Shown here one piece after another: positions 1-64,000 of a stretch of 64,000 nt of DNA. A model generated the notes under the pieces. The model had not been told where the DNA came from. It saw only the letters and a program-made list of their open reading frames with translations, and searched no databases. Positions within the stretch are counted from its first letter, which is position 1, and each line of letters starts with the position of its first letter. The stretch is from an uncultured Bacteroidales bacterium (GTDB lineage Bacteria; Bacteroidota; Bacteroidia; Bacteroidales; Paludibacteraceae): positions 84,207 through 148,206 of the forward strand of contig ONND01000005.1 of NCBI GenBank assembly GCA_900319105.1. The letters run 5' to 3'. The position numbers and the translations under genes are program-made.

Positions 1-298
1 TGCACATTATAAGCATTGTGTCTTCGTATTGATTTCTGAACGTGGATAAGGATTTAAAAGGTCCTGCCAATTTTTTGCAAGTCCGGTTTGTCTTATCAAA
101 CTCCACTGGAGAAGCGGACACAATCCGTTCTGTTGAGTCATTCGTGTAGAAATCGTAAGAGACAACATGTGTCCCTTTGTTAATAATAAGAGGCGCATTG
201 ACAACAATAGTGTCCCACGTGAATCTGCTGGAAACTTGGGCGTGAACCAAACCGGTAATTGTCAGACCGAGTGAAAGGAGTAGTAATTTGTAGTTCAT
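1..298 (-). CDS. Secreted protein of unknown function, 3' end outside the window
   Basis: An open frame starts with ATG at 298 and runs off the left edge without a stop (99 codons visible). The first 21 residues (MNYKLLLLSLGL, then a hydrophobic stretch ending VHA before QVSS) form a clear signal peptide with signal peptidase I cleavage after HA. The mature part is polar and beta-like (DTIVVNAPLIINKG, VVSYDFYTN). A promoter of the local type lies directly upstream at 319-350. I do not recognise the family. It is probably a periplasmic or surface protein. The rest of the gene is needed for any better call. Confidence 0.75.
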   Translation of the reverse strand, partial: MNYKLLLLSLGLTITGLVHAQVSSRFTWDTIVVNAPLIINKGTHVVSYDFYTNDSTERIVSASPVEFDKTNRTCKKLAGPFKSLSTFRNQYEDTMLIMC

Positions 299-318
299 AA
301 AGCGAATCCATTTTGCTC

Positions 319-350
319 GCAAAATTACTACATTTTTTTGACATATGCAA
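319..350 (-). promoter_or_regulatory. Promoter of the left-edge secreted protein
   Basis: On the minus strand: TTGCATATGTC, a T/A-rich tract, then GTAATTTTGC. This matches the Bacteroidetes -33 TTG / -7 TAnnTTTG arrangement and ends 21 bases before the ATG at 298. Confidence 0.75.
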
Positions 351-730
351 GAAGTTCAAGTATTTTGTAGATTTTTTGCGTGTATTTAGCCTCCGTTTAC
401 TCTTCAATGAGCCTCTATTTAGCCTTCATTCCCGTTACCATCTCGTTACCATTACGTACGTCACCGTCCTGTTTTTTATCCGCTTATTACCCTAAAAAGT
501 ATCCGATTATTAAGATTTTGTCGCCTCTGACTTGACTCCGACTTAACTCCGTTTTGCCTCCGATATAAGTCCGATAAAAAACTCACATAAAAAAAGCCCA
601 TTTTATGCTTCGAAAAATGTACGATTCTTAAGATTTCTGTGGTTGTTCTACTCGCCAAATTGTAGCAGTCAATCAGCCACTCTCAAGCCACTCTCGTGGC
701 ACTTTTAGATATAGTGCGAGAAGGCAACAA

Positions 731-758
731 CAAAGGCACTCTTTGCAGAATGCCTTTG
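731..758 (-). terminator. Hairpin downstream of the 74-residue gene
   Basis: CAAAGGCA at 731-738 pairs with TGCCTTTG at 751-758 around a 12-base loop. It lies 32 bases beyond the stop of the minus-strand gene ending at 790. The following T-run is weak (TTGTTGTT), so termination strength is uncertain. Confidence 0.45.
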
Positions 759-789
759 TGTGATGATATTAGGAAATGTACTAAATAAA

Positions 790-1014
790 TTACAAATCTT
801 TCCCTTTGCAAGCATCTAAAACATTTTTAGTAATTCTTTGACCGTTTTTACCTGATAATCTCCAGATGTCAGCTCTGCTTATTTCTTTAGCACCACCTCC
901 CATAAGATGCGCAATAAAACTAACTACTTTTTCTAAGTAATCGCCTTTTACAAAATTTGTTCCTTGCGCATAACGGCTATGCGTATTTCGAGTTATAAAA
1001 TCAATTTTAGCCAT
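790..1014 (-). CDS. Small hypothetical protein (74 aa)
   Basis: A 74-residue frame lies 22 bases after the leucine-rich-repeat gene on the same strand and probably shares its transcript. It has a mixed charged composition (MAKIDFITRNTHSRYAQG at the start, then GDYLEKVVSFIAHLMGGG and a basic C-terminal half with SGKNGQRITKNVL). There is no signal peptide or membrane segment. The C-terminal half could be a small helical nucleic-acid-binding unit, but this is a guess from charge only. The hairpin at 731-758 follows it. Coding status is likely but not certain. Confidence 0.5.
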   Translation of the reverse strand: MAKIDFITRNTHSRYAQGTNFVKGDYLEKVVSFIAHLMGGGAKEISRADIWRLSGKNGQRITKNVLDACKGKDL

Positions 1015-1036
1015 AACAAATTTGATTTAAATTGTT

Positions 1037-3313
1037 TCACAAATCAATATCGTCTATAAGATTCGGATATCCACGCCAAGCGGCTTTTTGACCACGCGGA
1101 ATATGGAGTTCTTTGATCTTACCATAGATATTTTCTACATGTTCTGCATCGCAGAAAGGTTCATTAAAATAGAAATACAAAACTACTTTGTTTGCATTAT
1201 TTGTTTTTAAACGCTTATCTCCATAATAATTATAAGTAACTCCATATAATTTTTTCATTTGTTCATTACTTAGCCATTCACAGCCAGCCGGTTTTATAAT
1301 ATTAATAGGTGAATAAAATTCCTGTAATGGACAATCAAAGAAGGCGTTTAGTGGCAATCCGATTGACTTTACTTCATCAAAATAGGTTCTATCATCCAAT
1401 GCCCATGCTTGAACTTTAGAATTTCTCAAATCAACTTTTTTAATCGCACAATTTCTAAAACAACTCTGCCCTAAAAAATATAATGAGTCTGGGATATTTA
1501 TTTCTTCAAGACTTTTACAATCCGCGAAGACATAATCTCCTATTACTTTCGTTTCGTTTGAAAATTGGACTTTTTTTAGTTTCTCGGGATCTTCTTTGCC
1601 AAATATATTCTTTACCCATAACAATTTTTGTGGCAAGATAAGAGTTTCTAATTGCGTTAGACCAGCAAAAGCCGCTTCGGGTAAATAACACTCTTCTCTA
1701 TAAATTATCTTCCCAGATCCTACAACCTTTTCAATATCTTCTACAGACATGGATTTAGGAAGAAGTAAACTCAAATATTCCAATTGTACATGCGTCTGGT
1801 ATGCTGTTTCTGTAGAAATTTCTTGGTTATTGTATTTTTGCTCATTCATTTGCTTAGCGGTACTAAATAACCAGTTCATTGCATCAATTTTACCTTTTTC
1901 ATTTAAATATCTCTCTTTTGCCTTTTCCGTAGACTCAAAGGTAAAACAATCTCGCATATCTAAATACCTTAGATTCTTACATTTTTTTATGGCATCAAAT
2001 TCTGTTTCGTCCAGAATACCTTTTAGTGTAAGAGATTTGATATTTAAACAAATATCGTCTGTGATAAGATGGGGTAATGTTCCAATACTGTCAAGTTGGA
2101 ATGTATATGTATCTTCTGCTCCATCTTCTATGTAATTTAACTTTTCCCATCCTTCTTTTTTGTAGTGTTTTCGTGTTCCTTTAGGTATGATAAATTCAAC
2201 ATTGTTTATCACATCGTTTGTAATATTTCCTTTTAGGATAGGTGGATAGTTATGATTTGTTAAATCAACTTGCTTAACACTACTTGCCTCAATACAACTA
2301 ATATCAAATTCTTCGGCTCCGAGAGGCCACTTAATGGATTCTATTCCTGAAAACGAGAATGCGTTACTACCTATAGCAGTAATATTAGTCAAATCTATAT
2401 TTTTTAACTGTGTGCATCCCCAGAAACAACAGTCTGGTATTTTAGTAACATCGTTACCAAGGTTTATATGCTCTAGGTACTTATTATCAAAGAATGCACC
2501 TTCTTCCAATTCGGTATTTGAGAGGTCTTTAATTATACTTGAAGAAATATCATTATTTATAATCTTTTTCTTGGGCGATTCAACAATTACAATTTTAGGA
2601 TCTACAAAACCAATTATGTACCAAGAAAGAGCATACTTAGTCGGCAAAAATAACGTATCACAATGAAATGCCCTATCGTGAATATATCTCTCCTCTCCTA
2701 TGTGTTTTACGATATTAGTATATTCCCACTTATACTTAGAACTACCATATGGTTGATATAAGTTCTTTTTCAGTTTATTCTCATTTGATATTTTACAACC
2801 ACTATTTGTAATTTTTAGAGATGTGGATTTCATGTTATATTGTTGTGAAAAGTAAAATTCAAAATTGCATCCAACAACAAGTTTGTCGAGATTATATCTT
2901 GTTTTATGAAAGCTAAGTTGTTTAGAATTTTTTTCTACGACAAGGTACTTTAAAGTTTCTGAAAACATCATTGTTGTATAATCCCCTAAGTAAGTACGTT
3001 TACGCTCTTTTCCCTCTTTCCATTCATATTCTTTCGCGATATTTGTAGCTTCTCCTAAATCCAAATAGGCTATATTGGGCAAACTAAACAAGATAGCCCA
3101 ATCTTTTTCATTTAGTTCACCAGAAATCTTAAGCGCAGTGGCATTGGGGTCTGCTTTCTTGATGAATTTACCTAACTGACCTGCTTTCTGAAGTTGGATT
3201 TCTTGTAGCTGGCCATACTTTGCCGCTTCTTCGGCACTTTGAGCGAAGACTTCGCTCATGAATGTTGCTGTTACCAACAGCAACAAACTAAGAAAAAACT
3301 TTCTTGTGTTCAT
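1037..3313 (-). CDS. BspA-type leucine-rich-repeat surface protein (758 aa)
   Basis: A secreted protein with an N-terminal signal peptide (MNTRKFFLSLLLLVTATF, cleavage near VFA-QSA). It has LRR_5/BspA-like repeats with the pattern 'F..C..L..I.L...IT.I...aF' around residues 270-340 (FWGCTQLKNIDLTN, then SNAFSFSGIESI) and again around 585-650 (FADCKSLEEINIPDS, CFRNCAIKKVDLRN). Proteins of this family act at the cell surface in adhesion or recognition. The middle section has only irregular LRR spacing. The gene is visibly more AT-rich than the housekeeping genes to its right, which fits a surface gene of variable content. I see no clear type IX secretion C-terminal domain. Confidence 0.8.
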   Translation of the reverse strand: MNTRKFFLSLLLLVTATFMSEVFAQSAEEAAKYGQLQEIQLQKAGQLGKFIKKADPNATALKISGELNEKDWAILFSLPNIAYLDLGEATNIAKEYEWKEGKERKRTYLGDYTTMMFSETLKYLVVEKNSKQLSFHKTRYNLDKLVVGCNFEFYFSQQYNMKSTSLKITNSGCKISNENKLKKNLYQPYGSSKYKWEYTNIVKHIGEERYIHDRAFHCDTLFLPTKYALSWYIIGFVDPKIVIVESPKKKIINNDISSSIIKDLSNTELEEGAFFDNKYLEHINLGNDVTKIPDCCFWGCTQLKNIDLTNITAIGSNAFSFSGIESIKWPLGAEEFDISCIEASSVKQVDLTNHNYPPILKGNITNDVINNVEFIIPKGTRKHYKKEGWEKLNYIEDGAEDTYTFQLDSIGTLPHLITDDICLNIKSLTLKGILDETEFDAIKKCKNLRYLDMRDCFTFESTEKAKERYLNEKGKIDAMNWLFSTAKQMNEQKYNNQEISTETAYQTHVQLEYLSLLLPKSMSVEDIEKVVGSGKIIYREECYLPEAAFAGLTQLETLILPQKLLWVKNIFGKEDPEKLKKVQFSNETKVIGDYVFADCKSLEEINIPDSLYFLGQSCFRNCAIKKVDLRNSKVQAWALDDRTYFDEVKSIGLPLNAFFDCPLQEFYSPINIIKPAGCEWLSNEQMKKLYGVTYNYYGDKRLKTNNANKVVLYFYFNEPFCDAEHVENIYGKIKELHIPRGQKAAWRGYPNLIDDIDL

Positions 3314-3383
3314 AATAATTTAATAACATTTAGGGTTGTTTATAATATAAACATAAAAAGAGCGTGAACTTTTGTTCGCTTCA

Positions 3384-3519
3384 TTTGAGTTTTTGAGGTC
3401 CTGAACTTACCCTGTGAATCAAATTCTACGCAAAAGCCCACGCCAAAAGCGTGAGCGTCATTATGCTTTTGCTTGATTCACAATAAGTTTTGAAGTTGTT
3501 CAGGTTTCAAAAACTCAAG
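3384..3519. repeat. Multi-stem inverted repeat of about 136 bp in the 3314-3641 gap
   Basis: Four nested arm pairs face each other. TTGAGTTTTTGA plus CCTGAAC (3385-3406) pairs with its complement at 3498-3518. TGTGAATCAA (3413-3422) pairs with 3473-3482. GCAAAAGC (3430-3437) pairs with 3465-3472. CACGC (3439-3443) pairs with GCGTG (3449-3453). All pairs are co-linear, giving one long hairpin with internal bulges. It lies upstream of the LRR gene on the minus strand. The rest of the gap is AT-rich and shows no gene. It could be a MITE-like remnant or a structured leader RNA. Confidence 0.7.
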
Positions 3520-3597
3520 TTTGGCTTATAACGCTATTATTTATGTATGTTGTTTGTCTGTTGTTTTATGCCATAGGCTGATTTTGTTTGTTTTATA

Positions 3598-3662
3598 TTT
3601 TTCTTTCTCCATCTTTTACGTCTCAGAGAGGGACGATTATTTTATTTTGCCATCAGTTGGTG
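3598..3662. repeat. R7 element, degenerate copy at the end of the DUF4325 gene
   Basis: TTTTTCTTTCTCC, a decayed centre, then AGAGAGGGACGATTATTTTA continuing through TTTTGCCATCAGTTGG. The right part is almost base-for-base the same as 4884-4915 beyond the YhcG pseudogene, including the last codons (QLMAK stop) of both genes. Confidence 0.55.
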
Positions 3663-3983
3663 TTGGACGCTGCCGATGGTGGCGCAATGGATAATTGGCA
3701 TGTCGCCTGCCGTGTGTTGACGCGGAAGGAAACGACCTTTGGTGACAGCAGAGAGCATCTTCTCGACAAAAGGTTCGAGATTGATTAAGTCCACATGCAT
3801 TTCGCTATGCGTGAGGTTGTAGAGTTCGTCAGCTGCCGAACGGGAGATTTGCTCTACACCCTCCATATCCAGCAGATATTCATTCTCTAGACTTAACGAA
3901 GCAGCCAAACGCTCCATCATTTGACGCGTGTGTAACTCTGCGCCATATTGCTCTTGTATGTTAATAATCTGTTTCATACTCAA
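3642..3983 (-). CDS. STAS-like (DUF4325) protein
   Basis: A 113-residue protein matching the DUF4325 STAS-like family: LDMEGVEQISRSAADELYNLT in the middle is the usual 'D..gv..is.sfa.el' strand-helix of the family. The partner encoded just upstream is a GHKL ATPase, and the two genes overlap by four bases (ATGA at 3980-3983), so they are translationally coupled. By analogy with anti-sigma kinase / STAS pairs the two probably form a phosphorylation or partner switch, but the target is unknown. Its last residues (QLMAK) lie in a stretch shared with the YhcG pseudogene end, so the C-terminus may be recombinant. Confidence 0.7.
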   Translation of the reverse strand: MSMKQIINIQEQYGAELHTRQMMERLAASLSLENEYLLDMEGVEQISRSAADELYNLTHSEMHVDLINLEPFVEKMLSAVTKGRFLPRQHTAGDMPIIHCATIGSVQHQLMAK

Positions 3984-4699
3984 CTCATGTAATCATATAG
4001 GTTAAAACCATCGGGCACCTCAGCCGGAATACGTACCATAATCATTGTGCCCTTGAAATCTATCTCCGGCGGTAAGGCCAGGATCTTACGGTTATTTGCC
4101 GCTTGCAGCAACAGAGCACTACCGGATAAAACAGCAAACTCACCTTTCAGACCATCTACCACCATTTTCATATTAGAAGAAATACCATAACCTCGGTTCT
4201 CCGTGTCCGGTAGGTTTTTTACGGAATAACCGTTTTGCGCGAGATTAAGGGCATCTGCATCGCTATCACCTAATTTGTCAAGGTGTTTTTGTGCTGCCAC
4301 ATAGCTTCCATATATAGTTATACCAAAATCCGCAAGTATGATCTCTATGGTTTTCGCCGCTTTGTTGTACATCAAATACGCATAGCCTTTGTCCGTTTGG
4401 GCATGTTGCTGAATGTTACAAATCAACTCGTCCAACAAATAAGTCAGAGGCATATTGAGCACTTTAAGTGACTCCGGTATATATGGTTGCAGGTGTTCTT
4501 TCAGTTGCGCAATAACACTCGCCGTAGATTCGTCGTCCAAAGCAAACGGCACTATCAGCGCATTTGTTTCACCATAGAAGAGAGTGGTCATCGCATCCAA
4601 ATATGGATATGCGAACCCCTTTAGATTGCTCTTGGTGACACAATCAAAAAATGCCGACAAGGTGCTTTCTAATGAAAATATGTCTGTGTCGTTTCGCAT
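3980..4699 (-). CDS. GHKL/HATPase-family ATP-binding protein
   Basis: A 239-residue soluble protein whose C-terminal half is a histidine-kinase-like ATPase fold. The N box is LDELICNIQQHA (around residue 108), the G1 box is ILADFGITIYG and the G2 box is ENRGYGISSNM. There is no phospho-acceptor His domain or sensor, so it resembles a serine anti-sigma kinase or a GHKL ATPase rather than a full sensor kinase. I chose the ATG at 4699 because a promoter lies at 4719-4750; the longer open frame up to 4828 would be translated through that promoter. It is coupled to the DUF4325 gene. Confidence 0.75.
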   Translation of the reverse strand: MRNDTDIFSLESTLSAFFDCVTKSNLKGFAYPYLDAMTTLFYGETNALIVPFALDDESTASVIAQLKEHLQPYIPESLKVLNMPLTYLLDELICNIQQHAQTDKGYAYLMYNKAAKTIEIILADFGITIYGSYVAAQKHLDKLGDSDADALNLAQNGYSVKNLPDTENRGYGISSNMKMVVDGLKGEFAVLSGSALLLQAANNRKILALPPEIDFKGTMIMVRIPAEVPDGFNLYDYMS

Positions 4700-4718
4700 G
4701 TCTTTGCAACTTTCGGCT

Positions 4719-4750
4719 GCAAAGTTACTAAAAATATTTGAAATACACAA
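4719..4750 (-). promoter_or_regulatory. Promoter of the HATPase / DUF4325 pair
   Basis: Minus strand: TTGTGTATTTC, AT tract, then GTAACTTTGCAGCC, 19 bases before the ATG at 4699. It decides the start of the HATPase gene. Confidence 0.75.
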
Positions 4751-4813
4751 GATTTTCAACAAGAAATGCAAAAGAATTCGTATTTTGTGCTGCAAAGCCT
4801 TGTAATGTGCACA

Positions 4814-4844
4814 AAAAAATCCGCACATTTGATGCAGATTTTTT
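4814..4844. terminator. Bidirectional terminator hairpin
   Basis: AAAAAATCCGCA (4814-4825) pairs with TGCAGATTTTTT (4833-4844) with one mismatch and a seven-base loop, with a T-run in both directions. It separates the YhcG pseudogene from the HATPase promoter. Confidence 0.7.
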
Positions 4845-4891
4845 CTTTCTCCTTTCCCGGAGTGCTCGGAAGCACCGCTCGGAGAGGGACG
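4844..4891. repeat. R7 element, copy 1
   Basis: TCTTTCTCCTTTCCCGG, AGTGCTCGGAAGCACCGCTC, GGAGAGGGACG. The centre folds as GTGCT-CGGA-AGCAC with flanking CTCC/GGAG pairs. It is nearly identical to 5409-5456 and sits just after the end of the YhcG pseudogene. Confidence 0.8.
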
Positions 4892-4897
4892 TTTATT

Positions 4898-5364
4898 TTA
4901 TTTTGCCATCAGTTGGTTCAGTTGTTCTTGTAACTCTGCCTTGTTCGGCAAATACAATTGGTAACGCGCTGCAAATAAGTTATTGTCAATACCCGCTAAG
5001 GCATATTCCATAAGCAACTCATCTTTCCAGACACCGTCTGGATTTTTGGGAAATGCGTGTAGAACAATCTCATATTGAAGAGATTAGACCTTGAATAGCC
5101 TTTCCCGAGGCGCACTGTAAGGTCTTTAGATAAATTGGTTAGCAATTGCTTGCCGTATTCCGCTTTCAGTTTGCCTTTTTGCTCGAACTCCACGATATAT
5201 TCACCGGTATGCCGACTTGCAGCCAAAAGCGAGGTGTTGACCGCAGAGATAGCCTGCGTGCGTGCATCGTTCCACAAATCAGATATTTGTGACACAAGTT
5301 GCGCATAACCGGAATCCGTTTGTGCTAACGAATGAAGCCGCTCTATTTTGTCGTTATTGGGCAT
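4898..5364 (-). pseudogene. YhcG-type PDDEXK nuclease (DUF1016), internally deleted and frameshifted
   Basis: The first 115 codons from ATG 5364 are the DUF1016 N-terminal winged-helix domain (ISDLWNDARTQA, VEFEQKGKLKAEYGKQLL, then LGKGYSRSNLFNMRLFY). The frame then hits a stop near 4996. A second frame continues to 4898 and encodes the family's last residues (DELLMEYALAGIDNNLFAA, RYQLYLPNKAELQEQL, stop). About 200 residues holding the PDDEXK nuclease core are missing between the two. Full-length relatives have about 340-375 residues. This is a clear remnant, not a sequencing slip. It neighbours another damaged gene of phage/restriction type (5560-6382). Confidence 0.85.
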
Positions 5365-5408
5365 CGCTGATTTTGATTGTTTCTCTATATTTCTTTGTTT
5401 CTATATTT

Positions 5409-5456
5409 GTCTTTCTCCTTTCCGGAGTGCTCGGAAGCACCGCTCGGAGAGGGACG
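5409..5456. repeat. R7 element, copy 2
   Basis: Same core as copy 1 (CCTTTCCGGAGTGCTCGG, then AAGCACCGCTCGGAGAGGG). It lies between the start of the YhcG remnant and the end of the Bro-N remnant. Further right it diverges into TTTCTTATTTCGCC. Confidence 0.8.
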
Positions 5457-5559
5457 ATTTCTTATTTCGCCAAAGGCGGGATTTATTATTTTACATGTTT
5501 TAGTATATCATCCGCATCAATGCTCAAATGTGCAATTCAACTTATTGCGTATGGGTCAT

Positions 5560-6382
5560 CTATTTATCTTCTTTATCCTCGAATGGCAATTCTGCTTTGC
5601 CTTTTTCTTCTATGGGGCGTATGTGATCCGAAGCGCGTTCTGACGAAATGACGGAATGACCTAAACGACTCTCGATGTCCGCACGGGCGTTGCGAGCGAC
5701 CTCGCCACCTTCTTTAGCTGTTTGGCGGCTCTGAGCCATTCCTTTCGGATTGCGTTGACGGGATATTTCCGTCGCAGTCACTTCGGCAAGCGTGTTTAGC
5801 GCCAGTTCCACATTCGTCATGTTATCACGCAGATTCTCTTTGGTCAGACCTTTGTGGCGTTTGTATTCACCGGTGGTCATTCCGCTCCAAGCCTGTGTGA
5901 GGACATTTGTGAGAATTGCAAAATCCTTCTGCTCTGTAATACCTGCACGATGCCATTCGTCCGTCAGCTCTTTGCGCATTTCGATGGAGCGCATCCTTTC
6001 GTTAATCCATTTGTCAGAATAACCTTGGCGGCGATAGTCCTCCACCGCCATTTGAAAGGTCAGCTCCGGATCAATCATCTGGTCTATTCGCTGCTCGCCT
6101 AATTTTGCCAACCACTGTTTGACAGGCTCCGCTTTCTTAGATGGAATAGACTGAATGAGACGGAAAATGCCTTGTAAATCAGCGGCTTGAACTTTTCTCC
6201 GTTTTCCATCAAAAGCTCTCATTTCAACAGGGGTACAAATTGTACCCCACTTGGAATCTAATTCCGGATCATAACACTTGTACTATATCTACGACAGAGA
6301 AATAGTACTTTTCTTGCTCGGGATCCCACACAATGCGGACGCGCTTTCCTTCAAACAGTTGTATGGCAAAATTATCGTCCAT
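5560..6382 (-). pseudogene. Bro-N / antirepressor-like protein, internally deleted and frameshifted
   Basis: From ATG 6382 the frame encodes a typical Bro-N start (MDDNFAIQLFEGKRVRIVW, then EKYYFSVVDIVQVL) and stops at about 6268. From about 6265 a different frame continues to 5560 (CTPVEMRAFDGKRRKVQA, LQGIFRLIQSIPSKKAEP, WLAKLGEQRI, LTDEWHRAGI, LTQAWSGMTTGEYKRHKGL, ENLRDNMTNVELALNTLAE). That is the well-known family of BRO-like antirepressors related to DinD. Roughly 25-30 residues of the Bro-N fold are missing at the junction. The downstream part could still be translated from ATG 6222 (220 aa). The gene lies 15 bases after tkt on the same strand. Confidence 0.8.
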
Positions 6383-6397
6383 CGTTTTGTGGTATTC

Positions 6398-8407
6398 TTA
6401 TAGCAATTTCTTTACTTGGTCGTAGACATTCTGGGCGGTGAAGCCGAGTTTTTCGTCGAGGACCTTGTAAGGAGCGGAGAAGCCGAAGGAGTTGAGACCC
6501 CAGATAGCGCCGTTTTCGCCCACGAGTGATTCGAGGGTGCAAGGTAAGCCTGCAGTCATACCGAAACGCTTGATGCCTTTCGGCAGGACGGAGTCTTGGT
6601 ACTCTTTGGGTTGCTCACGGAAGAGACCTTCGGACGGAACGCTTACTATCTGGAGACGGATACCTTCTGCACGAAGGAGTTCTGCGCCACTTAACAACGT
6701 ACTTACCTCAGATCCCGAAGCCAAGAGAACGACTTGCGGATTCTCATCTTTGGAGACGATGTATGCCCCTTTTCGGAAGCCTTCAAGGTTCACATTAGGC
6801 ACCGGAGCGATGTCCTGACGGCTGAGAATGAGGGCGGTCGGCGTGTCGTTATTCTCCATTGCCAGCCGCCAAGCGAGCGTCGTTTCCTCGGCGTCCGCCG
6901 GACGAAGAACGAGCATCGACGGTTTGCCGCTGTGGTTATGGAGTTTCTCCATCAAACGGATCTGGGCTTCTTGCTCAACCGGCTCGTGGGTCGGACCATC
7001 TTCGCCGACACGGAAGGCGTCGTGGCTCCAGATGAACTTAACAGGCAGTTCCATAAGAGCAGCCATACGTACGGCAGGTTTCATGTAGTCGCTGAATACG
7101 AAGAACGTGCCGCAGGCAGGGATAATACCGCCGTGAAGCGCCATACCGATCATGACGCACGCCATGGTGAGTTCGGACACACCGGCTTGCAGGAATTGAC
7201 CGCTGAAATCGCCTTTCTTGAAGGCGTGGGTCTTCTTGAGGAAACCATCGGTCTTATCGGAGTTCGAGAGGTCGGCGGACGAAACAATCATATTACCCAC
7301 GTTCTCTGCCAGATGGCTGAGTACGGTCGCTGAAGCATTTCGGGTAGCCGCTCCGGGTTTTTGCTCAATCAGACTCCAGTCGATGCAGGGTGTCTCGCCG
7401 GACATGAAGGTCTCGTATTCATTCGCAGCCTGCGGGTTAGCTTGTTTCCATTCGTAGTACTGCGCATATTTCTTATTCGCCATTTCGCAGAGTTCCACTG
7501 CACGATCGTCGTACAGTTTCTGCACCTCCGGGAAGATAGCGAACGGATTCGTCGGATCGCCACCGAGGTGCTCGATGGTCTTCTCGAAGGACGCACCGGC
7601 TTTAGAGAGCGGTGCTCCGTGGGTCGAACATTTGCCTTCCCAGTTAGCCCCTTCGGCCGTCACACATCCCTTACCCATCGTCGTATGGCCTATGATGATC
7701 GACGGACGTCCTTTCTCTGCTTTCGCTTTGATGATTGCCTCACGGATCGCATCGGGATCATTACCCGGAATCTCCTGAACATACCATCCCCACGCCTTGT
7801 ATTTGGCAGCCACATCTTCGGAGGTCACTTCGCTGCAACCTGTGGAGAGCTGGATGGTATTCGAGTCATAGAACATAACGAGGTTATCGAGTCCGAGGTG
7901 TCCGGCCAGACGGCCTGCGCCCTGCGAGATCTCTTCTTGAACGCCACCATCGGAGATAAAGGCATAGATGGTCGGGTTATGAATCTCACCGTAGCGGGTG
8001 TTGAACCATTTGGCAGCGATCGCAGCTCCTACAGCGAACGTGTGTCCCTGTCCAAGCGGACCGGAGGTATTCTCAATCATTCGCTCGATCTCACGCTCCG
8101 GGTGTCCGGGCGTAACTGAACCCCACTGACGGAGGTTTTGCAGATCTTCGAGGGTAAATTTACCGGCCAGACAGAGCTGTGCATAGAGCATCGGAGCCAT
8201 GTGTCCGGGATCCAAGAAGAAGCGGTCACGCGCTTCCCAGCCCGGGTTCTGCGGGTCATATTCAAGGAACTCGCTAAAGAGGACGTTAATGAAGTCCGCG
8301 CCACCCATCGCACCGCCCGGGTGACCACTCTTAGCTTTCTCTACTGCTGCTGCAGCCAGGATACGAATGTTATCCGCTGCGCGATTCATAAGTTGTGTTG
8401 AATTCAT
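6398..8407 (-). CDS. tkt: Transketolase
   Basis: A 669-residue transketolase, the thiamine-diphosphate enzyme that moves two-carbon units between sugar phosphates in the non-oxidative pentose phosphate pathway. It is the normal full length. The N-terminal domain starts AVEKAKSGHPGGAMGGADF with the conserved GHPG. The ThDP site reads ISDGGVQEEISQGAG around residue 150. The pyrimidine domain has VGEDGPTHEPVEQ around residue 465. The C-terminal domain begins near VVLLASGSEV. It follows the DUF6048 gene by 13 bases and probably belongs to the 9570-6398 transcript. No repeat insertion is seen in it. Confidence 0.97.
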   Translation of the reverse strand: MNSTQLMNRAADNIRILAAAAVEKAKSGHPGGAMGGADFINVLFSEFLEYDPQNPGWEARDRFFLDPGHMAPMLYAQLCLAGKFTLEDLQNLRQWGSVTPGHPEREIERMIENTSGPLGQGHTFAVGAAIAAKWFNTRYGEIHNPTIYAFISDGGVQEEISQGAGRLAGHLGLDNLVMFYDSNTIQLSTGCSEVTSEDVAAKYKAWGWYVQEIPGNDPDAIREAIIKAKAEKGRPSIIIGHTTMGKGCVTAEGANWEGKCSTHGAPLSKAGASFEKTIEHLGGDPTNPFAIFPEVQKLYDDRAVELCEMANKKYAQYYEWKQANPQAANEYETFMSGETPCIDWSLIEQKPGAATRNASATVLSHLAENVGNMIVSSADLSNSDKTDGFLKKTHAFKKGDFSGQFLQAGVSELTMACVMIGMALHGGIIPACGTFFVFSDYMKPAVRMAALMELPVKFIWSHDAFRVGEDGPTHEPVEQEAQIRLMEKLHNHSGKPSMLVLRPADAEETTLAWRLAMENNDTPTALILSRQDIAPVPNVNLEGFRKGAYIVSKDENPQVVLLASGSEVSTLLSGAELLRAEGIRLQIVSVPSEGLFREQPKEYQDSVLPKGIKRFGMTAGLPCTLESLVGENGAIWGLNSFGFSAPYKVLDEKLGFTAQNVYDQVKKLL

Positions 8408-8420
8408 AATATTAAAGTAT

Positions 8421-9056
8421 TTAAAACCTCCATCCTAAATAATAACTTGCGCCCCATCGGGTGTTTCCTCTCTTACCGAAGCCGGGGATGTATATCGGTC
8501 CCATCTCGTCCGCCAGCAACCCGTCTTTCTCGCGGGTAAAGAGGATTTTGAGTCGTCCCGTCCATCCCATATAGAATCCGGTATTCTTCACTTTCGCTAT
8601 CTCGACCTGACAGCCCGCAACAACCTCTCCCCAGCAATCCACTTTCTTCGGCTGAAAGTCCGTGCCGATACGGATACCAAGCAGCAGGGCGTGCGGGGAC
8701 TCGGGATGCCGCTTGAACGGACATATATCGCATCCCACACGCATGTATCCGCCATACTGATTATAGTGTAACGAATCGCCTTTGCTCGTCTGCCCTCCGG
8801 CACAACCTAACTCCAGCGTAGGATAGAACCGATACTTGAGGCGCCAGTTCATCGCCAACTCGTACTGCTGCAACTTACCCGAACTGAGAGCCGCCGCCAA
8901 AGCCGCCGCTCCGATATCGAGTTTGAGCGTCATGCCTTGGTAGATCGGCTGCTTCGGCTTCGACTCTTTCGTCGCCACCGTAGTCGAATCCGCGGCATAG
9001 AGTCCTACGCTCAGCAGCAACAGACCTACTATGTTACATAAGCGATTTAGCTTCAT
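8421..9056 (-). CDS. DUF6048 outer-membrane beta-barrel protein
   Basis: A 211-residue secreted protein with a signal peptide (MKLNRLCNIVGLLLLSVGL, cleavage after YAA or YA). Beta-rich alternating segments follow (YRFYPTLELGC, YGGYMRVGCDI, FYMGWTGRLKILF). The C-terminus carries the DUF6048 signature IYIPGFGKRG and ends in aromatic F (YYLGWRF), typical of an outer-membrane barrel. DUF6048 is a Bacteroidetes family of unknown role. The start overlaps the end of the upstream gene by 23 bases, so translation is coupled. Confidence 0.8.
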   Translation of the reverse strand: MKLNRLCNIVGLLLLSVGLYAADSTTVATKESKPKQPIYQGMTLKLDIGAAALAAALSSGKLQQYELAMNWRLKYRFYPTLELGCAGGQTSKGDSLHYNQYGGYMRVGCDICPFKRHPESPHALLLGIRIGTDFQPKKVDCWGEVVAGCQVEIAKVKNTGFYMGWTGRLKILFTREKDGLLADEMGPIYIPGFGKRGNTRWGASYYLGWRF

Positions 9057-9570
9057 TCTTCAGTTCCTCGAGTGCTTTATCAGAGGGTGTCAATCCGTTC
9101 GAGTTAAACGCCGTCAGAAGCGTTGTGGCATAGACCTGTGCGTTCGCGTTCTTCGGCAGTTGCGCCGCCATAGCGATGACGAACGCGCCGAGTTGGTCAC
9201 GGGCATTGATGATCAAGTCCCACACCTCTTCGCTCACATAGACCTGCTGCGACTGATTATGGTCAAACTCCGCGCGGATGGTCTGCAGCAAGTATTGTTG
9301 CATCTGCATGACCGTCCAGGTCGTAAATGCGTCCGGCTGGTTCTGGCGCAGCTCCATGATCATGTGCTCGGGCTTGGTACGCTCAAGTAGCAGCGTGAGA
9401 CGCTCGTACGCCCGCAGACGAATCGGCGAAATTGTCTTCTGGCTCTCCCGTTTGAGTTCCCACATACGTTTCTTCTCCTCGTTGCGGAATTGCGAGTACT
9501 GGATCAACCAGAACCCGAAAATCATTACCACAACGACCAACACGATCAGCAGTATATACGTTGTATTCAT
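9034..9570 (-). CDS. Membrane-anchored DUF7935-type protein
   Basis: A 178-residue protein with one N-terminal membrane segment (TYILLIVLVVVVMIFGFWL, residues 3-23). A cytoplasmic-type helical region follows with the pattern ISPIRLRAYERLTLLLERT, HNQSQQVYVSEEVWDLI. This matches a Bacteroidetes-specific family of unknown function that I know as DUF7935. It is first in the transcript with DUF6048 and tkt. Its promoter at 9591-9622 overlaps the terminator of the preceding operon. Confidence 0.7.
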   Translation of the reverse strand: MNTTYILLIVLVVVVMIFGFWLIQYSQFRNEEKKRMWELKRESQKTISPIRLRAYERLTLLLERTKPEHMIMELRQNQPDAFTTWTVMQMQQYLLQTIRAEFDHNQSQQVYVSEEVWDLIINARDQLGAFVIAMAAQLPKNANAQVYATTLLTAFNSNGLTPSDKALEELKNEAKSLM

Positions 9571-9590
9571 AGCGTTAATTTAAAAACGCT

Positions 9591-9622
9591 GCAAAGTTAC
9601 ACAAAAAAAAGCACATACGCAA
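9591..9622 (-). promoter_or_regulatory. Promoter of the DUF7935-DUF6048-tkt operon
   Basis: Minus strand: TTGCGTATGTGC, T-tract, then GTAACTTTGCAGCG, 21 bases before ATG 9570. The -33 side and the T-tract are also the left arm and loop of the hairpin at 9603-9640. Confidence 0.75.
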
Positions 9623-9640
9623 GGATTTGTGCTTTTTTTT
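9603..9640. terminator. Perfect 13-bp terminator hairpin
   Basis: AAAAAAAAGCACA (9603-9615) pairs perfectly with TGTGCTTTTTTTT (9628-9640) around a 12-base loop. On the minus strand it follows the GT87 gene and ends the glycan cassette. Confidence 0.85.
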
Positions 9641-9664
9641 TGCGAGGCGGATTAAAATCCGCAA

Positions 9665-10840
9665 TTATTGAAGAGCCTGATGGCATTGCGCAGATGGAAC
9701 CGGTTTGCAAGTGGTGTAGATGATGCGAAGCCAGGCGAGGGTGTATGTGAGGACGCCAAGCCAGAGAGTCGAATGGACGTAATTGCAGATCTTGGAGGGG
9801 CAGAAGAGGTCGATCGGCATCACACACCATAAGACGAACAGCGCCCAGAAAAGGATTTTGTCAAAGACAGGACGCTTGTCCTCCAAAAAATACCACAAGG
9901 CATAGCCCGTCATGGCGATCGTATAAGTCGTATATTCCGCCGCTTCACTGAAGAGGACGATATACCCCATCAGTCCTGCCAATGCGCCGACGCGGAAAGG
10001 AAGCCCCACCCCGCCCCTCCCCTTAAAGGGAGGGAGTATTGGAAGGAGGAACGGAATCGCCAGGAGGAGCAGGGCGGCCGCCTGAAAAATACGCATGTGG
10101 GACAAAGCGAAGGTGCGTATTCCCGGCACAAAAAGGATTGAATAGTAGGTGCCGGTGGACTGATGGGAAGTCAACTGAGCAAACCAGTTCTCATATCCGG
10201 CGAGCAGTCCTTCCACACCTCCATTAAGCGCAGGAAGCAAGAGAAAACCTATTCCCGTGAGCACAACATAACCTGCATTACGCCAGAAACGCGGATAGCA
10301 GAGCAGAAGCGCCAGTTCGATAGCCCCGTAGATCTTGGTCGTCGCAGAGAGCATGATCAGGAGGATTGCCCAGAAAGACTGATCGCGCTCCAGTAGCACA
10401 AACGCCCATACGAAGATCGCCGCCACCAAGAGGTTAAACTGGAAGCAGAACAAACTCTGCGCCACCGTCAGCAGCAGATATAGCATGATCAACGGCGCCT
10501 TTTCCGAAAGGACACCGGGCAGGTTCTTTACCGCAAAATAAAAGACCGTATAGCCAAACAGATTCCATGCAAAACCGCCAAGATAAAACGGCAAGAACGC
10601 AAAAGGTGCGAACAAGACACAGAAGATAGGCGAATAGATGAAAAAACGATGGTGAACATCCACAAAATCCTGCGTATAGGGGTTGATACCCTGCCAGAAC
10701 TGCAAAGTGGCATCCCGGAAGACGCAGTAGTTCTCCGCCCCGCCGCGGAACAACTCAATCGCCGAAGCAGCTACGGCGATGACAAACCCCAACCAGTAGA
10801 TATTACGGGAAACCGTAAAGAAAGACAGGAACTTTTTCAT
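9665..10840 (-). CDS. GT87-type polyprenyl-phosphate glycosyltransferase (DUF2029)
   Basis: A 391-residue integral membrane protein with about nine hydrophobic segments, of the GT-C type. The first periplasmic loop carries the likely catalytic acidic residues (FRDATLQFWQGINPYTQDFVD), and a conserved FIYSPIFCVLFAPFAFLP follows. GT87 enzymes use polyprenyl-phosphate sugars as donors outside the inner membrane. It overlaps the GT2 gene by four bases, and that GT2 could make its donor. Residues around 280 are a repeat (PPFKGRGGVGL, R1) inside a loop. It is the last gene of the cassette, followed by a strong terminator. The acceptor is unknown. Confidence 0.8.
   Translation of the reverse strand: MKKFLSFFTVSRNIYWLGFVIAVAASAIELFRGGAENYCVFRDATLQFWQGINPYTQDFVDVHHRFFIYSPIFCVLFAPFAFLPFYLGGFAWNLFGYTVFYFAVKNLPGVLSEKAPLIMLYLLLTVAQSLFCFQFNLLVAAIFVWAFVLLERDQSFWAILLIMLSATTKIYGAIELALLLCYPRFWRNAGYVVLTGIGFLLLPALNGGVEGLLAGYENWFAQLTSHQSTGTYYSILFVPGIRTFALSHMRIFQAAALLLLAIPFLLPILPPFKGRGGVGLPFRVGALAGLMGYIVLFSEAAEYTTYTIAMTGYALWYFLEDKRPVFDKILFWALFVLWCVMPIDLFCPSKICNYVHSTLWLGVLTYTLAWLRIIYTTCKPVPSAQCHQALQ
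10001..10037. repeat. R1 copy in the GT87 gene
   Basis: CCCCACCCCGCCCCTCCCC, TTAAAGGGAGGGAG. On the coding strand it is read in frame as LPPFKGRGGVGLP, placed between two hydrophobic segments. Confidence 0.8.
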
Positions 10841-11775
10841 ACTTTCTCGTCGTTATATCTGCGTACAAAATAACCCGGTCTGTTCTTGGTCTCATTGAAA
10901 ATACGCCCCAGGTATTCGCCTAAAACGCCTATCGTGAGCAGTTGAATGCCACCGAGGAAAAGGATGGTCACCATAATCGTCGGATAGCCGGCCACCGGAT
11001 CACCATAAAGCAAGGTGGTAATGAGGATATACACCAGATAGATAAACGCCACAAACGAGACGCCTATACCCAGGTACATCGCTATGCGTAGCGGCGCGAC
11101 GGTATAACTGGTCATGCCGTTGATGGCGAGGTTGACGAGTTGTGAGAACCGCCATTTGGAGGTACCCTGCTGCCGCTCCAACTGGTCATAATAGATGCCT
11201 TTTTTCTTAAAGCCTATCCATGAGTAGAGTCCTTTCGTATTACGCTCCGACTCACGCATCTTACGCAGTGCCTCGATGCAGGTTCGGTCGAGGAGGCGAA
11301 AATCGCCGGTGTTCTTCTGTATGGGCACACGCGTCAGGCTCTGAAGCATAACGTAGTACCACTGCGAGGTCTTCTTCTTAAACCATGACTCGCGGCTCAA
11401 GCGGCGCTGCGCATATACATCGTCATAGCCTTCTTCCCATCCCTTGATCATCTCCGGGATCGCCGAGACAGGGTGCTGCATATCGGCATCCATGATAATC
11501 ACCGCATCTCCTTTGGCATAATCGAAGCCAGCCATCATCGCCACCTCCTTGCCGTAGTTACGCGAGAGGTCGATATAAGACCAGTGTTGCGGGTCTTTGT
11601 GATGCAACGCGACCATCTTATCCAACGTGGTATCCGTACTGCCGTCATTGACGAGCAGGAACTCCCAGTTATAGGCAGGGTTGTCCTTCAGCACTTGATC
11701 CATGCACTCTTGCAGGTGGTCAAAGCAAGCCTCCTCATTGTAGGCGGGCAACAGAATGGTGATTGTCTTTTTCAT
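10837..11775 (-). CDS. GT2 polyprenyl-phosphate sugar synthase (GtrB/ArnC type)
   Basis: A 312-residue family-2 glycosyltransferase. The GT-A domain has ITILLPAYNEEACF at the N-terminus, LLVNDGSTDTTL, IIMDADMQHP (metal-binding DxD) around residue 95, and YAQRRLSRES. Two C-terminal membrane segments follow (ALAINGMTSY onward, MYLGIGVSFVAFIYLVYI; TIMVTILFLGGIQLLTIGVLGEYLGRIF). This layout is that of GtrB, ArnC and FlmF, which load a sugar onto undecaprenyl phosphate at the cytoplasmic face. The neighbouring GtrA domain is the usual flippase partner. Confidence 0.88.
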   Translation of the reverse strand: MKKTITILLPAYNEEACFDHLQECMDQVLKDNPAYNWEFLLVNDGSTDTTLDKMVALHHKDPQHWSYIDLSRNYGKEVAMMAGFDYAKGDAVIIMDADMQHPVSAIPEMIKGWEEGYDDVYAQRRLSRESWFKKKTSQWYYVMLQSLTRVPIQKNTGDFRLLDRTCIEALRKMRESERNTKGLYSWIGFKKKGIYYDQLERQQGTSKWRFSQLVNLAINGMTSYTVAPLRIAMYLGIGVSFVAFIYLVYILITTLLYGDPVAGYPTIMVTILFLGGIQLLTIGVLGEYLGRIFNETKNRPGYFVRRYNDEKV

Positions 11776-11787
11776 ATCAGAAGAACA

Positions 11788-13542
11788 TTATTGGATTTGA
11801 CGAATGAGTGTATTATAGTCCACATGGTCGCCTATATAACGCGGCCGTGTGGTGTTGTATTGCGGCGAGAGCAAGTCCCGATCGGTGCGGTAGTCGGGAG
11901 TCTCTATGCCGGCAAGTGAAAAGAGCATATGACATATATCGCTATTTACAAAAGGCTTGTTTTGAGCAGCACGTATCTGCTCCATGAGGTCAGGATGGTT
12001 CGTACGGAAGGCATCGGACGTCAAGACGAAGAACGGTATCTCAAACTGGTAACGCGCCACCTGCGGTGTGAGGTGGTTCTGGTCGGAACGCTCATAGAAA
12101 TTACGGTAGTCATAACATTCCTCGCCATGATCGGAGAGATAGACCGCTACCGCATCATGATCCGCAAAAAGTTGCCACAATTCATTCACACAATGATCAT
12201 GAAAAAGGGTAGCATTGGCGTACTGCGCGCGTATCTCACAGCCATGCGCACCGCCATACGTGGGCGACAGGCTGTCCGCCGTGAAGCGGTTGTAGTCCGA
12301 CGGAAAACGATCGGCATAACTCACGTGCTGACCTATATAATGAACGATGAACAGGCTCGGACGGGAAAGCGTACCGCCTAACGAATCGGCGATGAAAGCA
12401 CGCAGGTTGGTATTCAGTCCCGAGTCATAGGCGAAAGTAGCGCTATTACGCGCGGTGAACTGCAGGCGATTGAGATCCGGATGATTGAGAAGCGCTCCGC
12501 CTAAATTGGAGAACAGACCACCTCCGCCATCCGCGACGAACTGGTTAGACCAATAATAGACGTCATAGCCTGCTTTGCGGAAGACTGCAGGAAAAAGCGT
12601 GTGGTTCATCCAGTTATCCGGTTCATCCTCGCTCCAGGTAGAAAGGATGTTTTGCATAACCTGCGCCGTGAGGTTAGACTGGGTGACGACATCAGAGAAG
12701 AGATAGAGTTGCCCCTCGTCGCGCAGTCGGCACAGGTTAGGCGTTGTAGGCAGCGAAGCTTCGTTATAAAGCGGCGTGTGATACTTATTGAACGACTCGC
12801 CAATAATAAGCACTATACAAGGCGAGCGAAAGGTACAAGCGTCCACCTGAGTTCGTTCGACAGCGGGCACCAGGATCTTGTATTCGCGCACCGTTACCAC
12901 TGAGTATGCGACGCCATACGCAAAGCGTATAGCAGGCGTTCGAAGGCACGGCAGGTAGCGCTCGTCATTAAGTTGCGCCACCGAATCGAGAGAGAAACAG
13001 CGGATGAGCTTGATATGCGAACCTTCGCCCCGCACAGCGGACCACAAAGTGCAGATACAGAAAAGTCCAAACAGGACTTTACGCACTTTATTCGGCAGCG
13101 ACGGCCAAAGCATTGTGGTTCTTTTGGCAAGCAAGACAGCCACCACGCCGCAAGCGAGCGTAATCCACAAAGCAGGCATCGCCCATAGGCCGGAGAGGAA
13201 CTCCGACGCCTCACGGGTATCTGTCTCGAGGACCAGTTTGACCAGACGCACTGTGATCAGAGACGAATAGAAAAGCACCGAGAAGATCTCCGTCAGCCAA
13301 AAGAGGATCGCTACTATCCATACCACCCAATGAAGCCTGACAGGACGAAGCAGCGTAGCCAGCACGCAATACAGATACGCCCCCCAGAGCGGTATCAGCA
13401 ACGCCAGAAAGATATCAGTGGACATGCCGATATTACTGACTATGGTCAGTATTACCGCCAGAAAGAGCATGGTCAGATAGAACGTGCGGTTGGTGCTGAC
13501 CGGATAGAGGAAATATCTATATAGTCGTTTGAGCCAGTTCAT
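11788..13542 (-). CDS. Sulfatase-type phosphoethanolamine transferase
   Basis: A 584-residue protein with five N-terminal membrane segments (residues 1-175) and a periplasmic alkaline-phosphatase-superfamily domain. IVLIIGESFNKYHTP carries the nucleophile position (Ser here, usually Thr in EptA). LPTTPNLCRL, a Gly-rich segment (QFVADGGGGLFSNLGG), VHYIGQHVSYADRFP and YLSDHGEECYD hold the metal ligands. This layout is that of EptA/CptA enzymes, which move phosphoethanolamine from phosphatidylethanolamine to lipid A or core sugars. I chose ATG 13542; a TTG at 13554 is an alternative. The Ser nucleophile is common in Bacteroidetes relatives as far as I recall. Confidence 0.85.
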   Translation of the reverse strand: MNWLKRLYRYFLYPVSTNRTFYLTMLFLAVILTIVSNIGMSTDIFLALLIPLWGAYLYCVLATLLRPVRLHWVVWIVAILFWLTEIFSVLFYSSLITVRLVKLVLETDTREASEFLSGLWAMPALWITLACGVVAVLLAKRTTMLWPSLPNKVRKVLFGLFCICTLWSAVRGEGSHIKLIRCFSLDSVAQLNDERYLPCLRTPAIRFAYGVAYSVVTVREYKILVPAVERTQVDACTFRSPCIVLIIGESFNKYHTPLYNEASLPTTPNLCRLRDEGQLYLFSDVVTQSNLTAQVMQNILSTWSEDEPDNWMNHTLFPAVFRKAGYDVYYWSNQFVADGGGGLFSNLGGALLNHPDLNRLQFTARNSATFAYDSGLNTNLRAFIADSLGGTLSRPSLFIVHYIGQHVSYADRFPSDYNRFTADSLSPTYGGAHGCEIRAQYANATLFHDHCVNELWQLFADHDAVAVYLSDHGEECYDYRNFYERSDQNHLTPQVARYQFEIPFFVLTSDAFRTNHPDLMEQIRAAQNKPFVNSDICHMLFSLAGIETPDYRTDRDLLSPQYNTTRPRYIGDHVDYNTLIRQIQ

Positions 13543-14683
13543 GATAGGTAACAAACTCCGCTCCGCGGGCTTTAAGATCCATGATTACCTCTTTGAGCCG
13601 TTCGTACATCGGATCACCGGCATGATGACGGATGATAAACGGCATTTTCCATTCGGGACGTTCTCCTAAGGGATAGAACTCCCATGGATGGAAATAAGTA
13701 TTGAAATAGCCGTCGTGGCGCAGGGTACGGCGCACGAGGGACTTGTAGAACCACAGGGGAAAATTATGCAATGCGAGCCAGAAAAGCGGTATTCGGCACC
13801 AAGGGCTGACGGACGCGGGGATCTGCAGCAGTCCGTCTTGGTAGAACCACGTGCGGGGCATGTCGAGGTGCATATACCGTCCGGGGATAAACGCCGGATT
13901 GAGCGATGCGTTATACTCGTAACCCTGCCGCTTGAGTTCTTGGATATCCACGGGGAACATACGCGGCTGACGATACCCGTAAACAGGCTTTCCCGTGAGG
14001 TCCTCCAATACGTGTTTGGACTCGATCACGTGCTCCGGTTTCGGCTGCCAATGGTCGCAACCATGCGAAGCGATCTCGTGCCCCTCACGGATGATACGTG
14101 CTATCAGATCCGGTGCGTTCTGAGCAAAATTAGCGGTACAAAAGAACGTCGCCCGTACGTCACATTCCTTGAGACAATCAAGGATGCGCGTCGTACCGAA
14201 ACGGGAGATCTCCATTCCCTGCTCTATCGGATCCCATGACACCCCATGTTCCTTGGGTACATCGTATTCCTCGGTATCGAAAGAGAGAAGTACTTTGCCC
14301 TCTATCGCTCGCGCCGGAAAATGATACACCAGATACAGCACGGTATATTGTACCAACATCGCCACCGCCATGACCAATACAGGCGCCACGAGGCGATGGA
14401 TGCCGAGCCAGAGGAAGAGATTGAGCAGCACTATATGCAGCACAAAATTGAGCGCATGGCTTCCGGAGAAACCGATAAAGCGTCCCCACGAAGGACGGGA
14501 AGAGAAGGTAAAATAACTGGTAGCGAAGAAATTACCGATAAAACTGATCAGGTATCCGGCTATATAGGCTGCATTCACCGGCATATCGGCCATAAGCAGC
14601 AGATAATAAACACCATAGTGGACTGCTGCAGCGCAGCAACCCACTATACAAAATCTGAGGAATGACCGAAATTTCTCTCGCAT
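13517..14683 (-). CDS. Fusion of a GtrA-type flippase and a NodB polysaccharide deacetylase
   Basis: A 388-residue two-domain protein. Residues 1-125 are a GtrA-like membrane domain with four segments (FLRFCIVGCCAAAVHYGVYY, AYIAGYLISFIGNFFATSYF, HIVLLNLFLWLGIHRL, AMLVQYTVLYLVYHF). Residues 130-388 are a NodB-type deacetylase: SFDTEEYD (catalytic and metal Asp), SHGCDHWQ (metal His pair), YGYRQPRMF and YFHPWEFYP. GtrA proteins flip polyprenyl-phosphate sugars, and ArnD/NaxD-type NodB enzymes remove an acyl group from such a lipid-linked amino sugar. Having both in one chain, next to a GT2, GT87 and a pEtN transferase, argues that they work on the same lipid-linked sugar. The stop overlaps the next gene by 26 bases. 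Confidence 0.85.
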   Translation of the reverse strand: MREKFRSFLRFCIVGCCAAAVHYGVYYLLLMADMPVNAAYIAGYLISFIGNFFATSYFTFSSRPSWGRFIGFSGSHALNFVLHIVLLNLFLWLGIHRLVAPVLVMAVAMLVQYTVLYLVYHFPARAIEGKVLLSFDTEEYDVPKEHGVSWDPIEQGMEISRFGTTRILDCLKECDVRATFFCTANFAQNAPDLIARIIREGHEIASHGCDHWQPKPEHVIESKHVLEDLTGKPVYGYRQPRMFPVDIQELKRQGYEYNASLNPAFIPGRYMHLDMPRTWFYQDGLLQIPASVSPWCRIPLFWLALHNFPLWFYKSLVRRTLRHDGYFNTYFHPWEFYPLGERPEWKMPFIIRHHAGDPMYERLKEVIMDLKARGAEFVTYHELAQTTI

Positions 14684-14699
14684 ACCTGCGTCCTCCTAA

Positions 14700-16067
14700 T
14701 CAGCGAATCATATCATCGCCGAAGAAGGGTTGCAGTGCTTTCGGGATGCGGATACCTTCCGGCGTCTGGTTATTTTCCAACAGAGCAGCCACGATACGCG
14801 GAAGGGCCAAAGCCGAACCGTTCAGTGTGTGGCAGAGTTGCACTTTCTTATCCTCGGTGCGGCGGTAACGACACTTCAGACGATTTGCCTGATAGGTGTC
14901 GAAATTAGAGGTACTTGACACCTCCAGCCAACGGTGTTGCGCCTCAGAATAGACTTCGAAGTCATAGCAGAGAGCCGCCGTGAAACTCATATCACCACCC
15001 GAGAGGCGGAGAATACGATACGGGAGTTCGAGCTTCTTGAGCAAGCCTTCCACGTGCTCCAACATCTCCTTGTGCGAAGCGTCGGAGTGTTCGGGCGTAT
15101 CAATGCGAACAATCTCGATCTTTGAGAACTCATGCAGACGGTTCAGACCGCGTACATCTTTGCCGTACGAACCTGCCTCGCGACGGAAACACTCCGTGTA
15201 AGCACAGTTCTTGATCGGCAGTTGAGCCTCATCAATGATGACGTCGCGATAGAGGTTCGTCACCGGCACTTCGGCTGTCGGGATGAGGTAGAGGTCGTCC
15301 ACCTCGCAGTGGTACATCTGACCCTCTTTGTCGGGCAGCTGACCTGTTCCATAACCTGACGCAGCGTTCACTACTGTCGGTGGCATGATCTCCGTATATC
15401 CGGCCTTGTTAGCTTCCGCGAGGAAGAAATTGATGAGCGCACGCTGAAGACGGGCACCCTGACCAATATAAACGGGGAAACCGGCACCCGAGATCTTGAC
15501 ACCCAGGTCAAAATCAATGAGGTTGTATTTCTTAGCGAGTTCCCAGTGCGCCAACTTCTCGCTCTGGGCAATACGTTCAGCAGCAATCTTCTCATCCGTC
15601 TCGCCATCCCAGTATTTCAGTGCCACAGCACCGTTCTTGGCGATGGCGTCGATCATCGGTAGGTTAGGCCAGTTACCGATGGTAACCGCCAAGTTATCCT
15701 CTGCGGAGGCACCTTCCGGTACGATGTCGTACGGGACATTCGGGATAGTAAGGAGCAGTTTGGTCTGCGCCTCTTCGGCGGCAGCCATTTTCTCGTCATA
15801 CTCAGCGATTTGTGCTTTGAGCGCACCTGTCTGCGCTTTGGCCTCTTCGGCTTCTCCGCGCTTCCCCTGCGCCATCAGCATACCAATCGATTTGCTGATT
15901 TTGTTCATTTCTGCCGCAGCGGCATCCTTGAGTTGCTGTGCGGACTTACGCTCTCCATCGAGACGAAGCACTTCGTCAATCGCTTCCGCGGCACCGGCAA
16001 AATGTTTTTTCTCCAGTCCGGCAATAACGCGTGCTTTATCGTCATAAATTTGTTTTAGTGTAAGCAT
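14700..16067 (-). CDS. serS: Seryl-tRNA synthetase
   Basis: A 455-residue class II synthetase that charges tRNA-Ser, slightly longer than the usual 420-430. The N-terminal coiled-coil arm covers residues 25-110 (EVLRLDGERKSAQQLKDA onward). Motif 1 is near MPPTVVNAASGYGTGQLP. Motif 2 is CAYTECFRREAGSYGKD. Motif 3 is NGSALALPRIVAALLENNQ, preceded by SSTSNFDTYQANRLKCRY. The extra length lies in the LPMIDAIAKNGAVALKYWDG segment. It is 16 bases upstream of the GtrA-NodB gene on the same strand and may share its transcript. Confidence 0.97.
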   Translation of the reverse strand: MLTLKQIYDDKARVIAGLEKKHFAGAAEAIDEVLRLDGERKSAQQLKDAAAAEMNKISKSIGMLMAQGKRGEAEEAKAQTGALKAQIAEYDEKMAAAEEAQTKLLLTIPNVPYDIVPEGASAEDNLAVTIGNWPNLPMIDAIAKNGAVALKYWDGETDEKIAAERIAQSEKLAHWELAKKYNLIDFDLGVKISGAGFPVYIGQGARLQRALINFFLAEANKAGYTEIMPPTVVNAASGYGTGQLPDKEGQMYHCEVDDLYLIPTAEVPVTNLYRDVIIDEAQLPIKNCAYTECFRREAGSYGKDVRGLNRLHEFSKIEIVRIDTPEHSDASHKEMLEHVEGLLKKLELPYRILRLSGGDMSFTAALCYDFEVYSEAQHRWLEVSSTSNFDTYQANRLKCRYRRTEDKKVQLCHTLNGSALALPRIVAALLENNQTPEGIRIPKALQPFFGDDMIR

Positions 16068-16203
16068 AAATAATATATACGATTATTAAGATTTCTTACC
16101 CTCTTGATTACCTCGGTAAAACCTCGGGATTACCTCTACAAAACCTCTACAATATTTTGAGGCTGTTTTGGAGGTAAAAAGTTTACTATTTTTAAGATTT
16201 AGT
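16068..16203. repeat. Word-repeat stretch between serS and the rpmA terminator
   Basis: Related words of TTACCTC, CCTCGGTAAAACCTC and CTACAAAACCTCTAC (16098-16152), flanked by two copies of a TTAAGATTT word (16086-16094 and 16192-16200). Similar words occur at 405-540, 42800-42870 and 55530-55580. There is no gene. Confidence 0.5.
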
Positions 16204-16256
16204 ACAAACAAAAATCTCCCACCTAAAGGCGAAGCCCTCGGTAGGAGATAGTTTGT
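16204..16256 (-). terminator. Rho-independent terminator of rplU-rpmA
   Basis: On the minus strand, ACAAAC and ATCTCCTACC pair with GGTGGGAGAT and GTTTGT, with a GGGCTTCGCC-type loop and TTTTTGTTTGT on the 3' side. It lies 14 bases after the rpmA stop. Confidence 0.8.
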
Positions 16257-16269
16257 TCTCTCTCGCCGA

Positions 16270-16533
16270 TTAAGCTTCAGCAACCGGCTGGATAGAGACG
16301 TACGATTTGTTGTCGCGTTTCTTGCGGAAGGTTACGATACCATCGCAGAGCGCGAACAAAGTGTGGTCAGATCCCATACCCATGTTTTCACCCGGGTTAT
16401 GAACCGTACCACGCTGACGTACGATAATGTTACCTGCCTTTGCGAACTGACCACCAAAGATCTTCACGCCAAGGCGTTTGCTTTCTGATTCACGGCCGTT
16501 CTTAGAACTACCGACACCTTTCTTGTGAGCCAT
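16270..16533 (-). CDS. rpmA: Large-subunit ribosomal protein bL27
   Basis: An 87-residue bL27 ([56 protein letters not shown]). The N-terminal tail reaches the peptidyl-transferase centre in the ribosome. The start is mature (MAHKKG), without the cleaved leader seen in Firmicutes. It is co-transcribed after rplU with an 18-base gap and ends at the terminator at 16204-16256. The C-terminal VSIQPVAEA is a normal variation. Confidence 0.97.
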
Positions 16534-16551
16534 ACTCTGTTGTCCTTTCTT

Positions 16552-16872
16552 TTAAGCAATAACAATTTCTTTAACAATTACGTTGGTAAGGTCCTGACGG
16601 TGACCGTTCAGCTTGCGATAACCTTTGCGACGTTTCTTGTGGAAAACAAGAATCTTCTCGCCACGGCACTCGTTGTCGAGTACTTCGCAAACCACTTTAG
16701 CACCCTTCACATAAGGAGTACCAACTTTTACTTTACCCTCGTTGTCCAGGAGCAGTACGTTCTCAAACTCAACGGTAGCGCCTTTCTCGAGTTCGTTCAT
16801 ACGATTGATGAACAGTTTTTTGCCAGCCTCTACTTTAAACTGCTGGCCTTTCATTTCTACAATTGCGTACAT
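16552..16872 (-). CDS. rplU: Large-subunit ribosomal protein bL21
   Basis: A 106-residue bL21 ([18 protein letters not shown], the barrel strand [19 protein letters not shown], and the basic tail [17 protein letters not shown]). It is first in the rplU-rpmA operon. A 108-base leader separates it from the promoter. Confidence 0.97.
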
Positions 16873-16980
16873 TTATATACGTTTGTTTAAATGTTAGGGC
16901 GGTGCGGCGTTCGCTCCCCGAGCGAAACTTAAACAAGCCTTTCCGTATAAATACTTCTGCTTTCTCGACCGAAAAAGCGT
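16873..16980 (-). promoter_or_regulatory. rplU leader with a hairpin
   Basis: A 5' untranslated region of about 100 bases. It holds a tight hairpin at 16909-16928 (GTTTCGCT-CGGG-GAGCGAAC on the minus strand) followed by an A-rich stretch before ATG 16872. Ribosomal operons are often autoregulated through such leaders. I do not recognise a named Rfam family. Confidence 0.4.
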
Positions 16981-17012
16981 GCAAAATTACTGCTTTTTTT
17001 TGATATACGCAA
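16981..17012 (-). promoter_or_regulatory. Promoter of rplU-rpmA
   Basis: Minus strand: TTGCGTATATC, eight A, GCAGTAATTTTGC. It is one of the cleanest copies of the extended motif. Confidence 0.85.
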
Positions 17013-17048
17013 ATAATTTTGCAAAAATCTTTCAAATTTCGTGTAAAT

Positions 17049-18905
17049 TTACATTCTATCCGGCATTTCAATCCCCAAAAGTGCCATTGAGCTGCACAAA
17101 ACTTTCGCTACATTCTTAGCCAAAAGCAGACGAAGCGCACGTTTTGTTTCGTCGGGTTCATTGAGGATCGAGAGATCATGATAGAAGGAATTGAAGTCGC
17201 ACGCGAGGGCGTACGCGTAATTACATAAGATCGCGGGCGAGAAGTCCTCTCCGGCGGTGCGCACCGTAGCCGGATATTCACAGAGGCGCTGAATAAGGGC
17301 AAGTTCTTTGGAATCCAAAGAAAGACCGGCTGCGCCTGTAAAACCGCTAACGCTGACAGAAGACAGACCGTCCTTCGGACTGACAGACTTTCTCAGCACG
17401 GACTGAATACGGGCGTAGGTGTATTGAATGAAGGGCCCGGTGTTGCCGTTGAAATCGATCGACTCAGCGGGGTTGAAGAGCATGTTCTTACGCGGATCGA
17501 CCTTGAGGATGAAGTACTTGAGTGCACCGAGGCCTACCTTGCGGGCGATCTCATTCGCCTCTTCTTCGGTGATACCTTGAAGGGTATTGACTTTATCCTT
17601 ACTGATTTCGCGAGCATCCTCGATCATCTTATCCATCAGATCGTCGGCATCGACCACCGTTCCTTCGCGGGATTTCATCTTACCGTTCGGCAGTTCGACC
17701 ATGCCGTAGGAGAAATGCACGAGCTCCTTGCCGAAGGGGAAACCGAGGCGGTCGAGGAGGATAGAGAGCACCTTGAAATGGTACTCCTGTTCATTGCCGA
17801 CCACATAGACCATCTTGTCTATCGGATAGTCCTGGAAGCGTAGTTTGGCGGTTCCTATATCCTGGGTCATATAGACCGAAGTACCGTCCGAACGGAGCAG
17901 CAGTTTCTCGTCGAGACCATCCTTGGTCAGATCCGCCCACACGGAACCGTCCTCACGGCGGTAGAAAGCACCGGACGCCAGACCTTTCTCTACTTCGGAC
18001 TTACCTTCGAGGTATGTATTGGATTCGTAGTAGATCTTATCGAACGAAACGCCCATCCGTTTGTATGTCTCGTCAAAGCCGGCATAGACCCAACTATTCA
18101 TCTTCGCCCACAGGGCGCGCACCTCAGGATCGTTGGCTTCCCATTTACGGAGCATCTCCTGCGCTTCGAGCATCAGCGGTGCCTCGCGTTTGGCGGTCTC
18201 TTCGTCCTTACCGGCCGCCATAAGTTCAGAGATCTGTTTCTTGTACTCCTTATCGAAACGCACGTAATAGTCGCCGATCAAGTGATCACCTTTCTTACCG
18301 GAGGTCTCAGGCGTCTCACCATTTCCGTATTTGAGCCATGCGAGCATGGACTTGCATATATGAATACCGCGGTCGTTGACGATATTGGTTTTCACCACCT
18401 TCCATCCGTTCGCTTCCTGAATCTTTGCGATCGAATAGCCGAGCAAGTTATTGCGCACATGGCCGAGGTGAAGGGGCTTGTTGGTGTTCGGCGAACTGTA
18501 CTCCACCATCATCAGTGGGGAGCCTACCCCTTCCCCCTCCCTAAAGGGAAGGGCCTTGTCCGAGGGACGATCAAAACGGCCGTACTGCCCATCCGCGTCG
18601 ATTGCCTCTAACTGCTTGATCCAGAACGCATCGTCAATAACGAGGTTCAGAAAACCTTGCACAGCATTGAATTTAGCTATTAACTTTTGGCCGTTAGCCA
18701 TTAGCCATTCGCCTATCTCTGCCGCCACTTGTTGCGGTGCCTTGCGGGCTATCTTAACAAAGGGGAACACCACCAAGGTGATGTTTCCCTCAAACTCCGG
18801 ACGGGTCTTTTGCAGTTGGATCTGCTCGTCTGTTGCCTCTACAGCATAAAGCGACTTCACAGCCGCTTTTGCCAATTCATTTATTTGTTGTTCTAACGAA
18901 TTCAT
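17049..18905 (-). CDS. argS: Arginyl-tRNA synthetase with three repeat insertions
   Basis: A class I synthetase of 618 residues from ATG 18905 (usual length about 590-600). The N-terminal Add-1 domain is followed by the HIGH motif as NTNKPLHLGHVRNNL near residue 135. The KMSKS loop reads GKMKSREGTVVDADDLMD. The C-terminal DALR domain ends LLGIEMPDRM. Three segments are recognisable repeats read in frame: LMANGQKLIAKF (R3), SDKALPFREGEGVGSPLMM (R1, just before the active-site strand VEYSSPNTN) and KSVSPKDGLSSVSVSG (R6, before the DALR domain). The active-site motifs are intact, so the enzyme should be functional. An R5 word array lies between it and the next gene downstream. Confidence 0.96.
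   Translation of the reverse strand: MNSLEQQINELAKAAVKSLYAVEATDEQIQLQKTRPEFEGNITLVVFPFVKIARKAPQQVAAEIGEWLMANGQKLIAKFNAVQGFLNLVIDDAFWIKQLEAIDADGQYGRFDRPSDKALPFREGEGVGSPLMMVEYSSPNTNKPLHLGHVRNNLLGYSIAKIQEANGWKVVKTNIVNDRGIHICKSMLAWLKYGNGETPETSGKKGDHLIGDYYVRFDKEYKKQISELMAAGKDEETAKREAPLMLEAQEMLRKWEANDPEVRALWAKMNSWVYAGFDETYKRMGVSFDKIYYESNTYLEGKSEVEKGLASGAFYRREDGSVWADLTKDGLDEKLLLRSDGTSVYMTQDIGTAKLRFQDYPIDKMVYVVGNEQEYHFKVLSILLDRLGFPFGKELVHFSYGMVELPNGKMKSREGTVVDADDLMDKMIEDAREISKDKVNTLQGITEEEANEIARKVGLGALKYFILKVDPRKNMLFNPAESIDFNGNTGPFIQYTYARIQSVLRKSVSPKDGLSSVSVSGFTGAAGLSLDSKELALIQRLCEYPATVRTAGEDFSPAILCNYAYALACDFNSFYHDLSILNEPDETKRALRLLLAKNVAKVLCSSMALLGIEMPDRM
17341..17395. repeat. R6 copy in argS
   Basis: CGCTGACAGAAGACAGACCG, TCCTTCGGACTGACAGAC. 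A hairpin forms from GTCC/GGAC around TTC. The core of more than 30 bases is identical to the copy at 27978-28008. Read as SVSPKDGLSSVS. Confidence 0.85.
18517..18566. repeat. R1 copy in argS
   Basis: GGGGAGCCTACCCCTTCCCC, CTCCCTAAAGGGAAGGG, CCTTGTCCGAGGG. It is a palindromic core with longer flanks. Read as ALPFREGEGVGSP. Confidence 0.85.
18672..18711. repeat. R3 copy in argS
   Basis: TTTAGCTATTAACTTTTGG, CCGTTAGCCATTAGCCATTC. Read on the coding strand as MANGQKLIAKF. Confidence 0.7.
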
Positions 18906-18910
18906 AAAAA

Positions 18911-18945
18911 ACATTTACCATTTAGTCATTTACCATTTACAATTT
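18911..18945. repeat. R5 array at the argS start
   Basis: Words of CATTTACCATTT, TAGTCATTTACC and ATTTACAATTT fill the gap between the mannose synthase stop and the argS start. Confidence 0.75.
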
Positions 18946-19671
18946 GGGGTAATGACGGAACCAGGAACTGATTTTCAGACGAATCACACCAAAAAGTGCC
19001 TCCGAGAAGATACCACCGCTCATCTTACTGGTGCCTAATACACGATTGACGAACACGATCGGAACCTCAATGATCTTCGCGCCACATTTATAGGCCGTAT
19101 ATTTCATCTCTATCTGGAAAGCATAGCCTTTGAAACGGATCTTATCGAGTTCCATTGTCTCGAGTGTATGGCGCTTGTAACAAACGAATCCGGCAGTCGT
19201 GTCATGGATTTTCACACCCAGCACCGTACGTACGTATTTCGAAGCGAAATAGCTCATCAGCACGCGTCCCATCGGCCAGTTCACCACATTGACACCTGTC
19301 ACATAGCGGCTTCCTATCGCCAGATCTGCCCCTTCGTTGGCACATGCGTCGTACAGTTTGAGCAAGTCCTGCGGGTTGTGACTAAAATCGGCATCCATCT
19401 CGAATATATAATCGGCTTTATGCTCGATCGCCCATTGGAAACCGCATATATACGCGGTCCCGAGTCCTAACTTGCCGGAGCGCTCTACAAGGAACACGCG
19501 GTCTTTGTACTTACCCGCCATCAGTCCCTTGACGATGGTAGCGGTGCCGTCCGGCGAACCGTCGTCAATAACCAGCACATTGAACTCGATTGGCAGATCC
19601 ATTACCGCTTTAATGATTGCCTCGATGTTCTCTTTTTCGTTGTAAGTAGGAATAATAACTAATCGTTCCAT
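18937..19671 (-). CDS. Polyprenol monophosphomannose synthase
   Basis: A 244-residue family-2 glycosyltransferase of the dolichol/polyprenol-phosphate mannose synthase type, without membrane segments. RLVIIPTYNEKENIE at the N-terminus binds the nucleotide sugar. VLVIDDGSPDGTA and FEMDADFSHNPQDL give the DxD metal site. GSRYVTG, TTAGFVCYKR and GYAFQIEMKY are typical of the DPM1 branch. It makes lipid-linked mannose (or a related sugar) for use by GT-C enzymes such as the GT87 in this window. It lies between the metallo-hydrolase and argS on the minus strand, three bases from the former. Confidence 0.9.
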   Translation of the reverse strand: MERLVIIPTYNEKENIEAIIKAVMDLPIEFNVLVIDDGSPDGTATIVKGLMAGKYKDRVFLVERSGKLGLGTAYICGFQWAIEHKADYIFEMDADFSHNPQDLLKLYDACANEGADLAIGSRYVTGVNVVNWPMGRVLMSYFASKYVRTVLGVKIHDTTAGFVCYKRHTLETMELDKIRFKGYAFQIEMKYTAYKCGAKIIEVPIVFVNRVLGTSKMSGGIFSEALFGVIRLKISSWFRHYPKL

Positions 19672-19673
19672 AA

Positions 19674-20504
19674 CTATTGGGAAATTATCTTCTCATTCAA
19701 TTCGTACACAGGGCTGGGCGAAGTACGGTCAAGCGGCTTAAGGAATATATCCTGGCCGGGCATGATCTCTATCTCTTCCAGATAAGAAGCCACCGTGTCG
19801 TACGCCACTTCGGGACTATTGTTCTCCAGGGACAAGTGGCATAGCCATACATTTCGTAATTCAGGGTGCCAGTTGCGCTCAAGCAGTTCGCCGCACACAT
19901 CATTACTCTGGTGTCCGCGCGGACTCAGAATACGCTCCTTCAGATAGGTCGGATAAGGGCCATTGAGCAACATATGCTCGTCATGGTTCGCCTCGATCAC
20001 CAAATGGTTCGCCGTACGGATATACGCCTCCATCTCATCGTTCACCGACCCGCAGTCGGTCATCAGCACAAAGCGCTGGCCCAGATAGTCAATACAATAC
20101 CCCAAGCAATCCGTCGAGTCATGCTCAATACCAAAAGTATTGATACGCATTCCGAAGAGTTCCCACTCTTTGCCTTTCTCGAAATAACGGCGACTTGTAC
20201 GTAGTTTCTCCCGAACGCCGTAGTTGCGGTCAATGCCTTCGTGAATCTCCGCCGTCGTGTATATAGGAAGATGTACGCGCTCGCCCAAAGTGCCTACCGC
20301 ACGTATATGATCCGCATGATCGTGCGTCACAAGAACGCCCATGATATTGGGAAAATCCAAATCCATCTCACGCAGACATTTCTGGATCTGGCGTGCAGAG
20401 ATACCCGCATCAATCAGGATGCCCCGTTGATGCGTTCCCAAGTAGTAACAGTTGCCGCTACTACCGCTCGCAAAACTCCGAAATATAAGCGCGTTCTCGT
20501 CCAT
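19674..20504 (-). CDS. MBL-fold metallo-hydrolase (YycJ/WalJ type)
   Basis: A 276-residue metallo-beta-lactamase-fold protein. The N-terminus FRSFASGSSGNCYYLG and the metal motif THDHADH around residue 64 identify the YycJ/WalJ branch. FGIEHDSTDCLGY, MTDCGSVND and IEANHDEHML add further metal ligands. Members are thought to be single- or double-strand-specific 5' exonucleases linked to DNA repair or cell-wall coordination. It is first in the transcript with the mannose synthase and argS, under the promoter at 20521-20554, divergent from the sugar kinase. Confidence 0.88.
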   Translation of the reverse strand: MDENALIFRSFASGSSGNCYYLGTHQRGILIDAGISARQIQKCLREMDLDFPNIMGVLVTHDHADHIRAVGTLGERVHLPIYTTAEIHEGIDRNYGVREKLRTSRRYFEKGKEWELFGMRINTFGIEHDSTDCLGYCIDYLGQRFVLMTDCGSVNDEMEAYIRTANHLVIEANHDEHMLLNGPYPTYLKERILSPRGHQSNDVCGELLERNWHPELRNVWLCHLSLENNSPEVAYDTVASYLEEIEIMPGQDIFLKPLDRTSPSPVYELNEKIISQ

Positions 20505-20520
20505 ATTATCAATTCAGCCT

Positions 20521-20554
20521 GCAAAATTAGTGAAAATTTTCTAAATATCCAAAT
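20521..20554 (-). promoter_or_regulatory. Promoter of the MBL hydrolase operon
   Basis: Minus strand: TTTGGATAT, A/T tract, ACTAATTTTGCAGG, 16 bases before ATG 20504. Confidence 0.7.
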
Positions 20555-20580
20555 AATTCGACAAAAATTCCCGAAAATTT

Positions 20581-20613
20581 TTGATATATGCAAAAAAAAG
20601 TGTATCTTTGCGG
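20581..20613 (+). promoter_or_regulatory. Promoter of the sugar kinase
   Basis: TTGATATATG, A-tract, GTGTATCTTTGCGG. It shows that the longer frame from 20581 is not the real start. Confidence 0.75.
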
Positions 20614-20634
20614 CGGATTTTGACATTTAAGACT

Positions 20635-21495
20635 ATGATTTTAATTGCAGACAGCGGAAGTACCAAGGTCCATTGGTGTTTAGTGACAGCGAGCGGACAA
20701 TGCTCGGATGTCTATACCGATGGAATCAACCCGCTTTTTCAAACCACGATCGCGATGCAGAATAGCATCAGTAACCAACTTCTCCCGCAGATAGCTCCGC
20801 TTCTTTGGGCAGGCACCCTGACGCATGTGTTTTTCTACGGAGCCGGCTGCACGCCCGAGAAGAAAGTGTTTGTCCAAAAAGCTCTTGAAGCCGTTTTCAA
20901 AAAAGCCGAAGTGAGTGTTGAGTCGGATATGCTCGGTGCGGCACGGGGTCTGCTTGGTCATAACGCCGGTGTGGCATGTATCTTGGGCACCGGTAGCGGC
21001 AGTTGCTACTATGACGGTCATGCGATTGACTGGTGTGTTCCTTCTCTGGGATATATCCTCGGCGATGAAGGTTCTGCCGCCGTACTGGGTAAACGCTTGG
21101 TGGGCGACCTGCTCAAAAACCAGTTGGGCGATGACCTCAAAGAAGCGTTCTTCCGAGAATATGAGACCTCCATGGCGGATATTATCGAAAAAGTATATCG
21201 CCAGCCTTTTCCAAACCGCTTCCTTGCCAAACTATCAAAGTTCTGCGCGGACCATATAGAGGACAAACGAATCCACGACCTCGTCTATGACCATTTTGTG
21301 CAGTTCATCCGTCGCAATTTGGTGCAATACCAAGCTTCCGCGCCTATCGGCTATGTCGGTTCGATTGCCTATTACTACAAGCCTATTTTAGAGGAAGCCA
21401 TGAAGGCGGAAGGCCTGCCTCTCGGCACCATTCTCAAAGACCCCATTGAGGGACTCAAAGAATACCATAAAGATGCAATAATTCCTACAACATAA
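20635..21495 (+). CDS. BadF/BcrA-family kinase, probably N-acetylglucosamine kinase
   Basis: A 286-residue ASKHA-fold kinase. The phosphate-1 loop is ILIADSGSTKVHW (residues 2-14). The phosphate-2 and adenosine regions are VACILGTGSGSCYYDG and LGYILGDEGSAAVLGKRL. In Bacteroidales this family is annotated as N-acetylglucosamine kinase-like. It would phosphorylate amino sugars recovered from peptidoglycan or host glycans. The ATG at 20635 is placed by the promoter at 20581-20613. It is apparently transcribed alone; a second promoter follows at 21535. Confidence 0.85.
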   Translation: MILIADSGSTKVHWCLVTASGQCSDVYTDGINPLFQTTIAMQNSISNQLLPQIAPLLWAGTLTHVFFYGAGCTPEKKVFVQKALEAVFKKAEVSVESDMLGAARGLLGHNAGVACILGTGSGSCYYDGHAIDWCVPSLGYILGDEGSAAVLGKRLVGDLLKNQLGDDLKEAFFREYETSMADIIEKVYRQPFPNRFLAKLSKFCADHIEDKRIHDLVYDHFVQFIRRNLVQYQASAPIGYVGSIAYYYKPILEEAMKAEGLPLGTILKDPIEGLKEYHKDAIIPTT

Positions 21496-21534
21496 AATTA
21501 TAAGCCAAAGTTATTATATTTTTTTGCAGAAAAT

Positions 21535-21568
21535 TTGCATATCTCAGAAATTTGTAGTACCTTTGCGG
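21535..21568 (+). promoter_or_regulatory. Promoter of the lipoprotein-BspA operon
   Basis: TTGCATATCTC, AGAAATTTGTA, GTACCTTTGCGGC, 63 bases before ATG 21632. Confidence 0.8.
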
Positions 21569-21631
21569 CTGAAAATTTGCGATTATAAAGTTGTCTATAT
21601 AATTAACTAACTTAAAAATCACATTATCATT

Positions 21632-22387
21632 ATGAAAAAATCATTTATCGGTCTCTTGACTCTCATCGTAGCCATGAGTTTCACTTCTTGTGTAAAAACG
21701 TACTACCAAGTAAGTACTACCAAAGCTGTCAATCCCGGGCAATTTGCTTCCGTAAAAGATGGCTATGTGTATGAAGACAGCAACGTAAAAATCATGCTGG
21801 ATATGTGGGACGAAAACGGAAAAAGCACCTTTGTTCTTGAAAACAAAACAGACAAGAACGTTTATCTGAATTGGGAAAAATCCTCCATTTCGCTTAATGA
21901 CACAACATATGCATTGAACGATTTGACCAATTACAACGTACAGCGCTTATCTAATTATTTGCTCATTCCGGCTCATAAAAACAGAAAATTCAGTTCCTAT
22001 GATATTGTAGATTCTATTTATCGCATTGAAGGACTGAAGGAGAAAGTAAGACGCTCCGAATCTATGTCGTTCGATGCCAACAAATCGCCGCTCACTTTGG
22101 GGTACCAAATTACCTATTGCATTGATCAGCAGCAAGGCGAACAAACTATCAATCTTGATTTCTATGTAGCCCAAATTACCAACTATGCGACAAAATCATT
22201 CTACAAGAAAGAAAAAGTTAACAAAATCGTTAACGGAAAAGTAAAGACAGTAAAGAACTACGTATATGCTGTATCCCCAAAGAACGGATTCTTTGTAGCA
22301 TACACTCCTATAAAGAACGATATTTGGCTGAGAAAATGGTACTCTGCGAAGGGAAAGAAGTATTATAAATTTGAAATCAAGCAATAA
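21632..22387 (+). CDS. Lipoprotein of unknown function
   Basis: A 251-residue lipoprotein: MKKSFIGLLTLIVAMSF, lipobox FTSC with Cys 20. The mature part is beta-rich (YYQVSTTKAVNPGQFASV, VKIMLDMWDENGKSTFVLEN, ADN-free), with LDFYVAQITNYATKSFY near the end and a basic C-terminus (WYSAKGKKYYKFEIKQ). Bacteroidales genomes carry similar lipoproteins with an N-terminal strand segment that compares a value and its printed precision, but I do not assign a family. It is AT-richer than its neighbours. The BspA-type gene starts three bases after it, so the two are co-transcribed. Confidence 0.7.
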   Translation: MKKSFIGLLTLIVAMSFTSCVKTYYQVSTTKAVNPGQFASVKDGYVYEDSNVKIMLDMWDENGKSTFVLENKTDKNVYLNWEKSSISLNDTTYALNDLTNYNVQRLSNYLLIPAHKNRKFSSYDIVDSIYRIEGLKEKVRRSESMSFDANKSPLTLGYQITYCIDQQQGEQTINLDFYVAQITNYATKSFYKKEKVNKIVNGKVKTVKNYVYAVSPKNGFFVAYTPIKNDIWLRKWYSAKGKKYYKFEIKQ

Positions 22388-22390
22388 CCC

Positions 22391-23836
22391 ATGACTCATT
22401 TTTGTAAAAAAATCTATCTATTAGCGGCCGCACTTTGTACGGTCGCTAATATGGTTGCGGCCAAGTATGACATACGCATTGATGGTGTTTACTATGCGCT
22501 GCAAACAGATGGAAAAGCTATCGTTGTAGCCGGAGATGAAAAATACACCGGCATTGTAACGATCCCTGACGTTATTGAATGTGCAGCAGGAGACTATCCT
22601 GTAACATCTATTGCGGACAGAGCCTTTGCCGGTTGCAAGGAGTTGAAAGAAATCAATTATGGCACTTCTATCACAACGATAGGCAATCATGCTTTTCACG
22701 GTTGTGAAGGATTGACTCACTTCACTATCTTACCGGGCATCACTTTTATCGACCATTCCGCATTCGAGAACACAGGATTAACAGAAATCGTTATTCCCCA
22801 ATCGATAGCCAATATCGGGAATGCGGTCTGGAAAGGATGCAAAGCGCTGCGCAGTGCTTCAATAGAGAACAAACTTATCGGTGAAGAACAATTTGCCAAC
22901 TGCATTTCGTTGGACTCTGCTATTATCTCGGAGAATGTTACTTCCATTAAAAAGAAAGCTTTCTCGCGATGCATTGAACTAAAAACCATAGCCATTCCTG
23001 CGAGCGTAGAAAAAATCGAACAGGAGGTTTTTACGGCTTGTGAAAAACTACAATCCGCAGTTATTCTAAACAGAACGATTGGAAGCAAACAATTCGTAGG
23101 ATGCAAAATGCTGAATCAAATCACCCTATCTGAGGCATTGGCTTCCATTGAAGAAAAAGCCTTTAATGGTTGTCTCGCTATAACAGAGTTTCGCTCACCG
23201 GCTGGGCTGCAGATTATAGGAGATGAAGCATTTATGGCTTGCAGTGGTCTAAAGACGGTAGAACTGGGAGTAACACTAACGCACGTTGGGAAAAAAGCAT
23301 TTAGTGGCACTGCTATAGAGCAAATAAAAATTCCCGCTAACATCAAGACATTTGGAAATGCCACTTTCCAAAACTGCAAAAGCTTGCAAAGCGTTGAATT
23401 GGAAAACGCTTGTTTGAGCGAAGGAGAGTTCCAAGGTTGCGATAAACTACAACAAGTGTCATTACATGTGCAGACATATCGTATTCCGAAGAATGCCTTT
23501 AATGGTTGCACTTCCTTGATCAGCATTCCGTTCCCGCAAGGGATGGCTGTGGTAGAGAATAATGCTTTCCATGCTTGCAAAAGTTTGGAAGAGATAACCC
23601 TTCCGGCATCTATTGAACAAATTGCTAATGGAGCTTTCTCCGGATGTTCCACACTCAAACATATTCGCTGTTATGCCGTGCAAGTACCGCAGACGAGCAG
23701 TAATGCCTTCTCCGGTATTTCTAAAGAGGGGCTGCGGATTGAAGTTCCGGCTGAATCCGTTGAACCATATAAATTAGCTGCAGGATGGAAAGCTTTACAG
23801 CCCAAAGAGGGACAGGTTTTCTTTCCTATTGAGTGA
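22391..23836 (+). CDS. BspA-type leucine-rich-repeat surface protein (481 aa)
   Basis: A secreted LRR_5 protein. The signal peptide is [20 protein letters not shown], ending near VAA-KYD. From residue 65 to 460 there are at least ten LRR_5 units with the repeating 'aF.gC..L..i.lp..i..I...' pattern ([52 protein letters not shown] read as [22 protein letters not shown]). A C-terminal cap has [14 protein letters not shown]. It is a likely surface adhesin. Unlike the LRR protein at the left edge its repeats are regular. No sorting domain is obvious at the C-terminus. Confidence 0.88.
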
Positions 23837-23847
23837 CAAATAGCATT

Positions 23848-25275
23848 ATGATATCCACTTTTTATTTACCGGGCAGAGTATGCTCGACGAAGGCGATCAA
23901 AGAAATAGCAGAAAAAGCCTCAGCGCAGTACACGATGATCTGTCTCAAGCCCGACATCGAATGGGTGTATTTGGGACAAGAGCGAATGATCCAAGTACTG
24001 GAAATGACCGGCGCAACGATGGTCTATGCCGATCATTTCAATAAAGTACAAAGGGACCATGTACAAAGTACAAAGGAAGAGTTATGGGACATTTCCGAAG
24101 CTCCGGTCATTGACTACCAAATAGGTGCGTTGCGCGATGACTTCGATTTCGGTGCGGTACTGCTGTGGGACACCCAAAAACTGAAATCCATTGTCTCACA
24201 GATGGACACCGAGTATGAGTTCGGCGGATTGTACGACTTGCGATTGAGAGCCACGGAAAGTGACCAAGGGACAAAGGACCAAGTACCATTAGTCCATATT
24301 CCCGAATACCTCTATTATGAGGTAGAAAACGACACCCGTAAGTCCGGAGAGAAACTCTTCGACTATGTCGATCCGCGCAACAGAGCTGTTCAGATAGAGA
24401 TGGAAGCGTGTGTTACGGCGCACCTCAAGCGCATTGGAGCTTACCTCCAACCCGGCGAGTACAAGACTCTTCCTCAAGCCGGAGAATACCCTGTAACGGC
24501 AAGTGTTATCATTCCTTGCAAGAACCGTGTTAAGACCATCGCCGATGCCATTCATTCGGCTCTGAGCCAAAAAGTGCGCGCTCCCTACTCCTTCAATGTT
24601 ATCGTGGTCGATGATAACTCCACCGATGGTACCGCTCAGAAAATACAAGAATTGATGAATGGTGACGCTTCGCTTAATGGTGCGAATGGTGAATTGATTT
24701 ATATTGTCCAGGACAAGACCTGGCATGCGATCGGCGGCAACTGGAACGTGGCGATTCATGACCCGCGGTGCGGCAAGTATGCCATTCAGTTGGATAGCGA
24801 CGATACCTATTTCGACGAGAACACCGTGCAGAAATTCATCGACACCTTCGCCGGTTTAGACCCGGAGCAAGACAGCCATGCGACGCCTAAGTACGGCATG
24901 GTCATCGGTACGTATCAATTAACCAACATGGCCGGTGAGATCTTGCCTCCGGGCGTGATTGACCACCGCGAGTGGACGGACGATAACGGACGTAACAACG
25001 CTCTCCGCATCAACGGTTTAGGTGCTCCGCGTGGCTTCTATGTGCCACTCCTGCGAACGATAAATTACCCGACAACGAAGTACGGCGAGGACTATGCTGT
25101 TGGTTTGCGCATCAGTCGTGACTATCCTATCGGACGTATCTACGACGTCGTCTATAACTGCCGTCGATGGGAAGATAATTCCGATGCCAACTGCGACATA
25201 GTCGCCATGAACCGTAACAACTGGTACAAGGATCGCTTGCGCACTTTTGAACTCTTGGCTCGGATTAGGGGTTAG
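23848..25275 (+). CDS. Family-2 glycosyltransferase, two-domain, with R2 insertions
   Basis: A protein of 475 residues. The N-terminal part ([23 protein letters not shown]) and the GT2 domain from about residue 218 ([43 protein letters not shown]) form a combination conserved in Bacteroidales, usually next to the SpoIID gene found here. The GTG at 23833 overlaps the previous stop; I prefer the ATG at 23848. Two segments are R2 repeats where relatives, as I recall them, have short loops: [13 protein letters not shown] before APVIDYQ, and [10 protein letters not shown] before LVHIPEYLY. The biological acceptor is unknown. Confidence 0.8.
24044..24077. repeat. R2 copy in the GT2 gene, first
   Basis: AGTACAAAGGGACCATG, TACAAAGTACAAAGG. 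Read as [11 protein letters not shown]. Confidence 0.85.
24259..24288. repeat. R2 copy in the GT2 gene, second
   Basis: AGTGACCAAGGGACAAAGG, ACCAAGTACCA. Read as [10 protein letters not shown]. Confidence 0.75.
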
Positions 25276-25282
25276 TGGATTA

Positions 25283-26311
25283 GTGAAGATTAAAGTAGGC
25301 ATATTAACTGCACCGCACATTGAGTTCGAACAGCGCGAAAAAACGTTCGTGTTGAAGAACGTGCGGATCGGTATCGGTTTCCACTGGGATCGTTATGAGG
25401 ACCAGGAGTTCGCTGGGGAATTGGAAATCCGCGACAACCCCGATGGTACACAAACCGCGATCAACACCATTGATTTGGAAGACTATCTCTGCTCGGTCAT
25501 CAGTTCAGAGATGAGTGCGAACAGTCCGATGGAGTTGCTCAAAGCCCACGCGGTCATCAGCCGCTCTTGGGCGATACGTGCCATGGAGCACCCGAATCAT
25601 GAGGGGTTTCATGTTTGTGCTGACGATCATTGCCAGCGGTACGAAGGACTGAGACGGATAAATGAGCGCGCCGTTGAAGCCGTCTGTGCAACCAAGGGAC
25701 AGGTGTTGGTAAGTACCAAGGGACTAAGTACCAAGGAAGAGATTTGCGACTGCCGGTATTATAAATGTTGCGGCGGACGAACCGAAGTATGGCGGACGTG
25801 CTGGGAAGATATAGACGTACCGTATATTCAGTCCGTTCCATGCGACTGGTGCAAATCTCCTTCGCCCCAAGTACTGCGTCTCGTGCTCAATGACTATGAC
25901 CAAGAGACCAAGGATTTTCGGGACTGGAAGGTCACCTATACTGCCGACGAACTGAGCGAGATCATTCGCACCAAGTCCGGTATCGATTTCGGAGAGATCA
26001 TCGGTCTTATTCCCCTCAAACGAGGTGCTTCTGGACGTATCTACGAACTGAAAATCGTAGGTACGAAACGCACCGAGGTCATCGGCAAAGAGTTAAAAAT
26101 ACGTCTTTGGCTATCGAAAAGCTGTCTCTATAGTTCCTGGTTTGAAGTGGAGCACGAGAACGGGGTATGGACGCTCATCGGCCATGGTTGGGGTCACGGC
26201 GCAGGGTTGTGCCAGATCGGTGCTGCCGTGATGGCAAGCGAAGGTAAGACGTACGAAGAAATTCTACAATACTACTATCATGGTGCAAGACTTGGCGTTG
26301 CAGCGCAATAA
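25283..26311 (+). CDS. SpoIID/LytB-domain protein
   Basis: A cytoplasmic-looking SpoIID/LytB-domain protein of 342 residues from a GTG at 25283 (KIKVGILTAPHIEFE is the conserved start). The domain body is EDYLCSVISSEMSANSP, LKAHAVISRSWAIRAM and the C-terminal GHGWGHGAGLCQIGA. SpoIID proteins of endospore formers cut peptidoglycan glycan strands; in Bacteroidales this family lacks a signal peptide and its role is open. The ICDCRYYKCCGGRTE segment holds a conserved Cys group. The STKGLSTKEE before it is an R2 repeat. The start lies in an array of GGATTAG words, and the end overlaps the methyltransferase by 32 bases. Confidence 0.82.
   Translation: MKIKVGILTAPHIEFEQREKTFVLKNVRIGIGFHWDRYEDQEFAGELEIRDNPDGTQTAINTIDLEDYLCSVISSEMSANSPMELLKAHAVISRSWAIRAMEHPNHEGFHVCADDHCQRYEGLRRINERAVEAVCATKGQVLVSTKGLSTKEEICDCRYYKCCGGRTEVWRTCWEDIDVPYIQSVPCDWCKSPSPQVLRLVLNDYDQETKDFRDWKVTYTADELSEIIRTKSGIDFGEIIGLIPLKRGASGRIYELKIVGTKRTEVIGKELKIRLWLSKSCLYSSWFEVEHENGVWTLIGHGWGHGAGLCQIGAAVMASEGKTYEEILQYYYHGARLGVAAQ
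25711..25738. repeat. R2 copy in the SpoIID gene
   Basis: AAGTACCAAGGGACT, AAGTACCAAGG. Read as STKGLSTKE. Confidence 0.8.
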
Positions 26312-27398
26312 ATACAAGCACCTCTCCGACGACGAATGGCGATGGTTCTTGCAGCAAGTCGAGGGTCGCGAACGAACGGCAGACAAACTGCCTTCTTTTG
26401 CCGCCATCGAGGATTGGTGGTATCCCGTGCGACTGAGTTGCGAGCAGTGCTCCTCGGAACTTGCTGCCAGGTATAAAGCAAGCCTTGTTAGCGGCAACAG
26501 GATGGTTGATCTGACAGGCGGCTATGGAGTAGATACGTACTTCATGAGCGAACAATTCCAACATACAGACTATGTTGAGCAAAATAGCGAACTATGCCGC
26601 ATTGCCGAGCATAATTTCGCCCAAAAGCCTATATCTATTCACAACTCCACCGCCGAAGACTTTCTCAATACCGCAAGTTTGTATGACCTTATTTTTCTTG
26701 ATCCAGCGCGGCGAGACAGTCATGGAGGCAAGGTCTTCCGGCTCGAAGACTGTACACCGAATGTAGTAGAACTACTCCCTGTTTTATTGCAACACAGCAA
26801 GCGACTGATGATCAAACTGTCACCCATGCTGGATCTGACGCAAGCCGTCAACGCCTTGTCGCAAGTGACTTGGGACATTTATGTCGTCGCCATTAAGAAT
26901 GAGGTCAAGGAAGTGCTGCTGTTGAGCGGAGGTTCGGGACAGATCACAGCAATCGATCTCTCACATCCCAAACAGGCGTTTACTTTCACAAGAGAGGAAG
27001 AGGCTGCCAGCGAAGCGGTCTGTCAGCCAGGAGGGCGGTCTGTATTCTGTCAGGCGCAGTCGGTCTATCTCTACGAGCCCAATGCCGCGATACTCAAAGC
27101 CGGCGCGTATAAGTTAGTGGGAGAGCGGTTCGGGTTGCATAAATTAGATATCAACACCCACCTCTATACCTCCGAGACACTCGTGGAGAATTTTCCCGGA
27201 CGAGTATGGAAGATTCTGGAGCAGTTACCAAATCACAAATTACAAATCACAAATGCGAACGTTCTCGTGCGCAATTATCCGCTGACAGCAGAGCAACTCA
27301 AGAAAAAACTGCACCTCCGCGATGGAGGTACAGAGTATATCATTGGATGCAGAGTGAATGGCAAGCCCACGGTTCTTCTTGCCGAACGATGCCACTAA
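26280..27398 (+). CDS. Class I SAM-dependent methyltransferase with THUMP-like C-terminus
   Basis: A 372-residue protein of a Bacteroidetes family annotated as class I methyltransferase with a THUMP-like domain. VRLSCEQCSSELAARYKASL, then the SAM-binding motif MVDLTGGYGVDTYFMSE (residues 78-95), IFLDPARRDSHGGK and MIKLSPMLDL are typical. Late motifs are VYLYEPNAAILKAGAY and LYTSETLVENFPGRVW. The substrate is probably RNA but unproven. Two segments are repeats read in frame: SEAVCQPGGRSVFCQAQS (R6) and NHKLQITNAN (R4). The stop is four bases from the convergent ABC gene stop. Confidence 0.82.
   Translation: MVQDLALQRNKYKHLSDDEWRWFLQQVEGRERTADKLPSFAAIEDWWYPVRLSCEQCSSELAARYKASLVSGNRMVDLTGGYGVDTYFMSEQFQHTDYVEQNSELCRIAEHNFAQKPISIHNSTAEDFLNTASLYDLIFLDPARRDSHGGKVFRLEDCTPNVVELLPVLLQHSKRLMIKLSPMLDLTQAVNALSQVTWDIYVVAIKNEVKEVLLLSGGSGQITAIDLSHPKQAFTFTREEEAASEAVCQPGGRSVFCQAQSVYLYEPNAAILKAGAYKLVGERFGLHKLDINTHLYTSETLVENFPGRVWKILEQLPNHKLQITNANVLVRNYPLTAEQLKKKLHLRDGGTEYIIGCRVNGKPTVLLAERCH
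27015..27066. repeat. R6 copy in the methyltransferase gene
   Basis: AGCGGTCTGTCAGCCAGG, AGGGCGGTCTGTATTCTGTC, AGGCGCAGTCGGTC. It is the reverse orientation of the ACAGACCG word. Read as AVCQPGGRSVFCQAQS. Confidence 0.7.
27230..27256. repeat. R4 copy in the methyltransferase gene
   Basis: CAAATCACAAATTAC, AAATCACAAAT. Read as NHKLQITN. Confidence 0.7.
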
Positions 27399-27401
27399 CT
27401 T

Positions 27402-28238
27402 CTACCCAAGAGGGTTGAAGATATCCATTCCAAAGGCAGACGTGAACGCGTCTGCTTTTTTCAGGTTTTCAGCTGTATCGAGTTGTACGCCTTGCGCCTT
27501 CGGAGACATCAGCAAGATGCGGTCGCTTAACGCGAGCGCGAGATCCAATTCGTGCGTAGAAATGAGGATGGTCTTGCCTTGCTCATGAGCCAGTTTGCGT
27601 AAAAGGCGTAGGATCAATATACGGTGTGGCAGATCCAGGTGTGCCGTAGGTTCATCGAGCAGGATGATCGGTGTCTGCTGCGCCAACGCTTTCGCGATGA
27701 GGATGCGTTGTTTCTCGCCATCCGAATGGGCGTTGAAGAAAGACTGCCCTACGGGCTGACCGAACTCAGACTGACCGGCTTCGCCTGACGAAGCGAAGCC
27801 CACCTGCTGTAATGATTCGACAATGATGTGTTCGTCTTCGTCAGTCAAGCCGTCGAGGAAAGAGGTATACGGATAGCGTCCCATCGCCACGACATCATGA
27901 ACCGTCGTGTTCTCCAATGACAGCCGCTCCGTCAGAACCAAAGCGATGCTTTTAGATCGCTCGCTTTGCTCGCTGACGGAAGACAGACCGTCCTTCGGAC
28001 TGACAGACCGCTCCGCTGACAGACTAAAAGTACCGTTCAGAGGCGGTTGGAGTCCGGCAAGCGTACGGAGCAAGGTCGATTTGCCGCAGCCGTTGGGGCC
28101 CAACATACAAACCATCTCACCTTCATAGAGTGAGAAACTCAAACCGGATTGAATGACTGCCTCGCGAGAATGGCGGTCTCCGCCAACTCGCCGGTAGCCG
28201 ATACTCAGGTTATTCGTAGAAATAGACTCGTTGGACAC
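27402..28238 (-). CDS. ABC transporter ATPase, iron-siderophore/cobalamin type, with R6 insertions
   Basis: A 278-residue FecE/BtuD-like ATPase. Walker A is LGPNGCGKSTLLRTLAG, Q-loop region VLTERLSLE, Walker B IILLDEPTAHLD, H-loop STHELDLALA. The signature is HSDGEKQR rather than LSGGE; SDGE is usual in Bacteroidetes relatives. Segments SAERSVSPKDGLSSVSEQ (after the first core strands) and FASSGEAGQSEFGQPVG (before the signature) are R6 repeats. The start is GTG at 28238, 28 bases inside murF-alr. No permease or binding-protein gene is adjacent, so its partners are elsewhere or it is an orphan. Confidence 0.88.
   Translation of the reverse strand: MSNESISTNNLSIGYRRVGGDRHSREAVIQSGLSFSLYEGEMVCMLGPNGCGKSTLLRTLAGLQPPLNGTFSLSAERSVSPKDGLSSVSEQSERSKSIALVLTERLSLENTTVHDVVAMGRYPYTSFLDGLTDEDEHIIVESLQQVGFASSGEAGQSEFGQPVGQSFFNAHSDGEKQRILIAKALAQQTPIILLDEPTAHLDLPHRILILRLLRKLAHEQGKTILISTHELDLALALSDRILLMSPKAQGVQLDTAENLKKADAFTSAFGMDIFNPLG
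27740..27800. repeat. R6 copy in the ABC gene, next to the signature motif
   Basis: AGACTGCCCTACGGGCTG, ACCGAACTCAGACTGACCGG, CTTCGCCTGACGAAGCGAAGC. Contains two small hairpins (GCCCTACGGGC, CTTCGCCTGACGAAG). Read as FASSGEAGQSEFGQPVGQS. Confidence 0.75.
27953..28028. repeat. R6 copy in the ABC gene, N-terminal half
   Basis: A long copy of about 75 bases with CGCTCGCTTTGCTCGCTG, ACGGAAGACAGACCG, TCCTTCGGACTGACAGACCG and CTCCGCTGACAGAC. It shares its core exactly with the argS copy. Read as SAERSVSPKDGLSSVSEQSERSK. Confidence 0.85.
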
Positions 28239-30102
28239 GACGGGAGACAGATGTTAAGATTTCGTATGTGATCGTACCGAGTTTATCGGCCAGTTCCTGT
28301 AGCGGCAGTTTATCGCCGAAGATCTCCACGGCGTCACCGGGTTGGGCGTCGGTGCCGGTTACATCGATCATGGCTTGGTCCATGCAGACGTTTCCGACGA
28401 CCGGACAGCGCTTGCCGCGAACGAGCACCTCGCCGCCGTAGTTAGAGAACCGGCGGTCAAAACCGTCGGCATAGCCGATTGGTATCACAGCGATCGTGCG
28501 GTCCTCGCCGAGTTTTGTATGCCGTCCATAGCCGATAGTCTCACCCGCACGCACGGTTTTGACAGAAAGGATTGTCGTGCGCAGTGTACACACGTTGCGT
28601 AAGTGTGCACCAGCGAAGGAGAAACCATACAAACCTATTCCGAGACGGCACATGTCGAACTGGTAAGCGCTGAACCGCTCTATTCCCGCCGAGTTCAGAA
28701 TATGCTTGAATACCTTTGTACTTAGTCCCTTGTCACTTAGTCCCTTTATTAGTTCCTCGGCACAGGCGTCGAAATAACGAATCTGCGAGAGGGTGAAGTC
28801 GTCAAACTGAGGTTCGTCGCTTCCTGCGAGATGGGAGAAGACAGACGCCACACGTACAGCATTTGTAGCCTTGAGGCGTTCGATGAGCGATGGCATCTCT
28901 TCTTTATAGAAGCCCAGACGGTGCATGCCGCTGTCGATCTTCACGTGGATCGGGAAATGTTCCAGCCCCTTTGCTTCGGCGGCACCGATAATATTCTCCA
29001 GCGAGGCGAAGGAATATACGTTCGGCTCGAGGTTGTTCTCGATGATCAAGTCCAAGGCCGCCACTTCGGGATCCATGATGATAATAGGAAGTGTGATTCC
29101 TGCGCGGCGCAACTCCACCCCTTCGTCTGCGACGGCAACTGCCAGGTAATCCACCATTCCGCTCTTCTGCAGTGCCTTGCTCACTTCCACACTTCCCGCA
29201 CCATAAGCGAACGCCTTGACCATGCAGGTCAGTTTGGTTTCGGGCTTAAGGAGACTCCGGAAGTAACGCACGTTGTCCACGAGCGCCGAGAGGTTGACCG
29301 ACAGCACCGTTTCGTGCGTCTGATGCAGGATTCTCGCAGCGATGGTCTCCTCGTCGTAGCCTAACGCCCGCAGCACGGCCGCACAAGTGCGTGCGTTCTG
29401 GTGCGTCGGATCTTCGATGACGGTCTGCGCATGCGCAAAGAGTTTCATTTTCTCTTCGCGCTTCTGCTCCAACGATGCGAAGTTCTCATCGTGCTCATGA
29501 CCGATATAGGTGACGACGCCTATCGTCGGACGGATAATACGCTCCAGTTTGGACATCTCCCCGGGCTGCGAGATACCTGCCTCAAAGAGACACAGCACTG
29601 GCTTGGGCTTGCTCATCTTGGCTTGCAGTTCTTCACGGCCGGTCAGTTGCCAAACCGAGAGAGGAACACCTATCTGCGAGTTGTAGGACTTAGGCGAACG
29701 AATGATTGTATAGTCGTCCTTGAGCAACTGGTAGAGCCATTCTTTAACCACCGTCTTTCCGTTCGAACCGGTAATACCGATGACCGTACCGTTGAACTGC
29801 GAACGCACGTACGCTGCGAGTGCTTGCAAGGCCTCCAACGCATTTCCCGTCACGAACGCCTGCACACCCTTGGCCTGCAATTCGGGGATATACTTGGCAC
29901 CGTCATTCTTTTCGGTCTTGATAGCAAAAAACAAAGTCTGGGATGCCTTTGTACTTTGTACCTTGTCCTTTGTACATTGTACATTGCTCCCTTGTACATC
30001 CAACTGGCGACTATCCGTCAGCAGATAACGGATCTCCAAATTATCATCGCCGCTGACGGAGGCTACAGAGCCTATTGCTTGTTTTATTTCCGATAGTTTC
30101 AT
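28210..30102 (-). CDS. MurF-Alr fusion with a strongly shortened MurF half
   Basis: A bifunctional gene type conserved in Bacteroidetes: UDP-MurNAc-tripeptide:D-Ala-D-Ala ligase fused to alanine racemase. Here it has 630 residues from ATG 30102; relatives have roughly 800-850. The MurF N-domain (DSRQLD, TLFFAIKTEKNDGAKYI) and P-loop (VIGITGSNGKTVVKEWL) are present with SYNSQIGVPLSV. After REEKMKLFAHAQTVIEDP the chain jumps to ARTCAAVLRALGYDEETIAARI and then directly to the racemase start HQTHETVLSVNLSALVDN. The MurF C-terminal domain (with the NDSYNS-type motif) is missing. The racemase has its PLP lysine (MVKAFAYGAGS) and catalytic Tyr region. R2 repeats lie in both halves. MurF activity is doubtful; racemase activity is likely. 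Confidence 0.88.
   Translation of the reverse strand: MKLSEIKQAIGSVASVSGDDNLEIRYLLTDSRQLDVQGSNVQCTKDKVQSTKASQTLFFAIKTEKNDGAKYIPELQAKGVQAFVTGNALEALQALAAYVRSQFNGTVIGITGSNGKTVVKEWLYQLLKDDYTIIRSPKSYNSQIGVPLSVWQLTGREELQAKMSKPKPVLCLFEAGISQPGEMSKLERIIRPTIGVVTYIGHEHDENFASLEQKREEKMKLFAHAQTVIEDPTHQNARTCAAVLRALGYDEETIAARILHQTHETVLSVNLSALVDNVRYFRSLLKPETKLTCMVKAFAYGAGSVEVSKALQKSGMVDYLAVAVADEGVELRRAGITLPIIIMDPEVAALDLIIENNLEPNVYSFASLENIIGAAEAKGLEHFPIHVKIDSGMHRLGFYKEEMPSLIERLKATNAVRVASVFSHLAGSDEPQFDDFTLSQIRYFDACAEELIKGLSDKGLSTKVFKHILNSAGIERFSAYQFDMCRLGIGLYGFSFAGAHLRNVCTLRTTILSVKTVRAGETIGYGRHTKLGEDRTIAVIPIGYADGFDRRFSNYGGEVLVRGKRCPVVGNVCMDQAMIDVTGTDAQPGDAVEIFGDKLPLQELADKLGTITYEILTSVSRRVQRVYFYE
28712..28748. 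repeat. R2 copy in the racemase half
   Basis: CCTTTGTACTTAGTCCC, TTGTCACTTAGTCCC on the plus strand. Read as KGLSDKGLSTKVF. Confidence 0.8.
29945..30000. repeat. R2 copy in the MurF half
   Basis: CCTTTGTACTTTGTACC, TTGTCCTTTGTACATTG, TACATTGCTCCCTTGTACATC. Read as DVQGSNVQCTKDKVQSTKAS. It is the longest R2 copy. Confidence 0.85.
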
Positions 30103-30123
30103 TTCAAAAAAACCTTTGCGGCT

Positions 30124-30155
30124 GCAAAGGTACAACATTTTTTTTGAATGTGCAA
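30124..30155 (-). promoter_or_regulatory. Promoter of murF-alr
   Basis: Minus strand: TTGCACATTC, A-tract, TGTTGTACCTTTGCAGCC, 21 bases before ATG 30102. It rules out the longer frame that starts at 30165. Confidence 0.8.
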
Positions 30156-30223
30156 GAAAAAACAAAGATTTTTAAAACGATTAGGGGTTAGGGAACGAAT
30201 GAAGAAAAAATCTACGATTTTAT

Positions 30224-30257
30224 TTGCTTAATTAAAAAAAAAGCAGTACCTTTGCAG
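30224..30257 (+). promoter_or_regulatory. Promoter of dxs-trkA-trkH
   Basis: TTGCTTAATT, nine A, GCAGTACCTTTGCAGCC. It is divergent from the murF-alr promoter and places the dxs start at 30310. Confidence 0.82.
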
Positions 30258-30309
30258 CCGATTTAGTTTGCGCGAGTATGCGCACATGCGAAAGCATACG
30301 AAAAAAAAC

Positions 30310-32229
30310 ATGGACTATAAGTACATCAATAAGATTGATTCGCCGGCGGATCTGAAGAAGTTGAGAGTGGAAGAGTTGCCGGAAGTATGCGCAGAGCTGC
30401 GCCAATTCATCATTGAGGCGCTGAGTAAGAACCCCGGACATTTGGCTTCGTCCCTGGGTGCGATTGAGTTGACCGTGGCGCTGCATTATGTCTTCAATAC
30501 GCCGGAGGATAAATTGGTATGGGATGTAGGGCATCAGGCGTACGCCCATAAGATCCTTACAGGCCGTCGGGACCGTTTCCATACAAACCGTCAGTTCAAA
30601 GGCCTTTCTCCTTTTACCAACCCCGCTGAGAGCGAATACGATGCGTTTATTGCCGGCCATGCCAGCAACTCGATTTCCGCGGCATTAGGTATGAACATCG
30701 GCGGAGACAAGAACGTGGTTGCGATCATCGGGGATGGCGCATTGACTGGAGGTCTGGCGTTTGAGGGACTGAACAACACGTCGATGGACAAGAACAACCT
30801 GCTGATTGTTCTCAATGACAACCACATGGCTATCGATCCGCTCAAGGGCGGTATCACGCAGTACCTGGTCGATCTGACTACCAGTTCAACCTATAATAAA
30901 TGGCGCTGGAGGCTTTATCAGTTGGCCGAAAAACTGCACCTCATGGACGAACGCAAACGTCGTGCGATGTTACGCCGCAACAATAGTCTGAAAGCCGTTT
31001 TTTCCGAACAACAGAGTAATATCTTCACGGGTCTCAACATCCGCTATTTCGGTCCTACGGACGGTCATGACGTCGAGGGCTTGGTTCGTATCCTAAGCGA
31101 GATCAAGAACCACCGTGGTCCTAAAGTGCTGCATATTATCACCAAAAAAGGAAAAGGTTATGCACCCGCGGAGAACGACCAGACCGTTTGGCATGCTCCG
31201 GGGGAGTTTAATGTAGCCAACGGCCAACGGCTAACAGCTAATAGCCAGGATACGCCTCTTTGGCAAGAGGTGTTCGGCGAAACGCTGCTGGAGTTGGCAA
31301 AGAAAAATGAGAAGATCGTTGGTATCACACCGGCTATGCCGAGCGGATGTTCGATGAGTATCATGCAAAAGGAGTTTCCTGACCGCGTGTTCGACGTCGG
31401 TATCGCCGAAGGGCACGCCGTGACGTTCAGCGCAGGTCTGGCAAAAGCGGGGATGGTACCTTACTGCAATGTCTATTCCACTTTTCTTCAACGCGCATAC
31501 GATAATATCGTCCACGATGTAGCGTTGCAGAACCTGCATGTGGTGCTCTGTATAGACCGCGCGGGTATCGTTGGCAACGACGGCGCAACGCACCATGGTC
31601 TGTTGGATCTCGCGTACCTGCGACCAATACCGAACATGCAGATCTGCGCTCCAAGGACAGCCGAGGATCTAAGAGAGATGTTGACACTCGCGGAGACACT
31701 TGACGGACCTGTAGCAATCCGGTATCCAAGGGGCAGAAGCCCCCTCCAACTCCCCCATGAAGGGGGAGAGCCCTCTAAGAAGGTGGAGTATGGCAAAGGC
31801 GTGAAGTTGCGGGACGGAGAGGATATCGCGGTTCTGACCATCGGAAGTATCGGCAACGCGATGAGCGAAGCCATTGATTTAGCTGTTAGCCGTTGGCCGT
31901 TAGCCGTTAGCGAAAAACCAATAGCCAATAGCCAAAAGCCAATAGCTCACTACGATATGCGGTGGTTGAAGCCGCTGGACGAAGAGATATTACACGAAGT
32001 AGGACGAAAATACAAGACTATCGTCACCGCCGAGGACGGCATTATAGCCGGCGGCTTCGGAAGCGCGGTACTCGAATGGATGAGTGACCATGGCTACTCA
32101 CCGCGCATTATACGGCTTGGCGTGAACGACCAGTTTGTAGAACATGGTTCAACCAAAGAATTATACCATTTATTGAAATTAGATAAGGAGGGCTTATGCG
32201 AATCGTTATTGCAGGCGCAGGCGAAGTAG
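30310..32229 (+). CDS. dxs: 1-Deoxy-D-xylulose-5-phosphate synthase with repeat insertions
   Basis: A 639-residue ThDP enzyme that makes the first intermediate of the MEP isoprenoid pathway. The N-terminus is [18 protein letters not shown]. The ThDP motif is [18 protein letters not shown] around residue 140, [13 protein letters not shown] is near residue 70 and DGHDVEGL marks the linker. The pyrimidine domain has [33 protein letters not shown] and IRYPRGR. Three segments are repeats in frame: [13 protein letters not shown] (R3), [15 protein letters not shown] (R1) and [21 protein letters not shown] (R3, doubled). They fall at the domain linker and in C-terminal loops, so activity should be kept. 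The end overlaps trkA by 34 bases. Confidence 0.96.
31213..31248. repeat. R3 copy in dxs, first
   Basis: TAGCCAACGGCCAACGGC, TAACAGCTAATAGCC. Read as [12 protein letters not shown] at the domain linker. Confidence 0.85.
31729..31787. repeat. R1 copy in dxs
   Basis: AAGGGGCAGAAGCCCCC, TCCAACTCCCCCATGAAGGG, GGAGAGCCCTC. The hairpin is built from CTCCCCC and GGGGGAG. Read as [15 protein letters not shown]. Confidence 0.8.
31879..31948. repeat. R3 double copy in dxs, inverted halves
   Basis: AGCTGTTAGCCGTTGGCCG, TTAGCCGTTAGCG, then CCAATAGCCAATAGCC, AAAAGCCAATAGC. The two halves are in opposite orientation and can pair. Read as [24 protein letters not shown]. Confidence 0.85.
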
Positions 32230-33530
32230 GAACACACTTGGCCAAACTGCTGAGTCGTGAAGACATGGAGATTAGTCTGTTGGATGAGAGTCCGGAGCGC
32301 CTGGGGGATCTGAGTGCCAACTATGACCTGTTAACCAAAGTGGGTAACCCCACCTCTATTCATGACCTACGCGATATCGGAGTCAAGGACTGCGACCTGT
32401 TCATCTCGGTCACTCCCCATGAGACGGAGAACATGACGGCCTGCCTGATTGCCAACTCGCTTGGAGCCAAGCGCACCTTGGCACGTATCGATAACTACGA
32501 ATACCTGCTGCCGGAGAACCGTAAGTTCTTCGAGTCCATGGGTCTCAACCACCTCATTTATCCGGAGGTGCTGGCAGCGAACGAGATTGAGGAGAGCCTG
32601 CGCACCAACTGGATGCGGTACCACCTGCATCTATGTCAGGGAGCGTTGGAACTCTGCATCGTCAAAGTGCGCTCTACGGCGAAGATCCTCGGCAAGACTT
32701 TTGCCTCCGGCGTCTATAACCACGGCAAGTACCGCATCGTAGCGATCAAACGCGAACAGGAGACCATCATTCCCCGAGGCTATGACACGGTGGAGGAGAA
32801 CGACCTGGTCTATTGCATGTGTCCGAAAGAGAACATGGAGTTCCTGCGCGAGGAATTGGGCAAGTCCAAACGAGAGATTAAGAATGTGTTCTTCTTCGGT
32901 GGCGGACGTATTGCCCGCAAAGCAGCGACGGAGTTGACCGAAGAGATGAATATCAAGATCATCGAGAAAGACCGCGATCTATGCAATATACTGAGCGAGA
33001 AAGTGCCGAACGCGCTGATCATCAATGATGACGGTACAGACATGGATGTGCTCAAGGAAGAAGGCATCCAGGACGCCGACGCTTTCGTGGCAGTAACGGA
33101 TAGCAGCGAAGCGAATATCTTCGCCTGTCTGGCTGCCAAGCGTTTTGGTGTGCGTAAGACGATCGCAGAAGTGGAGAACCTCGACTACATCCCCATGGCG
33201 GAAGGTCTGGATATCGGTACGGTACTCAATAAGAAGACCATCGCCGCATCCTATATCTACCAGATGCTACTCGATGCGTCGGTGCGCGGCGTACACAACC
33301 TGACCAGCGCAGACGCGGAGATCGTGGAGTTCTATGCCAAAGAGGACAGCCCGATCACCGACTCTAAAGTGAAAGACTTACACCTGCCCAAAGATGCCAA
33401 CATAGGTGGTATCGTCCGCGCAGGAGAAGGTATATTGGTGAACGGTGACACCCAAGTGATCGCCGGAGACTTGGTAGTAGTCTTCTGCAAGAGTTATGTA
33501 ATACGAACCTTAGAGCGATTTTTCAAATGA
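32196..33530 (+). CDS. trkA: Trk potassium transport regulator TrkA
   Basis: A 444-residue cytoplasmic protein with two RCK/TrkA-N plus TrkA-C units. The first NAD-binding fold starts [19 protein letters not shown] with the GxGxxG motif and acidic end LLDESPERL. The second begins [18 protein letters not shown] near residue 227, followed by IIEKDRDLC. TrkA binds NAD(H) and gates the TrkH pore. The trkH gene overlaps its stop by four bases. Normal length, no repeats. Confidence 0.95.
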
Positions 33531-34975
33531 CACGTACTTTCAATTGGCGCATCGTATTTCGCACGATGGGTGTGCTGACGATGCTCGAGGCACAATTCAT
33601 GCTCATCCCTACTATCGTCGCGTGGTTCTATCACGAGGCGGATTTCGGAGCATGGATCGCTTCGTGTGGCGTTACGTGGCTGAGTAGTTGGTGGATGCTA
33701 GCAGCCGGACGAAATGCGGAGAAGCGTGTGGGGGAGCGGGAAGGCTACATCATTGTAGCCGCCGTGTGGATCGTCTATTCGCTATTCGGTATGCTACCCT
33801 TCTGGCTAAGCGGCGCACTGCCGGACATCACAGACGCATGGTACGAAACTATGGCCGGATTCACCACCACAGGTTCTACGGTTTTCACCGATGTAGCGGC
33901 ACAGACGCACTCTATCCTGCTCTGGCGCTCGTTGATGCAATGGATCGGTGGTATGGGTATTATCGTGTTGAGCGTCGCTATTCTACCGATGTTCGGTTTA
34001 GGCGGCATGCAGCTTTATAGCGCCGAGGTGACGGGAGTCAGTTACGACAAACTGAGCCCTCGTATCGCCGACACCGCCAAGCATATGTGGATCACCTATA
34101 TCGGCCTGACGGTAGGCGAAGGAATCCTACTGTGGCTTCTTGGTATGGGACGTTTTGACGCAGTTTGCCATGCAATGAGTACGATCTCTACCGGTGGTTT
34201 CGCTACCCATAATGACAGTGTTATCGCCTATTCGCCGGCTATCCAGTGGACGATACTCGTCTTCATGCTCCTCTCGGGCATCAATTTTACACAACTGATT
34301 TATCTCTTCCGCGGGCACCCGCAACGAATGCTCAAAGATGAAGAAACCCAATGGTACGTAGGCGCCTGCCTTTTCGCCGGAATAGTACTTGCCGTAGGTC
34401 TGTATATCCATACCCATATGCTCTCAAGTTTCCGAATTGGTCTTTTCACATCCGTTGCAACGATCACCAGTACGGGTTTTGTAGCCGCAGATTACATGAT
34501 TTGGCCGCCGGTACTATGGGTATTCGTACTCTTTCTAATGCTTCCCGGAGGTGCCTCGGGTTCGACTGCCGGAGGTATGAAATGGGTTCGTTTGGCTATT
34601 TTCGCCAAGGCAGCCCATGCTGAGATCAAACGTCGTATTCACCCGAACGCCGTCATTCCGGTTCGATTTAACGGCCATACATTACGTGAGCAAACGACGA
34701 GTAATGTCGTGGCATTCATGTTCTTCTACATGCTCATCATCGTGCTGACGACTCTCTGGTTCTGCGGCTGTGGTATCGGTTTCGATGAGTCGCTTGGAAT
34801 TGCCGTTTCGATGATCGGTAACGTAGGTGTATCCATCGGGCAATGGGGTTCGAGCGGTTGCTATGAAGCCTTGCCTGCCGCAGCTAAATGGGCAGCCACC
34901 TTTGTGATGCTCATCGGTCGTCTGGAGATTTTCACGATCTTATTGCTCTTCAGTAAAGCACTGTGGAAGAAGTAA
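33527..34975 (+). CDS. trkH: Potassium uptake pore TrkH
   Basis: A 482-residue integral membrane protein of the TrkH/KtrB superfamily with the four selectivity-filter loops: AGFTTTGSTVF, MSTISTGGFATHND, TSVATITSTGFVAADY and VSMIGNVGVSIGQWG. Positions TGST, TGGF, TGFV and GNVG follow the family pattern. WRSLMQWIGGMGIIVLS and LPGGASGSTAGGMKWVR are conserved. It forms the inner-membrane potassium pore with TrkA. Confidence 0.95.
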   Translation: MTRTFNWRIVFRTMGVLTMLEAQFMLIPTIVAWFYHEADFGAWIASCGVTWLSSWWMLAAGRNAEKRVGEREGYIIVAAVWIVYSLFGMLPFWLSGALPDITDAWYETMAGFTTTGSTVFTDVAAQTHSILLWRSLMQWIGGMGIIVLSVAILPMFGLGGMQLYSAEVTGVSYDKLSPRIADTAKHMWITYIGLTVGEGILLWLLGMGRFDAVCHAMSTISTGGFATHNDSVIAYSPAIQWTILVFMLLSGINFTQLIYLFRGHPQRMLKDEETQWYVGACLFAGIVLAVGLYIHTHMLSSFRIGLFTSVATITSTGFVAADYMIWPPVLWVFVLFLMLPGGASGSTAGGMKWVRLAIFAKAAHAEIKRRIHPNAVIPVRFNGHTLREQTTSNVVAFMFFYMLIIVLTTLWFCGCGIGFDESLGIAVSMIGNVGVSIGQWGSSGCYEALPAAAKWAATFVMLIGRLEIFTILLLFSKALWKK

Positions 34976-35015
34976 TATAGGGGGGGAAGAAAGGGGAGGA
35001 GAAGGGACACAAGAA

Positions 35016-36317
35016 ATGAGACCGTATAAAGTTCTGATATTTATAGCCTGTGTGATGGGATGCCTGGCAGCACTATGCGTAGTGTTGCCCGGACGCCTTG
35101 CGTGGGGAGATACGGAACTGAGATGGCCGACGATAGCGGAAGTACTAAGCACCAACCAACCTCCCCATGAAGGGGAGGAGATAGAGCAACTAGATACTCT
35201 AGAGAGACTAGATACGCTAGATACGCCAGCCCCTCCGGAGAAGAGCGAGGAGAGGCTACCCATTCCCAAGATCACTGTTGATTCAACCACTGATAGCCGT
35301 ATCTTCCTGCAGGCATTCTATGCCTCCTTGGCAGAGGTGGGGCACCGGCGCATTCGTGTGATGCACTACGGGGATAGTCAGATCGAAGAAGACCGCATGA
35401 CGATGCAAATCCGTTCTACACTTCAAGCGCGCTACGGCGGTCGGGGTATTGGCCTAATGCCGCTCGCCCAGACGATCCCTACTCTCACGGAAAAACAGCA
35501 ACTCTTCATGAACGGCCGGTACGTAAGCCCGGCGCAAGGCCCGAGACGCTATTTCGTCTATGGCTACAAACGTGACCAACGTAGCGACGGGCTGTATGGT
35601 GTCATGGGACAGATGGCGGAGATGAACGACAGTCTGGTGAGCGGCAGTGAGCAGATGATGGCTGTTTGTACGCCGCAGGGAAAGCAAGCACGATACACCC
35701 GATGGCAAGTGTTCGCCGACAGTACCATCCGGGCAACTCTCTCCGGCGACACAGTGCGGTTGGCGGGTAAAGGAAACGTTTATGGTCTGTCGCAGGAGAG
35801 CGAGACAGGTATCATCGTCGATAATATCCCCATGCGAGGCTGTTTGGGTACGGTCTTCACGAAGATCGACAGTACACAGTTGGCGGATTTCTACCGCGAA
35901 CAGAACGTGCGGCTGATCATCCTGCAGTTCGGAGGCAATGCTATACCCTCCAACCAGAACCCCGGCACCATCCAGAGTATCGTAAGGGGTTTGCGGGAAC
36001 AAGTACGTTTCTTACGGACCTGCGCCCCGCAAGCTTCGTTCCTCTTCATCGGTCCGAGCGACATGCTCACTCAGACGGACGGTGAATGGCACACCTTCCC
36101 TATGGTGCCCTACATGGATAAGTTACTGCGTAAGATGGCGCTTGAAGAGAACATCGCTTATTTCAGTTTGTATCGCTGGATGGGCGGTGCCGGTAGTATG
36201 ATGAGGTGGCAGGAGATCGGTCTGGCAGGCTCGGATGGCATACATTTTACCCGCGCCGGGGCACGCAAAGCCGGAAATGCGGTCGCAGATTGGATATTGG
36301 AGGGGATAGAGAGTTGA
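35016..36317 (+). CDS. Periplasmic SGNH/GDSL-type esterase partner of MBOAT
   Basis: A 433-residue protein with an N-terminal membrane anchor (VLIFIACVMGCLAALCVVL), a low-complexity linker and an SGNH-hydrolase domain from about residue 95. MHYGDSQIEEDRM is block I with the catalytic Ser, LIILQFGGNAIP is the Gly/Asn block, and GSDGIHFTRAGARKAG holds the Asp-x-His of block V. SGNH proteins beside MBOAT genes usually act as the periplasmic step of polysaccharide O-acetylation. The linker (QPPHEGEEIEQLDTLERL, DTLDTP) is built from an R1 copy plus tandem TAGATAC words. The MBOAT gene follows 28 bases later. Confidence 0.85.
   Translation: MRPYKVLIFIACVMGCLAALCVVLPGRLAWGDTELRWPTIAEVLSTNQPPHEGEEIEQLDTLERLDTLDTPAPPEKSEERLPIPKITVDSTTDSRIFLQAFYASLAEVGHRRIRVMHYGDSQIEEDRMTMQIRSTLQARYGGRGIGLMPLAQTIPTLTEKQQLFMNGRYVSPAQGPRRYFVYGYKRDQRSDGLYGVMGQMAEMNDSLVSGSEQMMAVCTPQGKQARYTRWQVFADSTIRATLSGDTVRLAGKGNVYGLSQESETGIIVDNIPMRGCLGTVFTKIDSTQLADFYREQNVRLIILQFGGNAIPSNQNPGTIQSIVRGLREQVRFLRTCAPQASFLFIGPSDMLTQTDGEWHTFPMVPYMDKLLRKMALEENIAYFSLYRWMGGAGSMMRWQEIGLAGSDGIHFTRAGARKAGNAVADWILEGIES
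35153..35180. repeat. R1 copy in the SGNH gene
   Basis: CCAACCTCCCCATGAAGG, GGAGGAG. Tandem ACTAGATAC words follow to about 35228. Read as QPPHEGEE. Confidence 0.75.
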
Positions 36318-36349
36318 AAGTTGAAAGAAGTTTTAAAGTTGAAAGTTGG
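36311..36349. repeat. Word array GTTGAAA at the MBOAT start
   Basis: GAGTTGAAAGTTGAAAGAAG, TTTTAAAGTTGAAAGTTGG. The TTG start codon of the MBOAT gene (36346) is part of the last word. Confidence 0.7.
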
Positions 36350-38244
36350 ACTTTTTACACCACATATTTGCCTTTGATGAGAACAGCCCGCTGCTGTTCA
36401 CCCAGTTCTATTTCTGGGCGTTCTTCGCGTTGGTGTATGCGCTCTTCGCGCTAATAATGTCTGTTGGCAAAACGACGAACAGCAAATTGCACCTGCGCAA
36501 CGTCTATCTACTCTTTGTCAGTTGGTTCTTCTATTATAAAACGAGCGGGCTCTTCCTGCTTATTCTGGCATTTGTAACCCTGAGCGATTGGCTCATCGCC
36601 GGACGGATAAAATCAGCCATCACAAACAACAAACCACAAATAGCCAAAATCTTTTTGACCCTCTCAGTGGCAATAGATTTAGGCATACTGGCTTATTTCA
36701 AGTATGCCTACTTCTTTACGAACGCCATCAACGACCTATGCGGTACAGATTTTCGGGTATTTGATATCTTCGCCTATATAGGGAACGGTTTTGCCGAGGC
36801 GGGTCGGTTCAGCGTTGATACAATCGTGCTGCCGGTAGGTATCTCGTTCTATATCTTCCAGGTAATCTCTTATACGGTGGATGTTTTCCGGGGACGGATA
36901 CAACCGGTGAGGAACATCCTTGATTTCGGCTTCTACGTCTCCTTCTTCCCGCAGTTGGTAGCCGGACCTATTGTGCGTGCGGAAGAGTTCATCCCCCAGT
37001 TATACAAGCCCTTCCGTCTCAACCGCAGGGCTTTCGGCATCGCGGTCTTCTGGATCATCAACGGCTTGGGAAAGAAGATTATTATGTCGGATTATTTGGC
37101 GGTGAACCTCATTGATCGCGTCTTTGACAACCCGCTCCTTTTCTCGGGTTTTGAGAACCTCTTTGCCCTCTTCGCGTATTCGCTGCAGGTCTATGCGGAT
37201 TTCTCCGGGTACACGGATATCGCGATCGGCGTAGCCATGCTGATGGGTTTCTATCTGCCGATGAACTTCAACAGCCCGTATAAGTCACAGAGCCCTCAGG
37301 AGTTCTGGCGCAGGTGGCATATGTCGCTCGGTCGATGGCTCAAGAGTTACCTCTATATCCCCTTAGGAGGAAACCGTAAGATCGGGTTCGGTACTTATTT
37401 CTGGTTGAGTCTGATCGCGCTGGTGTCGGCAGCCCTCACCGGCTGGTGGTGGATTATTGCAGCTGTTGGCTGTTTGCTGTTGGCTATTGGCATTATTGAC
37501 CGCAGGCTAAAAGCGAAAGGCCAAGAGCTAAAAGCAAAGAGCAAACTCCTCTACTCCAACCTCAACTCGTTCATCACCCAGGTGCTCGGCGGTCTATGGC
37601 ACGGCGCGAGTTGGAATTTTATCATCTGGGGAGGCATCAACGGTTTCGGAATGATCATAGAGAAGATCTGGCGTGAGACAGGATGGCATCTTCGTTTCGT
37701 CCTCATAACGCTCTTGACTGCCGGCCTATGCGTCGCTGATTTCTACACCAACCTTCCGGCATGGCGGCTCTTCGCCGTCTGGGCAGCAATCATATGGGTC
37801 GGTACCGCTATCCGGTATATCTATTTCCTCTACGAGGGAACGGAGAATACGTTCACAAAAGCGATGGCGACCGCGTGGGCTGTCCTTCAGACGTTTACCT
37901 TCATCACGTTCACCCGTTTGTTCTTCCGCTCATCGAGCAACCTCGATCCGGCGACGGCAAATGAAGTAGCGTGGGCGACGGCGAAGAACATGGTCAATCA
38001 GATCGGCGGGGCATGGAACAACGCCATCATCCCGGATTTCCTGTGGGAGTACCGATGGGTGGTAGCGATGTTCATCGCCGGAATGCTCATCCACTGGGTA
38101 CCGACGAATTTCAAACGCCGGTATCGTCTATGGTTCAGCGCCATGCCTCTATGGCTGATGGTCCTCGCCGTCTGTGTCGCCATCATCGTCATTTATCAGT
38201 TCGTCTCCGCCGAGATGCAACCGTTTATATATTTTCAGTTTTAG
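36346..38244 (+). CDS. MBOAT O-acyltransferase (AlgI/PatA type)
   Basis: A 632-residue integral membrane protein with more than ten segments. The start is TTG at 36346, giving LDFLHHIFAFDENSPLLFTQ, the conserved N-terminus of the Bacteroidetes family. MBOAT motifs are YADFSGYTDIAIGVAMLMG, FNSPYKSQSPQEFWRRWHMSL, and GGLWHGASWNFIIWG with the essential His. These enzymes move acetyl groups across the inner membrane onto an exopolysaccharide or peptidoglycan, with the SGNH protein next door. Segments AITNNKPQIAKI (R4) and RLKAKGQELKAKSKLL with flanking LLLAIG (R3) are repeats in loops; the second fills the loop before the active His. Confidence 0.92.
   Translation: MDFLHHIFAFDENSPLLFTQFYFWAFFALVYALFALIMSVGKTTNSKLHLRNVYLLFVSWFFYYKTSGLFLLILAFVTLSDWLIAGRIKSAITNNKPQIAKIFLTLSVAIDLGILAYFKYAYFFTNAINDLCGTDFRVFDIFAYIGNGFAEAGRFSVDTIVLPVGISFYIFQVISYTVDVFRGRIQPVRNILDFGFYVSFFPQLVAGPIVRAEEFIPQLYKPFRLNRRAFGIAVFWIINGLGKKIIMSDYLAVNLIDRVFDNPLLFSGFENLFALFAYSLQVYADFSGYTDIAIGVAMLMGFYLPMNFNSPYKSQSPQEFWRRWHMSLGRWLKSYLYIPLGGNRKIGFGTYFWLSLIALVSAALTGWWWIIAAVGCLLLAIGIIDRRLKAKGQELKAKSKLLYSNLNSFITQVLGGLWHGASWNFIIWGGINGFGMIIEKIWRETGWHLRFVLITLLTAGLCVADFYTNLPAWRLFAVWAAIIWVGTAIRYIYFLYEGTENTFTKAMATAWAVLQTFTFITFTRLFFRSSSNLDPATANEVAWATAKNMVNQIGGAWNNAIIPDFLWEYRWVVAMFIAGMLIHWVPTNFKRRYRLWFSAMPLWLMVLAVCVAIIVIYQFVSAEMQPFIYFQF
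36613..36650. repeat. R4-like copy in the MBOAT gene
   Basis: CAGCCATCACAAACAACAAA, CCACAAATAGCC. Read as AITNNKPQIAK. Confidence 0.5.
37459..37545. repeat. R3 double copy in the MBOAT gene
   Basis: GCAGCTGTTGGCTGTTTGC, TGTTGGCTATTGGC, then CTAAAAGCGAAAGGCC, AAGAGCTAAAAGC. Two halves in opposite orientation, as in dxs. The left half is read as hydrophobic (AAVGCLLLAIG), the right as basic (LKAKGQELKAK). Confidence 0.75.
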
Positions 38245-38300
38245 ACCGCCCTACGGGCTGACAGAACACAGACCGTTTCACTGACAGAACACAGACCGAT
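38245..38300. repeat. R6 tandem copies before coaE
   Basis: ACCGCCCTACGGGCTGACAG, AACACAGACCGTTTCACTG, ACAGAACACAGACCG. The word ACAGAACACAGACCG occurs twice. It fills the whole gap between the MBOAT stop and coaE. Confidence 0.85.
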
Positions 38301-38301
38301 T

Positions 38302-38928
38302 ATGATTATTGGTATTACAGGAGGTATAGGAAGTGGGAAGTCCACTATCGCGCGAGCGCTCGCAGCCCGCGGGTACGCCGTTTATGACTGCGACAAGGAA
38401 GCCAAACGCATCATCGCCGAGAACAAGGACGTGCAGCAACAGATCATCAACTTGTTCGGCGAGAAATCATTTATCAATGGCATCTACAACACGCAATATA
38501 TCAGTAAGTGCGTGTTCTCTCCTTCCCTTCAGGGGAGGTCGGGAGAGGCTCTTCTTGCGCAACTCAACGCCATCATCCACCCTGCTGTCAAAGCAGATAT
38601 ACTTTCCCTCCCCTCTACGGGGAGGTTAGGAGGGGCTCCGGTCCTTTTCATCGAGTCCGCTATACTCGTCGAGGCAGGGTTAGATACCATTTGCGACAAG
38701 ATCATCGTTATAGAAGCGCCGGAGGAGGTACGTATCGCCCGAACGATCGAACGGGACTATGGAGGTGTGGCGACGGAAGAGAATATAAATAAGGTACGCG
38801 CGCGTATAAGGGCACAAAAATCCCCTGCGCCGGAAAAGACACAGGGGAAATACTATCGCGTTGCGAACGACGGCCGTTTAGTACTGAGCCGCGTCGTAAA
38901 CCTGATCTGCGACATCGCTACCCACTAA
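38302..38928 (+). CDS. coaE: Dephospho-CoA kinase with two R1 insertions
   Basis: A 208-residue P-loop kinase for the last step of coenzyme A synthesis. The P-loop is IGITGGIGSGKSTIARAL at residues 3-20, YDCDKEAKRI holds the acidic substrate site, LNAIIHPAV and VLFIESAILVEAGL are conserved, and VRIARTIERD is the lid. Segments VFSPSLQGRSGEALL and LSLPSTGRLGGAP are R1 copies in loops. Total length is still about that of the family, so other parts are trimmed. The end overlaps the convergent DJ-1 gene by 51 bases. Confidence 0.94.
   Translation: MIIGITGGIGSGKSTIARALAARGYAVYDCDKEAKRIIAENKDVQQQIINLFGEKSFINGIYNTQYISKCVFSPSLQGRSGEALLAQLNAIIHPAVKADILSLPSTGRLGGAPVLFIESAILVEAGLDTICDKIIVIEAPEEVRIARTIERDYGGVATEENINKVRARIRAQKSPAPEKTQGKYYRVANDGRLVLSRVVNLICDIATH
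38515..38550. repeat. R1 copy in coaE, first
   Basis: TCTCTCCTTCCCTTCAGGG, GAGGTCGGGAGAGG. Read as FSPSLQGRSGEA. Confidence 0.8.
38603..38640. repeat. R1 copy in coaE, second
   Basis: TTTCCCTCCCCTCTACGGG, GAGGTTAGGAGGGGCTCCG. Read as LPSTGRLGGAP. Confidence 0.8.
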
Positions 38929-39405
38929 GCGCTCAATGATGCAGAACGCAAAGTCAGCACTCAATCCCGGACCTTTACCTGTGATCACATTCTTGCTCTC
39001 CACAACCAATCCACCTACATAACTCTCACCCAGTGCACTCTGGAAGCCCGGATAGCAGGTTGCCTGCTTGCCCTCCAGAATACCCAGTTTGCCCAGTACA
39101 GCGGGTGCGGCACAGATAGCGGCAATGAGTTTGTCGGCTTTGTTATGCTCAATCAGCAGGTCGCACAATGCGGAACACTCACCGAGTTTGGTTTGTCCAC
39201 CCGGCAAAATCAACATCTCGGCGTCTGAGAAATCGATGCGTTCAATCAGTCCGTCCGCTTCGACGGCGATGTTATGTGCTCCCAGCACCATCGGATTGCC
39301 GGTAATAGAAACGGTCGTCACGGCGATATTCGCCCGACGCAGTAAATCAATAGTGGTAATTGCCTCGATTTCCTCGAAACCATTGTCTAAAAACAGATAG
39401 TTCAT
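38878..39405 (-). CDS. DJ-1/PfpI-family protein
   Basis: A 175-residue DJ-1/YajL-type protein: MNYLFLDNGFEEIEAITTID with the conserved Glu, LILPGGQTKLGE, and the nucleophile elbow IAAICAAPAVLGKLG with reactive Cys near residue 100, then NVITGKGPGLSADFAF. Members have chaperone, glyoxalase or deglycase activities; the exact one is not predictable. It is last in the tonB operon (3 bases after tonB). Its final 17 codons overlap coaE on the other strand. Confidence 0.9.
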   Translation of the reverse strand: MNYLFLDNGFEEIEAITTIDLLRRANIAVTTVSITGNPMVLGAHNIAVEADGLIERIDFSDAEMLILPGGQTKLGECSALCDLLIEHNKADKLIAAICAAPAVLGKLGILEGKQATCYPGFQSALGESYVGGLVVESKNVITGKGPGLSADFAFCIIERLVGSDVADQVYDAAQY

Positions 39406-39407
39406 AA

Positions 39408-40178
39408 TTAGTTTAACTTAAATATATAGGTAATTGTTCCGATCTGGTCATGTTCGCCTTCGGTGAACTTCGCCTTGCGGGCTGCATCGAGGGCGAGTTG
39501 TTGGGTCTGTTTGTCGGATACGTCTCCGCCTTTGACGGTAGCACTGACTACCTGTCCGGCAGCGTTCACACGTATCTGAACGACCACTTTACCTTCCTGT
39601 TTGAAGGTGTTGGACGGTTGCGGCAGCGTTCCTTTGATGCCTCGTCCGGACAAGCTCCAGCTGTTACCTCCTACAGAACCGTGCCCGACGGGGTTACCTT
39701 TCTGTCCGGCACCTTGGCTGTCTCCCGAACCGGTGGTATTACCGCTTTGTCCGAAGAGCGAACCGAAGGCGTTGGCTTTGGCTACCGCCTCTGCTTCTTT
39801 GGCTTTGCGTTCCGCTTCGGCTGCTTCGCGTGCCTTGCGCTCCGCCTCCAGCCGTGCTTTCTCCTCTGCCTCACGTTTCTTCTTCGCTTCCGCGAGCGCC
39901 AAGGCTTCCTGCTCTTCCGACGTCAGCATTTCTTCTTCAGCAGGCGAGGACGGTTGAACGGGTGTTGCCGGTTCGGGCGCAGGCATCGGTACGGCCTCCG
40001 ACTGCTCGGCCATGTATCCGCCGGCCTCAGCTACCTCGCCAAAGGCAATCTCTACCCCTTCTTCCTCTTCCGGTACAACCGCGGTCAGATAGGTGAACCA
40101 CAGTATAAGAAAGACCAGGATCATGAAGATCGCAGTACCCACAGACGCTATTATATGTCGTTCTTGATTTTTCGTCAT
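39408..40178 (-). CDS. tonB: TonB/TolA-like energy transducer
   Basis: A 256-residue protein with one N-terminal membrane anchor (VGTAIFMILVFLILWFTYLTAV). A Pro/Glu-rich stretch and a TolA-like Ala/Glu/Lys/Arg coiled coil follow (residues 90-140, KKKREAEEKARLEAERKA), then a Gly/Ser/Asn-rich linker and a C-terminal domain (VVVQIRVNAAGQVVSATVKG, AARKAKF). It transmits the proton-motive force from ExbBD to outer-membrane TonB-dependent receptors. The long coil is more like TolA than classic TonB, and either name could be argued. It overlaps exbD by four bases. Confidence 0.88.
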   Translation of the reverse strand: MTKNQERHIIASVGTAIFMILVFLILWFTYLTAVVPEEEEGVEIAFGEVAEAGGYMAEQSEAVPMPAPEPATPVQPSSPAEEEMLTSEEQEALALAEAKKKREAEEKARLEAERKAREAAEAERKAKEAEAVAKANAFGSLFGQSGNTTGSGDSQGAGQKGNPVGHGSVGGNSWSLSGRGIKGTLPQPSNTFKQEGKVVVQIRVNAAGQVVSATVKGGDVSDKQTQQLALDAARKAKFTEGEHDQIGTITYIFKLN

Positions 40179-40582
40179 TTCTTGGTAGCGACCACTAATT
40201 TCATGTGGTGCTCATTCGCTATATCCAGCACACGAACTACCTCTTTATACGCTACGTCTTCATCGGCATGGAGCGCGATATAGACCGTTGAGTCCGCCTC
40301 TTGTACGCGGCTCAGGTAACCTTCCAGACTCTCGGGATCCACGGGTATAGGTTTCTCCTTGCCCAGCGCCACAAAATAATTACCGAGATTATCAATGGAC
40401 ACTTTCGCCACCTGCGGACGGGTCACCGTCTTCGAACGGGAGGTAGGCAGTTTGATCTTGATATCATTGGGAGAGGACATTGTACTTGCCATGACGAAGA
40501 AGAGGAGCAAGAGGAACACCAAATCCGTCATGGAGCTCATCGCAAACGTCGCTTCTACCCTATTACGTTTCTTTAAAGCCAT
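40175..40582 (-). CDS. exbD: Biopolymer transport protein ExbD/TolR
   Basis: A 135-residue ExbD/TolR protein. MALKKRNRVEATFAMSSMTD is followed by the membrane segment LVFLLLLFFVMASTM with the proton-channel Asp (MTDLVF). The periplasmic domain has VTRPQVAKVSIDNLGNYFV and the YIALHADEDVAYKEVVRVLD pattern. The ATG at 40582 is chosen because the longer frame from 40693 begins inside the exbB gene. Many Bacteroides clusters have two exbD genes; only one is here. Confidence 0.93.
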   Translation of the reverse strand: MALKKRNRVEATFAMSSMTDLVFLLLLFFVMASTMSSPNDIKIKLPTSRSKTVTRPQVAKVSIDNLGNYFVALGKEKPIPVDPESLEGYLSRVQEADSTVYIALHADEDVAYKEVVRVLDIANEHHMKLVVATKK

Positions 40583-40631
40583 AAAATTAACTTGTTTAAT
40601 TTTTATTTGGGGTCCCCGCAAATTTGCGCGA

Positions 40632-41324
40632 CTATGCCGGTTCGTTGAGCAGGTCCATAAACTCCATCGTGCGGCTCTCGAGCAGACGAACAACGCGGTC
40701 GATACGGGCTACGAGGTAGTTATAGGCGAACATCGCCAGAATACCGACGATCAGACCACCGATAGTCGTCACCATCGCCTGGTACATACCGGTAGAGAGC
40801 GCACTCATCTCGATAATACCGCCGGAGGTCTGCGCCATGTTATAGAAGGTCTGAACCATACCGAGTACCGTACCGAGGAAACCGAGCATCGGAGCACCGC
40901 CGGCTACGGTCGCCAGCACGACGAGACCTTTCTCCAGACGACCGACCTCGATATTTCCTACGTTCTCCACGGCTACCTGTACATCCTGCATCGGACGGCC
41001 GATACGCGAGATTCCTTTCTCGATCATGTGCGCCGAAGGGGTGTCGGTCTGCTTGCACAGGTTCTGAGCCGAGTCGATCTTACCCTCATGAATATAGTCG
41101 CGAATGCGATCCATGAAGGATTTATCTTCGCGCGTAGCCTGCTTGAGCACCACCAGGCGCTCGATGAAGATATAACATGCGCCACAGAGCAGGATAGCGA
41201 GGATGATCATGATCCAGCCGCCGTACTGCGCCATTTCCCAAAGGTTCATAGATTGCTGAACGGGTTCTTCGATAGCTGCTACCTGTTCTTCTACCGCAGC
41301 CAATGTGTCAATTTGTAATAACAT
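40632..41324 (-). CDS. exbB: MotA/TolQ/ExbB proton channel protein
   Basis: A 230-residue ExbB/TolQ protein with three membrane segments (GGWIMIILAILLCGACYIF; VLATVAGGAPMLGFLGTVLGMV; YQAMVTTIGGLIVGILAMFAYNYL). GFLGTVLGM is the family hallmark. I chose ATG 41324; a TTG at 41336 lies in the R4 array. It is first in the exbB-exbD-tonB-DJ-1 run, downstream of pdxJ. Confidence 0.93.
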   Translation of the reverse strand: MLLQIDTLAAVEEQVAAIEEPVQQSMNLWEMAQYGGWIMIILAILLCGACYIFIERLVVLKQATREDKSFMDRIRDYIHEGKIDSAQNLCKQTDTPSAHMIEKGISRIGRPMQDVQVAVENVGNIEVGRLEKGLVVLATVAGGAPMLGFLGTVLGMVQTFYNMAQTSGGIIEMSALSTGMYQAMVTTIGGLIVGILAMFAYNYLVARIDRVVRLLESRTMEFMDLLNEPA

Positions 41325-41332
41325 ATTAATTT

Positions 41333-41422
41333 TCAAATTTCAAATATCAAATATCAAATGTCAAATATCAAATCTCAAATCTCAAATGACAAATGTCAAA
41401 TCTCAAATCTCAAATCTCAAAT
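41333..41422. repeat. R4 array between pdxJ and exbB
   Basis: Twelve or so words of CAAATATCAAATGTC, CAAATCTCAAAT and CAAATGACAAATG fill the gap completely, up to the pdxJ stop. The word length is 7 bases with variation at two positions. Confidence 0.85.
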
Positions 41423-41425
41423 GAC

Positions 41426-42139
41426 TTACTTCAGTAAGTCCAAATACTCCTGTATAGTCTCCTGGATACCGAGGTACAGGGCGTCGCAGATGATCGCATG
41501 TCCGATAGATACCTCTGCGGTCCAAGGGAAAGCTTTGATGAAGGGCTTGAGGTTCTTGAGGTTCAGGTCATGGCCTGCATTCATGCCGAGACCCAACTCA
41601 TGCGCTTTCTCCGCGGCGGGACGGTACATCTCTATCGCGCGCTTGGGATCCTCCGGGAACAACTCCGCGTACGGCCCCGTATAGAGCTCAACGCGGTCAG
41701 CACCCGTGCGCAGGGCATATTCTACCATTACGGGATCGGGATCCACGAAGATACTCACACGCATCCGATAGGCGTGAAGCTGGTTCACAATGCCTTTGAG
41801 GAAATGCAGGTTGCGACGCGTGTCCCAGCCATGGTTGGAGGTCAACTGCGTCGGATCATCCGGCACAAGGGTCACTTGGGTCGGACGCACATCCGTCACG
41901 AGCGCCATGAACTCATCCGTCGGATTGCCCTCTACGTTCAACTCCGTCGTCACCATCGACTTCAACTGATACACATCTTCCTTGCGGATATGCCGCTCGT
42001 CGGGACGGGGATGCACGGTAATGCCCTGCGCACCGAACAACTCACAATCCACTGCAAAACGCTGTACATCAGGCAGATTACCGCCACGAGCATTGCGCAA
42101 CGTTGCCACTTTGTTGATATTTACACTAAGCTTTGTCAT
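41426..42139 (-). CDS. pdxJ: Pyridoxine 5'-phosphate synthase
   Basis: A 238-residue PdxJ, which condenses 1-deoxyxylulose 5-phosphate with 3-amino-2-oxopropyl phosphate to pyridoxine phosphate. MTKLSVNINKVATLRNARGG is the conserved start, and ITVHPRPDERHIRKEDV, ELNVEGNP, ADRVELYTGPYAE and LGMNAGHDLNLKNL line the active site. ATG 42139 is set by the promoter at 42160-42191; the longer frame is an artefact. Its substrate links it to dxs in this window. It heads the pdxJ-exbB-exbD-tonB run typical for Bacteroidales. Confidence 0.96.
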   Translation of the reverse strand: MTKLSVNINKVATLRNARGGNLPDVQRFAVDCELFGAQGITVHPRPDERHIRKEDVYQLKSMVTTELNVEGNPTDEFMALVTDVRPTQVTLVPDDPTQLTSNHGWDTRRNLHFLKGIVNQLHAYRMRVSIFVDPDPVMVEYALRTGADRVELYTGPYAELFPEDPKRAIEMYRPAAEKAHELGLGMNAGHDLNLKNLKPFIKAFPWTAEVSIGHAIICDALYLGIQETIQEYLDLLK

Positions 42140-42159
42140 AGTCATTAACAAAATCCGCT

Positions 42160-42191
42160 GCAAAGGTACTGCTTTTTTTTGATATATGCAA
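42160..42191 (-). promoter_or_regulatory. Promoter of pdxJ
   Basis: Minus strand: TTGCATATATC, eight A, GCAGTACCTTTGCAGCG. This is the consensus form of the extended motif. Confidence 0.88.
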
Positions 42192-42311
42192 GAAAATCGA
42201 AGATTTTTTTGGTTGTTAGTCCATGCGTGCGCTGTCGTTAGGGGCTCGGCGAGGAAGCGCCGAGAAGTGGACAGCAGGGTGCGGGATGGTGTACGGTGTA
42301 GGGTGTGGGGG

Positions 42312-42746
42312 TTAGAAGACGGGATGTTCCTTACGGATGACGGCACGGATGAAATTGTCTATGCGGGCATAGATAGTATAGTTGCCCTCCGCGTCTTTGG
42401 GTGCAATAGGATCGGGTTTGCCCTTTAGTTGGGCATAGAAACGTGTTTTGACAGAGTCGAGAAAGGCTTGTTTCTCTTCGGAAAGAGGTGTTTTGAGTTT
42501 GAGCGCATCGATGAACTCCTGCGCGAGATGTGAGGCATTACCGAAGGCGTTCATGTTCGCGCGCTCGCCGGCATAAATAGGATTTGCCTTGTAATTGCGA
42601 GGGTGCGGTATATAGGCTTCGAGGCGGCCTACTCTGGTTTCATTTCCTTCATAATCATGGAAGTGTTTGCGACGCTCTACGGTGCCTCCCTTGGAGTGGG
42701 CTCCAAGCATTTCCTCGATGTGGGGTTGGTGTTTAATTTTAGCCAT
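42312..42746 (-). CDS. Conserved hypothetical protein (144 aa)
   Basis: A 144-residue soluble basic protein (MAKIKHQPHIEEMLGAHSKG, YIPHPRNYKANPIYAGER, ANMNAFGNASHLAQEF, then a C-terminal part with IDNFIRAVIRKE). I recall similar proteins in Bacteroidetes genomes with the same HPRNY and AFG patterns but no assigned function. It has no signal peptide or membrane segment. It lies between pdxJ and the toxin-antitoxin pair. Confidence 0.6.
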   Translation of the reverse strand: MAKIKHQPHIEEMLGAHSKGGTVERRKHFHDYEGNETRVGRLEAYIPHPRNYKANPIYAGERANMNAFGNASHLAQEFIDALKLKTPLSEEKQAFLDSVKTRFYAQLKGKPDPIAPKDAEGNYTIYARIDNFIRAVIRKEHPVF

Positions 42747-42887
42747 AGTATTTAAAGGGTGTTTGTTTATTCTATTCCGGATAGTGGTTGCATAGTCGAT
42801 TACCTCTCGATTAGACCAATAATTTCGAACTTACCACGTACTTATCTCGCACTTATCACGCACTAATTTCAGTATATAAAACCTTTG

Positions 42888-42912
42888 GTATTATATACTA
42901 TGTATATAATAC
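42888..42912. repeat. Perfect AT-rich palindrome downstream of the toxin gene
   Basis: GTATTATATAC (42888-42898), TAT, GTATATAATAC (42902-42912): eleven perfect pairs around three bases. The 42747-42964 gap otherwise holds words of CACGTACTTATC and CGATTACCTC and no gene. It may be an operator or a weak terminator of the toxin-antitoxin unit. Confidence 0.6.
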
Positions 42913-42964
42913 TGTGGTGTTCATGATTTTTTGCTGAAATCGAGTGCAAAGATAGGAAAAATAA

Positions 42965-43306
42965 TTAGAGGGTAATATCTAACCGATGACCAATTAGTTG
43001 ATTATTTCCTAAATATATGATACTATACACATTTTCCAATTCTTCGAAGAACGCGTACCATGTAGTGTGGCTACTCTTGCGAAATCGCACATAGAACACT
43101 TCTTTTCCGTCAACTTTATAGCGATTGAAGTATTCGGGCGCTTTCACGCGAATGGAGTTTTGTAAATTAAGCGCAAAATAACGGAAAATATCACGCATAT
43201 AATCGACTGCGTAATCTTCTTCGCTAAAGTACCGCTGTTCTACTAACTCCTTTACACTCTCTTCAAACTGCAAAAGAGCTTGCCGTGTATAGACGACGTC
43301 TTTCAT
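42965..43306 (-). CDS. RelE/ParE-superfamily toxin
   Basis: A 113-residue protein of a Bacteroidetes ParE/HigB-like toxin branch: VVYTRQALLQFEESVKELVE, APEYFNRYKVDGKEVFYVRF, and HTTWYAFFEELENVYSIIYLGNNQ. Such toxins cut mRNA on the ribosome or poison gyrase; which applies is not clear from sequence. It overlaps the small upstream gene by four bases (ATGA at 43303-43306), the usual antitoxin-first coupling. Confidence 0.75.
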   Translation of the reverse strand: MKDVVYTRQALLQFEESVKELVEQRYFSEEDYAVDYMRDIFRYFALNLQNSIRVKAPEYFNRYKVDGKEVFYVRFRKSSHTTWYAFFEELENVYSIIYLGNNQLIGHRLDITL

Positions 43307-43437
43307 CTAAACATAGCACGAATGCGGGGTTCAAGAAAAGCCATGGCTTCGTCTGCCGTAAAGTATTCCTTCTGCGGCACAGCACCTCCGTTGTTCTCGG
43401 AAACAAATGGCATTTGTTTGGGATCTTGGGTTTTCAT
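43303..43437 (-). CDS. Probable antitoxin (44 aa)
   Basis: A short protein MKTQDPKQMPFVSEN, then EYFTADEAMAFLEPRIRAMF. The start at 43437 (or 43443) is set by the promoter at 43463-43494; the longer frame runs through the promoter. It is first in a two-gene unit with the RelE/ParE-like toxin. The C-terminal helix (ADEAMAFLEPRIRAMF) is the likely toxin-binding part. There is no recognisable DNA-binding domain, so autoregulation is uncertain. Confidence 0.65.
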   Translation of the reverse strand: MKTQDPKQMPFVSENNGGAVPQKEYFTADEAMAFLEPRIRAMFR

Positions 43438-43462
43438 AATCATATAGCATTCATTTTGCGCT

Positions 43463-43494
43463 GCAAAATTACTGCTTTTTTTTGATATATGCAA
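43463..43494 (-). promoter_or_regulatory. Promoter of the toxin-antitoxin pair
   Basis: Minus strand: TTGCATATATC, eight A, GCAGTAATTTTGCAGC. Same strong form as that of pdxJ. Confidence 0.85.
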
Positions 43495-43607
43495 GAGAAG
43501 AGTGCATTTTTTGGTTTTTTAAGAACATAAACATAGATAAATACTTTTGAATAGTAGTCGCGCTAAAAAGCGATAAACACAAAAAAGAAAAATTCTTCCT
43601 ATAAAAC

Positions 43608-43641
43608 TTGCATAATTCAAAAAAAAGCAGTAAATTTGCAG
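43608..43641 (+). promoter_or_regulatory. Promoter of nadK
   Basis: TTGCATAATTC, eight A, GCAGTAAATTTGCAGC, 29 bases before ATG 43671. Divergent from the toxin-antitoxin promoter. Confidence 0.85.
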
Positions 43642-43670
43642 CAAATTTTAAATTAGCATATTGTGGCCTT

Positions 43671-44603
43671 ATGACAATCGCTATTTTTGGAAATGCAATG
43701 AAACCCCAGACGCTGACCGAGGTGCAGCATATTCTGGCGTTCATGGAAGCCAAAGGAATCAACGTCGTTCTATCCCATGAGTTACGACAGGAACTGAACC
43801 TGCGCGACTACCCGAGTTTCGAACATACCTACCCTAAAGGAACGACGATCTCTGATCTACAGAACCAGAACACCGATTTCGTATTTCACGAAAAGACCAA
43901 TTTCGAGCCGATAGATTTTGCGCTCTCCATTGGCGGAGACGGTACGTTCCTGACCAGCGCCGCCGCTATCGGAAAGAAAAACATCCCTATCTTAGGCATC
44001 AACTGCGGTCACCTGGGTTTCTTGGCTGAGGTGCAGACCGACGACGTCGATGCTATCCTGCAGCAGATCATCGAAGGCCACTATACGATCGAGCAACGCA
44101 GTCTGCTGAACGTGAGCGTCTTTGACAAATCAGGCAGCATTCGGGATAATATCATCATGGCTCCCAACGCCCTCAACGAGATCGCTATTCTCAAAGAGGG
44201 CCTGAGTAGCATGTTGCAGATCGAGTTGAAGGTGAACGGCGAGTTGCTGCACACCTATAACTCCGACGGTCTGGTCATTGCGACGCCGACCGGCAGTACC
44301 GCTTATAACCTGTCTATCGGAGGTCCGCTGATGGCTCCTCAGAGCCGGGGGATCATCCTCACGCCTATCGCGCCGCATAGCTTGACCGTCAAGCCGCTGG
44401 TAGTGCCGGACGACTGGAAATTTGATATTCGTGTGACGAGCCGCTACGACGCCTATATGGTGTCTGTGGATGGCCGCAGCCAGAGCCTGAGTACCGACAT
44501 GAGCTTGCATGTCGAGCGCGCAAAGTACACGGTCAAAGTGGTACAGGTAGGCGATAACAGTTTTTTGAAGAGTTTGCAGAACAAACTCAATTGGGGGAAG
44601 TGA
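43671..44603 (+). CDS. nadK: NAD kinase
   Basis: A 310-residue NAD kinase that phosphorylates NAD to NADP. MTIAIFGNAMKPQTL starts the protein, FALSIGGDGTFLTSAAAIG contains the GGDG catalytic motif near residue 85, then ILGINCGHLGFLAEV, and the NAD-binding segment IATPTGSTAYNLSIGGPLM. LVVPDDWKFDIRVTSR is near the end. The start follows from the promoter at 43608-43641. In Bacteroidales nadK usually stands directly opposite pdxJ; here a toxin-antitoxin pair and a small gene lie between them. Confidence 0.96.
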   Translation: MTIAIFGNAMKPQTLTEVQHILAFMEAKGINVVLSHELRQELNLRDYPSFEHTYPKGTTISDLQNQNTDFVFHEKTNFEPIDFALSIGGDGTFLTSAAAIGKKNIPILGINCGHLGFLAEVQTDDVDAILQQIIEGHYTIEQRSLLNVSVFDKSGSIRDNIIMAPNALNEIAILKEGLSSMLQIELKVNGELLHTYNSDGLVIATPTGSTAYNLSIGGPLMAPQSRGIILTPIAPHSLTVKPLVVPDDWKFDIRVTSRYDAYMVSVDGRSQSLSTDMSLHVERAKYTVKVVQVGDNSFLKSLQNKLNWGK

Positions 44604-44606
44604 TCA

Positions 44607-44748
44607 ATTAATAATTAACAATTAACAATTAACAAAGCGTCCTAGAGGCTTTTGTGCGGAGGCGATAGAAAGTACGGATCTTAAAACTTTGTACCAAGCG
44701 CCAAGAGCCCTTTGTAAATTGTACATTGTAAATTGTACATTGTAAATT
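44607..44748. repeat. Word arrays between nadK and lgt
   Basis: TTAATAATTAACAATTAAC words at 44607-44634 and ATTGTACATTGTAAATTG words at 44715-44748. A stretch in between (TTGTACCAAGCGCCAAGAG) resembles R2. The last word touches the lgt ATG. Confidence 0.75.
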
Positions 44749-44750
44749 AA

Positions 44751-45668
44751 ATGATATTAGATTTCATTACATGGGATGTGGACCCGATATTGATTCATTT
44801 CGGGGACGGAGGAATACGCTGGTATGGTTTATGCTGGGCGCTCGGTATCTATATCTGCTGGATCATGAACGAGCGGATGTACAAGCACGAGAACTGCCCC
44901 GCCGAGTGGCCGGACCAGTTGTTCTTCTGGATCACCGCGGGTGCTATCCTGGGCGCACGAATAGGGCATTGCCTCTTCTACGAGTGGCACCAGTACGGCG
45001 AACCGTGGCACCTCTTCGGATGGGAGTTCACCTACCGCAACCCGTATATCGAACACCCGATATGGATCCTCAAGATCTGGGAAGGCGGACTGGCGAGTCA
45101 TGGCGGTACGATCGGAATCATCATCGCCGCTATCCTGCTCAATAAATACAAGTTCAGCCGCTACCCGCAGTTCGGCACCAGCTGGATATGGATCCTGGAC
45201 CGGCTCTGTATCGGCGTAGGTGTAGCGGGATGCCTCATCCGTTTAGGCAACCTCTTCAATAGCGAGATATACGGCGGTCCGACCGACCTGCCATGGGGCT
45301 TCATCTTCGTTCGTGACGGACAGACGGTGCCCTGCCATCCGACGCAGATATACGAGATGCTCTACTGCCTGGCGGCGCTCGGCATCACGTGGTCGATGTA
45401 CTGGTACACGGAAGCACGGAGACGCGAGGGACTGCTGCTCGGGGTGTTCTTCGTGATCATCTTCGGCGTTCGGTTCCTGTTGGAGTTCATCAAGAACGAC
45501 CAGGAGGCTTTTGAGGCAGGACACGTGCTGAACATGGGTCAATGGCTCAGTATTCCGTTTATTGTGCTGGGGCTTTTCCTTATAATACGCGCGTACAGAA
45601 GGCCGCTGAGTCCGGTGGTCGAGAAACAGCCCAAAAGTCTTGATAAAAAATATCAAGACGTTAAATAG
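44751..45668 (+). CDS. lgt: Prolipoprotein diacylglyceryl transferase
   Basis: A 305-residue inner-membrane enzyme that attaches diacylglycerol to the lipobox cysteine of prolipoproteins. It has about seven membrane segments. IRWYGLCWALGIYI near residue 22, AGAILGARIGHCLFYEW, EGGLASHGGTIGIIIAA, and the Lgt signature GVGVAGCLIRLGNLFNSEIYG with the essential Arg, then PCHPTQIYEMLYCL. It serves the several lipoproteins in this window. Slightly long C-terminal tail. fmt follows. Confidence 0.96.
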   Translation: MILDFITWDVDPILIHFGDGGIRWYGLCWALGIYICWIMNERMYKHENCPAEWPDQLFFWITAGAILGARIGHCLFYEWHQYGEPWHLFGWEFTYRNPYIEHPIWILKIWEGGLASHGGTIGIIIAAILLNKYKFSRYPQFGTSWIWILDRLCIGVGVAGCLIRLGNLFNSEIYGGPTDLPWGFIFVRDGQTVPCHPTQIYEMLYCLAALGITWSMYWYTEARRREGLLLGVFFVIIFGVRFLLEFIKNDQEAFEAGHVLNMGQWLSIPFIVLGLFLIIRAYRRPLSPVVEKQPKSLDKKYQDVK

Positions 45669-45683
45669 TTAAATAGTTAAAAT
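45659..45683. repeat. Word array between lgt and fmt
   Basis: GTTAAATAGTTAAATAG, TTAAAATGG: three GTTAAATA words over the lgt stop. Confidence 0.6.
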
Positions 45684-45714
45684 GGTTTTTTCTATCGAAA
45701 AAACGTTAAATTGT

Positions 45715-46644
45715 ATGACCAAAGAGGATCTAAGGATAGTTTATTTAGGAACGCCGGAGTTTGCAGTAGCAAGTCTTCGTGCGCTGGTGGAAGGCGGGTA
45801 CAACGTAGTGGCCGTAGTGACGATGCCGGACAAGCCGGCAGGCCGCGGTCATCAGATGCAGTACTCGGACGTGAAGAAATATGCGCTGGAGGCAGGTCTT
45901 CCGGTACTACAGCCGGAGAAATTGAAAGACGAAGCGTTCCTCGAGGAACTGCGTTCGTACCAAGCCGACCTGCAGATCGTCGTGGCCTTCCGTATGCTGC
46001 CCGAGGTCGTTTGGGCGATGCCTCGTCTCGGGACCTTCAACCTGCATGCCTCATTGCTGCCGCAATACCGCGGTGCCGCGCCGATCAACTGGGCGGTCAT
46101 GAATGGTGACAAAGAGACCGGCGCCACCACGTTTATGCTCAAGCATGAGATAGACACAGGTAACATGATCCTCCAGGAACGGATCCCTATCGGTCCCGAC
46201 GAGAACGTAGGGTCGGTTCACGACCGACTGATGGCGTTGGGTACCGGCTTGGTGACACGCACGGTAGATCTGATCATCGATTGCGAGAACCAAGGAAGAG
46301 CCCTGCCTACAACGCCCCAGCCCGAGATCGCCGAACTACGTCCGGCACCGAAAATCTTCAAGGAAGATTGCGAGATCAAGTTCGAGGAGAAAACCGCCGA
46401 AGAGGTGCATAACTTCGTTCGCGGACTCAGTCCCTACCCTGCCGCCTGGGCAAACCTCACTATCAACGGAAATATTTTCGAAAACGTGAAAATATTTGCC
46501 GTTGAAAAAGTACAAAGGGACAAAGTACGAAGTACAAAGGATATTATCATCCCGTGTAAGGAAGGTGCGGTACGTATCCTTGAACTCCAAGCACCGGGTA
46601 AGAAACGAATGGACGCACGCTCATTTCTCAATGGATTACATTGA
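45715..46644 (+). CDS. fmt: Methionyl-tRNA formyltransferase with an R2 insertion
   Basis: A 309-residue enzyme that formylates the initiator Met-tRNA. The start MTKEDLRIVYLGTPEFAVAS (ATG 45715) is preferred to the ATG at 45682. Catalytic region: LQIVVAFRMLPEVVW, NLHASLLPQYRGAAPINWAV (Asn, His), GATTFMLKHEIDTGNM with Asp. The C-terminal tRNA-binding domain has FVRGLSPYPAAWANL. The segment KVQRDKVRSTKD in the last domain is an R2 copy in a loop between strands. Normal active-site residues. Confidence 0.95.
   Translation: MTKEDLRIVYLGTPEFAVASLRALVEGGYNVVAVVTMPDKPAGRGHQMQYSDVKKYALEAGLPVLQPEKLKDEAFLEELRSYQADLQIVVAFRMLPEVVWAMPRLGTFNLHASLLPQYRGAAPINWAVMNGDKETGATTFMLKHEIDTGNMILQERIPIGPDENVGSVHDRLMALGTGLVTRTVDLIIDCENQGRALPTTPQPEIAELRPAPKIFKEDCEIKFEEKTAEEVHNFVRGLSPYPAAWANLTINGNIFENVKIFAVEKVQRDKVRSTKDIIIPCKEGAVRILELQAPGKKRMDARSFLNGLH
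46508..46540. repeat. R2 copy in fmt
   Basis: AAGTACAAAGGGACAAAG, TACGAAGTACAAAGG. Read as KVQRDKVRSTK. Confidence 0.88.
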
Positions 46645-46679
46645 GATTTGAGATTTGAAATTTGAGATTTGACATTTGA
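46641..46679. repeat. R4 array between fmt and the HD gene
   Basis: TTGAGATTTGAGATTTG, AAATTTGAGATTTGAC, ATTTGAG. The TTG start of the HD gene (46676) is inside the last word. Confidence 0.8.
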
Positions 46680-47233
46680 GAATTACGGATTATTTAGCTC
46701 TCATAGATAAGTACTACGGTAACTACCCACAGTTACGGGAAGTATTGGTGACGCACAGCCGGCAGGTGGCCGATCGGGCGCTGCGTATCGTGGATGCCCA
46801 CCCCCAATGGGAAGCGCAGGGTCTGGTGGATCGTACCTTCGTAGAAGAAGCGGCTATGCTGCACGATATAGGTATTATCTTCTGCAACGCACCGAAGATC
46901 TACTGCCGCGGCTCGCATAAGTACATTGAGCACGGTTATTTGGGAGCGGAGTTACTGCGTTCGGAAGGCTATCCCAAACATGCGTTAGTGGCAGAGCGAC
47001 ACACGGGAACCGGCATTACGATAGAGCAGGTCGAGCGCGAGGAGTTACCAATCCCCGAACGCGACTACTGCCCGCAGAGCCTCGAAGAGAAAATCATTTG
47101 CTACGCCGATAAATTCTACAGCAAATCGCACCTCGGCGAGGAGGTGAGTCTCGATAAGATCAAACACAACATCTGGAAATACGGCCACGATGCGATCGTT
47201 CGGTGGCAAGCGTTGGAGGAGTTGTGTAATTAG
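46676..47233 (+). CDS. HD-domain phosphohydrolase
   Basis: A 185-residue HD-domain protein. The start is TTG (LRITDYLALIDKYYG). Metal residues: VLVTHSRQVADRAL (first His), EEAAMLHDIGIIF (His-Asp), KYIEHGYLGAELL and LVAERHTGTGI, then IICYADKFYSK with the last Asp. This is the short HDIG/YqeK-like layout. Substrates in the family include nucleotides and cyclic dinucleotides; not predictable here. It may follow fmt in one transcript. It ends four bases into the convergent DUF3078 gene. Confidence 0.82.
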   Translation: MRITDYLALIDKYYGNYPQLREVLVTHSRQVADRALRIVDAHPQWEAQGLVDRTFVEEAAMLHDIGIIFCNAPKIYCRGSHKYIEHGYLGAELLRSEGYPKHALVAERHTGTGITIEQVEREELPIPERDYCPQSLEEKIICYADKFYSKSHLGEEVSLDKIKHNIWKYGHDAIVRWQALEELCN

Positions 47234-48399
47234 TGGAATTTATGGGCAAAGCCGAGTGAGATCAGTTCGCGGAACTGGATCTTCGCGTGCGTGTCGCCCT
47301 TCATGATGACATCCGTGTCATAGCGGGGATGCAACATTACCCGCGCAGAGAGGTACTTATTGATGATAAAATCGCAGTTCACCTCCAGGTCTATTTCTAC
47401 CCCCTTATAATTGGTAAACATATAAAAACGCGTCTCGAGCGCGACCTCACGAACGGGTTTCCACAAGTATTCGACACGTATCAACGAGCCTGCGTTATGG
47501 CGGGTTCGTTCACCTTTCTTGAGTCCGTAGTCCGTGACGGTGACGCGCGCCGTGTCCTTGACGTGCGTGAGACGGTAAGAGAGCGGATAGAAGGAGACGG
47601 AGAGGTTCTTCACCGGCTTATAATCCAAACCGACGGCGAGGGTAAAACGCAACGGGGAGAAAGGCCCGGACTTGAGTTGCCGCGAGTTGGATTTATAGGT
47701 AGGGAAGAAGCGGGTCTCAAACTCCGCCGAGAACGAGCCGAAGAGCTTCGGTACGATGCGCAGGTTCGCCTTGGTATTGAGACGGAATAGATCGTCGGTC
47801 GTATTGACCTTATGGAGACTATCTCCCTTGACGGTCGTACCTCCGACCCGCCATTCGCCGGTATTCTCCCAGGTGAACCGCTCGCTGATATAACTGATTT
47901 GCCCTTTGGCGATACCGAGCCCGGCGAAAGCCGACGAACCGCCCTGGTACCAGTTATCGGTGACGTAGGTCTGGGTGATCTGCGCCATGAGCAGCGCCTC
48001 GCGACGCCAAGGAGTCTTCATCTCCCGCAGCGCACGGAGGACATCCGCGCGATCTTCCTCTATATCCTTTATCAGGGACTTCTCGATCTGCACCGAAGAA
48101 AACTCTTCTACGGTCTTGACCGCCAATTGGGCATTCACCGCTCTAAGGGAGTCCACCTCCGCCATCTCCCGTTGGATCGAGTCGAGTCTCATGCGCTCGA
48201 TGAGCGTCAAGGTGTCGGTTGTATCGTTGGCGTGTATCTGCGCGCTCTGCGCCGACACCATGTTCAAGAGTAAGAGGTCGATATCTGCGGTCGAGTGCTG
48301 CTCCGATAACTTGAAAGTATCGGGATAAACTTGTTGCGCCGTCATAGGCATGGCGGCGCAAACTAAGAGTAATATAACGATATATCGATATTTCGACAT
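47230..48399 (-). CDS. DUF3078 secreted protein
   Basis: A 389-residue protein with a signal peptide (MSKYRYIVILLLVCAAMPMT, cleavage at TAQ). A helical stretch rich in Asp and Leu follows (residues 60-130), then a beta-rich DUF3078 domain (TYVTDNWYQGGSSAFAGLG, WENTGEWRVGGTTVKGDSLHK, TDDLFRLNTKANLRIVPK, YKPVKNLSVSFYPLSYRL). Its C-terminal strands are outer-membrane-barrel-like, ending FAHKFH. The function is unknown; members are widespread in Bacteroidetes. ATG 48399 lies just beyond the secA stop; an ATG at 48423 is an alternative that would overlap secA. Confidence 0.82.
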   Translation of the reverse strand: MSKYRYIVILLLVCAAMPMTAQQVYPDTFKLSEQHSTADIDLLLLNMVSAQSAQIHANDTTDTLTLIERMRLDSIQREMAEVDSLRAVNAQLAVKTVEEFSSVQIEKSLIKDIEEDRADVLRALREMKTPWRREALLMAQITQTYVTDNWYQGGSSAFAGLGIAKGQISYISERFTWENTGEWRVGGTTVKGDSLHKVNTTDDLFRLNTKANLRIVPKLFGSFSAEFETRFFPTYKSNSRQLKSGPFSPLRFTLAVGLDYKPVKNLSVSFYPLSYRLTHVKDTARVTVTDYGLKKGERTRHNAGSLIRVEYLWKPVREVALETRFYMFTNYKGVEIDLEVNCDFIINKYLSARVMLHPRYDTDVIMKGDTHAKIQFRELISLGFAHKFH

Positions 48400-48406
48400 T
48401 TCGAAC

Positions 48407-51400
48407 TTAGATGCCTGCGGCATTCATTTTGCCATGGCATTGCTTGTATTTCTTACCGGAGCCACAAGGACAAGGATCGTTAGGCCGCGGTTTCTTATCG
48501 GCGATGATCGGTCCCTGATGAACCTGCTCGCGCGTGTCGCGCCCGGCAGCCTGCGCTGCTCCGGAAGCCTGTGCCGCCTGCTGTACTGCATCTTTCTGGG
48601 TACGATATCGGCTATAGTCCATCCGGCGTTGCTGCTGCGCTTGCTGTACCGCGTCCGGCTCGGTCACATGGATCTGACCGCGTAGGAGGATCGCGATAGC
48701 ACGGCGGTTGAGGTTATCGAGCATCGCCTTGAAAATATGGAAGGACTCGAGTTTATAGATCAACAGCGGGTCTTTCTGCTCATAGGAAGCGTTCTGTACA
48801 GACTGCTTGAGGTCATCCAACTGACGGAGGTGCTCTTTCCACTCATCGTCGATGACGTAGAGCAACATACGTTTCTCGAACTCCTTGACCACTTCCTTGC
48901 AATGCGTCTCAGCGGCCGCTTTGAGGTTGACGGCGATATTATAGACTTTCTTGCCGTCCGTAATAGGCACGAGGATATTCTCGTACATCTGTCCCTTGGT
49001 CTCATAGACGTACTGGATCTGCGGATCGGCTATCTGGGTCAGTTTGTCCATGCGGCGTTTGAAACTATCGAGGGCCGCCTCAGCGAGTTGGTCGGAGAGT
49101 TCCGCACGCTTGGTACGGCTGAAAGCCTCCTCATCGAAGGGCAACTCGATCGCAAAGCTCTGCATTGCCTCGTACTTGAGTCCTTCGTAATCGTTAGCCG
49201 ACTTAGCGTCCGCCACTATACCCTCTGCAATCTCGTAGATCATGTTCGTAATATCTACGCCTATACGTTCTCCCATGAGGGCATGACGACGCTTGGCGTA
49301 GATGAGGTTACGCTGCTGGTTCATGACATCATCGTACTCGATGAGGCGCTTACGGATACCGAAGTTATTCTCCTCCACTTTCTTCTGTGCCCGCTCGATA
49401 GAGCTGGAGATCATCGAGTGCTCGATCATCTCGCCTTCCTGGAAGCCCATTCGATCCATGATAGAGGCAATACGATCGGATCCGAACATACGCATTAGAT
49501 CATCCTCGAGCGAGACATAGAAGACGGACGATCCCGGGTCTCCCTGACGTCCGGCACGACCACGTAACTGACGATCCACACGACGTGACTCATGACGCTC
49601 GGTACCGATGATAGCGAGACCTCCTGCCTCCTTGACCTCCGGCGTGAGTTTGATATCCGTACCACGACCCGCCATGTTGGTGGCGATCGTTACGACACCT
49701 GCTCTACCCGCCTCCGCAACGACCTGCGCCTCCTGTTGGTGGAGCTTGGCGTTGAGGACGTTATGCTTGATCTTACGGAGCGTCAACATACGGCTCAGTA
49801 ACTCGGATATCTCGACGGAAGTCGTACCCACCAATACCGGACGACCCTGGTTCACCATGTTTACGATCTCGTCTATCACGGCGTTGTATTTCTCGCGCTT
49901 GGTGCGGTAAATACGGTCGTTCATATCTATACGAGCGATCGGTTTGTTGGTCGGGATGACCACTACGTCGAGTTTGTAGATATTCCAGAACTCACCTGCC
50001 TCGGTCTCAGCAGTACCGGTCATACCGGCGAGTTTATGGTACATACGGAAGTAGTTCTGCAGCGTGATCGTTGCAAAGGTCTGGGTAGCACCCTCCACCT
50101 TCACGTTCTCCTTGGCTTCAACCGCCTGATGGAGTCCATCCGACCAGCGGCGGCCTTCCATCACACGACCGGTCTGCTCATCGACGATCTTCACTTCGCC
50201 GCCGTCGATGATGTAATCGACGTCTTTCTCGAAGAGCGTATATGCCTTGAGGAGCTGGTGTACGGTGTGTACGCGCTCGGACTTGATCGAATAATTGGTG
50301 AGGATATCGTCTTTCTTCTGCTGTTTTTCCTCGGCAGAGAGAGTTGTCTCGTGCTCCAGTTCCGCCATCTCTGAGCCGACATCCGGCAGGACGAAGAAGT
50401 TCGGGTCATCGGTCGTGCCGGTCAAGGCATCAATACCCTTGTCGGTCAGCTCGATGGACTTGTTCTTCTCATCGATGACGAAATAGAGTTCATCGGTAGC
50501 GATGTGCATGTTCTTCTCGTTCTCCTGGAGGTAGAACTCCTCTGTTTTCTGAAGACGCACCTTCACTCCTTGCTCGGAGAGATATTTGATGAGCGCTTTG
50601 GATTTCGGCAAACCTTTGTAGGCACGGAAGAGCGCCAACTCACCTTCCTCACGCTCTTTGTCGTCCGAGGAATTCATTTTCTTCTTCGCCTCCACCAAGA
50701 GGTTCGTCGTCAAGGTCGTCTGTTGGCGCACGAGCGCAGCCACGCGATCCTTGTACTCATCGAACATCTGATCCTCGCCCTTGGGGACAGGACCGGAGAT
50801 GATCAACGGTGTACGGGCATCATCGATCAAGACGGAGTCGACCTCATCGACGATGGCGTAGTTATGCCCGCGTTGTACGAGGTCAAGCGGCGAGGTAGCC
50901 ATGTTATCACGCAGGTAGTCAAAACCGAACTCATTATTCGTTCCGAACGTAATATCACAAGCATAGGCCTTACGGCGCTCGTCGCTATTCGGACGATGCT
51001 TGTCAATACAGTCCACCGTCAAGCCGAGGAACATATAAATCGGTCCGTTCCACTCGGAGTCACGTTTAGCGAGGTAATCGTTGACGGTAACCACGTGTAC
51101 ACCTTCGTGAGTCAAGGCATTGAGGTACACCGGCAGGGTAGCCACGAGGGTCTTACCTTCACCGGTAGCCATCTCGGCAATCTTACCCTGATGCAGCACA
51201 ACACCGCCGAAGAGCTGCACGTCATAGTGGACCATATCCCAGTGGATCTCGTTTCCACCCGCCATCCAGTGGTTGTGATAGACGGCTATTGGCTGTTGGC
51301 TATTGGCTGTTGGCTCTTTTATTTCCACGAAGTCGAAACGCGGATCAGCAGCCAGGTCTTTATCCATCTGGGTTGCAGTCACCTCAATGGTCTCGTTTTC

Positions 51401-51766
51401 GGCGAAACGGCGTGCGGTCGATTTGACGATCGCGTACGCCTCGGGAAGTATCTCCGTGAGGACCTCCTCGTACTTATCCTTTATTTCTTTTTCGAGTTTA
51501 TCTACTTCGTTGTATATCTTCTCACGTTTCTCGATAGGCGTGGTCTCAATTTGAGATTTGAGATTTGCGATTTGAGATTTCTTGTCTGCGACGGCAGCCT
51601 GTAGCTTGTCCATGAGCGCCCAAGAGCGGGCACGAAGTTCATCGTTGGAGAGCGCATCAATCGTCTCGTACTGCGCTTTGATCTGCTCTACTACCGGCTG
51701 AATAGCGCGCATATCTTTCTGCGCTTTGTTACCGAATAGTTTCGTAATAATTTCTAAAAAATTCAT
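48407..51766 (-). CDS. secA: Preprotein translocase ATPase SecA with repeat insertions
   Basis: The 1119-residue motor of Sec export, close to the usual Bacteroidetes length. The DEAD motor has [21 protein letters not shown] (Walker A), [18 protein letters not shown] (Walker B), [12 protein letters not shown] and [15 protein letters not shown] (motif VI). The C-terminus has a zinc SEC-C tail ([19 protein letters not shown]). Two segments are repeats in frame: [15 protein letters not shown] (R4, early helix) and [15 protein letters not shown] (R3, before the Walker A strand). Motor motifs are intact. The promoter at 51832-51863 and an R5 array precede it. Confidence 0.97.
51282..51316. repeat. 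R3 copy in secA
   Basis: ACGGCTATTGGCTGTTGGC, TATTGGCTGTTGGCTC. Read on the coding strand as [11 protein letters not shown]. Confidence 0.8.
51547..51582. repeat. R4 copy in secA
   Basis: CAATTTGAGATTTGAG, ATTTGCGATTTGAGATTTC. Read as [12 protein letters not shown]. Confidence 0.8.
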
Positions 51767-51768
51767 AT

Positions 51769-51807
51769 TTCCATTTACAATTTATTCATTTACCATGTAC
51801 CATTTAC
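51769..51807. repeat. R5 array upstream of secA
   Basis: TTCCATTTACAATTTATTC, ATTTACCATGTACCATTTAC between the secA ATG and its promoter. Confidence 0.75.
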
Positions 51808-51831
51808 GTGGTACAGCATACAAAATGCGGC

Positions 51832-51863
51832 GCAAAGGTACTACTTTTTTTTGATATACACAA
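51832..51863 (-). promoter_or_regulatory. Promoter of secA
   Basis: Minus strand: TTGTGTATATC, eight A, GTAGTACCTTTGCGCC. Divergent from the C10 peptidase promoter. Confidence 0.82.
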
Positions 51864-51923
51864 GAACAAAATGCGTACCATGCACTTTTTTTCCGACAAA
51901 ATGGCAGAAATACGCGCGTACGC

Positions 51924-51957
51924 TTGCATATATGAAAAAAATGTTGTAATTTTGTGC
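51924..51957 (+). promoter_or_regulatory. Promoter of the C10 peptidase gene
   Basis: TTGCATATATG, A-tract, TGTTGTAATTTTGTGCCC, 65 bases before ATG 52023. Confidence 0.78.
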
Positions 51958-52022
51958 CCGAAATGCGGAATAGCGTTTTTGAATATTATAAAAAAAAACA
52001 AAAAAAGAAAAAAAACTATTTT

Positions 52023-54146
52023 ATGAAAAAAATGAATCGAGTACTGAGCTTACTCATCGTAGTAACCTTAAGTCTAAGCCAAGCATGGGCAGAGCGAGTC
52101 AGTCGGGATGACGCTGCGCTGGTAGCGAACAACTTCATGAATGTTGCTTCGTCCAATTCTGCCGTTAAGAAAACTCCTGCCAAGAAGATGGTCATGAAGT
52201 CCGTTCCGGCGCAGGAAGAGAACCAGTATTATGTGTACGAGAACGAGAACGGCGAGGGATGGGTGATCGTAGCAGCCAATGATGTTATAACACCTATTTT
52301 AGCGTATTCGGAGACGGGTCATTTCCGTACCGACAACATGCCTGATAACGTCCGCAAATGGATGGGCAAGTACAACGACTTCGTTAAGAAGATTGAGGCA
52401 GATGGTGCCACTCAGGACGAAGTAGTAGCACAAGAATGGACCGCACTCAAGAAGAGTGTGCGCAAAGCAAAAGGCGACGCGGTAGTAGGTCCGTTGGTAA
52501 AGACCACGTGGGATCAGGACGATCCGTTCTGGGATCTCTGTCCGGGTAGCGGCACCAGTAAGGCTTACACGGGTTGTGTAGCTACTGCGATGGCGCAAGT
52601 AATGAAATATTGGGAGTGGCCGGTAAAGGGAACAGGCATTCACAATTATCAGCCCATGGACCCGAATTCGAATACCGGCGCGAAGTCGAAACGTTATGGT
52701 GAGCAGAGTGCTAATTTCGGCGAGACCACGTACGATTGGGCAAATATGAAGAACAGTTACACCGGCAGTTATACCACAACAGAGGCGACCGCTGTTGCCA
52801 CGCTGATGTATCACTGCGGCGTAGCGACCGAGATGATGTACGGTAATGATGCAGACGGCGGTTCTGGAACGATGAGTGTTAACTACGAAGATTGGGATTG
52901 GGGAACGACCTACGCCAATGAAGGAGGTTGTGCGCAGAACGCCCTCTGGTATTACTTCGGCTATAAAAAACCGACAGGTTACATGCGTGACGGTTATACC
53001 GAGGACGGCTACCAATACTACAAAAAGTGGAGCGATGACGATTGGACCGCGATGATCAAAGCTGAGTTGGACCTGCAGCGCCCAATCATATACAGCGGAG
53101 GTGATGAGCAAAGCGGTGGGCACTGTTTCATCTGCGACGGCTATGATGATGCCGGCTATTTCCATTTCAACTGGGGCTGGAGCGGTAGTAACGACGGATA
53201 CTACAGGCTTAGCAATCTTAAGCCCGGTAGCGGCGGAGCCGGCGGTGGCAGTTATGATTTCACCGCCAATCAGGATGTTATCGTCGGTATTATGCCGGAT
53301 AAACCAGACTATCCGGAAGTAACTGTTACATGGTCTGTGAAGGGTGTGACGAGCACAACGACGTTCACGCAGTACGATGCACTTGTTCTTCCGGAGGCTC
53401 CGGCTAATTGCTCGGAAACGAACGTATTCGTAGGATGGACCAAGAGCAGTAGCGTAAGCGGCAAGAAGCCCGCCGACCTTTTCACCGATGCGAAAGGCAA
53501 GAGCGTGACAGAGGCTGTTACCTACTACGCTGTGTTTGCGGAAGTGAGTGAAGGCGAGTCGACGCCTCAAGAGGTAGCGGCTGTTACCTTTGTGACCGTT
53601 GACAACGACGGAACCCAAGACTGTGCAGAGGACATTAAGAACAAGTTAGTATCTTCGGATTATGGTGTCGCATCCTACAGTGGCGTAAAACTGTACAAAG
53701 GTAAAGAGGGCGTCAAGATGGGCGCCAGCAAAGCGACCGGTTCTATCACTCTGACCCTTTCTGCAAGCACGGCGGTGAGCAAAGTGATTGTCAACGCTTC
53801 TCAGTACGGTTCGGACACCGGTAAACTGACCGTTACCGCCGGTACTACCCAGTTGGGTGACGCTCAGGCTCCGGGTAGCAATCTTGAGTTTGCAGCGGAG
53901 AGCGACGTGACCACCAACGAAATCACTGTAGCCACCACCTCCAAGCGCGCGTATGTCGCTTCGATTTCCGTCATCAGCGGAAAGGGCGCCAGCTACAGCA
54001 ACTACAGTCTGAAATGTGGTAGTTCGACGGATGTAGAGAACGTGAACGCAGAGAAAGCCGGAAACAAGAAAATACTGATTGACGGTCAACTCTTTATTAT
54101 GCACAACGGGGCAATGTACAATGTACAAGGTACACGTGTGAAATAA
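52023..54146 (+). CDS. Secreted C10-family cysteine peptidase (streptopain type)
   Basis: A 707-residue secreted protease. Signal peptide MKKMNRVLSLLIVVTLSLSQ, cleavage after AWA. A propeptide (residues 24-140) with the inhibitor-like ENGEGWVIVAANDVITPILAYS follows. The C10 domain has the catalytic Cys in SKAYTGCVATAMAQVMKYW and the catalytic His in DEQSGGHCFICDGYD, followed by YFHFNWGWSGSNDGYY. After it come an InlB-type segment (FVGWTKSSSVSGKKPADLF) and a beta-rich domain with ISVISGKG. The C-terminus ILIDGQLFIMHNGAMYNVQG TRVK resembles a short type IX secretion sorting tail. ATG 52023 follows from the promoter. It may attack host or dietary protein. Confidence 0.92.
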   Translation: MKKMNRVLSLLIVVTLSLSQAWAERVSRDDAALVANNFMNVASSNSAVKKTPAKKMVMKSVPAQEENQYYVYENENGEGWVIVAANDVITPILAYSETGHFRTDNMPDNVRKWMGKYNDFVKKIEADGATQDEVVAQEWTALKKSVRKAKGDAVVGPLVKTTWDQDDPFWDLCPGSGTSKAYTGCVATAMAQVMKYWEWPVKGTGIHNYQPMDPNSNTGAKSKRYGEQSANFGETTYDWANMKNSYTGSYTTTEATAVATLMYHCGVATEMMYGNDADGGSGTMSVNYEDWDWGTTYANEGGCAQNALWYYFGYKKPTGYMRDGYTEDGYQYYKKWSDDDWTAMIKAELDLQRPIIYSGGDEQSGGHCFICDGYDDAGYFHFNWGWSGSNDGYYRLSNLKPGSGGAGGGSYDFTANQDVIVGIMPDKPDYPEVTVTWSVKGVTSTTTFTQYDALVLPEAPANCSETNVFVGWTKSSSVSGKKPADLFTDAKGKSVTEAVTYYAVFAEVSEGESTPQEVAAVTFVTVDNDGTQDCAEDIKNKLVSSDYGVASYSGVKLYKGKEGVKMGASKATGSITLTLSASTAVSKVIVNASQYGSDTGKLTVTAGTTQLGDAQAPGSNLEFAAESDVTTNEITVATTSKRAYVASISVISGKGASYSNYSLKCGSSTDVENVNAEKAGNKKILIDGQLFIMHNGAMYNVQGTRVK

Positions 54147-54155
54147 TATGTAACA

Positions 54156-55049
54156 ATGAAAAATATCGCATTTATCATCAATCCCATTTCGGGTTCGAAA
54201 GAGACCCAAAGCGCCAAGCGCAAGTTACCGAAACTAATCATGCAGCTGTTGGACAGCGAGCAGTGGTTGCCTAATATCGCCTACACAGAGTACGCCGGTC
54301 ATGCGACCGAGTTAGCCCGCCAATACGCCCGCATGGGTTTTGACGCAGTAGTGGCGGTAGGCGGCGACGGCACAGTGAACGAAGTAGCACGTGGTTTGCG
54401 TGACACACAGACGGCTATGGGTATCCTGCCGATGGGTAGCGGAAATGGCTTTGCGCGTCACCTGAATATCCCGATCCGCGTGAACAAAGCGATCGAGATG
54501 CTCAACCATTCGGAACCGATCAGTGTGGACTACGGTTTAGCGAACGGAAGACTATTCGTCAGCACTTGTGGCACGGGATTTGATGCACTAATTGCAGATC
54601 ATTTTGCAGGAAGTAGCAAGCGCGGGTTTGCTACTTACCTGCAGAACATATTAAAAGACGCCTTTTCCTACAGCCCGCAGACCTACCACATTGTAGGCGA
54701 CGGATTAGACGTCACCCATAAGGCCTTCCTTATCACGTTCGCCAATGCGAATCAGTGGGGTTACGAGGCACTTATTGCGCCCAAAGCCAGTATTCAGGAC
54801 GGCAAGATGGATATTATGATGATGTCGAGTCGTGCTATCTTGGGCAGCGCTTCGTTAGCCTTACGTCTGTTCGCAGGAAGCATTGACAACAGCCATTTCA
54901 TGGATACTATCCGCGCCAGAGAGGTCACGTTAGAGCGCGAGAACGAAGCTCCCTTCCACCTCGACGGCGATCCGGTACCGATGGAGAAAGATATTCATAT
55001 CAAGATCGTGGCTGACGGACTGAAGGTGCTGGCAGAAAAGAGGTTTTGA
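54156..55049 (+). CDS. Diacylglycerol/lipid kinase family protein
   Basis: A 297-residue protein with the DAGK catalytic domain: NIAFIINPISGSKETQ, VVAVGGDGTVNEVARGL (GGDGT) and MGILPMGSGNGFARHLNIP. DGKMDIMMMSS and PFHLDGDPVP are late conserved blocks. DgkB/YegS-like enzymes phosphorylate diacylglycerol or related lipids at the membrane. It opens the tightly packed run that continues to 61809, nine bases after the peptidase. Confidence 0.9.
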   Translation: MKNIAFIINPISGSKETQSAKRKLPKLIMQLLDSEQWLPNIAYTEYAGHATELARQYARMGFDAVVAVGGDGTVNEVARGLRDTQTAMGILPMGSGNGFARHLNIPIRVNKAIEMLNHSEPISVDYGLANGRLFVSTCGTGFDALIADHFAGSSKRGFATYLQNILKDAFSYSPQTYHIVGDGLDVTHKAFLITFANANQWGYEALIAPKASIQDGKMDIMMMSSRAILGSASLALRLFAGSIDNSHFMDTIRAREVTLERENEAPFHLDGDPVPMEKDIHIKIVADGLKVLAEKRF

Positions 55050-55081
55050 TGGACAATGGACAAAGGATTTAAGGAAGTATT

Positions 55082-55516
55082 ATGGAACTGAAGATTATCA
55101 ATAAGAGTGCTAATCCGCTGCCGAAATATGAGAGTGCGCAGGCGGCAGGCATGGACATCCGCTGTAATATCAGTGAGCCGATCACGCTGGCTCCGATGGA
55201 GCGCAAGCTTATTCCGACAGGTTTGTATATCGAGTTGCCGGCAGGTTATGAAGCACAGATACGTCCGCGTAGCGGTTTGGCTTTAAAGCGCGGACTGACG
55301 GTGCTGAACACGCCGGGTACGATTGACGCCGACTACCGCGGCGAAGTAGGAGTGATCCTTATTAACCTGAGCGGTGAGGCGCAGACCATCGAACCGGGTG
55401 AGCGCATTTGCCAGATGGTGATCGCCAAGCATGAGACACCGGAGGTGGTAGAAGTGACGGAACTGAGCGACACCGAACGCGGTGCGGGTGGATTTGGTCA
55501 TAGCGGGAGGAAATGA
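55082..55516 (+). CDS. dut: dUTP diphosphatase
   Basis: A 144-residue trimeric dUTPase removing dUTP and supplying dUMP. Motif 1 [10 protein letters not shown], motif 2 [10 protein letters not shown], motif 3 [19 protein letters not shown], motif 4 [11 protein letters not shown] and motif 5 [10 protein letters not shown] are all present. It follows the lipid kinase by about 30 bases that hold GGACAATGGACAAAGG words. Confidence 0.96.
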
Positions 55517-55586
55517 AGAACATTTATTAATCCCGGTATGACCTCGACATTACCTCAAGACTAACTCGATATTAACCCTGCGTATT

Positions 55587-56480
55587 TTGAGCCGAAATAT
55601 ACGACATATTACCCTCTTTATTTTGTTGCTGACAGCCCTTCCGTTGACGTCAGCAAAGAAAGCCGTTCCATTGAGTACAGAACAAGACCAGCAGTTCCGT
55701 TACTACTGGTACGCCGCCAAACAGGCGATTGAGCAGGAACGGTACGCTGACGCGTACGCGTTGTTAGAGTTCTGTCACATGCTCAATCCGAATGACGGTC
55801 AGACGAGTGCGTTCTTAGGGGTGCTATACGACGGTATTGGCAAGAAAGATCAGGCCGCAGAGTTATACCAACAGGCGTACGAAGCGGATCCGGAAGGTCA
55901 GTGGCAGCGCTACCTGGATATGAAGATGAAGCAGTGTATCGAGCAGCAAGACTGGGAAGAGGCACTAAAGACACAGGACGAGATCGACCGTCATCAGATG
56001 GACGAGGCATCGAGTGCGTACATGCATTTCCGGCTCTATGCAGCACAAGGCAAGGCCAAGAAAGCCCTGCAGGCACTGGACAAGTACCTCGAGACCGACC
56101 CGATGAACCTACGTTTTCTGGTGATGAAAATGGAGCTGTTAGAGCACACGAACGCCAAAAAGGCTACACTCTATGCTATCTATGACAAGATTCTTGCTTT
56201 GGAACCGATGTATCTGGGCGTACTCAATAACTATGCGTACCATTTAGCGACACACAAAGGCGATTTGCAGAAAGCGGAACAGATGAGTGCCATCACCATC
56301 CGTGAAGAGCCGACTAATCCGGTCTATTTAGACACGTACGGATGGATTCTCTACCAACAGGGACAAAACGAGTTGGCGCTCTTTTATCTCAACCGCGCCC
56401 TGAGTAACAGCCAGGAAGACGCTACACGCGCAGAGATAGAACGGCATATTGAGATAGTAAGGTCAAAGGACAATAGATGA
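55587..56480 (+). CDS. Secreted TPR protein
   Basis: A 297-residue protein starting with TTG at 55587. A hydrophobic signal region (HITLFILLLTALPLTSA) is followed by at least five tetratricopeptide units (YADAYALLEFCHMLNPNDG, AELYQQAYEADPEGQ, AKKALQALDKYLETDP, NPVYLDTYGWILYQQGQNELAL FYLNRAL). It is a periplasmic scaffold or assembly factor. In Bacteroidales the order dut, TPR, DUF4292, M23/EnvC is conserved, which suggests an envelope role. Word repeats fill the gap before it. It overlaps the next gene by four bases. Confidence 0.82.
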   Translation: MSRNIRHITLFILLLTALPLTSAKKAVPLSTEQDQQFRYYWYAAKQAIEQERYADAYALLEFCHMLNPNDGQTSAFLGVLYDGIGKKDQAAELYQQAYEADPEGQWQRYLDMKMKQCIEQQDWEEALKTQDEIDRHQMDEASSAYMHFRLYAAQGKAKKALQALDKYLETDPMNLRFLVMKMELLEHTNAKKATLYAIYDKILALEPMYLGVLNNYAYHLATHKGDLQKAEQMSAITIREEPTNPVYLDTYGWILYQQGQNELALFYLNRALSNSQEDATRAEIERHIEIVRSKDNR

Positions 56481-57040
56481 GAAGTGAAAGGATTATAGGA
56501 TTCATCTGTGCCGCAATAATGATGGTGAGTTGCGGGACAAAGAAACAAGCGGTGAGCAGTACCCCGCCTGTTGAAGAGAAGCCGGCAATGCCGGCATGGC
56601 ACACCTGCGTCATGCAAGGCGCAAAGGCAACTATCATCTTAGGCGACCAGAAGATCAGCGCGAACACCACCCTGCAAGTGGTACGCGACTCGATGCTCGT
56701 GATCAGCGTCATGCCTATCGCAGGTCTGGAGATGGCCCGCTTCGAAGCGACTCCGGAACAGATTGTAGGCATCAATAAATTAGAGGGCACGTACGCCGTT
56801 TCAACCTACGCAGAGCTCAACCGCAAGATTGTTCCCGCAGTGAGTTGGGAAACCTTGCAGCAGTTATGCTCGGGAGAGTTGCCTAACGGTCAAAAGAAAG
56901 GTCGTCTCGTCTATACATTAGGCAAACAGATCGCAGAAATAACGGTCGAGTACCCTGCGCGCAAGTTAGATGTGCCGGTACGCATCCATCATCTGCGTAC
57001 GGACCGATACAAGAAAGTAGATATCAGTAAATGGCTATGA
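56477..57040 (+). CDS. DUF4292 lipoprotein
   Basis: A 187-residue lipoprotein. Signal MRSERIIGFICAAIMM with lipobox MVSC (Cys 19). The mature domain matches DUF4292: TCVMQGAKATIILGDQKISA, LQVVRDSMLVISVMPIAGLEMARF and TPEQIVGINKLEGTYAV, a LolA/LolB-like half-barrel. It probably binds a lipid or lipoprotein at the outer membrane. DUF4292 members average somewhat longer (about 250 residues), so the C-terminal part is short here. Confidence 0.8.
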   Translation: MRSERIIGFICAAIMMVSCGTKKQAVSSTPPVEEKPAMPAWHTCVMQGAKATIILGDQKISANTTLQVVRDSMLVISVMPIAGLEMARFEATPEQIVGINKLEGTYAVSTYAELNRKIVPAVSWETLQQLCSGELPNGQKKGRLVYTLGKQIAEITVEYPARKLDVPVRIHHLRTDRYKKVDISKWL

Positions 57041-57100
57041 AGACCGCTTCACTGAAAGAACAAAGACCGCTCGTTGCACTCGCTGCAAGAGTAAAGACGA
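57041..57100. repeat. R6 copy before the EnvC-like start
   Basis: GACCGCTTCACTGAAAG, AACAAAGACCGCTCGTTG, CACTCGCTGCAAGAGTAAAG. It overlaps the annotatable but unlikely N-terminal extension of the next gene. Confidence 0.7.
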
Positions 57101-57102
57101 GC

Positions 57103-58281
57103 ATGATTCGGGTAATGGCATTTATGTCTTTACTCCTTATTCCTTATTCTTTTGTTTTCGCGGCGGACAGCGTGAAGGATCTGCAGAAGAAGCAGAAGAA
57201 ACTGCAGCAGGAGATCGAGCATACCAATAAGATGCTCAAACAGACCAAGAAAGATGAGACGGCAACGATGAACAAATTGCAACTCATCGGCAAGAATATC
57301 CAAAGCCAGAAGAAACTGATCCGTACGCTGGACAGCGAGATCGTAGCGCTGAACAACGAGATGAAGCAATTACGCTCTACCCGCGATTCGCTGCAAAACG
57401 TGTTAGAGCACCATAAGAACGACTATGCGCAGATGGTTCGTGCGAGTCATTTTGCCCGGGTTCAACAGTCGCCGTTGCTGTTCCTGTTGAGCAGCGACAG
57501 TTTTCAGCAGTTAGCACGCCGCGCACGGTACCTGCATGAATTCGCACATTTCCGTCAGGAACAAGTACGCCGGATAGAGAAGACCCAGGCCGATATCGAT
57601 ACGCAGAACGACTTGCTGAAAGCCAACAAGAGCGACAAGATGACCGCTCTATCCAGCCGCAAACGCGAGCAGGAAAACCTCAAACGCGACGAGCGCAAGC
57701 AGCAAAACATGCTCAACCAATTGAAGAGCAAAGAGAAAGACCTGAACAAGCAGCTCAAACAGCAACAGAAACGTGTGGCTGAGCTGAACAAGAAGATCGA
57801 CGAGATGATTCGCAAGCAGACGGAGAAGGCCTCCAAGACCTCGTTAACCAAAGAGCAGAAACTGCTTGCCGGAGGATTTGAAGCGAACAAAGGTCGTCTG
57901 CCATGGCCGGTAGAAAAAGGAATGATCAGCGGTCATTACGGCAAACAGCAACACCCGGTATATAGCCAGGTGACGATGGATAACAAAGGTATTTACATCC
58001 AGACGACCGCCGGCATGAAAGCCCGTACGGTATATAAGGGCGAAGTGACGAGTTGCTTCCTGGTAGGCGGTACGTACGCCGTCATCGTGCAGCACGGTAA
58101 CTACCGCACCGTCTATTCGAACTTAAGCAAACTGAACGTCAAGCAGGGGGATAAAATAGAGACCAAACAAGTCATCGGTACTATTTTTACCGACCCGGAG
58201 CAAGACCAAAAGACAGAACTCTATTTCCAAATATACAAAGACAGAAACATACTCAATCCCGAATTATGGATAACAAAATAA
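57103..58281 (+). CDS. EnvC-like murein hydrolase activator with degenerate LytM domain
   Basis: A 392-residue protein from ATG 57103. The signal peptide is MIRVMAFMSLLLIPYSF, ending VFA-ADS. Two long coiled coils (residues 25-110 and 170-260, KKQKKLQQEIEHTNKML; LNKQLKQQQKRVAELNKK) precede a C-terminal M23/LytM domain (GHYGKQQHPVYSQVTMDNKG, YAVIVQHGNYRTVYSNLSKL). The zinc ligands of active LytM enzymes (HxxxD and HxH) are replaced, as in EnvC, which activates amidases without cutting itself. ATG 57031 would add an R6-derived leader, so 57103 is preferred. Confidence 0.88.
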   Translation: MIRVMAFMSLLLIPYSFVFAADSVKDLQKKQKKLQQEIEHTNKMLKQTKKDETATMNKLQLIGKNIQSQKKLIRTLDSEIVALNNEMKQLRSTRDSLQNVLEHHKNDYAQMVRASHFARVQQSPLLFLLSSDSFQQLARRARYLHEFAHFRQEQVRRIEKTQADIDTQNDLLKANKSDKMTALSSRKREQENLKRDERKQQNMLNQLKSKEKDLNKQLKQQQKRVAELNKKIDEMIRKQTEKASKTSLTKEQKLLAGGFEANKGRLPWPVEKGMISGHYGKQQHPVYSQVTMDNKGIYIQTTAGMKARTVYKGEVTSCFLVGGTYAVIVQHGNYRTVYSNLSKLNVKQGDKIETKQVIGTIFTDPEQDQKTELYFQIYKDRNILNPELWITK

Positions 58282-58805
58282 AACTATTTACCATTTGGTC
58301 ATTTACCATTTGTTCATTTATTTTTTCACTGACTCTTTCATCCTGTAAGGAGAATAAATGGATAGACTGGAAGGTCCAGAACGAGATCTGGCTGGAGCAT
58401 AACAAGACCCAACCGGGCGTTAAGACCACTGCGTCGGGTCTGCAATATAAAGTCAAGGCAGATCCGGGAGCAGAAAACGGCGAAGCCAAACCGAACTCCA
58501 CCAGCACCATTGTATGCGACTACACCCTGAAACTGATTAACGGCTACGTCATCCAAAGCGCGAAAAATCAGACTTTCTCGCTGGCTCAGACTATACCCGG
58601 TTTCCAAGAAGGCTGCCATAAGATCCATTGCCACGGCGATATAGAGCTTTATATCCCCGCCTATTTGGGCTATGACTACGAGAAATATCAGTCCAACAAA
58701 TACAACAAGGCGGAGGGGCACGGTACCGAAGGTACACAGACCTATATTCCTCCCTATTCCACCCTTATTTATACGGTACATCTATGCGGCGTTTCGGGCA
58801 ATTGA
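58266..58805 (+). CDS. FKBP-type peptidyl-prolyl isomerase lipoprotein
   Basis: A 179-residue lipoprotein, lipobox LSSC (Cys 27). The mature part is an FKBP fold: TTASGLQYKVKADPG, STIVCDYTLKLINGYVI, TIPGFQEGCHKIHCHGDIEL YIPAYLGY and IPPYSTLIYTVHL. Several FKBP active-site aromatics are kept in the YIPAYLGY and IPPYSTLIY blocks. The hydrophobic core of its signal peptide (LFTIWSFTICSFIFS) is encoded by R5 words. The start overlaps the EnvC-like gene by 16 bases. Confidence 0.85.
   Translation: MDNKIKLFTIWSFTICSFIFSLTLSSCKENKWIDWKVQNEIWLEHNKTQPGVKTTASGLQYKVKADPGAENGEAKPNSTSTIVCDYTLKLINGYVIQSAKNQTFSLAQTIPGFQEGCHKIHCHGDIELYIPAYLGYDYEKYQSNKYNKAEGHGTEGTQTYIPPYSTLIYTVHLCGVSGN
58281..58322. repeat. 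R5 copy encoding a signal-peptide core
   Basis: AAACTATTTACCATTTGG, TCATTTACCATTTG, TTCATTTATT. Same words as 18911-18945 and 51769-51807, here translated as LFTIWSFTICSFIF. Confidence 0.82.
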
Positions 58806-59275
58806 TCATCGTGCTGGCATGCCTCCTTTGCTGGGGCTGCAATAACACTACGTTTCAAAGCAGTGTTCCTTATGCGCCTGTGCATGTAGAGATCAACACG
58901 GAGAGCGTTTTCGTGGATTTCATGCCGGGCAACTATAATACGTACATCACCGTGAACCGCGAAGGATACAAGGAGAACGGAGTGTACAAGCTACCGGTGA
59001 CCGTACAAGACGCATGGGGTTACGGCGGCATCGTAGCCTATATCAGCATGGCCGGATACGTAGCATTTGATTTAGCTTGCCCCTATTGCGCGGCACGCGG
59101 ACAGAAGAGCCCGTGCGAGATGGATGGTATTTTTGCCGTTTGCCCGCAATGCGGGGAAGAATACGACCTCGGGAGCGGTTATGCCATGCCTCAAAAAGGA
59201 ATCAGCAAGGAAGCACTGCGACCAATGAACATCACCCAGAACGGCGGCCGAATCATTATTACTCAGAAGAAATGA
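58784..59275 (+). CDS. Lipoprotein with Rieske-like CxxC / CxxC motifs
   Basis: A 163-residue lipoprotein. Signal MRRFGQLIIVLACLLC with lipobox CWGC. The mature part has VDFMPGNYNTYITVNREG, then AFDLACPYCAARGQK and FAVCPQCGEEYDLGSGYAM PQKGISKEALRPMN. It recalls the Bacteroidales Rieske-like lipoprotein group, in which the cluster-binding loops have CxY/CxxC and a CPxCGSxYD block. The His ligands of true Rieske proteins are absent, so it may bind a zinc ion or none. It overlaps the FKBP gene by 22 bases and rimM by four. Confidence 0.7.
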   Translation: MRRFGQLIIVLACLLCWGCNNTTFQSSVPYAPVHVEINTESVFVDFMPGNYNTYITVNREGYKENGVYKLPVTVQDAWGYGGIVAYISMAGYVAFDLACPYCAARGQKSPCEMDGIFAVCPQCGEEYDLGSGYAMPQKGISKEALRPMNITQNGGRIIITQKK

Positions 59276-59661
59276 TTTCCGATAAAGATCTGCTATCCAT
59301 CGGTGTGATCAAGCGCACCCATTACAAAGACCTGCCGGCCTTCGTGTTCGTCAAGCGGGACGGGTTATTTGTACCGTTCCGATCGGAGAACATCTCCGAG
59401 CTGATCGGCGAGGAAGGTTTTGTGCTACGAAGCGATGTACAGCAGGAAGACGAAGGAACGCTGACCTGGCAGGATTTAGTGGGGTATACGATTGTAGATG
59501 AAGAGCAAACGGTAGGCGTAATTGCCGATGTAGATGAATCAACCATCAATACCTTAGCGACGCTTGAAGACGGAAGGATGATCCCTCTTCACGAAGATTT
59601 TATCCTGGATATAGACGAAGAAGCGCAGATCTTGCGTGTTCATTTACCCTTTGTACTATGA
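59272..59661 (+). CDS. rimM: RimM-like 16S rRNA processing factor, shortened
   Basis: A 129-residue RimM; relatives have about 165-180. The start is MISDKDLLSIGVIKRTH. The RimM N-domain is only partly present: the usual GxxGELR segment is missing after KRTH, and LFVPFRSENISEL continues. The PRC-barrel C-domain is intact (LTWQDLVGYTIVDEEQTVG, VDESTINTLATLEDGRMIPL, FILDIDEEAQILRVHLP). ATG 59272 overlaps the previous stop by four bases; the longer open frame starting at 59077 is a shadow of the Rieske-like gene. Activity in 30S maturation is plausible but not certain. Confidence 0.8.
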   Translation: MISDKDLLSIGVIKRTHYKDLPAFVFVKRDGLFVPFRSENISELIGEEGFVLRSDVQQEDEGTLTWQDLVGYTIVDEEQTVGVIADVDESTINTLATLEDGRMIPLHEDFILDIDEEAQILRVHLPFVL

Positions 59662-60221
59662 GTAAAAAACTGACCACTGCGGAGATGAACCGCCTGAGCG
59701 TGGCGGAATACCAAGAGGCAGACAAACTGCCCCTTGTGGTGGTATTGGATAATATCCGCAGCCAGCATAATGTAGGTGCTGTTTTTCGTACTGCCGACGC
59801 CATGCGTATCGAGCGTGTAGTGCTTTGCGGCATTTGCTGCTGTCCTCCGAACCAGGAGATCCATAAAACGGCCCTGGGAGCAGAAGAGAGTGTTGAATGG
59901 CAATATTTTGAGCACACTCTTGACGCAGTAAAGGCCTTGCAGAAGGAAGGTTTCAGTGTCTATGCCGTTGAGCAGGCACACGACTCGATCACATTAGAAG
60001 AAGCGGCTGTAAAGGTACAAAGGGACAAAGTACAAAGTACAAAGGTCGCCGTTGTATTAGGTCATGAGGTGTTCGGCGTTCAACAAGAAGTAATAGATCA
60101 ATGTAGCCAATGTATAGAGATACCCCAATACGGAACGAAGCACTCGATGAACGTGTCGGTGACAGCAGGCATCGTAATGTACCGCTTAGCCTCCTCTCTC
60201 CGGCGCGCGACAAAGAAGTAG
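59658..60221 (+). CDS. SpoU/TrmH-family RNA methyltransferase with an R2 insertion
   Basis: A 187-residue SPOUT methyltransferase. Motif 1 LDNIRSQHNVGAVFRTADA, motif 2 VVLGHEVFGVQQEVI, motif 3 IPQYGTKHSMNVSVTAGIVMY are complete and form the trefoil-knot SAM site. It methylates ribose 2'-OH of tRNA or rRNA; the target is not predictable. The segment KVQRDKVQSTKV between strands before motif 2 is an R2 copy. It overlaps rimM by four bases and the U32 gene by 112. Confidence 0.9.
   Translation: MSKKLTTAEMNRLSVAEYQEADKLPLVVVLDNIRSQHNVGAVFRTADAMRIERVVLCGICCCPPNQEIHKTALGAEESVEWQYFEHTLDAVKALQKEGFSVYAVEQAHDSITLEEAAVKVQRDKVQSTKVAVVLGHEVFGVQQEVIDQCSQCIEIPQYGTKHSMNVSVTAGIVMYRLASSLRRATKK
60014..60044. 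repeat. R2 copy in the SpoU gene
   Basis: AGGTACAAAGGGACAAAG, TACAAAGTACAAAGG. Almost identical to the fmt copy. Read as KVQRDKVQSTK. Confidence 0.88.
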
Positions 60222-61642
60222 CGAAAGCGGCTATCCAAGCAGGTGCCGATGCTATCTATATCGGTGCACCGATGTTCGGTGCGCGTCAAGCAGCCGGTAA
60301 TAGTATCGAAGATCTGACCGAGGTAGTCAACTACGCCCATACGTACGGCGTACAGGTGCTCGTGACACTCAACACCCTGCTGCATGAAGACGAGTATCCT
60401 CAAGCAGTCTCGCTCGCGCACGCGCTATATAATATAGGTGTCGATGCGCTTATTATTCAGGATCTGCATCTCCTGGATTTCAATCTGCCTCCTATCCGAC
60501 TCCATGCTTCTACGCAATGCGATAACCGCACGCCGGAGCAGGTGAAGCGGCTACGGGACTTGGGGTTCAAGCGCGTGGTCTTGGCACGCGAATTGGGGAT
60601 TGAGGAGATTCGGGCGATCCATGCTGCAGTGCCGGATATCGAATTAGAAGCGTTCGTACATGGAGCTTTATGCGTGAGTTTTTCGGGACGATGCTATATA
60701 TCCGAAGTGCTGGCTGGACGAAGTGCGAACCGAGGTGCTTGTGCGCAGTTCTGCCGCATGGCGTACGACCTGTTGGATAGCGAAGGGAATGAAGTATTGG
60801 ACGAGAAGGGAGAACCGATTCATCAGCGGTATTTATTGAGTCTGCAAGACTTGGACCGAAGTGCCTACCTGGACGAACTGATCGAAGCGGGAGTGACTAC
60901 TTTTAAGATCGAGGGACGGCTAAAAGACGCTGATTATGTGACGAATATCACAGCGTATTATCGGGAGAAATTAGACCGCTACCAGGTTGACCTCAGAACA
61001 CAGACCGCTTCGCTGACAGAGCACAGACCGGTTTTCACCCGCTCTTTTGTGCCCAACCCGGAGAAGACCTTCCACCGCGGAGGAATAGATTATTTTCTGC
61101 ACGGCAGAACGCCTCACATGGCTAATTGGGACACGCCCAAGTCCACGGGAGAGTATATCGGAGAAGTGCTGGAAACAAGAGGAAACACGCTGAAAGTGCG
61201 GCTCAAAGAAGGTGTTGTACTGCATAACGGGGACGGACTAAGTATCGGCAACGAAGGGTTTAACGTCAACGGTGTAGAAGGAAATATAGTGAAGGTGAAT
61301 AAAGAGCCTACCTCCATCTCCTCCCTAAAGGGGAGAGGGCTGTATAGAAATCTGGATGTCGAGTTTGTCAAGAGCCTGAAGAGCGAACGGAAGATTCCGG
61401 TGGATGTTATCTTCAGCGAAACCGAGGACGGGTTCCGAATCTGTATCGGAGATAAAGAACGCTCCTTTGTCTATGCGCATGAGGAAGCAAAAAATGAACA
61501 AAAAGCGATGGAAACCATCCGTACACAGTTGTCCAAGTTGGGCGACACGCCGTATATAGCACGCGGAGTGCGGATTGAGAGTAAGCCGTATTTTATACCT
61601 ATTAGTGTTTTGAACGAATGGAGACGCAATACCCTCCTTTGA
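60110..61642 (+). CDS. U32-family peptidase-like protein, main part
   Basis: A protein of the U32 family (RlhA/YhbU/TrhP type, linked to RNA hydroxylation): PLSLLSPARDKEVAKAAIQ, ADAIYIGAPMFGARQAAGNS, RLHASTQCDNRTPEQVK, VLARELGIEEIRAIH, FVHGALCVSFSGRCY and RSANRGACAQFCRMAYDL with its Cys cluster. The conserved start is near 60180, but no ATG lies there in this frame; the first upstream start is ATG 60110, giving a 112-base overlap with the SpoU gene. R6 (VDLRTQTASLTEHRPV) and R1 (TSISSLKGRGLY) segments are inserted. The frame ends at 61642 before the family's C-terminal Cys domain. Confidence 0.88.
   Translation: MYRDTPIRNEALDERVGDSRHRNVPLSLLSPARDKEVAKAAIQAGADAIYIGAPMFGARQAAGNSIEDLTEVVNYAHTYGVQVLVTLNTLLHEDEYPQAVSLAHALYNIGVDALIIQDLHLLDFNLPPIRLHASTQCDNRTPEQVKRLRDLGFKRVVLARELGIEEIRAIHAAVPDIELEAFVHGALCVSFSGRCYISEVLAGRSANRGACAQFCRMAYDLLDSEGNEVLDEKGEPIHQRYLLSLQDLDRSAYLDELIEAGVTTFKIEGRLKDADYVTNITAYYREKLDRYQVDLRTQTASLTEHRPVFTRSFVPNPEKTFHRGGIDYFLHGRTPHMANWDTPKSTGEYIGEVLETRGNTLKVRLKEGVVLHNGDGLSIGNEGFNVNGVEGNIVKVNKEPTSISSLKGRGLYRNLDVEFVKSLKSERKIPVDVIFSETEDGFRICIGDKERSFVYAHEEAKNEQKAMETIRTQLSKLGDTPYIARGVRIESKPYFIPISVLNEWRRNTLL
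60985..61032. repeat. R6 copy in the U32 gene
   Basis: GTTGACCTCAGAACACAG, ACCGCTTCGCTGACAGAG, CACAGACCG. Same words as before coaE. Read as VDLRTQTASLTEHRPV. Confidence 0.85.
61304..61341. repeat. R1 copy in the U32 gene
   Basis: GAGCCTACCTCCATCTCC, TCCCTAAAGGGGAGAGGGC. Read as PTSISSLKGRGL. Confidence 0.85.
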
Positions 61643-61809
61643 TGACTTGCAAGTACTGCCTGCTCTTCGAGTTGGGGCACTGTCGCAAGACCAACCCTTA
61701 TCCAAAGGATAAGGAGCCTCGTTATTTGCGGTTACGAACAGGTAAAACGTTGCGTCTCACGTTCGATTGCAAGAAATGTGAAATGCGGGTAGACAAAATT
61801 GAAAATTGA
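61618..61809 (+). CDS. Detached C-terminal segment of the U32 protein
   Basis: A 63-residue frame starting at ATG 61618, 25 bases inside the previous gene and in another frame. PPLMTCKYCLLFELGHC and LRLTFDCKKCEMRVDKIEN are the Cys-rich end found at the C-terminus of Bacteroidales U32 proteins. Roughly 60-80 residues between the two parts are missing, so a deletion plus frameshift has split the gene. The tail could be made by re-initiation or may be dead. It probably carries two Cys pairs for metal or cluster binding. Confidence 0.75.
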   Translation: METQYPPLMTCKYCLLFELGHCRKTNPYPKDKEPRYLRLRTGKTLRLTFDCKKCEMRVDKIEN

Positions 61810-61819
61810 AGATTGAACA

Positions 61820-63034
61820 ATGAAGATTTTCGTAGCGAGTATATTAGCATTAGTGCTGCATGTTTCTTCGGGCGAGCGTATTAATGATGCACTGGATAGT
61901 GCGCGGGCGGTGTATCAGGCTAAGGGTGAGAAGACAACTATCCTGATTGAGCCGGGTACGTATCAGGAGGAACTGACTATCGATGTGCCGGGTCTGACGC
62001 TGAAGAACGCCAGCAAGAAACCTTCCGTCGGGCTGAAGAACTACGGTGTGGACTGCGACGAGAACGCCGTACGGATTACCTGGTACTACGGGCACGGATA
62101 CCAATATAAATCCATGGGTAGCCGCGTGAACTATGGAGGGTCGAGAGAGCGGCGATGGAATGCGTCGGTGCTGGTAACTGCGCCGGATTTCAAGGCAGAG
62201 AATATCATTTTCGAGAACTCTTTTAACTTGTATGTAAGCGAGAAGGAAGCGGCAGACAGTCTGGTAGATATCAGCCAATCCGAGATGCCATGGACAGAGA
62301 AAGAGCGTCCGAAGAAAATAATGCCCGAACGTCCGAAAGAAGCGGGTTCGACGGAAGTACAGAAGAAGAAATACAGGGAACGCGCAGCGGCTATCTCATT
62401 TACCGAGGGAGCAACGAACGCACGTCTGAAGAACTGCCGTGCTGTGGGACGACAGGATGTGTTGTACGGCGATGAAGGAGCAAGTATCTACTGGGAAGGC
62501 GGTGTGCTGGCCGGTGGGGTAGATTTTATCTTCGGCGGCATGACGATGTGCGTAAACAAGGCTACTATTGTAGCCAATATCAACGGTGAGAAAGGCGATA
62601 AATGCTATATTAGTGCGGGGCGAAGCGAGCCTACCCCTACCCCCTCCCTAAAAGGAGGGGAATCTCATCAACGCGGGCTCTTGTTTTATAAATGTCATAT
62701 ACGGGTAGCGACTGAGGATGAGTTGGATTTGAGTTCATCCTTGAAGAGCAAAGAAGGAATGGTTTGGTTAGCTCGTCCGTGGCGCTGGTGGGGCGAGACC
62801 GTATGGGCATATACGACTTGGGAAGAAGGGATATTGAATCCCGAGGGTTGGCATCTCGGGTTAGTAAAAGGCAAAGAGGGTTTCAATCCAGAAAACCCTT
62901 GTCCGCACAGCTATGAATACCAATCGCAGGATTCGTCGAAAGGAAGACCGAAATGGGTAAAGGTGCTAACCAAGCCTGTTTTGCCAGATGGGACGAAGAT
63001 CAGGCCGAAGAAGTGGATAAAAAATACACATTGA
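61820..63034 (+). CDS. Pectinesterase-family protein
   Basis: A 404-residue secreted protein of the pectin methylesterase fold (CE8). Short signal peptide MKIFVASILALVLHVSS. The beta-helix motifs are ALDSARAVYQAKGEKTTILI, IIFENSFN, RAAAISFTEGATNARLKNC, GRQDVLYGD (Gln and first Asp), GGVDFIFGG (second Asp) and VWLARPWRWWG (Arg). These are the catalytic residues of CE8. It removes methyl esters from pectin or a related polymer. SEPTPTPSLKGGESHQ is an R1 copy in a loop after a strand. An ATTGAAAATTGAAG word array precedes the start. Confidence 0.92.
   Translation: MKIFVASILALVLHVSSGERINDALDSARAVYQAKGEKTTILIEPGTYQEELTIDVPGLTLKNASKKPSVGLKNYGVDCDENAVRITWYYGHGYQYKSMGSRVNYGGSRERRWNASVLVTAPDFKAENIIFENSFNLYVSEKEAADSLVDISQSEMPWTEKERPKKIMPERPKEAGSTEVQKKKYRERAAAISFTEGATNARLKNCRAVGRQDVLYGDEGASIYWEGGVLAGGVDFIFGGMTMCVNKATIVANINGEKGDKCYISAGRSEPTPTPSLKGGESHQRGLLFYKCHIRVATEDELDLSSSLKSKEGMVWLARPWRWWGETVWAYTTWEEGILNPEGWHLGLVKGKEGFNPENPCPHSYEYQSQDSSKGRPKWVKVLTKPVLPDGTKIRPKKWIKNTH
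62627..62666. repeat. R1 copy in the pectinesterase gene
   Basis: GAGCCTACCCCTACCCCC, TCCCTAAAAGGAGGGGAATC. Read as EPTPTPSLKGGE. Confidence 0.88.
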
Positions 63035-63060
63035 TGTAGAAAAATTGACGGAAATCGTAT

Positions 63061-63086
63061 AAAAGGAGTGCCTCGGCACTCTTTTT
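63061..63086 (+). terminator. Terminator of the 54156-63034 run
   Basis: GAGTGCC (63066-63072), loop TC, GGCACTC (63075-63081), then TTTTT. It lies 27 bases after the pectinesterase stop. Confidence 0.85.
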
Positions 63087-63098
63087 ATATATATGCAT

Positions 63099-63133
63099 TT
63101 GCATATATTGATTTTTTTTTGTAATTTTGTAGC
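63099..63133 (+). promoter_or_regulatory. Promoter of dapB
   Basis: TTGCATATATTG, T-tract instead of the A-tract, TTGTAATTTTGTAGCC, 52 bases before ATG 63185. Confidence 0.78.
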
Positions 63134-63184
63134 CGATTTTGTGCGCACGTACTAGACGCGCACGCATACACACTAATAGAGAAG

Positions 63185-63982
63185 ATGAAAATAGCCATTA
63201 TTGGATACGGAAAAATGGGTCACATGATTGAGGAAGTGGCCCTGAGTCGGGGACATGAAATCACTTGCGTGATTGACCGCGTTGCTGTAGGACCGTCGCA
63301 AAGCGACTGTAAGACCGCTAACGCTGTAGGACCGGCTTCGCCTGTAAGATATTATTCTTCGGAAGAAGGGTTTGAGACAGAGGCGTTCAGGAGTGCGGAT
63401 GTGGCGATAGAGTTCACGACTCCAGCGACGGCGGAAGAGAACATCCGCAAGGCGTGGGCGCAAGGTGTGCCGGTTGTCTCCGGTACTACAGGAATAAACA
63501 AGCCTAACCCAGACCCTTCCCTAAAAGGAAGGGAGGAAGGAAACAGATGGGTTGTTCGGAATACGGAAGGCAAAGTGATGCTCGTGTGGAGCAGCAATTA
63601 TTCGGTGGGAGTGAATATATTCTTTGAGTTGAACAAGTTTCTGGCGGAGAAAATAAGAGAAGCCTCTCCCCAACCCTCCCCTGAAGGGAAGGGAGGTTAT
63701 ATGCCATCCATCAAAGAGATTCATCATATCCATAAATTGGACAAACCGAGTGGCACCGCAAAGACACTTGCGGAGCAAATCTCCGCTATGTACGAAGAAC
63801 GGATGTACGATGTACGAAGGGAAGTGCCTATCGAGAGTATCCGCGAGGGTGAAGTGCCGGGGACGCATGAGGTGAAATGGGATAGCGAGGAAGACACCAT
63901 TATTATTACCCACATCGCCAAGGGAAGAAGGGGCTTTGCATTAGGAGCAGTATTAGCAGCTGAAAAAATTGGGATCAGGTAA
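63185..63982 (+). CDS. dapB: 4-Hydroxy-tetrahydrodipicolinate reductase with repeat insertions
   Basis: A 265-residue enzyme of the lysine and diaminopimelate pathway, slightly longer than relatives. MKIAIIGYGKMGHMIEEVAL is the NAD(P) fold (GxGxxG), VAIEFTTPATAEENI, PVVSGTTGI, SSNYSVGVNIFFELN, and the active-site block IKEIHHIHKLDKPSGTA with its paired His and Lys. SIREGEVPGTHEV and the RRGFALGAVLAAEKI end are typical. Three or four segments are repeats in frame: VAVGPSQSDCKTANAVGPA (R6), PNPDPSLKGREEG (R1), ASPQPSPEGKGGY (R1), and possibly MYEERMYDVRRE (R2-like). The catalytic parts are intact. Confidence 0.95.
   Translation: MKIAIIGYGKMGHMIEEVALSRGHEITCVIDRVAVGPSQSDCKTANAVGPASPVRYYSSEEGFETEAFRSADVAIEFTTPATAEENIRKAWAQGVPVVSGTTGINKPNPDPSLKGREEGNRWVVRNTEGKVMLVWSSNYSVGVNIFFELNKFLAEKIREASPQPSPEGKGGYMPSIKEIHHIHKLDKPSGTAKTLAEQISAMYEERMYDVRREVPIESIREGEVPGTHEVKWDSEEDTIIITHIAKGRRGFALGAVLAAEKIGIR
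63274..63349. repeat. R6-like copy in dapB
   Basis: GACCGCGTTGCTGTAGGACC, GTCGCAAAGCGACTGTAAG, ACCGCTAACGCTGTAGGACC, GGCTTCGCCTGTAAG. Three GACCG hairpin modules in a row. Confidence 0.75.
63500..63540. repeat. R1 copy in dapB, first
   Basis: AGCCTAACCCAGACCCTTCC, CTAAAAGGAAGGGAGGAAG. Read as PNPDPSLKGREE. Confidence 0.88.
63661..63696. repeat. R1 copy in dapB, second
   Basis: AGCCTCTCCCCAACCCTCCC, CTGAAGGGAAGGGAGG. Read as ASPQPSPEGKGG. Confidence 0.88.
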
Positions 63983-64000
63983 TAATCAGGTAAAAACCAG

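Follow-up and report, generated by a model that had tools for sequence, protein, structure and literature searches.

A short GC-rich repeat, here termed R1, lies in frame within conserved genes of an uncultured, Paludibacteraceae-like bacterium from the herbivore gut (genome G000, 90.8% complete). R1 acts like the Rickettsia palindromic elements (RPEs), yet is none of them. It is probably a non-autonomous repeat of the REP/RPE kind, of which the in-frame, stop-free inserts in variable loops survive. Between sister species of these uncultured rumen bacteria, R1 appears, vanishes, or yields to unrelated repeats at the same spots.

The R1 unit is about 35 nt long (33-36 nt), AAGCCTACCCC-nnn-CCCCTCCCTAAAAGGAGGGGA, and combines a C-rich tail with an imperfect GC-rich hairpin. 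It is thus asymmetric, not the simple palindrome described in a sequence-only reading of the 64-kb stretch of G000 analyzed here (the window). Sequence information falls off within a few nucleotides on either side of the 35-position consensus. The hairpin is conserved, with double changes in none of its six pairs. On the G strand, the main consensus carries GTAG 3′ of the hairpin (GGGGTAGGCTT), a motif missing from the subfamilies CCTCTCC, CCTAACC, and CCCCACC.

Searching the window with a bare 18-mer core (up to three mismatches) gave six strand matches at four places, compared with a mean of 0.02 in 100 shuffles, none of which reached six. Looser core patterns gave 14 matches, nine of them copies listed in the sequence-only reading and five seemingly unrelated. 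A covariance model trained on 26 copies from G000 and run unfiltered recovered seven of the listed copies at E ≤ 0.002, two of which (18520 and 62627) belong to its training set. The dxs copy was marginal (E 0.07) and was outranked by an unlisted partial match of 20 nt at 24437 (E 0.028); the SGNH copy and the second coaE copy were missed, scoring above E 1. Support for the SGNH copy comes from the direct-repeat family D17, to which the dxs copy, the one listed copy that the looser cores left out, also belongs, and for the second coaE copy from a coaE palindrome common to the sister genomes G356 and G021. All ten places named in the sequence-only reading exist, and each copy reads in frame within an intact ORF, on either strand and in several frames, as it had stated. 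The host genes number eight by its own list, not seven, and their names agree with Pfam/NCBIfam wherever a family matches (e.g., argS and dxs). Chance as the source of the matches was ruled out by the shuffles, a reversed-pattern control, and the profile matches. A known RNA family was likewise ruled out, the window having no Rfam match at gathering score. A plasmid search with the 35-nt consensus returned a single Sphingobium match (E 0.02).

Table 1. R1 and R1-like copies in the window and the genes that contain them.
Feature	Position	Strand	Details
R1 in GT87-family gene	10002..10036	+	28.2 bits, E 7e-7, covariance model
GT87-family host gene	9665-10840	-	R1 read as LPPFKGRGGVGL
R1 in argS	18520..18554	+	53.2 bits, E 2e-14, training copy
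argS host gene	17049-18914	-	TIGR00456 E 3e-127; R1 read as ALPFREGEGVGS
Diverged R1-like copy in dxs	31737..31770	+	model E 0.07; family D17
dxs host gene	30268-32229	+	TIGR00204 E 2e-207; copy read as 12 residues
Diverged R1-like copy in SGNH/GDSL gene	35147..35180	+	family D17, 79%
SGNH/GDSL host gene	35016-36317	+	copy near N terminus, read as LSTNQPPHEGEE
R1 copy 1 in coaE	38519..38551	-	16.9 bits, E 0.002
R1-like copy 2 in coaE	38606..38640	-	looser-core match; read as SLPSTGRLGGAPV
coaE host gene	38302-38928	+	Pfam CoaE E 2e-29 across copy 1, read SPSLQGRSGEA
R1 in U32 peptidase-family gene	61304..61339	+	27.0 bits, E 2e-6
U32 peptidase-family host gene	60110-61642	+	R1 read as EPTSISSLKGRG
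R1 in pectinesterase gene	62627..62661	+	56.4 bits, E 2e-15, training copy
pectinesterase host gene	61820-63034	+	R1 read as EPTPTPSLKGGE
R1 copy 1 in dapB	63500..63534	+	37.1 bits, E 1.5e-9; read as KPNPDPSLKGRE
R1 copy 2 in dapB	63660..63694	+	30.4 bits, E 1.6e-7; read as EASPQPSPEGKG
dapB host gene	63185-63982	+	copy 1 = residues 106-117, copy 2 = residues 159-170

Within the host proteins, R1 lies between the N-terminal and catalytic domains of ArgS, between the Transket_pyr and C-terminal domains of Dxs, and between the Pfam domains U32 (residues 99-313) and DUF3656 (411-509) of the U32 protein. In the GT87 protein it follows residue 272, just past the Pfam match (E 4e-16, residues 66-257); the SGNH copy is far outside the GDSL domain, which matches at residues 271-417 (E 1e-7), and the pectinesterase copy falls inside the Pfam Pectinesterase domain (187-345), after residue 270. 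The sequence-only reading had placed the copies in loops, which several sites close to protein ends qualify. All six sites tested fall where loop length also varies among other species (product of chance fractions, 1.7e-4). AlphaFold2 models of two proteins, DapB and CoaE, have confident cores and place the R1 residues mostly in predicted loops or helix ends. In DapB, residues 106-114 are modeled as a loop and copy 2 as a helix end followed by a loop, while residues 115-117 form a short strand.

Orthologues from other families have no R1 at the argS, U32, coaE, and dapB sites (aligned rows inspected by eye). None of 29 argS orthologues from other genomes shows the insert in its window form; at this place G006 carries an R1-like insert that is eroded and in a different frame. 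Neither dapB copy occurs in any of 29 aligned orthologues, and the dapB of G022 carries its own R1 in another loop. In the U32 alignment (congener rows L253, L255, and L256, blank over the slot, left out), G004 has a loop of near-equal length, compared with which the net gain is one codon. Some sites are common to congeners: coaE copy 1 is shared with G356 and lacking in G021 and 18 other congeners (one of these, G010, has a different insert there), and copy 2 is common to G000, G356, and G021 and lacking in G018, G002, G003, G006, and G015. Since the coaE copies are common to two or three species, not every R1 copy is species-specific.

Genome-wide, G000 holds at least 62 R1 profile matches (150 of 559 candidates scored), and the R1 pattern gave 69 strand matches versus three for the reversed control. 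Among 65 copies examined, 47 lie within ORFs bearing a Pfam domain, with hosts including ArgRS, CysRS, DNA polymerase I, RecQ, Ddl, QueA, CoaE, and DapB; in-frame location in conserved genes is, like sequence and copy number, directly observed. This count rests on Pfam support and not on a codon-model gene finder, because the latter missed coaE and dapB and shortened the SGNH gene. The remaining 18 copies are without an accepted Pfam-supported host ORF, so that the ten of ten within genes in the window do not hold genome-wide, and the supposed confinement of R1 to protein loops is not supported. R1 is neither confined to genes nor enriched there: an automatic coding rule called 41 of the 65 copies coding, compared with 3054 of 3738 random 35-nt segments (Fisher p 5e-4). 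The apparent depletion may be partly an artifact, as the rule undercounts R1 hosts, calling only six of the ten window copies coding (35 of 55 outside the window) though all ten are in genes. Thirty of the 47 coding copies are on the gene's strand and 17 on the opposite one, and all six orientation/frame classes are represented. Over the 65 copies, 247 of 390 frames are open; with about 63% of a copy's six frames open, most orientations are tolerable. The predicted peptides have 11-13 residues and are rich in Pro, Gly, Lys, and Glu; peptide strings from other bacteria matched no paper in a text search of open-licence PMC articles. At the ends of the 65 copies, 4-8 nt direct repeats, as expected of target-site duplication, were no commoner than in shuffled pairs.

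Copy number ranges from 0 to 72 among 37 genomes of the genus, 29 of which have at least one match; the coding test on loci from this survey took 22 of 30 (L181-L202). Restriction to this lineage, as first stated, is not supported, for 31 of 295 genomes sampled elsewhere in Bacteroidota contain weaker relatives with R1's architecture, with none of 11 checked loci coding. The genomes compared include metagenome assemblies. An assembly artifact is unlikely given the orthologous flanks, the informative coding differences in multiples of three, and the presence of R1 in 29 of the 37 genomes.

Filled and altered sites were compared directly in the sister genomes G356 and G021, which have 64 kb in common with long pieces 91-96% identical (about 94%); this pair was used because the loops of G018 and G002 are too diverged for exact insertion boundaries. 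Counting only blocks of 15-600 nt with identity below 0.62 (a filter that omits the three R1 slots 3972, 4356, and 55978), the pair differs by 43 swapped blocks, 13 of them called coding. In all 13, the length difference is divisible by three; three are equal in length, hence ten of ten informative blocks keep the frame. The other 30 divide 13/10/7 by residue modulo 3. Site polymorphism and frame-keeping length differences between sister species are direct observations. Nine slots matched the R1 model (the two G356 coaE palindromes fell short of E ≤ 0.05 and are not among them): in the other genome two are shared, one holds another subfamily, three hold other repeats, and three no repeat. The other repeats include unrelated heptamers and GATCACGTGATC, heptamer arrays being the alternative alleles at two R1 slots. 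The sequence-only reading had overlooked these unrelated repeats in the same gene slots of sister species. Clean insertions or deletions account for only four of the 43 blocks and one of the 13 coding blocks, so that replacement dominates; coding blocks 21601 and 54251, diverged stretches of equal length, involve no repeat. Different R1 subfamilies are dominant in the two genomes.

We favor the following account. R1 would be a short interspersed repeat of the non-autonomous kind, which spreads to new sites in the genomes of one herbivore-gut Paludibacteraceae-like genus, presumably by a transposition-like process, and inserts both within and between genes. Intragenic copies would persist where the frame is kept, no stop arises in the host frame, and the site is a length-tolerant loop, linker, or protein end; in-frame location would then reflect selection, not targeting, and the encoded peptides would be expressed as extra residues. 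Turnover may be fast, with copies lost or displaced by the genome's other repeat families, and R1 may occasionally cross from one species to another along with a short tract of flanking sequence. Counted against an inserting repeat are the missing target-site duplication, the few clean indels, the U32 gain of a single codon, the shared coaE copies, and the lack of a Y1 transposase above cut-off in G000.

The scarcity of clean gaps (39 of 43 blocks exceed 3 nt on both sides) also suits a less likely reading, in which recombination or template switching overwrites permissive loops from a genome-wide repertoire of R1, heptamers, GATCACGTGATC, and longer tandem units, R1 being one cassette. An R1 or R1-like palindrome faces heptamers between identical flanks (G356:63730 and 8454), R1 faces another repeat in the argS of G018, and one slot holds two different R1 subfamilies. 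However, all 62 listed copies cover model positions 1-35, which fits whole-unit insertion (although the search favors complete matches), neither an exchange enzyme nor flanking homology was found, and an insertion later trimmed by deletion, with loop length under selection, would look the same. In its broad form, to which we give low odds, a genus-wide process would repeatedly overwrite tolerant loops, in frame, with short repeats unrelated to one another, among them GC-rich palindromes and heptamer arrays. It is similarly doubtful that such a process is fast enough to separate species about 94% identical and diversifies housekeeping proteins. Short-tract homologous recombination between species could instead carry loop alleles, R1 among them, with within-genome amplification minor. 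The coaE of G356 matches that of G000 across R1 and some 30-40 nt upstream and that of G021 elsewhere, but flanks of coding blocks come close to background in identity at 10 nt and beyond (0.965, 0.944, and 0.938, values biased because anchors define the blocks), and at least 62 matches at unrelated sites of one genome need within-genome copying, which makes this account improbable.

Slightly more improbable still is that R1 is a RAYT-mobilized GTAG REP family whose transposase was lost, or missed in an incomplete genome. The GTAG of the main consensus and Y1 matches above cut-off in 30 of 61 genomes, including the R1-rich G018, G019, and G022 (with a stop), speak for it, as does the 90.8% completeness of G000. 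The motif, however, lies 3′ and not 5′ of the hairpin and is missing from three subfamilies; the best Y1 scores (PF01797) in G000 and the R1-rich G007 are 20.6 and 21.5 bits, under the 23-bit cut-off, and the R1-rich G006, G042, G050, G052, and G021 (63-97% complete) have no match at E ≤ 0.001. A RAYT acting in cis was not supported by the Y1 search. That selection keeps a functional RNA or protein element at each site (a translation-pausing hairpin or a binding peptide, for instance) is very improbable: the hairpin is conserved and information-processing genes are frequent among hosts, but six reading classes on both strands imply no fixed peptide or mRNA structure, conservation between species is lacking at most of the sites compared, and paired double changes are absent.

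With 37 genomes sampled, widely differing copy numbers, and two sisters about 94% identical in which filled, empty, and exchanged sites can be set side by side, this genus makes it testable how such elements spread and how proteins accommodate them. Caution is due, as an insert in a conserved gene of these gut bacteria may be recent repeat debris and need not mark a lineage or form a functional domain.

Rickettsia offers the best-known protein-coding palindromes, the RPEs, reportedly described by Ogata et al. in 2000. REPs carry their GTAG tag 5′ of the stem-loop, and R1 may resemble proteobacterial repeats of similar architecture. According to PMC3767692 and PMC10969869, RPEs lie within preexisting ORFs of unrelated genes with the frame intact, measure 100-150 bp, and encode conserved, solvent-exposed peptides; different groups occur near each other in some orthologues (PMC3767692). 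The likeness claimed in the sequence-only reading is borne out, R1 too lying in frame within preexisting ORFs, here of conserved genes that are unrelated to each other (47 of 65 copies), and in loops. R1 differs in its length, sequence, use of all frame classes, and occurrence in Bacteroidota, and its slots in the sister pair are also taken by heptamers and other repeats; as to position in the host protein, the two models, DapB and CoaE, show loops or helix ends. The CGTC end tag assigned to RPE-4 and RPE-6 in PMC3733652 is lacking at the R1 consensus ends. Novelty needs care, since the same text already describes GTAG/CGTC REPs as 20-40 bp stem-loops with GTAG as end tag, some within ORFs, in Rickettsia conorii, Opitutus terrae, and others, with hosts among DNA repair genes, DNA polymerase I, and tRNA synthetases and double insertions per gene (PMC3733652). 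R1 shares the short stem-loop, similar hosts, and double insertions, whereas those REPs are mostly intergenic and 47 of 65 examined R1 copies lie in Pfam-supported ORFs, GTAG sits 3′ of the hairpin in one subfamily only, and G000 has no RAYT above cut-off such as a REPtron has. The target-site duplication of MITEs does not rise beyond shuffled level at R1. Heptanucleotide direct repeats (TAACTGA), largely intergenic in Beggiatoaceae, Cyanobacteria, and some Bacteroidetes according to PMC4679880, resemble the arrays that alternate with R1 at two slots, yet the heptamers here are others and also lie in frame inside genes.

The consensus of 26 R1 copies from the source genome (G000, 2.26 Mb in 30 contigs, 90.8% complete, with the window at C5:84207-148206), AAGCCTACCCC-nnn-CCCCTCCCTAAAAGGAGGGGA, comprises a C-rich asymmetric tail followed by a GC-rich imperfect hairpin. 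It differs in this from the simple palindrome of the sequence-only reading. The hairpin has six predicted pairs, with double changes in none of the six. Subfamilies, compared across 40 copies of exactly 35 nt, are defined by the tail variants CCTACCCC, CCTAACCC, CCTCTCCC, and CCCCACCC and differ in the stem as well; the 5′ flank of these copies is weakly purine-rich. Over 65 copies, the frequency of direct repeats at the R1 ends did not exceed that in shuffled pairs.

A covariance model built from the 26 copies recovered 7 of the 10 originally listed window copies at E ≤ 0.002, including two training copies, and one more at E 0.07; the remaining two were not found at E ≤ 1. All ten copies are translated in frame, as had been proposed of them, and all eight host genes have Pfam matches, with NCBIfam equivalog or family matches indicating function in five. 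Genome-wide, the profile search returned at least 62 matches at E ≤ 0.1, a count resting on 150 of 559 candidates scored, and the addition of three window copies gave 65 for examination. A Pfam scan of the ORFs hosting the ten window copies and 40 further ORFs led to the acceptance of 47 copies in Pfam-supported ORFs (Table). Confinement to proteins, as first suggested, is not borne out by the other 18: for five the scanned ORF gave no Pfam match, for eleven no ORF entered the scan, and two (C5:31315 and C19:60342) probably sit upstream of a gene start, given that their ORF has a Pfam match but its left part carries no coding signal. Some accepted copies near ORF ends (for example 6, 13, 24, and 25 codons before the stop, or 31 codons past the upstream stop) may be marginal cases. 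Outside the window 37 copies were accepted; by our reading, 21 of these are each enclosed by one Pfam envelope, the others occupying linkers or positions near an end. Thirty of the 47 follow the gene strand (frame classes 18/8/4) and 17 the opposite strand (3/10/4). An automatic coding rule called 41/65 copies coding versus 3054/3738 random segments from the same loci; because it recognized just 6 of the 10 window copies, the true coding share of R1 exceeds 41/65. R1 is in any case not enriched in genes, and the majority of copies are genic.

Table. Repeats in the window and hosts of R1 copies outside it (host names more precise than the Pfam family are our own reading)
Feature	Window position	Basis
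Heptamer/14-mer repeat	18912-18945	
Heptamer/14-mer repeat	28713-29985	
Heptamer/14-mer repeat	31877-31951	
Heptamer/14-mer repeat	41309-41427	
Heptamer/14-mer repeat	46646-46691	
Heptamer/14-mer repeat	51549-51580	
GACAGACCGTCC..GGACTGACAGACCG repeat	17351-17388	
GACAGACCGTCC..GGACTGACAGACCG repeat	27727-28025	
GACAGACCGTCC..GGACTGACAGACCG repeat	38256-38301	
GACAGACCGTCC..GGACTGACAGACCG repeat	60994-61033	
R1 hosts: ApbE, NRPS (two copies), S41 peptidase, Ham1, GH53		Pfam
R1 hosts: PP-loop ATPase (TilS-like), LRR protein, chorismate synthase, ThiF, HflX-like GTPase		Pfam
R1 hosts: metallo-beta-lactamase-fold protein (three copies), chromate transporter, RadA-like, SMC/RecF-like protein		Pfam
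R1 hosts: DUF1015, radical SAM protein, DUF4381, DUF58, MiaB/RimO-like protein		Pfam
R1 hosts: D-Ala-D-Ala ligase, exonuclease VII, ODP-flavodoxin protein, RecQ, acyl-ACP thioesterase		Pfam
R1 hosts: cysteinyl-tRNA synthetase, exo/endonuclease, class-V aminotransferase, SDR, GDSL protein		Pfam
R1 hosts: DUF4886 (two), DNA polymerase I, GT2, QueA		Pfam

Other repeats share the window. Heptamer/14-mer families (CAAATCT, AATAGCC, GTACAAA, and CATTTACCATTT) occur within ORFs and between genes, and the GACAGACCGTCC..GGACTGACAGACCG family recurs at several places, some within long ORFs. In dxs, a stretch encoding 16 residues precedes a 10-residue motif that we take to be conserved. Elsewhere in the genome, L150 (G000:C15:31921) and L175 (G000:C27:982) have near-identical contexts with an R1 copy in each, apparently a duplicated segment.

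Among named genomes, the closest DapB relatives belong to Paludibacteraceae or Bacteroidales MAGs, of which many come from samples of rumen or other herbivore gut. R1 matches at E ≤ 0.01 occur in 29 of 37 genomes of the genus (the source genome counted), copy number across the 37 ranging from 0 to 72; elsewhere in the order, 3 of 24 genomes, all of other families, have such a match. A phylum sample gave weaker matches in 31 of 295 other genomes, scoring at most 38.1 bits versus up to 58.7 within the genus; restriction to this lineage, in the form first suggested, is not supported. With a codon model trained on the source genome, none of 11 checked phylum-sample loci was called coding, and at 10 of them the best frame spans fewer than 120 flanking codons. 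Such loci (L309-L319) display the R1 architecture, some with a longer loop (TAATCTTA), and genus g81 has several matches per genome. Among congeners, 22 (L181-L202) of 30 loci were submitted to the coding test; excluding three too short to use, one tested at the wrong place (L190), and the source genome's own non-coding copy (L185), 13 of 17 were called coding.

All six tested sites (in argS, U32, coaE, and dapB) coincide with length variation among congeners, with a chance-fraction product of 1.7e-4 from alignments that contained the window sequence itself. AlphaFold2 models of DapB and CoaE (mean pLDDT 84.9 and 91.5) agree with the loop positions initially suggested: in DapB the R1 residues fall for the most part within a loop and past the end of a helix, and in CoaE they are found between a pair of helices and at a helix end plus loop. 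Neither dapB copy occurs at its site among 29 aligned orthologues (36 found), and G022 dapB carries R1 in a third loop. At the argS slot, G018 carries a different type of repeat, and G006 an R1-like palindrome that is eroded and lies in a different frame. In coaE, the second palindrome is common to the source genome and the sister genomes G356 (RUG14576) and G021, while the first, along with some 30-40 nt lying upstream of it, is shared with G356 and absent from G021, which G356 coaE elsewhere resembles. Some alleles therefore either pass from species to species within short tracts or have undergone replacement in G021; coaE is the clearest case. In G010 coaE (L287), the loop of the first copy holds an insert of about 16 residues of another kind.

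G021 and G356 are syntenic over 64 kb, with long pieces 91-96% and a few shorter ones 78-84% identical. This synteny is broken by 43 blocks (≥15 nt, identity <0.62), between which identity is 96.2% across 55,177 nt. Thirteen blocks were called coding in both genomes; all 13 length differences are divisible by three, ten being informative since three blocks are equal in length. The other 30, part of which may also be coding, distribute 13/10/7 by length difference modulo 3. Repeats are not involved in every swapped block, and just 4 of the 43 are clean gaps. Two of nine R1-model slots are common to both genomes and one holds different R1 subfamilies; in the others, R1 faces heptamer arrays (two), a GATCACGTGATC repeat (one), or no repeat (three). 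Tandem TTTGAGGGTTTGAAGTTG arrays in genes also differ in length in frame between G356 contig 5 (L354) and G021 contig 48 (L350, L351), measuring 39 vs 150 nt and 2 vs 104 nt (at 23139 and 31425 of G356 contig 5).

Repeat identity, together with the differences in sites, subfamilies, and copy number, speaks for R1 being a repeat that spreads, and the keeping of frame speaks for a selective filter. A search for the Y1 transposase (PF01797), sought as a REP mobilizer, gave nothing over the cutoff in the 90.8% complete source genome. Of the congeners rich in R1, five (63-97% complete) have no match at E ≤ 0.001 and another three have matches over the cutoff. The most unexpected result is that replacement outweighs clean insertion, reflecting either a long succession of events at loops that tolerate them or a true exchange process.

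Among the open-licence papers listed by the literature searches, we recognized no report of such elements in Bacteroidota genes. The same principle of repeats in genes is described for intragenic GTAG/CGTC REPs (PMC3733652) and for Rickettsia palindromic elements (PMC3767692, PMC10969869); hotspots of insertion where the elements belong to different groups are already a topic of PMC3767692.
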